Shown here: positions 1 through 25,543 of the stretch, piece by piece | How the letters are laid out: every line of letters starts with the position of its first letter | Position numbering within the stretch: position 1 is the stretch's first letter | Source of the DNA: a virus | Direction: 5' to 3' (one strand) | Virus record (IMG/VR): IMGVR_UViG_3300023108_000132 | Location: 1 to 25,543 of that record | Length of the DNA stretch: 25,543 bases | Notes under the pieces: model-generated | What the model was told of the DNA's origin: nothing | The model's input: only the letters and a program-made list of their open reading frames with translations | The model's database searches: none | Position numbers and translations under genes: made by a program

Positions 1-599
1 ATAGATTGTGTAGCGTTACAAGTTAAAGGGTCTCCATCGTTAGCTTCAATGTATAGGTTTTTAACTCCTGCTTTATTTTTAGATACTATCGTTAAATCAC
101 TACCATCTATTGTGTAGTCAAAATAGTCGGGATAGTTATTTGTGATTGTATAGTACGATATTGGGTCAACCCCTGCGGTAAAGTAAGAAGAAACGTCAAT
201 AGTAACCGTGTCTCCCCCTGTATCTAATGCTTGATTAGGAATACTTCCACTTGTTGTTACTCCTCCTGTACAAACAAAAGTAGGTTGTGTAGCCGTAGCA
301 GTACAATCTATTGTGTCATCTAAAGCATTTGTAAATTCAGGTGGAATGCTAATAGTAAATGTAACCGTTCTTGATGTATCACTGCCTACGGTAGCAAATC
401 TACCATCAGAGAAATCTCCATCAGAAGAAGTGTATGACAATATCGTTCCGTATTTAGGTGTTGGTTTTGTAACGTTACCAAATTGGTCAACGGAAAATCC
501 TTGTAGGTCTATTAGCGCACAAGTTAATTCCACACTTGGAGGTGTAGGTTCTCCATAACTTGCATAAAACGGACTTCTTACATTTATTTTAGTACTCAT
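1..599 (-). CDS. Ig-like/beta-rich tail structural protein, 3' end cut by window edge
   Basis: An open frame starts with ATG at 599 and stays open to the left edge (199 codons seen). It is the last gene of the tail block here, and its ATGA start overlaps the stop of the gp10-like gene. The N-terminus reads MSTKINVRSPFY, a start I associate with structural proteins of Bacteroidetes phages. The rest is rich in Thr, Ser, Val and Asp, with alternating beta-strand patterns and spaced Cys residues (CALIDL, CTATATQ, CTGG, CNATQS). This suggests tandem Ig-like or cadherin-like domains of about 90 residues. Position after tail-completion genes fits a tail tube, tail tip or decoration protein. The function is inferred from composition and context; the fold is not proven. 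Confidence 0.7.
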   Translation of the reverse strand, partial: MSTKINVRSPFYASYGEPTPPSVELTCALIDLQGFSVDQFGNVTKPTPKYGTILSYTSSDGDFSDGRFATVGSDTSRTVTFTISIPPEFTNALDDTIDCTATATQPTFVCTGGVTTSGSIPNQALDTGGDTVTIDVSSYFTAGVDPISYYTITNNYPDYFDYTIDGSDLTIVSKNKAGVKNLYIEANDGDPLTCNATQS

Positions 600-1117
600 T
601 TTTTCATATTTTGTTTAGCAACAAAGCTTATAAAGTTTTCTAAATCCAATCCAAAAGCCTTTTGTAATACTTCCGGCATATTTTTATAGTATTTCTCAAA
701 TGGTTTCGTAAAGAATAAGCTAGGTTTTATTCCATTATTGTAGATACTTCTAGCAATTAAGAATTGTAAAGACTTTCTAGATATGAATCTTCCATCTTCC
801 CCTCTAGGAGCAATTCCTCTTCTTACTATCCACTTGTCTAGCTTTCTAGGTGGAGGCATTTTATCTTTATAAGAGTAGGGTGTATTGTACTTCTTTTTGA
901 TACCACTTACCCCCCTATCGACAAAAGTTCCGTAGTTAGCCATCTCTATATTAAATTCTAGGCTATTTTCAGACGTTTTAACAGGGTTTCCCTTTATAGA
1001 CTTATATAGAGTACCACTAGATGATTTTTTTTGTCTTATAAGGTTTTTTTTAGCCTCGTCAATAACTTGGTCTCTGAATACCTCTAATGCCTTTTGTAAT
1101 TCTTGAAACTCTAGCAT
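596..1117 (-). CDS. HK97 gp10-like tail-completion/head-tail joining protein
   Basis: This 173-aa basic protein has the pattern of the HK97 gp10 family: an N-terminal helix (residues 1-30), then a central part with F-V-D-R-G-V-S-G and an R/K-rich stretch, then a C-terminal amphipathic helix near K-P-F-E-K. Such proteins act at the head-tail joint or tail terminus of siphoviruses and myoviruses. It overlaps the upstream gene by 7 nt and shares an ATGA junction with the downstream structural gene, so it is made in the same tail operon. Family membership is recognised from pattern and gene order. The exact role (joining versus tail completion) is inference. Confidence 0.6.
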   Translation of the reverse strand: MLEFQELQKALEVFRDQVIDEAKKNLIRQKKSSSGTLYKSIKGNPVKTSENSLEFNIEMANYGTFVDRGVSGIKKKYNTPYSYKDKMPPPRKLDKWIVRRGIAPRGEDGRFISRKSLQFLIARSIYNNGIKPSLFFTKPFEKYYKNMPEVLQKAFGLDLENFISFVAKQNMKK

Positions 1118-1578
1118 ATGTATATATCATTGTGAATTATCACATCAAAGGTAGTTGCCCATCCGGCTATCTTATTTTCGAAACGGTCAACGAATGGTTC
1201 GCATATTGGACTCCCCTCAAGTTGATATTTATTTTGGTGTAAGTTTCCAGAACGTAGTTTTTCTACCAATCTATTGATTACCGCTAATTGTGTATTCAAT
1301 ATATCTTGCTCGTTATCATTATCGACATATATGTCACTAGTTTCGTCTTTAGATTGGTCTACAATGTCCATAGTCATAACGGTTATATTGAAATTCAATA
1401 TTCTCTCGTTTTGAGTAACTGAGTTTATCATTACGTGAGCTAAAGGGAATATGGTTTGCTTAGATAAGTCAACTTGTGTTATATCTCCATATGTCACAGT
1501 ATTAATAGTATCATCTGCTATAAGCTCGTCACGTAGCTTGTCAGTAATTAAATAAAACCCTCTTGACCCCGTACTCAT
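1111..1578 (-). CDS. tail-completion/minor tail protein (putative)
   Basis: A 155-aa acidic protein starting at the ATG inside the ATGA that also ends the frameshifted chaperone frame. The N-terminal part (GFYLITDKLRDELIADDTIN) followed by a beta-strand region with VTYGD and VMTMDIVDQ resembles tail-completion proteins that sit beside gp10-like genes in siphophages. It contains an Asp/Asn-rich linker (residues about 82-92) and a second helix (AVINRLVEKLR). I do not recognise a named family with certainty; the assignment rests on size, predicted alternating fold and its place between the chaperone and gp10-like gene. Confidence 0.5.
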   Translation of the reverse strand: MSTGSRGFYLITDKLRDELIADDTINTVTYGDITQVDLSKQTIFPLAHVMINSVTQNERILNFNITVMTMDIVDQSKDETSDIYVDNDNEQDILNTQLAVINRLVEKLRSGNLHQNKYQLEGSPICEPFVDRFENKIAGWATTFDVIIHNDIYIC

Positions 1579-1829
1579 TTAAATTTGCTTTTTATTTGTT
1601 TCGCTTCCAAATCGTTTTTCTCTTTCTCAAAACACAATGCTAGTAGGCAAGTGTTTGCATTTAATTTTGTTATATCCTCAAATCTTGTAATGTCTCCCTT
1701 AGCAAGCGTATACACCGATTGATACCAACCCCACTTCCTTCCAAAGTTTTGTACCGCTCCAAGTCCGTTTGACTCGCTTCCTCCAAATATTTCGTCATAG
1801 CGTTCGACAAGTCTATCCCTAAATGATAA
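1575..1829 (-). CDS. -1 frameshift extension of the tail chaperone (gpT-like segment)
   Basis: In the -1 frame, codons from 1829 (TTA) read on for 84 residues to a TGA at 1575-1577. That stop overlaps the next gene's ATG as ATGA, the junction style used throughout this phage. The peptide is clearly protein-like: YDEIFGGSESNGLG, then FGRKWGWYQSVYTLAKGDIT and LALCFEKEKNDLEAKQIK. A TAG at 1842-1844 closes this frame upstream, and no ATG, GTG or TTG occurs between it and the conserved-looking part. Translation must therefore enter by slippage, most simply at GTT TTT TTT T on the T9 tract. The fused product would be about 254 aa (170 zero-frame residues plus 84). A true single-base deletion or sequencing error would look similar, though it would not explain the good zero-frame C-terminus. 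Confidence 0.65.
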   Translation of the reverse strand, partial: LSFRDRLVERYDEIFGGSESNGLGAVQNFGRKWGWYQSVYTLAKGDITRFEDITKLNANTCLLALCFEKEKNDLEAKQIKSKFK

Positions 1830-2338
1830 AAAAAAACCAAGCTACTTAATACGGCATCTAATGGAGTATGTTTCATAGCTTCGTGATATACATCTCCTCT
1901 ATACTCTTCTATCAAATACTTGTCTCCACTCTTCTTTTTAATGGGTCTATACAATACGGCTATTGCTTTATGCATATTATTCCAATTACCTAAGTTTGTG
2001 TCAATATCTATATACTCCCCAAAGGTCATATCATCTAGCTTAGGTATGAATCCAAATTCGGTATCTCCAACTTGAAACGTTCTTACCAAATCCGGTTTTT
2101 GAGACAATAGCTCTTCAATTTTGTTTACGATTTTACGGACATCTTGTAAGCGTATTTTAAGACCATCCTCGTAATTTATACCACAAAAGATTTCAAGAGT
2201 CTTTAACATATAAAATACATCCGGATTCTTAGTCTCATCTTTCATTTGGTCGTATTGAGTAATCATCTCTAGATATTTAGAGTATTGTTGCAAACTCAAT
2301 TCGCTTAATTTGGTAGGTATATTTACTTTCAATTCCAT
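1670..2338 (-). CDS. tail assembly chaperone, zero-frame product (gpG-like)
   Basis: A 222-aa helical protein. A longer frame opens at 2383, but its first 15 codons read out of a terminator T-run and a promoter-like motif, so I choose the ATG at 2338 (MELKVNIPTKLSEL). The middle part carries FGFIPKLDDMTFGEYID and AVLYRPI, which I associate with proteins of this position in Bacteroidetes phages. Around codon 167-170 the mRNA has nine consecutive U (1828-1836). The -1 frame from that point is open for 84 more codons and has no start codon of its own, so this gene probably encodes two products, as in lambda G/G-T. Such chaperones bind the tape-measure protein during tail assembly; here that role is inferred from the frameshift layout. 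Confidence 0.65.
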   Translation of the reverse strand: MELKVNIPTKLSELSLQQYSKYLEMITQYDQMKDETKNPDVFYMLKTLEIFCGINYEDGLKIRLQDVRKIVNKIEELLSQKPDLVRTFQVGDTEFGFIPKLDDMTFGEYIDIDTNLGNWNNMHKAIAVLYRPIKKKSGDKYLIEEYRGDVYHEAMKHTPLDAVLSSLVFFYHLGIDLSNAMTKYLEEASQTDLERYKTLEGSGVGINRCIRLLRETLQDLRI

Positions 2339-2342
2339 ATGT

Positions 2343-2367
2343 ATATAACGTTGATTATTTTTATTTG
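2343..2367 (-). promoter_or_regulatory. late-type promoter motif upstream of tail block
   Basis: On the minus strand, CAAATA starts 17 nt before CGTTATAT (2343-2350), which is followed by 3 nt and TATG, the chaperone start codon. The same layout recurs before the 116-aa and 67-aa structural genes at 22272 and 19521. It lies just after a terminator, so it probably starts a new tail transcript with almost no leader. Promoter function is inferred. Confidence 0.5.
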
Positions 2368-2381
2368 TGAATCTAATGTAC

Positions 2382-2411
2382 AAAAAAAGGGTCAGCTTTC
2401 GCCAACCCCCA
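2382..2411 (-). terminator. rho-independent terminator with GAAA loop
   Basis: The minus-strand RNA forms an 8-bp stem GGGUUGGC/GCUGACCC (two G-U pairs) closed by a GAAA tetraloop and followed by seven U. It lies between the 92-aa gene and the tail chaperone, so it ends the packaging transcript. Confidence 0.85.
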
Positions 2412-2438
2412 AATTAAACAAAACATTAATTAACTAAA

Positions 2439-2717
2439 TCAATACTTTACTTGGTTACGCCACTCTGAGGCGTTCTCTAAGACTTTTAAAGAGTTTCCTA
2501 CTATCCTACCGCACAACGGTACGCATTGGGTCGTTACAAGCGTTCCTGCTTTATATCTTTTACCTCTCAATACAATATCCTTATCTAAGTATCTTTGTAC
2601 CCTCCCCTCATATCCGGTTTTACCTCTATCAGGTTCACTTACTAATTCACTCCCTATGTATTTTCTACCTATGAAGTAATCTATATGCCATCCTAAATGT
2701 TCGAATACGCTTTCCAT
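2439..2717 (-). CDS. hypothetical phage protein, 92 aa
   Basis: A 92-aa protein with an N-terminal helix-like part (FEHLGWHIDYFIGRKY), a basic centre and beta-like C-terminal stretches (VTTQCVPLCGRIVGNSLKV). Its start shares one base with the stop of the 64-aa gene upstream, and a strong terminator follows its stop. I do not recognise the family. It sits between terminase and the tail block under a host-type promoter together with the 64-aa gene, so it may be an early or middle protein and not a virion part. Confidence 0.6.
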   Translation of the reverse strand: MESVFEHLGWHIDYFIGRKYIGSELVSEPDRGKTGYEGRVQRYLDKDIVLRGKRYKAGTLVTTQCVPLCGRIVGNSLKVLENASEWRNQVKY

Positions 2718-2911
2718 TACAATTCTATTTTATCAAGTTCCTCTCTAATCGCAATCACTTCTTTAAGAATATCTTGCCGGTCGTAGTAGGTATGTGAGCG
2801 GTGTTCAATCTTAACTTCTAGAATACCTAGCTTAGCCATTATGCTTCCAATAGCCTTAGCACGCTCGTTACGTTTTTCGAAAGTTTCATCGTTTTCTAAT
2901 AAATAAGTCAT
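2717..2911 (-). CDS. hypothetical helical phage protein, 64 aa
   Basis: A 64-aa protein, almost entirely helical and charged (KRNERAKAIGSIMAKLGILE, then ILKEVIAIREELDKIEL). It looks like a short coiled coil. It is the first gene after a clear Bacteroidetes-type promoter (2937-2967), with a leader of roughly 20 nt, and is followed without a gap by the 92-aa gene. The family is not recognised. Having its own promoter separate from terminase hints at expression at a different time from packaging genes. Confidence 0.6.
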   Translation of the reverse strand: MTYLLENDETFEKRNERAKAIGSIMAKLGILEVKIEHRSHTYYDRQDILKEVIAIREELDKIEL

Positions 2912-2936
2912 ATCAATAGTTTTAATTAATTATACC

Positions 2937-2967
2937 GCAAGATAATAAAAAATACTTTATCAACAAA
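2937..2967 (-). promoter_or_regulatory. Bacteroidetes-type promoter (TTTG-N19-TATCTTGC)
   Basis: The minus strand has TTTG (2964-2967), exactly 19 nt, then TATCTTGC (2937-2944). This fits the known Bacteroidetes sigma-ABfr consensus TTTG-N19-TAnnTTTG with one mismatch in the -7 box. The -33 context TTTTGTTGATAA is identical to that at 10428. It would drive the 64-aa and 92-aa genes. Confidence 0.75.
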
Positions 2968-2985
2968 ATTTTTTAATAAAAATCA

Positions 2986-4146
2986 CTATCTAATGGCGTA
3001 TTTACCGTAATTAGGGCGTGATAGCTTATTGTAAGTGGCGTATCTACAAGCGTCAATACTGTGATTATAAGCATCTACCGGAGTATTTAACACAACTCCA
3101 TTCTTATCTTCTTTCCATTTGTAGTTACGAAATTCCTTTATAGTATTTGTGGATGCCTTAGTTACATACAATGTGTAACGCTTCAACATATCTATTCCAA
3201 TATTTATTGAATCTCTTCCTTTTGTTGCCGGTTTAATATTCCATCCAAACTTATATATCTCATCTATTGATTTAGGTTCAGCGGAATCCGCAAATATCTC
3301 AGCTCTTCTATTGACTCCTAATCTCTCAAGCTCTTTTGCTATGTCTCTATTAGTCATTCCGGTTCTGTATATCAACTCCTCGAAGTATAAGCTTGTGTCA
3401 CGCTTGTAGACTCCAATTAATGTCGTAGGGTCATTTGTATATCCAAAATCCATACCATAGCTTAAAAACTCTGCATCTTGCGGAATAGCGTCTATGAGAG
3501 TAGACCTAAATATCAAAGACTTTCCTACACCTACTTGACCTAGACCGTAGATATTCCAATATTGCTCATCGGTATCTCTTAGGCGTTCTATTTCGGCTTT
3601 AATAGAATCATCTAAGAATGGGTTATTTTTGTAGGTTGTAATAAAGAAGTCGGCATCGTCTCTTGTTTTTACCTTCTCGTATATCCAATGAAACTCATCC
3701 GAAGGGTTGTAGTCAATTATGATACGGTCTTTTGTACGGAATACTAATTGTTGCCAATCTTCCCAATGTAACTCGTTTGCCTCGTTTACAAATAATATGT
3801 CTCGCTTTCTACCCCTTACCTTAGTCGGTTGGTCTAAAGATATGAATTCAATTAGGTTACCATTTAATATGTATTCGGCACTAGACTTATTGTGTTTACT
3901 CTCATCGTATAGCTCATAGTTCCTTAGTATCTCAATAAAGTCTCTCATTGCAGATGTCCTAAGAGCAGGATATGTCTTCCTAGCAACCGATATAGTTTTC
4001 TTTGTGTTTTTTAAAGCGTACCCAAATATGAGCCACAATATAATATTGTACGTTTTGCCAGAGCGAGTTCCACCTTGCTCTATTACAATACGTTTTTTAG
4101 ACTGTTCAAGATGCCTAAATACAACATTACTCTTCAGATCCTTCAT
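2986..4146 (-). CDS. terL: terminase large subunit
   Basis: The packaging motor ATPase and nuclease that loads DNA into the prohead through the portal. The N-terminal ATPase domain has Walker A GGTRSGKT (residues 25-32) and Walker B ILFVNE (117-122), with the N-E pair typical of Terminase_3/PBSX-type proteins. The C-terminal RNase H-like nuclease has its acidic residues at GMDFGY (D233), FADSAEP (D287) and NHSIDACRY (D365). At 386 aa it is slightly short for the family but has every expected motif. The start overlaps the small subunit by 20 nt. It is separated from portal and capsid genes by about 16 kb and is instead at the end of the ParB-containing cassette, an unusual place. Confidence 0.95.
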   Translation of the reverse strand: MKDLKSNVVFRHLEQSKKRIVIEQGGTRSGKTYNIILWLIFGYALKNTKKTISVARKTYPALRTSAMRDFIEILRNYELYDESKHNKSSAEYILNGNLIEFISLDQPTKVRGRKRDILFVNEANELHWEDWQQLVFRTKDRIIIDYNPSDEFHWIYEKVKTRDDADFFITTYKNNPFLDDSIKAEIERLRDTDEQYWNIYGLGQVGVGKSLIFRSTLIDAIPQDAEFLSYGMDFGYTNDPTTLIGVYKRDTSLYFEELIYRTGMTNRDIAKELERLGVNRRAEIFADSAEPKSIDEIYKFGWNIKPATKGRDSINIGIDMLKRYTLYVTKASTNTIKEFRNYKWKEDKNGVVLNTPVDAYNHSIDACRYATYNKLSRPNYGKYAIR

Positions 4147-4495
4147 CTATGATTTCGACTCGGAAGTGATTATTGTTCCCCATATCAACCTCTTGTCTTT
4201 CAACATACCCTCTGTGTTTAGCTTTAGATTTTAAATAGAACATTATTGATGCCTCTTTTTTGTCTTGTATGTTCTCGAATAGCTTAGACTCTACAAAGTC
4301 GATTGTAGCCTCTATAATCTCTTTTGAAGCTCTATCATAGTCCTCATCCTCTTGACACCAACGGTAATGGGTTTGCCTAGAGATGCCTACTTTTCTACAA
4401 GCTACCGATACAATGCCTAAAGAATTTTCTAATGCCTCTATCATTGCGTCTTTCTTTTCCATACCCTTTTTTATATTGTCACTAATGTCACTCAT
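4127..4495 (-). CDS. terS: terminase small subunit (DNA-binding)
   Basis: A 122-aa protein just before the large subunit. Residues about 15-50 form a helix-turn-helix (SLGIVSVACRKVGISRQTHYRW) like the phBC6A51-type and other small terminases that recognise the packaging site. The middle contains FYLKSKAKHRGYVERQEV, a segment common near the end of such proteins, and the tail is acidic. The start touches the stop of the second ParB gene (TAATG, 1-nt overlap), and the end overlaps the large subunit by 20 nt, so the two terminase subunits are translated together. Confidence 0.88.
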   Translation of the reverse strand: MSDISDNIKKGMEKKDAMIEALENSLGIVSVACRKVGISRQTHYRWCQEDEDYDRASKEIIEATIDFVESKLFENIQDKKEASIMFYLKSKAKHRGYVERQEVDMGNNNHFRVEIIDEGSEE

Positions 4496-5037
4496 TATAT
4501 GTCTTTTTGGTCTAGTTCAAACTCCTCATAACAATGTGGGCAAGTTACGTTTACCTTCTCTTGTCTTACCTCATCTTTGTATTTGTTATCCATTTGGTGT
4601 TGTTGCTTCTCAAACTCTTCTTGAGTAGTATTGTCGAGATTGAATCCTACACTATCATCTAGCCAAGCTTCTAGATTAATGTTTTGAAAGTAGTCTTGCA
4701 TATCTACATTGTTACCTATCTCTCTTAGCTCAATCATTAAATCATCGTTATCCCATATAGTAAGCTCGTGAGTTTTATTATCAGCTATTCTATATTCTTT
4801 AGCTTTTTGTTCAGACAACTCTACCACTACACACTCTACTTCATCGTAACCTAATTGCATTAGTGCTTTATATCGAGCGTGTCCGGTTATTATAACATTT
4901 TTGTTATCTAAGACAAGCGGTTGGTTAAATCCGTATTTGCTAATAGATTTTTTTAGAGCCTCAACGGTTCGCTCATTTTTCCGAGCGTTTCTCCAATATG
5001 GTTTTATCTCAGATAATTTCTTCTTTTGGATTTTCAT
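4495..5037 (-). CDS. ParB/Srx-fold protein next to terminase
   Basis: A 180-aa ParB-like protein of the short phage type. Residues 6-90 make up the ParB/sulfiredoxin-like domain: KLSEIKPYWRNARKNE, ISKYGFNQPLVLD, then the nucleotide-binding signature ITGHARYKAL (about 50-59) and IADNKT. The C-terminal part ends with CPHC (166-169), a half zinc-ribbon. Phage copies often sit beside terminase or DNA methyltransferase genes. The family can bind nucleotides (CTP in true ParB) and DNA; some relatives have nuclease activity. It has no ParA partner here, so plasmid-type partition is unlikely. It overlaps the IbrB-like gene by 29 nt and terS by 1 nt. Confidence 0.85.
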   Translation of the reverse strand: MKIQKKKLSEIKPYWRNARKNERTVEALKKSISKYGFNQPLVLDNKNVIITGHARYKALMQLGYDEVECVVVELSEQKAKEYRIADNKTHELTIWDNDDLMIELREIGNNVDMQDYFQNINLEAWLDDSVGFNLDNTTQEEFEKQQHQMDNKYKDEVRQEKVNVTCPHCYEEFELDQKDI

Positions 5038-5674
5038 CTTTGTATTTCTTTTTTAATTGTAATTGCTTTTTTACTTCCCAAGCTTTTTTGTATTCTGTAT
5101 CTTCAAAGAGCTTACTAAATCCTGTGATGTGTTTCAATCTTATCAACTCTTCGGACTCCATTCCTAGCTCTTCTAATATCTCTGCGTCTTGCCATCCGTT
5201 GTCGAGCATCTCGAATACAATATTACTCATCCCACTTATAGAGTGCTTACCTCTAGCTCTATTGTGTCTAATTGTAGAAGCCATACGGTCGTTTATGTCT
5301 TTCTCTATTACTACTATCGGCAACTTACCGTGGTTTCTTTCTAGGATGTCCTTATAGCTTTTACAAGTAAAATACCTATGGAATCCATCTACTATAACGT
5401 ATTTATCCTTCTTTTTGTCATAAACTGTTACAACGGGTTGTGTATACCCATCGTGTGATATAGATGTATAGAGTAGCTTCATTTCGGTTTTAGCCACACT
5501 ATTAGGGTTGTAATCATTTGCTTGTACCTTATCTATATCTACCCACTTTACTCTGTTTATAGGTTGAGAGTTTAATGGGGATATGTCGTGAAGGAATTGT
5601 TGAACTTGTTCTAGAAATTCAATCTTGTCTTCAGCTTCATTATATTCTTTTATGAATTGTTCTTCAAATGTCAT
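5009..5674 (-). CDS. ParB-like protein of the IbrB/YbdM type
   Basis: A 221-aa protein whose ParB/Srx domain covers residues about 43-145. It shows VDIDKVQANDYNPN, SISHDGYTQPVV, the signature YVIVDGFHRY (92-101) and the later motif IRHNRARGKHS (135-145). The last motif and its partner make it the IbrB/YbdM subtype. In E. coli that protein is encoded beside IbrA/YbdN, a PAPS-reductase-like protein; here the same pair is joined by an ATGA overlap. The biochemical role of IbrB is unclear; regulation of gene expression has been described for the E. coli pair. C-terminal residues 150-221 are helical and basic, likely for DNA or protein contact. Confidence 0.82.
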   Translation of the reverse strand: MTFEEQFIKEYNEAEDKIEFLEQVQQFLHDISPLNSQPINRVKWVDIDKVQANDYNPNSVAKTEMKLLYTSISHDGYTQPVVTVYDKKKDKYVIVDGFHRYFTCKSYKDILERNHGKLPIVVIEKDINDRMASTIRHNRARGKHSISGMSNIVFEMLDNGWQDAEILEELGMESEELIRLKHITGFSKLFEDTEYKKAWEVKKQLQLKKKYKDENPKEEII

Positions 5675-6813
5675 TCCGGTATGTATCTGTTTTTTATTCT
5701 AGTGTATTTTACTTCATCCCCCCTTGCCCATCTTCTAAAGTCCTCCATCTCGGGTGTCTCTGTAAAGTTACGCAATTTATTTAAATCGATGTCGTTAGCC
5801 AATATGGTTTGGATTTCAGCCTTGATTAGGTTATCTCTCAAAAGCATCTTCTCATATCGTTTATCGTAGACCTCCCACTTCTTTGTAAACTTTTGTTTCA
5901 ACTTCTCATTCTTTACAAGTTTCTCTGTTAGAAAGTCTCTATACTCCTCCCAAGACCTAAACATAAATGGAAGCTCCTTTACAAAGTAATCATCTTTGCT
6001 TAGTTTTCCGGCAGTATCTATTCCGCTCATTCTTTTGGTAAGTGCAGTCCAAGTGTCTCTCTCAATTTCTTGTAAATAGAATAGAGTTTGTATTGCCGTT
6101 TCGTGATGTAGATTAGAGACTCTCATACTTCTTGTAGGTACGCCATACATATATTGGTAATCGTACACTTTTGTATATGTCCACTTATTATCGTGAATAG
6201 CTTTCCATATGTCTGTGTAGCTCCAATCATAAATGGGATAAAATGTATATTGATTTTTTTTCTCGTTTAGTTTCTTACCCCAAGTTATATATTTGTAAGT
6301 AGCATCTTGTGTCATAGCTACGTGTCGTCTAGGACTCTCTTCTGACCTCACTCCTCCGAGTAGGGCGGTTCTTTGAGGAAAATCCACCTCAATAATCTTA
6401 TTAAATAAGTCATAAAAGCTTTCTGTATTGTATTTATTTTCTTTTATTGAATACGGTTCTCTAGGTCTCATTGTTTCAACGCCATCTTCCCAAGCCGTTA
6501 TCCATTGTTTGAAATTAGACGTTGCATTGTATATCTTAAAAGGTATTTGATACCATCTTAAATCTACATCGGGGTCATCGTTTATCTCTCTCATATGGTC
6601 GATTACCGCTCCCCATTCCGCTTCTTGGTCTATAAAGATTGCCTTAACCGGTAGCCTACCCTTCTCTCTAGCCACCTCAATAGCTATTCTAAGCGTTACT
6701 GTCGAATCTTTTCCACCCGAGTAGCCTACTAGTACCTCATCGAATTCATCGTATAAATAACGGACTCTTTTTAAGGCTTCCTCATATACGTTGGTCTTTT
6801 TATATATTTTCAT
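5671..6813 (-). CDS. PAPS-reductase/DndC-like ATP pyrophosphatase (IbrA/YbdN type)
   Basis: A 380-aa protein of the adenine-nucleotide alpha hydrolase (ATP pyrophosphatase) fold. The PP-loop VGYSGGKDST (residues 29-38) binds ATP and releases pyrophosphate. It is followed by a conserved-looking FIDQEAEW (about 60) and a WYQIPF/W-rich segment near residue 85-105. The C-terminal third (EEYRDFLTEKLVK, DFRRWARGDE) looks like the DUF3440-type region of IbrA. Relatives include sulfate-assimilation PAPS reductases and DndC, which puts sulfur on DNA. No DndB/D/E or cysteine desulfurase is present, so classic phosphorothioation is not supported. The ATGA link to the IbrB-like gene and the 14-nt overlap with the glycosyltransferase show one translation unit. 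Confidence 0.8.
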   Translation of the reverse strand: MKIYKKTNVYEEALKRVRYLYDEFDEVLVGYSGGKDSTVTLRIAIEVAREKGRLPVKAIFIDQEAEWGAVIDHMREINDDPDVDLRWYQIPFKIYNATSNFKQWITAWEDGVETMRPREPYSIKENKYNTESFYDLFNKIIEVDFPQRTALLGGVRSEESPRRHVAMTQDATYKYITWGKKLNEKKNQYTFYPIYDWSYTDIWKAIHDNKWTYTKVYDYQYMYGVPTRSMRVSNLHHETAIQTLFYLQEIERDTWTALTKRMSGIDTAGKLSKDDYFVKELPFMFRSWEEYRDFLTEKLVKNEKLKQKFTKKWEVYDKRYEKMLLRDNLIKAEIQTILANDIDLNKLRNFTETPEMEDFRRWARGDEVKYTRIKNRYIPE

Positions 6814-7348
6814 CTTTGAATGTTATTGATTGTCTATATTTAGAACGTCTAGGATTTATTGCAGAAACAATCTTTTTGTGTTGTACTAAACTAGGTTGGT
6901 ATAGCCAATACTTTGTTTTAGTGCTTACCAAATAATCCCTTACCATTAAATCCATACCCGTTGGATGCTCCTCGATTCTATTCCATCCTTTGTTGTAAAA
7001 GTCTATTAATCCTTCAATATGATAGTTTGGAAAATATACACATAGATTGGACATAAAGCTAGATGGTGACATTAGGGTCGTTTGCTTTACACTTTTCTTA
7101 AGTGTCCAAAAATTAATTACACTATCACTATTATGGTTTATGAAAGCATTTGTATCATTGATAAAATCTTTTGACAATATAATATCATCTTCCATATATA
7201 AAGCACTATTGTTTTCAGCAAGCTTTAAAGTTTGTATGAAAGATTCAAGAGGTTTTTTATTTGTGTCGACATACACACTTACATTATTTAATTGACTTAA
7301 CAACAATGATATATCCCTCTCGGGAACATTTTGTATCAAATATTTCAT
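6800..7348 (-). CDS. small GT-A-type glycosyltransferase (putative)
   Basis: A 182-aa protein with the look of a compact GT-A glycosyltransferase: an N-terminal strand (KYLIQNVPERD), YVDTNKKPLESFIQTLKLA, then ALYMEDDIILSKDF (residues 49-62) with the acidic EDD metal-binding motif, and later HPTGMDLMVRDYL and YQPSLVQHKK, the usual C-terminal elements. It is shorter than most cellular enzymes (about 250 aa) but similar phage-sized versions exist. Substrate cannot be read; DNA bases, proteins or host surface sugars are all possible. It shares an ATGA junction with the methyltransferase and 14 nt with the IbrA-like gene, suggesting a common pathway. Confidence 0.68.
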   Translation of the reverse strand: MKYLIQNVPERDISLLLSQLNNVSVYVDTNKKPLESFIQTLKLAENNSALYMEDDIILSKDFINDTNAFINHNSDSVINFWTLKKSVKQTTLMSPSSFMSNLCVYFPNYHIEGLIDFYNKGWNRIEEHPTGMDLMVRDYLVSTKTKYWLYQPSLVQHKKIVSAINPRRSKYRQSITFKDENI

Positions 7349-8142
7349 AAATTAGAGACTATGTAGTAATTGTTCCATATTTTGATTTGAGACTTTTTAT
7401 ATATGTTTTGCAAATCTTTCTTAGTGTATTGATTATGATAAAATTCTACATTAGCTATTTCATATGTAATAGGTTTGTAATTCTTTTTATAAAACATTAA
7501 GAAGTGTTTTGATGATATGTCATAAACTCTACTAAGGTAATCGGGCAACACATAATTCATACAACCATATAAAGATACCGCTATGCCTACATTCCCGTTG
7601 AAAGTCTCAAGCTTGTCTACTTTAAATTTATGGTGCGGATATTTTTCTCTTGACCTTTTTATCATACCGTAGCTAGGGTCAATACCAATATAGTTTTCCG
7701 GATTTAAAGAAAACATATCTAGCAACAAACCTGTACCACTTCCAATATCTAATATGTCGACATTGTACAAATGAGGAATTAACATCTCTTGAATTTTTTT
7801 ATTCTCTTCTAGATATTTTTCATCCTTGAATAAGTCATCGTATATGTACGCTATTTTATTGTATTGCTCACTCACAAAAGTTTTATTAATTAATATTGTT
7901 TCCGATATGTCTGCTCCCATAGTCCACCACTTCCAACCTTTGTAGTGATAGCATATGTATTTTATATTCCAAAAACGCTCCTCCTTACCATTCTCCCTAA
8001 TAAACATTACTACATCCTCAAAATCTTTTTTTTCATTCCAAGTATCTTTTAGCGTATACCAATGTGGGTTTCTACTTTTAGCACTTTTGGCAAATCTATA
8101 ATCCGCACCCTCAAGTAAATCTATTACTTTTGTTTTTTCCAT
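7345..8142 (-). CDS. class I SAM-dependent methyltransferase with extra N-terminal domain
   Basis: A 265-aa protein. Residues 118-265 form a Rossmann methyltransferase: motif I VDILDIGSGTGLLLD (128-142), YIGIDPSYGMI for the acidic loop, then VGIAVSLYGCMNYV as motif IV region. It lacks the DPPY/NPPF motif of N6-adenine DNA methylases, so it is more like small-molecule, nucleoside or protein methylases. Residues 1-115 are a separate domain with NPHWYTLKDTW, GWKWWTMGADISETILINK and NKIAYIYDDLF; I associate this block with phage proteins of unknown role. An SD-like GGAGG lies 6 nt before the ATG at the TAATG junction with the DnaA-like gene. Confidence 0.8.
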   Translation of the reverse strand: MEKTKVIDLLEGADYRFAKSAKSRNPHWYTLKDTWNEKKDFEDVVMFIRENGKEERFWNIKYICYHYKGWKWWTMGADISETILINKTFVSEQYNKIAYIYDDLFKDEKYLEENKKIQEMLIPHLYNVDILDIGSGTGLLLDMFSLNPENYIGIDPSYGMIKRSREKYPHHKFKVDKLETFNGNVGIAVSLYGCMNYVLPDYLSRVYDISSKHFLMFYKKNYKPITYEIANVEFYHNQYTKKDLQNIYKKSQIKIWNNYYIVSNL

Positions 8143-8582
8143 TATCTACCTCCGTATTTTAAAGCGTCTATTCTATTTTGCAATCTTTTTATTTCTCTTT
8201 TGTAGTCTTTTTGCAAATCCAAAATCAACTTTGTTTGGTCTTCAAGATACATAATTCTTTCAACCGCCTTATCACTTTTAGGGAATCTAGAAATTGTTTT
8301 AACTTTTTTTAATACAACTTGCTCAATATCTCGATACAAGTATTTAAATTCCTTTGAGACATCTAATTGGTCTTTACAATATCTTAGACCGTGTAACACA
8401 GTCGAATGGTCTTTTTTAACAGTAGAGCCTATCTTTTCCAAGCTTTTGCCATCTGTGGCGTACTCTCTACATAAATAAAAATATATGTATCTAGCCTCTG
8501 CATATTCCCTCTTCCTTGTAGAGTTTTTTAAATTTAATCCGGTTTTATCTGAGACCGCTTTTAGTATTTGTGTTTTTGTCAT
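8142..8582 (-). CDS. free-standing DnaA domain IV-like DNA-binding protein
   Basis: A 146-aa protein. Residues 1-80 match the C-terminal DnaA-box-binding domain of bacterial DnaA: a helix-rich start, RKREYAEARYIYFYLCREY, then the signature KKDHSTVLHGLRYCK (56-70), which in DnaA reads the major groove of the 9-mer box. There is no AAA+ ATPase domain. Residues 105-146 are a coiled coil (YLEDQTKLILDLQKDYKREI), which probably makes it a dimer. It may bind the phage origin or compete for host DnaA boxes. The stop overlaps the methyltransferase start (TAATG) and its start overlaps the exonuclease by 4 nt. Confidence 0.85.
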   Translation of the reverse strand: MTKTQILKAVSDKTGLNLKNSTRKREYAEARYIYFYLCREYATDGKSLEKIGSTVKKDHSTVLHGLRYCKDQLDVSKEFKYLYRDIEQVVLKKVKTISRFPKSDKAVERIMYLEDQTKLILDLQKDYKREIKRLQNRIDALKYGGR

Positions 8583-9292
8583 AAAATTTTTAGTTTGAGT
8601 AAGCTATAACACTCTATGTATTTCTCTCTAGCTTTTGATTTATATTTTTCTTTGAATAGTTTAAAAAGTCTTTTTCTATATTGGTAATCAGTTTCGCAAC
8701 CCTCATAGTATTTACGAGCAAACGCCTTTCCCTTACCTAGAAAATAGTTTACATTGTCGGCAGAGTCTCCGGCTATCATTTGTTCATAGAAATTATACCT
8801 AGCCTCCTCTTCACTTACATCGTAAACACATCGATGCTTAAACCCGTAATTGTATATTAAGGCAGGGAATTGCATATAGTCCTTATCAATCGATACTATC
8901 ATAGCTGAATCCCTACCGGCATCTTTGGTTATTTTATACCAATATGTAGCAACTAGGTCATCTGTCTCTACTCCACTTCCGTTTATACCATCGTAGGCTT
9001 CGGTTACATAATAATGTAATTGTCCTAGCAAAGGCGGTTTAGGTTGATTAGTTCTATTGGCTTTATATTTTCTAGTCAAGTGTTTTCTAAAGTTTCCCGT
9101 ACTACCATTAAAAGTAAGCACATCGTCAACTCTATACTTCTCTTCAATCTCGTTTAATATCTTGAGATAGGTTTGGTCAAACTTAGCTTTAGCCTCTTCT
9201 ATATCTTGATAAAACGGGTCTTCATCCGGTTGCCTATTTGTTCGATAGCAACTAGCGAATATCATCGAGTCTGCATCAACAAGTAATATCAT
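8579..9292 (-). CDS. 5'-3' exonuclease / flap endonuclease (PIN-FEN type)
   Basis: A 237-aa nuclease related to the 5'-3' exonuclease domain of Pol I and T7 gp6. Acidic metal-binding motifs are in order: VDADSM (residues 5-10), GVETDDLVA (107-115), SIDKDYMQF (134-142) and GDSADNV (175-181). GKGKAFARKYY downstream corresponds to the helix-hairpin-helix region. It would remove RNA primers or flaps, recycle nucleotides or degrade host DNA. No phage DNA polymerase is seen nearby, so it must work with host Pol. It overlaps the small Cys protein (ATGA) and the DnaA-like gene. Confidence 0.9.
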   Translation of the reverse strand: MILLVDADSMIFASCYRTNRQPDEDPFYQDIEEAKAKFDQTYLKILNEIEEKYRVDDVLTFNGSTGNFRKHLTRKYKANRTNQPKPPLLGQLHYYVTEAYDGINGSGVETDDLVATYWYKITKDAGRDSAMIVSIDKDYMQFPALIYNYGFKHRCVYDVSEEEARYNFYEQMIAGDSADNVNYFLGKGKAFARKYYEGCETDYQYRKRLFKLFKEKYKSKAREKYIECYSLLKLKIL

Positions 9293-9426
9293 ATTTTAAC
9301 TTTTACAATATTACCGTTGTCATCTTCTCCTATATTAATTGGGTCGCAATGCTCGTAACAATAGGAGCATATGTCAGTCTCGATAGGCAATAGGGGCGCA
9401 CTACAACAATTACTTACTATTTCCAT
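9289..9426 (-). CDS. 45-aa Cys-rich zinc-ribbon-like microprotein
   Basis: A short gene from ATG 9426 to TGA 9289-9291. It overlaps the stop of the 78-aa gene by 10 nt and shares ATGA with the exonuclease. The peptide starts MEIVSNCCSAPLLPIETD and continues ICSYCYEHCDP. The CC...CxxC...C spacing is a small treble-clef or zinc-ribbon of the kind seen in many phages. The acidic, hydrophilic tail has no membrane segment. Function unknown; tight embedding on both sides argues that it is real. Confidence 0.8.
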   Translation of the reverse strand: MEIVSNCCSAPLLPIETDICSYCYEHCDPINIGEDDNGNIVKVKI

Positions 9427-9653
9427 TTATCTATTTTTATTGATTCATCTAATTTTAATTGCAAAGAAGTGCCATTTAAATATACCGGCACCTGTTCATC
9501 AAGACTATTAACATAACAATATTCTCCTCTTTCGTGTTCTACATAAACCGGTACAGATATATCTTTAGCCATTAACTCTATCATAAACATCTTGTCTTCA
9601 TTTGACATTTTGTTATACAAGTCTATCATTTCGTCTTTTATAGGCATTCCCAT
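9417..9653 (-). CDS. hypothetical protein, 78 aa
   Basis: A 78-aa protein with an acidic helical N-terminal half (KDEMIDLYNKMSNEDKMFMI) and a beta-rich C-terminal half (VPVYVEHERGEYCYV, QVPVYLNGTSLQLKLDE). Not recognised. It starts one base after the stop of the DUF8033-like gene and overlaps the Cys-rich microprotein by 10 nt, so it belongs to the early/middle operon of small genes between the promoter at 10398 and the exonuclease. Confidence 0.6.
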   Translation of the reverse strand: MGMPIKDEMIDLYNKMSNEDKMFMIELMAKDISVPVYVEHERGEYCYVNSLDEQVPVYLNGTSLQLKLDESIKIDKWK

Positions 9654-9654
9654 T

Positions 9655-9840
9655 TTACGATATTTTTATTAATCCTAATCCCATCTCTTTAGCTACATAA
9701 TTAATGTGCTTTTGAGTCGTTTGCGACCAATAACCTAATTGTATTAATTGACCGCCATCTATCGTAGCAACGTGAGTATAATAAGAAATTACTTTATTGC
9801 CTTCTATTCGCAAGTTTTGTTTGTATCTATCAAGTACCAT
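9655..9840 (-). CDS. DUF8033-like small protein, 61 aa
   Basis: A 61-aa protein with the pattern VISYYTHVATIDGGQLIQLG followed by YWSQTTQKHINYVAKEMG. The chain S-Y-x-T-x-V-A ... G-Y-W-S-x-T-T-x-K-H-I-N-Y-V-A resembles a short domain common in phages and phage-like elements (DUF8033 as I recall). No enzymatic residues are obvious. It overlaps the preceding 87-aa gene by 11 nt. Function unknown; the early-operon position suggests host interaction or DNA metabolism. Confidence 0.6.
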   Translation of the reverse strand: MVLDRYKQNLRIEGNKVISYYTHVATIDGGQLIQLGYWSQTTQKHINYVAKEMGLGLIKIS

Positions 9841-10093
9841 ATCTAGTCCATTTATTATTTAAACAATAGTTATCATAGGCTTTCTTTTTTTTCTTTACAT
9901 CTTTAAAGCCTTCTATAAACATCTTTACAATATCACACGCCTCATCTAAGGTATCAACGGCGCATTCTTTTCTACCCTCAGCGGTAGGTACGGTCACGTG
10001 GTAACGTTCGACCTCTACAATCTTTACATCTTCGCCATACCCTTGCTTTTGGGCATAACGCTTAAACTCAATAGTCCAATCACATCTAGTCAT
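9830..10093 (-). CDS. hypothetical protein, 87 aa
   Basis: An 87-aa basic protein (IEFKRYAQKQGYGEDVKIVE, then RYHVTVPTAEGRKECAVDTL, DEACDIVKMFIEGF and a KKKKK run). The beta-beta-helix pattern is like a small RNA- or DNA-binding fold, but I do not recognise it. It overlaps the coiled-coil gene upstream by 4 nt and the DUF8033-like gene downstream by 11 nt. Confidence 0.6.
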   Translation of the reverse strand: MTRCDWTIEFKRYAQKQGYGEDVKIVEVERYHVTVPTAEGRKECAVDTLDEACDIVKMFIEGFKDVKKKKKAYDNYCLNNKWTRYGT

Positions 10094-10392
10094 AATTTAA
10101 TTTTTGTTTTTAGTTCTAACTCTTCGATTTTAACCTCAGCTTTTCTAGCACGTTCGATAGCTCGATTTTTATCCAAACGCATATCACTAAGCAATTTATC
10201 ACTAGCGTTTAGGTCAATCTCTATACTATTAACATAAACGGCTATTTGATGCATAGCGTGTAATAATTCGGAAAGCTTCGGAGTAGGTTTCTCATCGTAT
10301 TTCTTTTTAATAAGATTATATACCTTATTGAAGTTATCGGTATACATATCGTATTTTACGAGAGCAACGTTCTTATAGTTTGCATATTCCAT
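10090..10392 (-). CDS. coiled-coil hypothetical protein, first gene of early/middle operon
   Basis: A 100-aa protein. The C-terminal half (NSIEIDLNASDKLLSDMRLD, then a long K/R/E-rich helix to the end) is a clear coiled coil. The N-terminal half has YNLIKKKYDEKPTPKLSELL. No known family. It is the first gene after a Bacteroidetes-type promoter whose -7 box lies only 5 nt before the ATG, so the mRNA probably has almost no 5' leader. All genes from here to terminase overlap or nearly touch. Confidence 0.62.
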   Translation of the reverse strand: MEYANYKNVALVKYDMYTDNFNKVYNLIKKKYDEKPTPKLSELLHAMHQIAVYVNSIEIDLNASDKLLSDMRLDKNRAIERARKAEVKIEELELKTKIKL

Positions 10393-10397
10393 ATCTA

Positions 10398-10428
10398 CGA
10401 ATATACGAAACTAAATGTTATCAACAAA
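10398..10428 (-). promoter_or_regulatory. Bacteroidetes-type promoter (TTTG-N19-TATATTCG)
   Basis: The minus strand shows TTTG (10425-10428), exactly 19 nt, then TATATTCG (10398-10405), close to TAnnTTTG. The -33 context TTTTGTTGATAA is the same as at the 2937-2967 promoter. The start codon follows after 5 nt. It would drive the whole run 10392 to 2986: small early genes, exonuclease, DnaA-like, accessory cassette and terminase. Confidence 0.72.
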
Positions 10429-10433
10429 AAATT

Positions 10434-10862
10434 TTAATTAAATATTTTGTCTGAGTTTAAGTTTTTTATAATTGCTTGACTTTCATCTAGTAAGTAAACT
10501 TGTTTCATCTTTCGAGATTTAGTCCACATTGTAGTGTCGGGACAATACATTTCTACCGGTTCGGGCATCTCTATTTCGTTGAGATAAAATAGATAGTTTG
10601 CTTTAGGGTCATTTACAAAATATAGTTTGACCATATCGTGAGGCATATCCATTAACCGGTTGTATTTATCTACTTCTAGCATTTTAGTTGGGTAATAGGT
10701 TTGTCTAAACTTCATCTCTATTACACACTCATACCCTTTTGGAGTTCTACCTACGGCATCGTAATGTTCGAAGCCACCACCACACCACTCTAAATCCCAG
10801 CCATCAAAGTTGTATATAGCAATAACTGCTTTTTCCCATTTATGTACATCCTTAATTTGCAT
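10434..10862 (-). CDS. PD-(D/E)XK-like nuclease (putative)
   Basis: I choose the ATG at 10862 (MQIKDVHKWEKA), which overlaps the previous stop by 11 nt, over an upstream ATG at 10958 that would run 32 codons through the neighbour. The 142-aa product has GGGFEHYDAVGRTP with D35 and YECVIEMKFRQ with E49-M-K51, the spacing and hydrophobic setting of a PD-(D/E)XK nuclease core (D...ExK). Such small phage nucleases act as Holliday-junction resolvases or in DNA end processing. The rest (MPHDMVKLYFVND, YLFYLNEIEMPEPVEMY) fits alternating helices and strands of that fold. The assignment is by motif only. Confidence 0.55.
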   Translation of the reverse strand: MQIKDVHKWEKAVIAIYNFDGWDLEWCGGGFEHYDAVGRTPKGYECVIEMKFRQTYYPTKMLEVDKYNRLMDMPHDMVKLYFVNDPKANYLFYLNEIEMPEPVEMYCPDTTMWTKSRKMKQVYLLDESQAIIKNLNSDKIFN

Positions 10863-11070
10863 CCCCGAAGAAAAGCGAATCCAATTCTTGAACCCATTTT
10901 TTAATTTGTTCTTTGGATTTACCGTTGCATCCACAAGGTATAAAGTAAGAGTGTCCAAAATATCTAGAATGTAAACTAGCTATCACTTTTAAATCTGTTT
11001 TATGTAGCTCATTTTTATAGTTCTCTTTAAAGTTTTTAAACCAAACCTTGTCTTCAATATTTATTTCCAT
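10852..11070 (-). CDS. hypothetical protein, 72 aa
   Basis: The ATG at 11070 (MEINIEDKVWFKNF) is preferred over one at 11121, because the latter would run through the 51-aa gene. The 72-aa product is charged with a C-terminal part FGHSYFIPCGCNGKSKEQIK; the CGCNGK motif resembles short metal- or nucleotide-binding turns, and ends in a helix (IKKWVQELDSLF). A similar CGC motif occurs in the preceding 51-aa protein. Not recognised. It overlaps both neighbours by about 10 nt. Confidence 0.6.
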   Translation of the reverse strand: MEINIEDKVWFKNFKENYKNELHKTDLKVIASLHSRYFGHSYFIPCGCNGKSKEQIKKWVQELDSLFFGDAN

Positions 11071-11216
11071 AAATCTATTTCTATTTTGTTCAACAAATCT
11101 TTTCTTTTCTCGCAACCGCAACTAGCATATCCCAACCAATCTACTACAATTTTATTGACTAGCCATTTAATTCCGGTTTTTTTAAATATCTTCTCTAGAG
11201 TGTCTCCTAGTTTCAT
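11061..11216 (-). CDS. 51-aa small protein with CGC motif
   Basis: A short gene from ATG 11216 to TAA 11061-11063. The peptide MKLGDTLEKIFKKTGIKWLV then YASCGCEKRKDLLNKIE is typical of a small family in Bacteroidetes phages: an amphipathic helix (LGDxLEKIxKxTGIK) followed by C-G-C-x-x-R-K-x-x-L-N. It fills the space between the sigma-like gene (35-nt overlap) and the 72-aa gene (10-nt overlap). Function unknown; DNA or metal binding is possible. Confidence 0.8.
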   Translation of the reverse strand: MKLGDTLEKIFKKTGIKWLVNKIVVDWLGYASCGCEKRKDLLNKIEIDLWK

Positions 11217-11826
11217 AGTACTTTTTAATTTCTTTTTTTATTATTTTGATAGTGTTTCTCAAGCTCCAATAAGTAATATTCGTTGACCTAGATAACTCAC
11301 TAACATTTACGTTGTCTAAAAACACTTCTTTGAATATTCTACGCATATAATATTTTCCAAGCTCCTCTTTAGTATATTCAGCTTCTGATATATTTTCCTT
11401 CTCAAGTAACTCTAAATAAAGCTCATCTTGATACCATTCTTGTATAGACAAGTGTTTATTATATTCATTTGTTTTATGCTTCTCACTATACTCCTCAAAT
11501 TGATTTTGTCGTACCTCGTTAAAGTATGACATATCATCTAGTGATATAACGTTGACTTTATTCTTTTGTCTAATGTAATCCATATACAAATTCCTAAGAG
11601 TTACATATACAAAAAAGTAATTGACCTCATCGTTGTACATTATATTTTTACGGTGGGTTTTTAAGTATTGGTCTATTTTTATGTACATCTCTTGTACAAG
11701 GTCTTCTGCTAAAGAGGAGTTACAACCCATAGACCTAAGCATCTTAATCCACCTTTTATGCTCTTTTGCTATTATTTCTAGTACAGGCTCCAAAATGTTA
11801 AGTGTATACCAAATATTAAGAAACAA
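11182..11826 (-). CDS. phage-encoded sigma-70-like factor
   Basis: Up to 214 aa. Residues 15-92 fit sigma-70 region 2: SLAEDLVQEMYIKIDQYL (38-55) then YFFVYVTLRNLYMDYIRQKN (70-89), the core-RNAP-binding and -10-reading helices. Residues about 170-202 (VNVSELSRSTNITYWSLRNT) form a region-4-like helix-turn-helix. Domains are joined by a charged linker. Such proteins in phages switch transcription; it is the natural candidate for reading the CGTTATAT motifs upstream of late genes. The start is uncertain: the ATG at 11826 overlaps the 57-aa membrane gene by 49 nt, while a TTG at 11793 would leave 16 nt. Confidence 0.75.
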   Translation of the reverse strand: MFLNIWYTLNILEPVLEIIAKEHKRWIKMLRSMGCNSSLAEDLVQEMYIKIDQYLKTHRKNIMYNDEVNYFFVYVTLRNLYMDYIRQKNKVNVISLDDMSYFNEVRQNQFEEYSEKHKTNEYNKHLSIQEWYQDELYLELLEKENISEAEYTKEELGKYYMRRIFKEVFLDNVNVSELSRSTNITYWSLRNTIKIIKKEIKKYYETRRHSREDI

Positions 11827-11951
11827 AATGTTATTTGATGATACATCTCTTCATCTGTAACCTCTTCTATTTGAGGGTCAATGCGAGGACTATAATATAA
11901 AACCCCTAGTGAAAGACCGTATATTGGTATAAATTGTATGTCAAATCCCAT
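11778..11951 (-). CDS. 57-aa small membrane protein
   Basis: A short gene from ATG 11951 to TAG 11778-11780, preceded by AAAAGGA. The peptide MGFDIQFIPIYGLSLGVLYY has a first hydrophobic segment (residues 5-20), an acidic loop (RIDPQIEEVTDEEMYHQ), and a second hydrophobic segment (ITFCFLIFGIHLTFWSL, 40-56). It looks like a two-pass membrane hairpin. It lies between helicase and the sigma-like gene, overlapping the latter. Phage membrane microproteins of this sort can act in superinfection exclusion or membrane anchoring; function is not known. Confidence 0.78.
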   Translation of the reverse strand: MGFDIQFIPIYGLSLGVLYYSPRIDPQIEEVTDEEMYHQITFCFLIFGIHLTFWSLY

Positions 11952-11990
11952 TCCTTTTTTTCACTAAGGTAAACATTTTATTTTAAAATG

Positions 11991-12902
11991 CTAAAAGGGC
12001 AGGTTCTCGGGCGTTTTAACGGCGTCTAAGAGATTTAAATCATCTAGAGTAAAGCCTACGTTATTAGGAACACTTTTAAGCTTAATAGGAGCGTCTGAGG
12101 GAGTAGGTCTACCACCGGTCTCAATCTCTTTCACTTTACGAATATGTAAGTGTGTATACATATATTCACTAGGGTGTTGGGTATATCGGTGTACAACCCA
12201 AAAGTCATCGGCACGGTTTACGAATTTACCGCCTCCTTCTACGTCACTAGCCAAAGGCGGAACGGGATAGCCGGCAAACTCATCTTCGAATCTATGTAAG
12301 GTTCGTAACGCACTCGTATTAGCGTGAGTATTTAGCCAAATAGATACATTATTTTCCTTACAAAAGATACGAATCTCAGTACAAGCGTGATAGTCGTACT
12401 CGTGACCACCTACGGATTTAAGCAATTCGAAATCTTTTTTCAAAGAATTATAAGGGTCAATAAATAGACCATCGTAGTGCCAAGCGTTTTTTACGTGCTT
12501 AGATAAGGTCAATAATTCCTTATAGGTATACATCTCGTTTGTGTTAACAAATTTAAAATGAGAATTAATATACTCAGAGCTCCTTTTAAATCCGGCATCG
12601 CTTACCTTTTCAATCGGTAGTTGCTCGATAAATTCTATAAGCTTTCTAATAAGGGAGTGCGGTTCATTCTCGCTAGAATATACGAGCCATTTTTTACCGT
12701 GTAGGATAGTATACAATAACATTAAGTACAAAGCAATAGATGTTTTTCCAACGTTAGCGTGTCCAAGTATTATATTAAAATTTGAGGGTTTAAATCTTAG
12801 GTACTCATCGAGTCCTTTTATTCCTAATCTAGAGGCAGTCTTTATTTCGCCATTCCGGATCTTATTTAGATAGTCAAGTTGGTCGTTAAATTCAATAAGC
12901 AT
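11991..12902 (-). CDS. DnaB-like replicative helicase (RecA-fold ATPase)
   Basis: A 303-aa protein with a DnaB/T7 gp4-type ATPase core: GIKGLDEYLRFKPSN start, Walker A GHANVGKTS (residues 47-55), YSSENEP (75-81), Walker B LFIDPYN (146-152), and the H4-like WLNTHAN (about 188-194). It lacks the N-terminal DnaB domain and any primase domain, so it is smaller than cellular DnaB (about 450 aa). It would unwind DNA at the phage fork and must use a primase and polymerase from the host or from outside the window. Its start follows a terminator by about 25 nt, with a possible own promoter there. Confidence 0.88.
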   Translation of the reverse strand: MLIEFNDQLDYLNKIRNGEIKTASRLGIKGLDEYLRFKPSNFNIILGHANVGKTSIALYLMLLYTILHGKKWLVYSSENEPHSLIRKLIEFIEQLPIEKVSDAGFKRSSEYINSHFKFVNTNEMYTYKELLTLSKHVKNAWHYDGLFIDPYNSLKKDFELLKSVGGHEYDYHACTEIRIFCKENNVSIWLNTHANTSALRTLHRFEDEFAGYPVPPLASDVEGGGKFVNRADDFWVVHRYTQHPSEYMYTHLHIRKVKEIETGGRPTPSDAPIKLKSVPNNVGFTLDDLNLLDAVKTPENLPF

Positions 12903-12916
12903 CGTTTAATATTTTA

Positions 12917-12947
12917 GTAAAGATATAAAAAAAAGGGGATAATTAAA
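12917..12947 (-). promoter_or_regulatory. possible weak promoter for helicase
   Basis: TATCTTTA (12918-12925) fits the Bacteroidetes -7 box with one mismatch; 18 nt upstream is TTTA in place of TTTG. It overlaps the terminator stem, so read-through and re-initiation are coupled here. A similar TATCTTAG lies at 13718-13725 before the 143-aa gene, without a convincing -33 box. Confidence 0.35.
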
Positions 12948-12956
12948 TCCCCCTTT
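12927..12956 (-). terminator. rho-independent terminator
   Basis: The minus-strand RNA gives stem GGGGAU/AUCCCC with a 6-nt loop UUAAUU, extended by A-U pairs, and followed by eight U. It sits between the 97-aa gene and the helicase gene, separating abundant ssDNA-binding-type products from the helicase. Confidence 0.85.
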
Positions 12957-12959
12957 ATT

Positions 12960-13253
12960 CTAGAAAGGCGAGTCATTCGCCTCTTCTCTGTCGGGCATAT
13001 GCTCGAAAGCACTAACCTCTCTCTTCTCTTCTCGCCAAGTTCTAGTCAAAGACAATTTAGGTAGACCATAGTCATCCTTCTTATCTTTAGAGCGTACAAT
13101 TTGAAAATTAACATACTCTCCGGTTAACCCTTGCAAGTAGGCAATTAAATCTTCTCTCTTCGCATCTAAGTTAGCAACCCCACTCTTAAATTTCGGACTA
13201 GGGTTTTTAGCATAAATAGGGTCAACAAACTCGCTTTTGTATTCGTATTCCAT
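12960..13253 (-). CDS. replication-associated protein with SSB-like C-terminal tip
   Basis: A 97-aa charged protein (PSPKFKSGVANLDAKREDLI, then TGEYVNFQIVRSKDKKDDYG). The last residues EEANDSPF resemble the acidic, phenylalanine-ended tail of bacterial SSB (consensus D-D-x-P-F) and of T7 gp2.5, which recruits replication partners. It lies beside the 143-aa putative ssDNA-binding protein and ahead of the helicase, separated by only 10 nt from the former. No named family is recognised. A role in recruiting host SSB partners is inference from the tail. Confidence 0.6.
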   Translation of the reverse strand: MEYEYKSEFVDPIYAKNPSPKFKSGVANLDAKREDLIAYLQGLTGEYVNFQIVRSKDKKDDYGLPKLSLTRTWREEKREVSAFEHMPDREEANDSPF

Positions 13254-13263
13254 TTTTTGTAAT

Positions 13264-13695
13264 TTAATTATTTAATTTAGCTAATATACTACGCATTTTG
13301 TCAAAATCTTCTTCGGTGTACTTCCACACTAAATCGGCATTATCTTTTGCGTACGCTTCTTTGTTCGCTTTATAACAAACTTGTAGCATAATACTATCAT
13401 TTGTGGAATTATTTCTAGCAGTAAAGTTATTACCGCCTCCATAAGGTTTCTTAGCATAGTCTTCCGGAGCTTTTTTTATCTTTCCGTTTCCTTTGTCACT
13501 AAGCTCATACTCGAAAGTATGTCCGTTTAAATCAGACTTGTCAATACCTAAAACCACCTCGAAATCGCCTTCTGGATTCTTAGCAGTCTTTTTTGTGAAA
13601 AATTTGATTTTCTCGCCGTGCTTAAAAGTTACCTCGTTAGTAACTAGGTCTTGAAACCCCCCGACTTTTTCTACGATAACAATAGTTCCTTTCAT
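13264..13695 (-). CDS. putative ssDNA-binding/recombination accessory protein
   Basis: A 143-aa protein. The N-terminal 75 residues are beta-rich (KGTIVIVEKVGGFQDLVTNE, KIKFFTKKT, FEVVLGID), as in an OB-fold. A Gly/Asn-rich linker (KKPYGGGNNFTARNN) is followed by NDSIMLQVCYKANKEAY, a helix pattern I associate with the C-terminus of several phage ssDNA-binding proteins (R-x-x-S-I-x-x-Q-V-x-x-K-A). Flanking terminators suggest strong, separate expression. This is a moderate-to-low confidence call from composition and context. Confidence 0.45.
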   Translation of the reverse strand: MKGTIVIVEKVGGFQDLVTNEVTFKHGEKIKFFTKKTAKNPEGDFEVVLGIDKSDLNGHTFEYELSDKGNGKIKKAPEDYAKKPYGGGNNFTARNNSTNDSIMLQVCYKANKEAYAKDNADLVWKYTEEDFDKMRSILAKLNN

Positions 13696-13740
13696 ATATA
13701 AAGTTTAAAAGTTTACGCTAAGATATAAAAAAATATTATA

Positions 13741-13775
13741 AAAAAAAAGAGGGAGCTGACTAGGACTCCCCCTTT
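13741..13775 (-). terminator. rho-independent terminator
   Basis: The minus-strand RNA forms a 10-bp stem AAAGGGGGAG/CUCCCUCUUU (one G-U pair) with a 10-nt loop, running into a U-rich stretch. It follows ninG by about 60 nt and ends the lysis/ninG transcript before the 143-aa gene. Confidence 0.83.
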
Positions 13776-13834
13776 AACGATGCAAACTAATGTAACAAGT
13801 ACAAAAGAAACTATTGAATAGTCAAATATATGCT

Positions 13835-14239
13835 TTATTTTTTATTTAGCAAAGGTTCTACAATACTTTTATAATATTCTACCTTTTCAAGTAAATCTCC
13901 ATTAGAAAACTTTTCTATGTTTCTGCATTTACTTTCTAGAATATCTGCAGTTTGGTTTCCGTATTCTTTGTTCAATCTTTGACCGAATCTAAATTGCTCC
14001 CCGTAACCGTGAATATTGCATTTATAACATTGGACTTGACAATTAAGCTCATCCCATCTAGTCGAATAGTGTTTACGAGACATAAAGTGTCCGCATTGTA
14101 AATTTTTCCAATGGTCTCTTACTCCACAAGTATAGCATTCGGCAATACCGTTCTTAGCTTTTCGCAATCTTATATATTGGCTAAAGATTGTGTCAAGCTT
14201 TTTTACTACACTTTTCCTAGATAGGGAGCGTTTAGCCAT
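13835..14239 (-). CDS. ninG: NinG/Rap recombination protein
   Basis: A 134-aa protein of the lambda NinG (Rap) family, structure-specific endonucleases that help RecBCD- or Red-type recombination. It shows the typical start SLSRKSVVKKLDTIFSQYIR, the zinc cluster CYTCG (C35, C38), LQCGHFMSRKHYSTRW (C49, H51), then CQVQCYKCNIHGYG (C67, C71, C74), and a C-terminal YKSIVEPLL helix. Length is a little below lambda NinG (about 200 aa) because the family is variable at the N-terminus. It overlaps the 82-aa gene by 8 nt. Confidence 0.9.
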   Translation of the reverse strand: MAKRSLSRKSVVKKLDTIFSQYIRLRKAKNGIAECYTCGVRDHWKNLQCGHFMSRKHYSTRWDELNCQVQCYKCNIHGYGEQFRFGQRLNKEYGNQTADILESKCRNIEKFSNGDLLEKVEYYKSIVEPLLNKK

Positions 14240-14480
14240 TAGTCATATCTTTCTCATTCATATGAGACTCTAAAATGTGTCCATCTATTGGACTTATAGA
14301 GGCAATAGCTCTATATATTTTTCTGCTCATAGCTTTTACCTTTTTCTTTTGAGTAATAGTAGAGTCTAATCCTAGATTGGTATACATATTTGCATCTTCT
14401 TCCAATAAAGCATCTACCTTCTTTTTTACAGACCAAGTCTTGTAACTTTGAATCTTTCTTATTCTCTCATCTGTTATCAT
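14232..14480 (-). CDS. hypothetical basic protein upstream of ninG, 82 aa
   Basis: An 82-aa protein, basic in its first two-thirds (RIRKIQSYKTWSVKKKVDAL, KKKVKAMSRKIYRAIA) with helix-loop pattern compatible with DNA binding. Not recognised. It starts right at the end of a 65-nt A/T-only tract and overlaps ninG, so it is the first gene of the recombination block. It could act at the neighbouring AT-rich region, a guess based only on position and charge. Confidence 0.55.
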   Translation of the reverse strand: MITDERIRKIQSYKTWSVKKKVDALLEEDANMYTNLGLDSTITQKKKVKAMSRKIYRAIASISPIDGHILESHMNEKDMTNG

Positions 14481-14633
14481 AGCTATATATATATTATATT
14501 ATATATTTATTATATTTATATATATACATTATATCTATATATATATAAGGGGTTTTTAAGCCTATTTAAATGATAGACCTATACGAATATACTAAAAAAT
14601 GAATAAAGTTGCTTAAAACGGCTCTAAATAGCC
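14481..14633 (-). other. AT-rich intergenic region, candidate replication origin or unwinding element
   Basis: This 153-nt gap holds no gene. Its left half (about 14483-14546) is almost purely A/T with alternating TA steps. The right half carries a small hairpin (GGCT/AGCC near 14621-14634) just after the holin stop, and TATATTCGTA (14582-14591), the same -7 box as at 10398 but without a -33 TTTG. It could be a DNA-unwinding element, given a DnaA domain IV protein and helicase in the genome, or a long leader for the 82-aa gene. Confidence 0.35.
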
Positions 14634-15062
14634 TTATCGGTGTAGTTTATTGCCGAATACTTTCTCTACTCCTCTACTTCCAAAATAGCCACCTATCACA
14701 ATAGATAGCAATCCGGTTATTGAATCTAGAGAGTAATTAAGATACCATCCTATTACATAGCATATTGTAAGGAATATCAATACTAACGGTCTTACATTTG
14801 AAGCTAACCACGAACCGCTACGAGCATCTGCCACCCATCTTCTAGTGGTTCCATCTATTTCTGCTCTCTCTATGTCAAGTTTTCTAAGTGCTATTTCCTT
14901 ATCGGCATCGCTCATTTCCGAACCTCCGATAATAGCTTGTAATACACTACCTATGGCGGTATTATCGGCAATAGCTCCTACTACATCGGGAATCTTTTCT
15001 AGCAGGAATTTACCTACTGCGGTGTCTTTTATCTTTTTCTTTTCTTCCACTAATATGTCCAA
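14634..15062 (-). CDS. holin, 3-TM type
   Basis: A 142-aa protein. After an amphipathic N-terminal half (GKFLLEKIPDVVGAIADNTA and a charged stretch ending in RRWVADARSGSWL) come the hydrophobic segments RPLVLIFLTICYVIGWYL and SITGLLSIVIGGYFG. The motif SWLASNVRPLVL and length match the holin family first described for gene-transfer-agent release (PF11351-like). It would open the inner membrane for lysis. It overlaps the M15 peptidase by 13 nt, the usual holin-endolysin pairing. Confidence 0.78.
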   Translation of the reverse strand: MDILVEEKKKIKDTAVGKFLLEKIPDVVGAIADNTAIGSVLQAIIGGSEMSDADKEIALRKLDIERAEIDGTTRRWVADARSGSWLASNVRPLVLIFLTICYVIGWYLNYSLDSITGLLSIVIGGYFGSRGVEKVFGNKLHR

Positions 15063-15403
15063 ATAACAAATGGAGACTTATCGGGGTCATTATCTACGTG
15101 AATAAACCCTTTTGCTATTCCTATTCTATTAAATCCAACTTCTAAAAGAGAATTTAATATTGTGTACTTATCCGATGAAGAGGAACAAGCTATATCACAA
15201 GCGTAACCTCTTAAATGAGAGCTATTGCTTACCCCTCCTACCTTTTCATTATGAGCCTTACTTCTTACCCCACTTGTGATTTTAAAAGGAATACCGGCTA
15301 TGTCACGAGCTTCATCTAGCATATCTAGAAACGTCTCATCCATAATCTCTCCCGAGCCTGGTAAGTCCGGTGAATCGAATTCAGATATATTAAAATATTC
15401 CAT
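15050..15403 (-). CDS. endolysin, M15 family D-Ala-D-Ala-type peptidase
   Basis: A 117-aa compact peptidase with no signal peptide. It has the M15A zinc-site layout: TSGVRSKAHNEKVGGVSNSS leading to SSHLRGYACDIA (H63, D70) and GFIHVDND (H102, D104). Enzymes of this family cut peptide cross-links in peptidoglycan, here to lyse the host. It lies between a small membrane gene (14-nt overlap) and the holin (13-nt overlap). Confidence 0.9.
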   Translation of the reverse strand: MEYFNISEFDSPDLPGSGEIMDETFLDMLDEARDIAGIPFKITSGVRSKAHNEKVGGVSNSSHLRGYACDIACSSSSDKYTILNSLLEVGFNRIGIAKGFIHVDNDPDKSPFVIWTY

Positions 15404-15548
15404 ATAAAATCTTTATAACAAACAACAAAACCAAAACACTTACAAAAATAGTTTTACCTCTGTTAAATATGCCTCCATTCCAATTAGTCATATACCAATT
15501 CTTTGTCCAAGCTATTGCTTTGTTTGCGTATAATTTTATTGTGTCCAT
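15390..15548 (-). CDS. 52-aa small membrane protein of lysis cluster
   Basis: A short gene from ATG 15548 (TAATG overlap with the preceding stop) to TAA 15390-15392. The peptide has an N-terminal Trp-rich half (AIAWTKNWYMTNWNGGIF) and a C-terminal hydrophobic helix (TIFVSVLVLLFVIKILYG, residues 33-50), so it is a one-pass membrane protein. It overlaps the endolysin by 14 nt. Its place suggests an accessory holin, antiholin or spanin partner; this is inference. Confidence 0.78.
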   Translation of the reverse strand: MDTIKLYANKAIAWTKNWYMTNWNGGIFNRGKTIFVSVLVLLFVIKILYGIF

Positions 15549-15832
15549 TATTTTCTTTTATCTCTTTGTAAATACTCAAGGTCTTTCATAAAGTCTCTCA
15601 TCTCTAAAGTAATCTCTCTTACTTCGGCTTCGAGTTGTCTTTGGTTTTTCCAAGTGTATTCCTTTTCGTTATATTTTAATTTAGCTACGTCAGAAGCATT
15701 AGTTTCTATCTTGGCACTTAAAGTATAATAAGAACCTACAATAGAAGCAAACATAGCAGCTATCGTAATAATCTGTGTAACGCTGATTGAAACGTCAGCT
15801 TTTCCGTCTCCGTCTATATCAATTTTTGCCAT
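15548..15832 (-). CDS. membrane-anchored coiled-coil protein with EF-hand-like start (spanin-like?)
   Basis: A 94-aa protein with three parts: an N-terminal Ca-binding-like loop IDIDGDGKADV (residues 3-13), one membrane helix (VTQIITIAAMFASIVGSYYT, 18-37), and a long charged coiled coil (residues 55-90) containing RQLEAEVREITLEMRDFMKD. Rz-like inner-membrane spanins also have one membrane helix followed by periplasmic coiled coil. Marine phages often have such a gene beside the endolysin. The 14-nt overlap with the 49-aa gene and TAATG link to the 52-aa gene put it in the lysis unit. Confidence 0.62.
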   Translation of the reverse strand: MAKIDIDGDGKADVSISVTQIITIAAMFASIVGSYYTLSAKIETNASDVAKLKYNEKEYTWKNQRQLEAEVREITLEMRDFMKDLEYLQRDKRK

Positions 15833-15968
15833 TTAGTTTCTTTGTTATTTGAATTACTGTATATCCTATTGCCAAGACAAGGGAAATCGTCTGAAGATAG
15901 GGATTAATCTCCGTTATTGATATTGCTAATGCTATTGCGTTGAATCCGTATATCTTCAATTGTTCCAT
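15819..15968 (-). CDS. 49-aa small membrane protein, first of lysis cluster
   Basis: A short gene from ATG 15968, 3 nt after the LamG gene's stop, to TGA 15819-15821, overlapping the next start. The peptide MEQLKIYGFNAIALAISITE is followed by a second hydrophobic part (YLQTISLVLAIGYTVIQI) and a basic tail (TKKLNGKN). Two weak membrane helices and a positive end are holin-like. It fills a space that otherwise would be non-coding. Confidence 0.78.
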   Translation of the reverse strand: MEQLKIYGFNAIALAISITEINPYLQTISLVLAIGYTVIQITKKLNGKN

Positions 15969-15971
15969 TGT

Positions 15972-18341
15972 TTATGCTATTGCTAAATAGATGTAAGTTT
16001 CGTTTAATGTATTAACATCGCTTCCACTTCCTTGTAAGGTAAATCCATTTGTTTCAAAATCTAAAGTATTTGAGGTTGAATCACTTTCTGAATTGTTTAA
16101 ATTCGCCCATAATCCTGAATTTCTTGGGTCAGAAGTGTTTCTCGCTGCATCTACTATTCTCCAATTTCCTGTATTTGAAGATTCTTTAATCATTAGCCAT
16201 CTTGGCTGAAATCCTGTCGTAACTGTATTACCAGCACTTCCCGTTCCCGTATAACTCCCCACCTTCTGATAACCATCTACTGAATGGAATGCGTAAAATA
16301 AAAATCTATCCAAATTGCCTGTAAAAGCATCTTCAATTCTTATTTCAGTAGAAGTTGCAACACTAACACCATTTAAAGTATCATCTACAAACGCATCTGT
16401 AGTATTAAGTTTTCCCCTGTCTGTTGAACCGTCAATTATATTAGTAAATGTGTGCCAATTACTTGTTGCATCAAGTATTTTTGTAATTACAAGTTCAGGT
16501 GTTGAGTTTAGTCCGTGAGTAAAATCTGTTCTATGGTTAGATGCTGTATGATTTGGGTCTATTTCATATATACCAAACCCTGATGCTGTATTTATAGAAC
16601 ATCCTGTAAAAGTTGGACTGTTTCCCCCATTACCTGTTATTGACAATCCCGCAGCACCTAAAGTTGCGTGTCCTGTTCCATCAATATTATATGTACCTGC
16701 TGAACCTCCTGCTTTCCAACACCAAGCGACATATTGTTGAGATGAACCACTTCCATTAGTCGCATCACTACTACTAACAGTAAACCCATTAGAATCAAAA
16801 GAAGTTAATTCATCAGTTGCATAACTCTCTGCATAATCGTGATTTATTCTTAATCTATTTCCTGCACCTCTTACTGAATCAAAAGCGTGATGATTTCTTG
16901 TAGAACCTCCACTTCTCTTTTTTATCCAAACTAAATCAGGTTGGAATGCCATACCTAAAAAGTTTACGTTGGTAGGTGTTCCGTCAAATCCAAAAGATAC
17001 ATTAGTTGCAGCACCATCGTAGTTTGTAGTTTCGTCTGTTGCATCTCCATCTAATTTGTAATATGCTACATAATCTGTTGGAATAGATGCGGTAGTATTA
17101 TTATATAAATATCCTACTTCTTGGGAAGTCAATTTATCAGGATATATTCTTACATCGTCAATTTTACCTTTAAAATAGTAGTCATCACCATTCCCCCATT
17201 GTCTACCAATAGTTGTTGTTCCGCTCGGAGCAGGAAAAGATGATACAGTTCCACTAGATAAGTTGGTTGTCATTGTTAATTCTGAATTATTCAACCAAGC
17301 ACTATATCCTGCATTACTATCAAATGTAAATACAATATGATTCCACCCTGAATTTACTGTAACTATTCCCGCGGTTTGGTATAAATATGCTCCATTACGA
17401 ACTTGCATACTAAAATAAAAGTCTGAACCATCCCAATATAGCCCTGCACCTGCCCAAGTAGTGCTTCCGCCTATTGACTGACTCCATAATTTTCCTTGGG
17501 TGGCGGATATACTTGAATCCACATCAAACCACATAGAAATAGATTGACCAAATCCTATGTTTGGAGAGCCTGTTATATAACTATTAGTTCCATTAAACAC
17601 AGCCGCTCCACCAAAATTACCATTTACTCCCCCTGTATCATTAGCATCCTCATCTAACTCATATAAAGCAATACCGTGTCCATCCCCAAATATATCCGTA
17701 GTTGATTTAGTACTACTTGCGTAGGTTTCTCCATATAGAGTAGTTACTTCTGAAGGGGATAATGCTTTGTCAAAGATTCTTACTTGGTCTATTTTACCGT
17801 GCATCGAGCCAACTCCTGTAGTATGATATTTTCCAAAACCTTCCCAAGAACCTGATGGATTAGAATTTCCTGTAGTATCTCCATTCGTTGCTACGGGAGT
17901 TGAATTTCCATTTAAATAAATATTTTTACCACTTGTACTACTTGAAGTATATACTATATGATACCATTGCCCTGTTGATATTACATTAGATGTAGTATTA
18001 AAAGTGCTTGTTCCATTATAAGTAGCAATCTTTCCGCCATCAAATATAGCTAAATACCACCAAGTATTTTTATAAGCCTCATAAATTACTCTATAATTTG
18101 ATGCTGCTGCCAAACTATCAAAATAAACCCAGCAAGAAAAAGAATAGTCATTAACGGGTATTAAACTTGGAGTTTCTATATAACTACTACTCCCATCAAA
18201 AGCAGCACCCTTTCTTATATACCCTGTTATCTTTTGTGTACCACCGTTTCCTGTATAGGTTACAGTTTCAAAGTTTTGTAAAGGGTCAAATGCTGCAGGT
18301 GCAGCCTCCGCTCCTGTATTTATAAGTCTTTTATTAATCAT
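15972..18341 (-). CDS. large LamG/DUF7483-like tail fibre or receptor-binding protein
   Basis: A 789-aa secreted-type, cysteine-poor protein without a signal peptide, as expected for a virion part. Residues about 40-205 and 235-410 are two LamG (concanavalin A-like) domains, each with GSWEGFGKYHT/TTIGRQWGNGDD-type strands and a closing KIDQVRIFDKALS or KIDDVRIYPDKLT motif. Residues about 455-789 carry paired modules of the DUF7483 kind: FQPDLVWIKKRSGG, FDSVRGAGNRL, YVAWCWKAGG, then FQPRWLMIKESSNTG and FETNGFTLQGSG. LamG folds bind polysaccharides, so binding to the host surface is likely. Start is a TAATG overlap with the preceding gene. Confidence 0.75.
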   Translation of the reverse strand: MINKRLINTGAEAAPAAFDPLQNFETVTYTGNGGTQKITGYIRKGAAFDGSSSYIETPSLIPVNDYSFSCWVYFDSLAAASNYRVIYEAYKNTWWYLAIFDGGKIATYNGTSTFNTTSNVISTGQWYHIVYTSSSTSGKNIYLNGNSTPVATNGDTTGNSNPSGSWEGFGKYHTTGVGSMHGKIDQVRIFDKALSPSEVTTLYGETYASSTKSTTDIFGDGHGIALYELDEDANDTGGVNGNFGGAAVFNGTNSYITGSPNIGFGQSISMWFDVDSSISATQGKLWSQSIGGSTTWAGAGLYWDGSDFYFSMQVRNGAYLYQTAGIVTVNSGWNHIVFTFDSNAGYSAWLNNSELTMTTNLSSGTVSSFPAPSGTTTIGRQWGNGDDYYFKGKIDDVRIYPDKLTSQEVGYLYNNTTASIPTDYVAYYKLDGDATDETTNYDGAATNVSFGFDGTPTNVNFLGMAFQPDLVWIKKRSGGSTRNHHAFDSVRGAGNRLRINHDYAESYATDELTSFDSNGFTVSSSDATNGSGSSQQYVAWCWKAGGSAGTYNIDGTGHATLGAAGLSITGNGGNSPTFTGCSINTASGFGIYEIDPNHTASNHRTDFTHGLNSTPELVITKILDATSNWHTFTNIIDGSTDRGKLNTTDAFVDDTLNGVSVATSTEIRIEDAFTGNLDRFLFYAFHSVDGYQKVGSYTGTGSAGNTVTTGFQPRWLMIKESSNTGNWRIVDAARNTSDPRNSGLWANLNNSESDSTSNTLDFETNGFTLQGSGSDVNTLNETYIYLAIA

Positions 18342-18802
18342 TAGTCAAGGTTTGGTAAATAATAAGATACTACCGCCTTCTTTGTTGTAAGTGCGTTAAT
18401 CTCTGCTTCTTTAGTTGCACAATCAGTTCTTAATGCCGCTCTTGCATCCAACACATCTTGAGGTGCTGAAGTACCTTCTTGGCTTCTGATTATATACCAA
18501 TCTGTCTCTGCTAATTTTCTGTTATATAAACTTTTTAGGTTTGCAATCTTACTTTCTTTCAACTCGGCTACTGTTTGAGACCAAGTTTTGTCAATTACAG
18601 GATAGGTAAAAGTACTACTATCAGCATCCCATTCTAAATCTCCCAAATATTGAGTAGCTGAATTGTAGCTTGGAGAAACGATAGGATAAAAGCCAAAGGC
18701 TTGTCCATCTGTAATATTTAAGTGTACTCCGTTCTCATCTTTCCAAACTTTAGGTAAGGAAGTAAATTTCTTAATTGCACCTTCGTGTTGTATTGCTATC
18801 AT
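18341..18802 (-). CDS. tail fibre assembly-like / XkdW-like protein
   Basis: A 153-aa protein; I take ATG 18802 (MIAIQHEGAIKKF), 2 nt after the previous stop, instead of an ATG at 18832 that overlaps the upstream gene. The C-terminal half is helical: LKESKIANLKSLYNRKLAET, then DWYIIRSQEGTSAPQDVLDA and a Lys/Ala-rich end. The pattern K-x-x-x-x-A-E-T-D-W-Y-x-x-R is shared by phage tail-fibre-associated proteins (DUF4376/XkdW type). It precedes the large fibre-like gene and may assist its folding or link it to the virion. Confidence 0.55.
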   Translation of the reverse strand: MIAIQHEGAIKKFTSLPKVWKDENGVHLNITDGQAFGFYPIVSPSYNSATQYLGDLEWDADSSTFTYPVIDKTWSQTVAELKESKIANLKSLYNRKLAETDWYIIRSQEGTSAPQDVLDARAALRTDCATKEAEINALTTKKAVVSYYLPNLD

Positions 18803-18804
18803 AA

Positions 18805-19311
18805 TTACGCTTCTTGAGAAATTGTAGCCCATTGTTCAGTTGAGCCATTAGTTGATACTATTTGAATTAGGTTACTTACTGTACCATCATACGTTCCTGT
18901 GATTGTCTTAACCGAAGCAGGAAGTGTTAGAGTAAAGTCTCCTGTGATTACTAAATCCTTTACCATACCCGTCTCTACACTTGAAAAGGTTAAAGTAGTA
19001 TTGGCTGATAATGTTTTAGTGAATACCGCAGCAGAAGAAAAGTCTACATCACTCGCAGAGATAGTTGCGGAAGTAGTAAACTCACTACCCATTTTAGCAT
19101 AAGAAACTCCATCGTCTGCTAAACTTACTGTTACATCTCCTGTAGCTTGGTCTACCGCTACTCCTGTACCTGCAATTATTGAACCTACATCTCCTGCATC
19201 ATCTGAATACAGTTCAGTAAAGTTGTCGTTCACTTTGTCAAAGGCGGTTCTTAATGGGTCTCCTGTTCCATCATTTGCGGTAGTCCCAATATTAATCGTT
19301 TGTTGTGCCAT
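18805..19311 (-). CDS. virion fibre-like protein
   Basis: A 168-aa protein beginning MAQQTINIGTTANDGTGDPL followed by RTAFDKVNDNFTELY. This N-terminal pattern (N-x-G-x-x-x-N-D-G-T-G-D-x-L-R-x-A-F-x-K-x-N-x-N-F-x-E-L-Y) is widespread at the start of phage tail or head fibre proteins and serves as an attachment module. The rest is repetitive, Thr/Ser/Val-rich beta structure. It lies 6 nt after the 67-aa gene. Confidence 0.68.
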   Translation of the reverse strand: MAQQTINIGTTANDGTGDPLRTAFDKVNDNFTELYSDDAGDVGSIIAGTGVAVDQATGDVTVSLADDGVSYAKMGSEFTTSATISASDVDFSSAAVFTKTLSANTTLTFSSVETGMVKDLVITGDFTLTLPASVKTITGTYDGTVSNLIQIVSTNGSTEQWATISQEA

Positions 19312-19317
19312 ATCTTT

Positions 19318-19521
19318 TTAAAATTGTGTTGCGTCTGCTTTTATATTTGTATTGTCTGCGGTTACTAAAGTTGTGTCAGCAAATAATAAACTACCTTCAA
19401 AATTAAATGGGTATATAATACCCCAACTATTAGCTTCGTTTACGTTTCCTGCCCATACATCGTCATAAACCTCTCCCCAAGAGATGTTATTCCTACCGTA
19501 CCAATCTTCAATGTTTGCCAT
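19318..19521 (-). CDS. hypothetical structural-type protein, 67 aa
   Basis: A 67-aa Trp- and Asn-rich protein (DWYGRNNISWGEVYDDVWAG) with a C-terminal short strand repeat (TTLVTADNTNIKADATQF). The composition is like small virion proteins of marine phages. It starts 4 nt after the CGTTATAT motif (3-nt spacing to TATG), so it may be the first gene of a late transcript that includes fibre and lysis genes. Confidence 0.6.
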   Translation of the reverse strand: MANIEDWYGRNNISWGEVYDDVWAGNVNEANSWGIIYPFNFEGSLLFADTTLVTADNTNIKADATQF

Positions 19522-19525
19522 ACCT

Positions 19526-19551
19526 ATATAACGTATTATTTTTTGTTTTTG
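19526..19551 (-). promoter_or_regulatory. late-type promoter motif upstream of fibre/lysis block
   Basis: On the minus strand CAAAAA begins 18 nt before CGTTATAT (19526-19533), followed by 3 nt and TATG. Layout is the same as at 22277-22302 and nearly the same as at 2343-2367. The A-rich part overlaps the end of a tiny Lys-rich gene. Confidence 0.5.
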
Positions 19552-19625
19552 TTTTTATTTTTCACGTATTTAATAAGCTTACTTAGATTGGCTTTTTTTA
19601 TTTCGTATGTCTTTATAATACCCAT
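19536..19625 (-). CDS. possible 29-aa Lys-rich microprotein
   Basis: A tiny frame from ATG 19625 (inside the end of the connector gene) to TAA 19536-19538. It reads MGIIKTYEIKKANLSKLIKY then a Lys/Asn-rich tail. The sequence up to LIKYV looks like a real amphipathic helix, and overlap with the preceding stop follows the phage's habit. Its tail falls in the A-rich promoter motif, which could itself give a Lys/Asn run by chance. Confidence 0.45.
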   Translation of the reverse strand: MGIIKTYEIKKANLSKLIKYVKNKNKNKK

Positions 19626-20116
19626 CCCACAAAGTTGTTATTTCTATCCGGATTCATATCCTCATTTGTGTTACTATAATACTCTGTATACTTACTAGAA
19701 GCATTAAAAGACATATGGTCTAGAAATCTTGTAGTATAAAAATCTGCAAAATGTCTATGTCTTTGTACTAGAAAATCTATTTCTTCTTTGCTAGGCGTTT
19801 CTGCGTTTTCGCTTCTGTGCTTAAATAAACCACCGTTTTTTATCTCATAAGCTGCGAAAGGCAAATAGTCTACCATTGCATAGTGTATTAACATAGGTTG
19901 AATATAAGAGTTAACTAAGGTTAAATAGTCCCCCTCTAATTCATCGTTTATTATGTCAGTACTTATTTTATTGTATAAATCCGTTCCAAGATAATTTTGG
20001 ATATGCATTTGTTGTGCAATCTTTATAAATTGTATGAATTTATCTGTGTCAACGTTTCCGTTTATGATAGTATTCTTTACTAAGTCATCTCGTTTTATAA
20101 ATAGTGCAGTTGCCAT
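19613..20116 (-). CDS. head-tail connector (DUF6712-like)
   Basis: A 167-aa mostly helical protein placed directly after the portal (3 nt). It has the pattern FIKRDDLVKNTIINGNVDTD, then KFIQFIKIAQQMHIQNYLG near the N-terminus and SYIQPMLIHYAMVDYLPFAA in the middle, typical of gp6-like/DUF6712 connectors of Bacteroidetes phages. These bind under the portal and form part of the neck. Confidence 0.72.
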   Translation of the reverse strand: MATALFIKRDDLVKNTIINGNVDTDKFIQFIKIAQQMHIQNYLGTDLYNKISTDIINDELEGDYLTLVNSYIQPMLIHYAMVDYLPFAAYEIKNGGLFKHRSENAETPSKEEIDFLVQRHRHFADFYTTRFLDHMSFNASSKYTEYYSNTNEDMNPDRNNNFVGWVL

Positions 20117-20119
20117 AGT

Positions 20120-21925
20120 TTATGCTCTCCAATAGTTATTATTCTCTCCGGCAATTTGTGCCACTCTTTTATCATTCTCTTCGAATCTCGCATCTTTTCT
20201 CTCGCTAGGGTCAAGATTATTTATCATCTTTCTTGCCTCGTTTACAGAAATTTTACGGTTATTTTTTCTCATATAGATTTTTCTCATCCAAAAGTGTTTA
20301 CAATTAACTCCTCCTTTGAATAAAAATGGATTATACGAGTTAGATCCACCCTCTCCAAAACCTTCATTAACAGACAGCTCTTTATTTAAATCCTCAACCC
20401 TATATAGTTTTTGAGCTTTTACCATCTTTTTACAAAAGTCTCTACTGTTTTCACTTACCGATAACGGCGCATATTGATACCGGACTTTGAATAAGGATGT
20501 GTCTTGTTCGCTACTTTTACTAGGTGTACCCTTTATTACGTTTGCGAAGTTCATTATACCCTCTATATGAGCGTCTCTCTCGTGGTCTGCCGGTCTTTCG
20601 TCAACTAAAACGTATTCCTCGCTTAATTCCTCTCCAACGCTCTCTAAAGCCTCTAAAACGCTTTTACGCATTTCTTCCGCTGCTTCTACAGGTACACAAT
20701 TAGGTACTTTCTTTCCATCTTTTGTTTTCCAACCTATCATTTCATATCCTTCCCAACAAGGTTCTTTTAACTCTTGTTCAGATAGTGATAACTTTTGTCC
20801 GGTTTCCTCTTCAACTTGCTCTTTAGTCATAGCGTTATCAAGTTCTGTAAACTCAATAGGTTGCAAAGTCTTAAAGTATAGCCTTAGTGATATATCATTA
20901 AACGCAAGTATTTTATCGAAAGCGTCAATTAAAAGATTTTGAAACGGTCTTATTACAGTATTATCCATCAAATTAGAAGCCGTTTTAAGCTCTTCTGCGT
21001 TGTTTCCGAGACCGGTCTGGTCTTTTATGCCTAATAGCATAGGGGAAACTATCCTGTGGCTTACCATTATCTTTCTCATCGATTCATCTGAAAGGAATTG
21101 ATATTGGTTATGAGCATCGGATAATTGTACAGGCTCTATACTTGCAGATTGGTCGTTATTATCATTAAATGAGAGTATAAATCTACCGGCATTAGACGTT
21201 CCGCTAAACTTGTCTTTTATTCTACTCTCTATCATTTGACGTTCCTCTTCCGTAGGTACGCCGTTATTAAAGTTAATTAACATAGATGGAGCTAATCCAT
21301 TCATTATGTTATTTAAGTGGTAGTTTGCAATCTCTTCCTCTAGTTCCGAATATTGTAAGCCACCTTGATAATCTACAGGGGAGTAATAGTAGTAACCGGT
21401 CTTATATGGCTTTACATATAAAATCTCGATACCCTCATTACTGAAACCGAATGCAGGTATACGCTTTAGGTTATCTTGTGGCTTTACTTTAGACCAATTC
21501 GAGTGATAAAAATAAGCTTCTATATCTCCATCCTCGTTACACTTTTCCGCCCTTAGGGTTTCTACAGGGAAGTGTTCTACTTGCACGATTTGAGACCTAT
21601 CTTTAGAATAGATAACTTGCATAGAGCATTGACCCATTAACTTTAGGTCACTTGCTAACTTTTGTACACAATCGTTTCTAAAAAGACCTTTCATCTTAGC
21701 ATAGCCATCCGGATTTTTATTAGAATCACTAGCGTCTAAACCTTCTCCAAATATTAATTGCGATATGCCGTTTATAGCAGCGTTATTGGTAGGACTTCCG
21801 TTGTAACGGTCTATTAAATATTGAAAATAATTGTTATCATCCCCGTATGAGACGTAATCCTTATTCTTTTCCTCTTTTACTTTAGGCGATGTGTATGTGC
21901 CTAATTGTACTATTTTAATGCTCAT
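20120..21925 (-). CDS. portal protein with MuF-like C-terminal extension
   Basis: A 601-aa protein. The first 380 residues have a portal pattern: DYVSYGDDNNYFQYLIDRYN, NNAAINGISQLIFGEGL, and the later SHRIVSPMLLGIKDQTGLGN. The portal ring is the door for DNA. It continues with CWEGYEMIGWKTKDGKKVPN (residues 390-409), a Glu-rich helix, and a segment from 491 (SENSRDFCKKMVKAQKLYRV; later GGVNCKHFWMRK, 538-549) resembling the MuF/minor head protein end (S-R-x-F-C ... C-x-H-x-W). This suggests fusion of portal and minor head functions. Its ATGA start overlaps the 116-aa gene. Confidence 0.82.
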   Translation of the reverse strand: MSIKIVQLGTYTSPKVKEEKNKDYVSYGDDNNYFQYLIDRYNGSPTNNAAINGISQLIFGEGLDASDSNKNPDGYAKMKGLFRNDCVQKLASDLKLMGQCSMQVIYSKDRSQIVQVEHFPVETLRAEKCNEDGDIEAYFYHSNWSKVKPQDNLKRIPAFGFSNEGIEILYVKPYKTGYYYYSPVDYQGGLQYSELEEEIANYHLNNIMNGLAPSMLINFNNGVPTEEERQMIESRIKDKFSGTSNAGRFILSFNDNNDQSASIEPVQLSDAHNQYQFLSDESMRKIMVSHRIVSPMLLGIKDQTGLGNNAEELKTASNLMDNTVIRPFQNLLIDAFDKILAFNDISLRLYFKTLQPIEFTELDNAMTKEQVEEETGQKLSLSEQELKEPCWEGYEMIGWKTKDGKKVPNCVPVEAAEEMRKSVLEALESVGEELSEEYVLVDERPADHERDAHIEGIMNFANVIKGTPSKSSEQDTSLFKVRYQYAPLSVSENSRDFCKKMVKAQKLYRVEDLNKELSVNEGFGEGGSNSYNPFLFKGGVNCKHFWMRKIYMRKNNRKISVNEARKMINNLDPSERKDARFEENDKRVAQIAGENNNYWRA

Positions 21926-22272
21926 AAGATGATATAATCGTTATCGTATGTCGTTTCTGTGTCATAAACGTCTTTATTGATAGTATAGTAGTCATTACTA
22001 GATTGGTCTACAGTTTGGTCGGTGCAAAATACTTTGTCTTTGTATATAGTAGCTCCCGAAGATGTAAGTTTTAAATCATAATAATGTCCTTCTTTTAGAG
22101 AAAATGATTCAGATATAATATTGTAATCTCCATCTTCTGTTAAGGTTATGTCACTAAAAGTAGTAACCGTATTTGTTTGGTCATCTCTTAATGTAAGGGT
22201 AGCCGTAGTTACATATTCTCTAGGAATCACTTTTATAGTTTGCGCTCCGGATGAGGTGCTTAATATTTTCAT
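21922..22272 (-). CDS. beta-rich virion protein, 116 aa
   Basis: I take ATG 22272 (MKILSTSSGAQTIKVIP); an ATG at 22344 would begin inside a terminator. The 116-aa product is almost all beta strand with Thr, Ser and Asp (EYVTTATLTLRDDQTNTVTT, DLKLTSSGATIYKDKVF) and an acidic Tyr-rich tail. It is a single-domain fold like small capsid-decoration or neck proteins. It sits between capsid and portal, and shares ATGA with the portal start. Name not known. Confidence 0.6.
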   Translation of the reverse strand: MKILSTSSGAQTIKVIPREYVTTATLTLRDDQTNTVTTFSDITLTEDGDYNIISESFSLKEGHYYDLKLTSSGATIYKDKVFCTDQTVDQSSNDYYTINKDVYDTETTYDNDYIIL

Positions 22273-22276
22273 ACTA

Positions 22277-22302
22277 ATATAACGCAATAAAAATCTTTTT
22301 TG
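22277..22302 (-). promoter_or_regulatory. late-type promoter motif upstream of portal block
   Basis: The minus strand has CAAAAAA starting 18 nt before CGTTATAT (22277-22284), then 3 nt and TATG. It directly follows a terminator, so a new transcript for the 116-aa, portal and connector genes may start here, nearly without leader. Confidence 0.5.
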
Positions 22303-22305
22303 CAT

Positions 22306-22336
22306 AAAAAAAGGGTTACATTTCTGCAACCCCTTT
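22306..22336 (-). terminator. rho-independent terminator with GAAA loop
   Basis: Minus-strand RNA stem GGGUUGCA/UGUAACCC (one G-U pair) with a GAAA tetraloop and seven U after it. It follows the 173-aa gene by about 20 nt. Its loop and stem length match the terminator at 2382-2411. Confidence 0.87.
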
Positions 22337-22356
22337 AAAATCAAATGAAAAATTAA

Positions 22357-22878
22357 TTATGGTGCTACTTGTGTTGCACTAGCAGCTCCCGTAACTACTG
22401 TGGCGGTTACAAAATAAGCAGGGATAGTTTCCTGTGCAGTTAATGTAAGAGTAAATCCGCTAAGGTCTCCCATAGCAGCTCCCGTTACAATAGTTCCGCC
22501 ACTTACTTCCGCTCCGTGTACCGCACCTACTAAAAGATAGTTTCCGTTGTAATCTTCAACGAATACGTGTGGTCTAGCGTGTGCAATTAATTTTAACTCC
22601 TCTTGTGTAGCTAAATCAAGTTTTGTTAAAGTTAAATTCAAGGTTTGCTCATAGAAAACTGTACCGTTCTCAGTTGAGGCATTTATTGTTTGCTCTAAAG
22701 AAGAGTTACCTTTTAAGTCAAATTGGAATAAGGTAGGTGTACCGCTGATCGAATCAACGTTTCCGCTAGTTACTGTTAAAGTACCTAGAGTGTCGTAATC
22801 AGCAAAATATACCGCCTTTAATCCACCTACTGAATCTCTACAGGGTAAGCTTCTTCCGGTTGTTAATGTACAAGCCAT
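22357..22878 (-). CDS. virion protein, tail-tube-like
   Basis: A 173-aa beta-rich protein directly after the major capsid gene, with terminators on both sides, so probably abundant. The start MACTLTTGRSLPCRDSVGGL followed by AVYFADYDTL, then FYEQTLNLTLTKLDLATQEE and VFVEDYNGNYLLVGAVHGAE, are typical for phage tail-tube-type proteins of Bacteroidetes phages. Strand order and G-x-x-x-G-A-x-x-G-D-x-x-G-F-T-L-T-L-T-A near the C-terminus are in keeping with tube subunits. A head-decoration role is the alternative. Confidence 0.55.
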   Translation of the reverse strand: MACTLTTGRSLPCRDSVGGLKAVYFADYDTLGTLTVTSGNVDSISGTPTLFQFDLKGNSSLEQTINASTENGTVFYEQTLNLTLTKLDLATQEELKLIAHARPHVFVEDYNGNYLLVGAVHGAEVSGGTIVTGAAMGDLSGFTLTLTAQETIPAYFVTATVVTGAASATQVAP

Positions 22879-22891
22879 ATTTTAGGGTATT

Positions 22892-22928
22892 AAAAAAGGG
22901 CAGGTAGGCTTTTCGGCTTACCCACCCT
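22892..22928 (-). terminator. rho-independent terminator after major capsid gene
   Basis: Minus-strand RNA pairs GGGUGGGUA with UACCUGCCC (9 bp with two G-U pairs), continued by G-C pairs beneath a CGAAAA loop, then six U. It lies between the capsid gene's stop at 22956 and the start of the 173-aa gene. Confidence 0.82.
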
Positions 22929-22955
22929 CTAAGTTAATTAATTGATTATTGTTTA

Positions 22956-23912
22956 TTATGGGTTATTAGCTGTGTTAGCAATACCATAAGTTATGATGTC
23001 CTCTACATTTCCGTATTGAACTCCGGCAGTAAATCTCATAATTACTCTCGCATTTTGAGAACCATCTAGGTCAGCCATATCTAATACTTTTACTTCGTTT
23101 TGGTCAGAAAGTAATCCTGTTCCAAAGTATAAGTTAGATTTTTCAGCAGCAATAGCATCGTTATCAGCAAGACCATTAGCTACGAACAATTTAACGCCAT
23201 CAAAAGATAGTGCGCCGTTGTTCCACCATTGAGTACCTTGAGCGTTAACCCCGTTTGCACCAAGTCCGGCTGCTCCGAATCCACCTAAAGCTCTTACATA
23301 AGCTCTTGCGATATTTTGAGATACATAAATGTATAAATCTTCACTTCCATAAAGAGTAGAAGGAATGGCGTCAACGATTTTACCTAATTCAGTAATTACG
23401 TTAGCAGCAGTTACAGTAGTACCTGCAATTTCGTTTGCAACAGGCAAAGCGGCATCTGCCCCTAATAGTGTAGCTATTCCATTAAACTCTCCGGCATTAG
23501 CAGTTACTCCACTCCAAATGTTTTGCTCAGTTTTTTCTGCAACTTTAGCCACAACGTGAGCCAATAAGAAATCAGCAAATTTTGGTGGTAATTGGTCGAA
23601 TGCAGAGAATCCTTGTTGAGCAGCTTCCCAATCTGAATGGAAATCTGATTTACAAAGCTCTAAGTTTACTTGAAACTCTTCCGGTTGCAAAATTCTCTCA
23701 GTAAGAGTAAGCGTTCCGGCATCTGTAAAGTCACAAGAAGCGTTTCCGATAATTCCACTTGTAGAAACTTTCTTTACTACTTCTTTATATTTTACATTAG
23801 GCTTAACAGTGATACCACCGTTATCGATAGTGGCTCCTGATAATAGGGCAGCGGAAATGTACTCCTGTGCAAATTCCCCTGCATATGTAGTAGTTATACT
23901 AGGTGTTGGCAT
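22956..23912 (-). CDS. major capsid protein
   Basis: A 318-aa protein with the composition and layout of an HK97-fold capsid protein: an N-terminal arm (MPTPSITTTYAGEFAQEYIS), the E-loop region with VKYKEVVKKVSTSGIIGNAS, the long spine helix (FADFLLAHVVAKVAEKTEQN), and a P-domain with LGKIVDAIPSTLYGSEDLYI. It follows an acidic scaffold-like gene by 10 nt and is closed by a terminator. Pro-part removal cannot be judged. Not a phage with a separate decoration gene that I can recognise. Confidence 0.88.
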   Translation of the reverse strand: MPTPSITTTYAGEFAQEYISAALLSGATIDNGGITVKPNVKYKEVVKKVSTSGIIGNASCDFTDAGTLTLTERILQPEEFQVNLELCKSDFHSDWEAAQQGFSAFDQLPPKFADFLLAHVVAKVAEKTEQNIWSGVTANAGEFNGIATLLGADAALPVANEIAGTTVTAANVITELGKIVDAIPSTLYGSEDLYIYVSQNIARAYVRALGGFGAAGLGANGVNAQGTQWWNNGALSFDGVKLFVANGLADNDAIAAEKSNLYFGTGLLSDQNEVKVLDMADLDGSQNARVIMRFTAGVQYGNVEDIITYGIANTANNP

Positions 23913-23922
23913 TTTCTAAAAT

Positions 23923-24624
23923 TTATTTGTTAAAAAGTTTATTGAATACTTTGTCATACGTTGTATGAGCTCTATTTTGCGAAATTTGTCTCATTTTTAC
24001 ATCGGTTTTCGCTTCCGGATTGTGTTTGATAGGTTTAGATGCGGGAGTCTCAGAAAGCTCTTGTTTTACTTCCTCTTCCACCTTCTCTTTAGCTAGTTTT
24101 TCCTCTTCTTTTTCTTTCATCTTTCCTAGCTCATCCTTAACATATCCCAACTCTTCTTTCATTTCCTCAATCATAGGACTTACTGCCTGTACAACTGCGT
24201 CAACAATTTGAGTCATTTCGTCTTTGTCCTCTTCGAGATTCTCTTCTACAACCTCTTCAGATAACTCTTCCGCTTCCGGCTCATCTTCTTTAGCTTCCTC
24301 TTCGGGAGCTTCCTCAGATTTTTTGCTACCGGTTGCGACTTCATCGTTTGACAAATCTTCTTTCATCTCAGCTTCCTCTTCTTTAGCTTCGCCCATAGAT
24401 GCGATTACCCCTTCCTCTTCGACTATTAGTGATTTACCATCTTCGAGTGTATACTCTCCAATAGGCATAGGCACTTTTTCATCTTCGGTTACGATAAATA
24501 CGCTCTCTCCGGATGCAAAACTGTCAGCTTCAATGATTGTTCCATTTTCTAACTTCATTTCTTCTAGCTCTACTTTAGCTTGTAGCAACGTCGTTATTTT
24601 GGATAACATTTCGCTTGGTTTCAT
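23923..24624 (-). CDS. acidic scaffold-like capsid assembly protein
   Basis: A 233-aa protein, extremely rich in Glu and Lys, with low-complexity helices from residue 65 to 195 (EEEAEMKEDLSNDEV, EEEAKEDEPEAEELSEEVVE, MKEKEEEKLAKEKVEEEVK). A more ordered beta N-terminus (VELEEMKLENGTIIEADSFA) and a basic C-terminal end (AHTTYDKVFNKLFNK) complete it. Long charged coiled coils with a basic capsid-binding end are usual for scaffolding proteins, and the place just before the capsid gene agrees. The start overlaps the 46-aa gene by 4 nt. Confidence 0.78.
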   Translation of the reverse strand: MKPSEMLSKITTLLQAKVELEEMKLENGTIIEADSFASGESVFIVTEDEKVPMPIGEYTLEDGKSLIVEEEGVIASMGEAKEEEAEMKEDLSNDEVATGSKKSEEAPEEEAKEDEPEAEELSEEVVEENLEEDKDEMTQIVDAVVQAVSPMIEEMKEELGYVKDELGKMKEKEEEKLAKEKVEEEVKQELSETPASKPIKHNPEAKTDVKMRQISQNRAHTTYDKVFNKLFNK

Positions 24625-24761
24625 AAATTATTATTTTTTTTTACGTTAATAAAAGCACATATTCCGTTCTCTTCTAGGTAATAACCGTATGGAAGATACC
24701 GTAAATTGTACTCTTTATGAGTAATCTTATTAATATAACGGCTCTTTATTTTTTTTTGCAT
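24621..24761 (-). CDS. overlooked 46-aa gene in head operon
   Basis: The frame runs from ATG 24761, 2 nt after the stop of the Cys-rich gene, to TGA 24621-24623, which overlaps the scaffold start as ATGA. The peptide starts MQKKIKSRYINKITHKEYNL, continues RYLPYGYYLEENGICAFINV and ends KKNNNL. Tyr-rich strands and good junctions on both sides support a real gene. It contains the CGTTATAT motif as its codons for R-Y-I. No family recognised. Confidence 0.72.
   Translation of the reverse strand: MQKKIKSRYINKITHKEYNLRYLPYGYYLEENGICAFINVKKNNNL
24733..24758 (-). promoter_or_regulatory. late-type promoter motif inside the 46-aa gene
   Basis: CAAAAAAAAA starts 18 nt before CGTTATAT (24733-24740) on the minus strand. 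Here 3 nt and TAAG follow, not TATG; the next start codon is the scaffold gene 108 nt on. It could drive scaffold and capsid genes. Confidence 0.42.
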
Positions 24762-24763
24762 TT

Positions 24764-25123
24764 TTATGCGTTACATTCTTCGCAAGTATCGAATGCGTCT
24801 CCTACAGAAACTATATGAACGCCCTCTTGTTGTTGCTCTTTTACAACTGTATGGCATCCTGTATCAGCGTTTTCTATTACCATATTGTAGGTTTTTCCGA
24901 CCTCTAAAGTACCGTGATAGTGAACATTATGGTGGTGTCCGCTTTCGCAATCTACTACATAGTAACCCTTCCAAGGCGTAGTGAATAACTCTCCATAAAG
25001 CATACCAATACCTTGAGCGTGTATAGAACCATCGCAACAATCTCTAGAATACGTTTCGGTTTCCCAACAAAGACAAGCTCTCTTAGAGTGTCTGGGACTT
25101 GTTCTACTTGGTATCTTACTCAT
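24764..25123 (-). CDS. Cys-rich structural-type protein
   Basis: I choose ATG 25123 (MSKIPSRTSPRHSKRACLCW) because it forms an ATGA overlap with the preceding gene; an ATG at 25153 would overlap more. The 119-aa product has paired Cys: CLC, CC (SRDCCDGSIHAQGIG), DCESGHHHNVHYHG and the ending DTCEECNA. The His/Cys-rich loop could bind metal. The last part resembles short beta domains ending in C-x-x-C found in phage structural proteins of Bacteroidetes. It lies between the maturation-type gene and the scaffold, so a capsid role is likely. Exact function unknown. Confidence 0.6.
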   Translation of the reverse strand: MSKIPSRTSPRHSKRACLCWETETYSRDCCDGSIHAQGIGMLYGELFTTPWKGYYVVDCESGHHHNVHYHGTLEVGKTYNMVIENADTGCHTVVKEQQQEGVHIVSVGDAFDTCEECNA

Positions 25124-25543
25124 TTGAAAGTTTTCATTTTTTCTATTGCCCAATTAATACCGGTAGTACCTCCCCAAGCATCCCACATAATACCTCCGCA
25201 TCCTTCATCGTATGGCACTTTACTATTTTGCTTGTGTCTATTAAAAGAAGCCATTCTTGCTATTGTGTCACGGCTTATCTTTTCTTTATTTGCTAATTGT
25301 CTAGCACGTGTCCAACCTACTTTAGTACCGCACTTTACATTATTCTCTTCCTTATATTTTATTGCCCTTTTAGCATTGTTACTAGCAGCGTCTGGATAAT
25401 CGTTGAAGCTTTCTAATTGGTAGATAATCATATCTTTTTTTATAGATAGTAATTTCATACCGGCTTCTATTTCGGCACTTAAATCTTCCTCCACCGGTTC
25501 TTTAGGTCTCTCAGCCTTATCTGCAAAATATCCTTCAATAGAG
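25120..25543 (-). CDS. C-terminal part of a capsid maturation/prohead protease-type protein (cut by right edge)
   Basis: The frame is open to the right edge, so the start lies outside. A GTG at 25494 could pass as a start, but 16 more in-frame codons precede it (SIEGYFADKAERPKEP). The last 70 residues contain VGWTRARQLANKEKISRDTI, ARMASFNRHKQ and CGGIMWDAWGGTTGINWAIE. This R-A-R-Q ... S-R-x-T-I-x-R-M-x-S-F-x-R-H ... G-G-x-x-x-W-x-x-W-G-G unit I know as a C-terminal domain attached to prohead proteases (XkdF-like) and similar head proteins. The gene position ahead of scaffold and capsid fits such a protease. Confidence 0.62.
   Translation of the reverse strand, partial: SIEGYFADKAERPKEPVEEDLSAEIEAGMKLLSIKKDMIIYQLESFNDYPDAASNNAKRAIKYKEENNVKCGTKVGWTRARQLANKEKISRDTIARMASFNRHKQNSKVPYDEGCGGIMWDAWGGTTGINWAIEKMKTFK

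Follow-up and report, generated by a model that had tools for sequence, protein, structure and literature searches.

How does a reading frame that has no start codon of its own come to be expressed, and what would its product do? A gene in an IMG/VR viral record raises this question; the whole stretch of that record analysed here, 25.5 kb in length, is referred to as the window. A preliminary description had placed the end of the zero frame at 1670 and had found a -1 frame open from a TAG at 1842-1844 to a TGA at 1575. It had joined the two by a slip at a run of nine U and had compared the gene with the gpG/gpGT pair. The coordinates were confirmed, and the features are collected in Table 1.

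Table 1. Coordinates of the frameshift gene and its neighbours in the window
Feature	Position	Strand	Remarks
Zero-frame ORF	1670..2338	-	222 codons; ATG at 2338, stop ends at 1670; residues 1-170 form the shared N-terminal domain, followed by a 52-codon zero-frame C-terminal tail; relatives aligned from residue 1
Slippery U9 run	1828..1836	-	Heptamer U_UUU_UUU at 1835-1829; zero frame GUU UUU UUU UAU
19-mer signature TTTTTTTTTATCATTTAGG	1818..1836	-	Spans the U9 run and the beginning of the dual-coded stretch
-1-frame extension	1575..1829	-	84 codons and TGA; joined to the shared domain by the proposed slip
Dual-coded overlap	1673..1828	-	52 codons; both frames constrained (synonymous randomisation, wobble divergence)
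Next gene	1111..1578	-	155 codons; ATG overlaps the -1 stop; matches phrog_30964 (unknown function)
HK97 gp10-like tail completion or neck gene	596..1117	-	173 codons; phrog_29822, E 8e-38
Terminase large subunit	2986..4146	-	Upstream, same strand; phrog_5653, E 4e-35, and others

Reading frames and slip site

The -1 frame of the window opens just past the TAG (1844-1842) and closes at the TGA at 1577-1575. A slip on T_TTT_TTT within the U9 run would join 170 zero-frame residues to 84 residues of the -1 frame, in agreement with the earlier proposal. No ATG occurs in the -1 frame of the window, and the earliest GTG lies 38 codons past the slip. The end of the -1 frame and the start of the next gene overlap in an ATGA junction, as had also been noted, and the same junction was observed in 98 of 128 relatives. 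Further A9 or T9 runs are found in the window at 13740, 24634 and 24749, all of them between listed genes.

Relatives were sought in IMG/VR with each product alone, giving more than 80 relatives each and 261 and 419 confirmed stretches. The peptides used in the search with the zero-frame product exclude the T run, so the resulting set is unbiased at the slip site; one peptide in the search with the -1 extension and one in a later search do touch the run. Both parts were present on the contig at 158 IMG/VR loci, and at all 158 the gene was laid out in two frames with a -1 offset. A fused single frame was found at none of these loci. Each of the 128 distinct sequences (duplicates removed) contained T9 (115) or T10 (13), so phased that T_TTT_TTT is available, and none had a run shorter than nine. 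Identity in the shared domain drops to about 36%. The T run is thus more than chance, because it is kept in phase in all of the distinct relatives. Conservation of the two frames and of the slip site is established by these counts, and the single uninterrupted frame that would have contradicted the preliminary description was not encountered among the relatives.

The same arrangement, with T9 or T10 in phase, was found in 46 further distinct and more distant relatives, and two Bacteroidota MAG contigs contain it as well. Moreover, in a DNA-only scan of IMG/VR with the 19-mer signature (T9ATCATTTAGG), in which no protein query was involved, 78 of 79 new loci were the gene with both frames homologous. 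A homolog, about 31% identical, is located downstream of the terminase gene in the Nonlabens phages P12024S and P12024L. It contains CTTTTTTTTTATCATTTAGGGAACGAC, a zero-frame tail of 25 codons and a -1 extension of 81 codons; the P12024S record lists P12024S_38 and P12024S_39 as two separate hypothetical proteins and carries no frameshift annotation. The gene family is spread over a large group of flavobacteria phages.

A separate start for the second frame was rejected, since the -1 frame holds no usable start codon. Ahead of the conserved -1 part, ATG is absent from all 128 sequences, and in 127 of them it occurs neither upstream of the slip nor within 10 codons past it. When ATG, GTG and TTG were all considered, an upstream candidate in the -1 frame was seen in 4 of the 128. 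The lack of an independent start is therefore established, as the preliminary description had claimed.

Codon choice at the run was compared with that upstream in 44 representatives. The Phe codons of the run are preceded by a V, L or I codon, whose third base is T in 42 of the 44, versus 25% of upstream V/I/L codons; in the two exceptions a third TTT is present. Within the run, Phe is encoded by TTT in 90 of 90 cases, versus 83% upstream.

Double coding past the slip

The overlap past the slip typically covers 47-57 codons; in another clade it can reach about 84, and in a few sequences it is 7-25. Both frames had been suspected to be coding in this long stretch, and synonymous randomisation and wobble divergence both bear the suspicion out. 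In the randomisation, the residues of one frame were fixed and synonymous codons were redrawn from the genes' own usage. When the -1 residues were fixed, the zero frame stayed open for a mean of 8.7 codons versus the observed mean of 52, and the observed length was reached with a mean chance of 1.6%. In the reverse randomisation, with the zero-frame residues fixed, the -1 frame was left open in 1.3%.

In pairs at 70-86% identity, substitutions at -1 codon positions 1-3 amounted to 16, 10 and 37% in the -1-only part and to 19, 12 and 22% in the overlap. At conserved residues, the -1 wobble divergence of the overlap was 0.58 times the value for the -1-only part (bootstrap over sequences 0.50-0.74). 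It was 0.05 in the first nine codons past the slip, versus 0.33 in the -1-only part, rose to 0.16 in the second nine, was about baseline in codons 18-29 and then fell again. The profile therefore indicates that constraint on the zero-frame tail falls mainly on about the first 17 codons and is weaker towards the far end. Avoidance of stop codons fails to explain the drop, because only 6.6% of -1-silent changes would make a zero-frame stop. These results support the overlap past the slip as a dual-coding region with each frame under selection. Substitutions that leave both proteins unaltered are rare, at about 2% per site or less, so that an extra RNA signal right after the run is inseparable from double coding.

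The length of the zero-frame tail varies among relatives. In one relative only (L033), the tail stops about 7-9 codons past the slip and the -1 extension is intact, which hints that the full-length zero tail is dispensable. Together with the short tail of the P12024 group, this stop suggests that the full length is not essential everywhere. In freshwater relatives (L188-L231), zero-frame tails of 79-84 codons lie within a 92-codon -1 extension, which is thus almost wholly double-coded.

Mechanism of the frame change and role of the products

The arrangement is probably best explained by a programmed shift to the -1 frame at U9, yielding two proteins that would act as a pair of tail assembly chaperones in the manner of lambda G/GT or P2 E/E+E'. 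Most decoding would stop in the zero frame and give a protein of 222 residues. In a minority of cases, a -1 slip on U_UUU_UUU, or an mRNA with one extra U, would lead to a protein of 254 residues, which would have its first 170 residues in common with the short form and a different, helical C-terminal domain of 84 residues. By analogy with gpG/gpGT, the abundant short form would coat the tape measure protein, the rare long form would recruit tail-tube subunits, and both would be absent from the virion. We infer the slip itself, its efficiency and the chaperone role.

The slip may also be transcriptional, as the preliminary description had allowed. RNA polymerase would then slip on T9 and add a U, and a share of the mRNAs would specify the long protein with no shift by the ribosome; the products and their use would be the same. 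This is a serious candidate, to which we give somewhat less than an even chance. The T run never falls below nine in 128 sequences, and nine is where slippage becomes important in many bacteria; Baranov et al. considered a 9T run conserved among homologs to be probably used for transcriptional slippage (PMC1088944). A stimulatory RNA structure was not found: pseudoknot-free folding of the downstream region in 44 representatives gave a mean folding z of +0.16 to +0.21, no better than shuffled or control windows. Programmed -1 frameshift genes often, though not always, have such a structure. Moreover, the third (+1) frame has a stop 2-3 codons past the run in all 128 relatives, which would also cap the products of an opposite slip. 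However, the ribosomal heptamer T_TTT_TTT is likewise always present, and nine T also follow from the coding of V/I/L, FF and then Y/W; 37 of 209 alignment columns are similarly limited to residues with T as the second base. The +1 stop, too, is largely forced by double coding, being a result of the dual-coded LG/FR pair. Ribosomal -1 slippage and transcriptional slippage thus both fit the sequences, and the invariant T9 fits both.

A more specific version of the proposed frame change may be put forward tentatively. The U9 slip, possibly by RNA polymerase, might act as a switch between two separately selected C-terminal domains drawn from the same 50-84 codons, giving a short and a long chaperone each with a functional tail. 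If true, such a double-coded chaperone switch would be one not described for phage tails.

The role of the products was approached through genome context, family models and predicted folds. The order in the window is the terminase gene, two small genes, the frameshift gene, a terminator-like gene and a neck/tail-completion-like gene. The next gene looks like a tail terminator, a label that we infer. The neck/tail-completion-like gene matches PF04883 only weakly (E 0.11); for its relative in P12024S, phrog_5, 'tail completion or Neck1', was a further match (E 4e-4). Several genes downstream, relatives have a possible tape measure gene, the assignments of tape measure and tail tube being themselves weak. 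Chaperone genes of the G/GT type usually, though not always, stand between those for the major tail protein and the tape measure.

Several other genes on the minus strand of the window were also noted. A cluster at 4495-8142, adjoining the terminase genes, contains two ParB N-terminal-domain genes, a PAPS-reductase/DUF3440 gene, a weak glycosyltransferase-25-like gene and a methyltransferase, and is suggestive of DNA or surface modification. A small protein at 8142-8582 has a DnaA C-terminal DNA-binding domain (PF08299, E 1e-14) without the ATPase part. At 15972-18341, a protein of 789 residues with two LamG/concanavalin-like stretches and a DUF7483 domain is a probable adhesin or tail fibre.

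Searches of Pfam, NCBIfam and PHROG gave no match to a chaperone-labelled family; in these libraries the zero frame matched only families of unknown function (phrog_32199), and the -1 part had no firm match. AlphaFold predicted the zero-frame protein with a mean pLDDT of 82, with about 90 in the shared domain and less than 50 in the distal zero tail, and the -1 extension as three helices with a pLDDT of 74. The BFVD fold search returned many unnamed viral relatives first; the first named tail proteins after them were tail assembly chaperones, matched weakly (E 0.26-0.5). No significant match was obtained in BFVD with the -1 domain. Sequence searches of the PDB with profiles of both parts revealed no relevant match, and fold searches of the PDB gave just helix-level matches to unrelated proteins and no relative.

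A structural relative of the shared domain was observed in Flavobacterium phage 6H (L235:10047-10927, minus strand; Foldseek E 5e-5, TM about 0.35). It lies upstream of the tape measure gene, and about 300 unannotated bases behind it hold a chaperone-like frame in another register. Phage 6H thus possibly has a frameshift in this region that its record does not annotate.

The pair may instead be truly frameshifted and serve another purpose, for example with the long form as a structural neck or connector protein that bears a C-terminal extension. The gene adjoins neck/terminator-like genes and not the tape measure gene, and it has no direct family match. On the other hand, -1 frameshifted pairs in tail modules are typically chaperones according to PMC5009743 and to Xu et al. 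2004 (cited in PMC10885494), and the weak fold matches point in the same direction, so we regard a non-chaperone role as unlikely. A tail assembly chaperone pair is accordingly a plausible reading of the tail-module position and the weak structural matches. It is our best guess, with a fairly good probability by analogy, because frameshifted pairs in tail modules are typically chaperones. Of the gpG/gpGT-type pair in the preliminary description, the general likeness stands; the family models do not name it, the fold matches are weak, and the gene is not directly before the tape measure gene.

Changes in the length of the T run might also toggle the fusion between virions, as phase variation, since T9 runs can mutate by replication slippage. 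However, no fused-frame allele occurs at the 158 loci, and the codon arrangement of the 13 T10 sequences preserves the -1 offset, making this very improbable. Homopolymers are error prone, but an assembly or sequencing error, a recent deletion or a pseudogene in what should be one frame is effectively refuted by two contigs from other metagenomes (L002, L003) with a zero-frame protein identical to that of the window and the same T9, by the same arrangement in the cultured isolate P12024S, by the absence of fusion among the 158 relatives, and by purifying selection on both frames.

Comparison with known systems

As in the proposed reading of this gene, the longer product of lambda G/GT acquires its alternative C-terminal domain through a -1 change late in a tail gene. 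The lambda slip sequence is GGGAAAG. The lambda frames, however, overlap by 19 nt; the overlap here measures about 150-170 nt and can reach about 250 nt in the freshwater clade. The lambda pair lies directly before the tape measure gene, whereas the gene described here is several genes upstream of a putative one, and sequence similarity between the two was not found.

P2 E/E+E' resembles the present gene in its U-run slip site, its -1 frame and an extension that overlaps the start of the next gene. The P2 run is T6G, in contrast to T9A here, sequence similarity is undetectable, and E' reaches just 37 nt back into E (PMC3931495). In Shigella mxiE, the insertion of one nucleotide in a U run brings two overlapping frames together into a longer product (PMC1088944); that gene encodes an unrelated cellular regulator, and its mechanism has been shown by experiment, whereas the one here is proposed from sequence.

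P12024S and P12024L share a homologous gene, a T9ATCATTTAGGGA site, a -1 extension and the position after the terminase gene. Their gene differs in being 31% identical, in a zero-frame tail of just 25 codons and in its listing as two hypothetical proteins. Recoding is, to our knowledge, little studied in Bacteroidota, and Nonlabens with P12024S/L provides a cultured host-phage pair in which the mechanism is directly testable.

No description of frameshifting in these phages was found in the openly readable literature; most subscription papers, including the 2004 survey of tail frameshifts, lay beyond this scope. The frameshift trick itself is already known from phage tail assembly; the gene family and its long double-coded stretch appear to be undescribed before. 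The current work adds a widespread, so far unannotated family, detectable by its 19-base signature, to the known phage frameshift genes. As the preliminary description had remarked, the overlap is unusually long: it is several times longer than the short overlaps of lambda and P2, and selection on both frames over such a length is unusual for tail chaperones.

Follow-up and report, generated by a model that had tools for sequence, protein, structure and literature searches.

What is the two-part motif that lies in front of four gene blocks on the minus strand of this viral DNA, and what reads it? An earlier note described CAAA(A/T)A followed, 17–18 nt later, by CGTTATAT, and proposed a class of late promoters with near-leaderless mRNAs, with a translation signal as the alternative for the three copies linked to gene starts. 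In the window (the whole stretch of 25,543 nt that we analyzed), CAAA(A/T)A does begin 17–18 nt upstream of CGTTATAT at each of the four sites. At three of them (2350, 19533, and 22284), exactly three nucleotides and TATG, at the start of an ORF, follow directly. The sites and the genes and terminators near them are as follows.

24733–24758, minus strand: putative late promoter of the scaffold/MCP operon (the 24740 site), CAAAAAAAAATAAAGAGC-CGTTATAT; the start codon (24624) is about 110 nt downstream
23923–24624, minus strand: scaffold-like gene behind the 24740 promoter
22956–23912, minus strand: major capsid protein (MCP), from position and family; its PHROG is unnamed (phrog_11320, E = 1.9e-40)
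about 22308–22332, minus strand: hairpin and T-run (terminator) directly upstream of the 22284 promoter; RNA fold of −15.4 kcal/mol, z −3.0
22277–22302, minus strand: putative late promoter of the adaptor/portal operon (the 22284 site), (ATG)CAAAAAAGATTTTTATTG-CGTTATAT-TAGT, then ATG
21922–22272, minus strand: adaptor-like head gene, first behind the 22284 promoter and before the portal gene; homologues in 86 sequences
20120–21925, minus strand: portal protein (phrog_33693, E = 2e-127)
19526–19551, minus strand: putative late promoter of the tail-region operon (the 19533 site), CAAAAACAAAAAATAATA-CGTTATAT-AGGT, then ATG
2387–2410, minus strand: intrinsic terminator (hairpin with T-run) directly upstream of the 2350 promoter
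2343–2367, minus strand: putative late promoter of gene 1670–2338 (the 2350 site), CAAATAAAAATAATCAA-CGTTATAT-ACAT, then ATG
25120–25543, minus strand: 3′ end of a gene resembling a protease-like virion gene (shared stretch SIEGYFADK.ERPKE, by eye); its start is beyond the window

As the earlier note had it, two of the sites directly follow terminators, and all four precede virion or tail genes: scaffold/MCP-like genes (24740), the adaptor and portal genes (22284), the tail region (19533), and an unnamed gene that adjoins tail-like genes (2350). The MCP gene's own start has no copy of the motif. Other features on the minus strand include two overlapping ORFs at the window's end (24764–25153 and 25120–25543) and a large protein with laminin-G-like and DUF7483 domains (15972–18341), which is a likely tail fibre or receptor-binding candidate. 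Upstream of the terminase genes, two overlapping ParB_N-domain genes adjoin a PAPS reductase + DUF3440 gene (4495–5037, 5009–5674, and 5671–6813).

All four minus-strand copies of CGTTATAT that the earlier note listed are present, but the exact total is six (starting at 2343, 11544, 19526, 22277, and 24733 on the minus strand and at 15667 on the plus strand). This compares with 1.7 expected, and none of 100 shuffles reached six. The bipartite pattern, CAAA(A/T)A-N11/12-CGTTATAT, occurs at just the four sites, each in the same orientation as the genes; on the non-coding strand there were no matches, and the reversed pattern gave none. We also scored the window with a weight matrix whose training sites came from relatives only, with the window excluded. 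The four sites ranked 1, 2, 3, and 5, and one of 60 Markov shuffles had any site at the window's fourth-best score. Of the two extra copies of CGTTATAT, the one at 15667–15674 (plus strand) is antisense within a gene and has no CAAA partner; the other (11544–11551, minus strand) is discussed below.

Relative contigs were gathered by similarity of their capsid proteins, and they have the same element at the same (orthologous) late-gene starts as the window. The site orthologous to 24740 is linked to the start codon in L079, L089, L051, and L054, and the site orthologous to 22284 was inspected in about 85 relative loci. The 19533 site is present at the same position in G043, and the 2350 site has orthologues in G042, G021, G015, and G043, as well as in many contigs that carry the sigma gene described below. 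Among 22 exact matches to CGTTATAT at −30 to −8 of ORF starts, 15 have the C exactly at −12 from the ATG, with two or fewer at any other offset. The usual partner box in relatives is (T)GCAAAA or ACAAAA at 19 nt (18 nt in the window's nearest kin), and the putative −35 part reads AACAAA in most of them.

Across IMG/VR, the pattern GCAAAA-N12-14-CGTTATAT-N3-TATG matched at least 120 stretches, versus 13 for the reversed pattern. Among the matches listed, an ORF of 50 or more amino acids begins at all 125 sites (versus 25.5% for all TATG), and 112 of 118 loci have other genes of the family (versus 0 of 13 controls). Also among the matches listed, 114 of the 125 sites precede one of three virion families: 41 are adaptor-like, 30 are scaffold-like, and 43 are protease-like (a name that is our judgement from sequence and position). 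This last family, behind the motif at 43 sites elsewhere, is the one that the gene at 25120–25543 resembles. Sites lie in front of late genes only, as in the class of late promoters read by phage sigma factors. In the same phages, none of 145 starts of MCP, head, or portal genes has GTTA near −12.

Besides two copies of CGTTATAT, the earlier note overlooked the likely recogniser of the motif, which is a gene for a divergent sigma factor. A look-alike of the motif lies within it.

11182–11826, minus strand: divergent ECF-type sigma gene, the proposed reader of the four sites; TTG start; from PF04542, TIGR02937, and an AF2 model
11544–11570, minus strand: look-alike CAAAAG-N11-CGTTATAT within the sigma coding sequence; CAAAAG is 17 nt upstream

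The protein has the region 2 fold that marks ECF group IV, with Pfam and NCBIfam matches that are below the curated cut-offs (PF04542, E = 2.5e-4, below gathering; TIGR02937, E = 3.1e-6). Its AF2 model matches region 2 of E. coli sigmaE and of SigR (TM to target 0.62–0.63). As for region 4, TIGR02937 aligns to 26–203 and helices are predicted at 153–212; the model places the domains poorly (pTM 0.41). The sigma relatives have 159–214 amino acids and two domains, without regions 1.1 and 3, as expected for ECF sigma factors (about 160–210 amino acids). After one profile iteration, all relatives of 19.6 kb or more that we searched over their full length had a homologue of the window's gene, and we found no sigma-less relative among those of at least 19.6 kb that we examined. 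Furthermore, contigs that were found by their sigma alone have xCGTTATAT at the starts of gene 1670 or the adaptor gene again. A profile search of genome contigs with the sigma gave two weak, unconvincing matches among those listed.

The look-alike at 11544–11570 has a matrix score as high as those of the real sites. We rejected it as a real promoter: it is not conserved in the sigma homologues L008–L010, so from this comparison it is probably a coincidence. It might act as a chance internal promoter.

We noticed no anti-sigma gene downstream of the sigma gene. A 57-amino-acid ORF with a hydrophobic C-terminus (11778–11951, minus strand) extends into the start of the sigma gene. Many relatives have ORFs of 57–63 amino acids at this place, and several of the sigma genes have no ATG there. 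Such an ORF might couple translation or act on the sigma. We also considered a frameshift into the sigma gene; the upstream overlap is common, yet there is no consistent slippery site, and we rejected this idea.

An isolated relative, Nonlabens phage P12024S (Inhavirus), has both the motif, which marks late genes there too, and a sigma-like gene. It has six copies of ACAAA-N13/14-CGTTA on the coding strand and none antisense (0.97 in shuffles), and each is 12–13 nt before the start codon of gp05, gp08, gp35, gp41, gp44, or gp45. There is a seventh, weaker copy at gp01. The annotation of gp33 is sigma-70 region 2. (Direct searches of isolate phages with the window's sigma, and then with the G042 sigma, gave no match; gp33 was found via the portal protein and a profile.) The family most likely infects flavobacteria, and the kinship of the window's phage to P12024S suggests that it does as well.

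A change in concert across many sites is expected if a single trans-acting reader changes. At orthologues of the adaptor site that lack CGTTATAT, there is an ACAAA-like box at about the same spacing with a different −10 sequence: AGTTATCTTATT, GATTATCT, TATTATAT, TATTGTAT, GTTACTTATAAT, or AT-only. The scaffold and gene-1670 sites often share one genome's −10 variant. Unlinked sites indeed change together within a genome: the longest strings that they share averaged 9.1 within genomes versus 7.4 between genomes (p = 2e-4), and two further comparisons of unlinked sites gave means of 11.4 versus 8.6 (p = 2e-4) and 9.6 versus 7.7 (p = 8e-4). Shared T-runs add to the lengths in some genomes, but in many cases the shared string is the −10 box. 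The −10 class also tracks the sigma lineages (CGTTA, AGTTA, then ATTA types). In the sigma tree, CGTTA lineages are widely spread, AGTTA groups with AT-only, and the classes without a G form one clade. A glycine next to region 2.3/2.4 is absent from all 22 sigmas with a [CA]GTT box and present in all 12 with G-less boxes; the residues there are NxFY-like in 22 sequences and xxGY in 12. We rejected this association as a case of independent coevolution: on the tree it arises from one change and thus lacks independent replication.

We propose that the motif is a late promoter for the host's RNA polymerase core with the phage's ECF-type sigma, and that most of the late mRNAs are leaderless or nearly so (a probability of roughly 80%). 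A late promoter class with near-leaderless mRNAs, as the earlier note had suggested, is the reading best supported by the conservation at orthologous sites, the spacing of the two boxes, the terminators, and the absence of the motif from MCP, head, and portal starts. From the sequence comparisons, the phage's sigma-like protein probably reads this two-part switch. In the proposed mechanism, the sigma would be made from the early/middle region, and the host core with this sigma (11182–11826) would then recognize CAAAWA as the −35 box and CGTTATAT as the −10 box. According to PMC8948821, the sigmas of phages phiEco32 and 7-11 start RNA 6–9 nt from the promoter element. If transcription here begins about 6–9 nt after the CGTTA core, which is at −12 to −8, then by analogy the RNA would start at −2 to +2 of the ATG, or within 2 nt of its A, at three of the four sites, and these mRNAs would have little or no leader. 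At the 24740 site, a leader of about 100 nt would remain. In Flavobacterium johnsoniae, most leaders are over 10 nt, with a mean of 33 (PMC6847099). With less confidence, we favor a broader proposal: a widespread family of flavobacterial phages has its own fast-drifting ECF-type sigma and leaderless late mRNAs, with the promoter setting the start codon and with a co-evolving series of boxes (CGTTA, AGTTA, ATTA, and AT-only).

We consider it unlikely that the promoter is instead read by a sigma of the host, be it the primary sigma of Bacteroidota or an ECF sigma. Bacteroidota commonly have ECF sigmas, the architecture of the element is of the ECF kind, and a host-specific change could also shift the −10 box in concert; but each phage of at least 19.6 kb that we examined encodes a sigma itself, and the −10 class tracks the tree of that sigma. 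An ECF sigma of the host could in principle recognize the boxes, yet it would not account for a −10 box that goes with the phage's sigma. Nor do the late sites fit the consensus of the primary sigma, TTTG/TAnnTTTG (PMC6847099): they match it inconsistently, at 3–5 of 6 positions, and only 22284 reaches 5 of 6. The earlier note had set the motif apart from two clear host-type promoters in front of other genes. Our intergenic scan for TAnnTTTG gave only partial matches, so those promoters are plausible rather than clear. Promoters were not in excess in a generic sigma-70 scan.

A translation-initiation signal seems less likely still. In this explanation, CGTTATAT-N3-T at −12 guides the ribosome to late start codons, and CAAAWA is part of an A-rich leader. 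The strict spacing of −12 from the ATG at most sites would fit, as would the A at −6, and often at −3, which matches the Kozak-like preference of F. johnsoniae (PMC6847099). But the start signals measured in flavobacteria are A at −14 to −11, −6, and −3 (PMC6847099), and the invariant CGTT at −12 to −9 runs counter to the A preference at −14 to −11, so the element does not fit a Kozak-like signal, though A at −6 is present. Furthermore, at several sites the spacing of the two boxes is kept although the ATG is 20–110 nt away, as at 24740 and at the adaptor genes of G037, L079, and L081. The box pair is also away from the ATG at the gene-1670 sites of G006, L217, and L227 and at the scaffold sites of G032 and L074. 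Because the boxes float relative to the ATG, CGTT contradicts the A preference, and none of the 145 control starts has the motif, we disfavor a translation signal; the terminators directly upstream also argue against it.

Finally, we give hardly any weight to binding sites for a phage activator or repressor beside an unseen promoter: a two-part site with fixed spacing can be an operator, but this element is not palindromic, its spacing of 18–19 and its AAC/CGT fit a sigma, and where a terminator precedes the site, the stretch from it to the start codon offers little space for a second promoter.

If the sites are indeed late promoters for the phage's sigma, then the promoter would set the choice of start codon in a host whose mRNAs mostly have leaders and lack Shine-Dalgarno sites, and virion genes, in a phylum that lacks such sites, may as a rule be translated from leaderless mRNAs. 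Little is known about gene timing in Bacteroidota phages, and our proposal offers a concrete, testable system of late transcription for a large family that includes the isolate P12024S. The family might also supply orthogonal pairs of sigmas and promoters. And the simple DNA signature could locate late operons in contigs from uncultured phages.

Phage sigmas with late promoters are already known, from T4, phiEco32, and 7-11. T4 gp55 is likewise a phage sigma for virion genes, but at T4's late promoters the −10 box stands alone, and the clamp and gp33 are required as well. As with phiEco32 and 7-11, the phage described here encodes its own sigma. In PMC4331800 and PMC8948821, phiEco32 gp36 (tAATGTAtA) moves the host polymerase to middle and late genes, with starts 6–8 nt downstream; its promoters are single elements without a −35 box, and gp36 has no homology to region 4, whereas here the −35 box is conserved. 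Phage 7-11, a phiEco32-like phage of Salmonella, also combines a phage sigma (gp47) with the host core at bipartite late promoters (GTAAtg-16-aCTA); the sigma sequence, the boxes, and the host phylum are different, and the passages of PMC8948821 that we consulted report no coupling to start codons for 7-11. The primary-sigma promoters of Bacteroidota (TTTG or TAnnTTTG) would be used for the early genes of a phage like this, but their boxes, and leaders of 33 nt on average, differ from what we see at the motif (PMC6847099).

The closest likeness is to bacterial ECF systems, with a small two-domain sigma and similar box signatures and spacing. In published ECF promoters, AAC at −35 and CGT at −10 are 16 ± 1 bp apart (PMC3426412). 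P12024S has AAC-N16/17-CGT and relatives have AAC-N16-AGT, which follows the layout of ECF promoters; in the window's clade, AAC has turned into TGC or CAC, while CGT and the spacing hold. Unlike in bacterial ECF systems, the sigma is a phage gene, the −35 box degenerates to GCAAAA or TAAAA, the −10 box drifts by phage lineage, and the targets are virion genes. In the open-access literature that we searched, we found no paper describing such a promoter class for flavobacterial or Bacteroidota phages. What looks new is this lineage, the coupling of promoter to start codon, and the visible drift of promoter and sigma.
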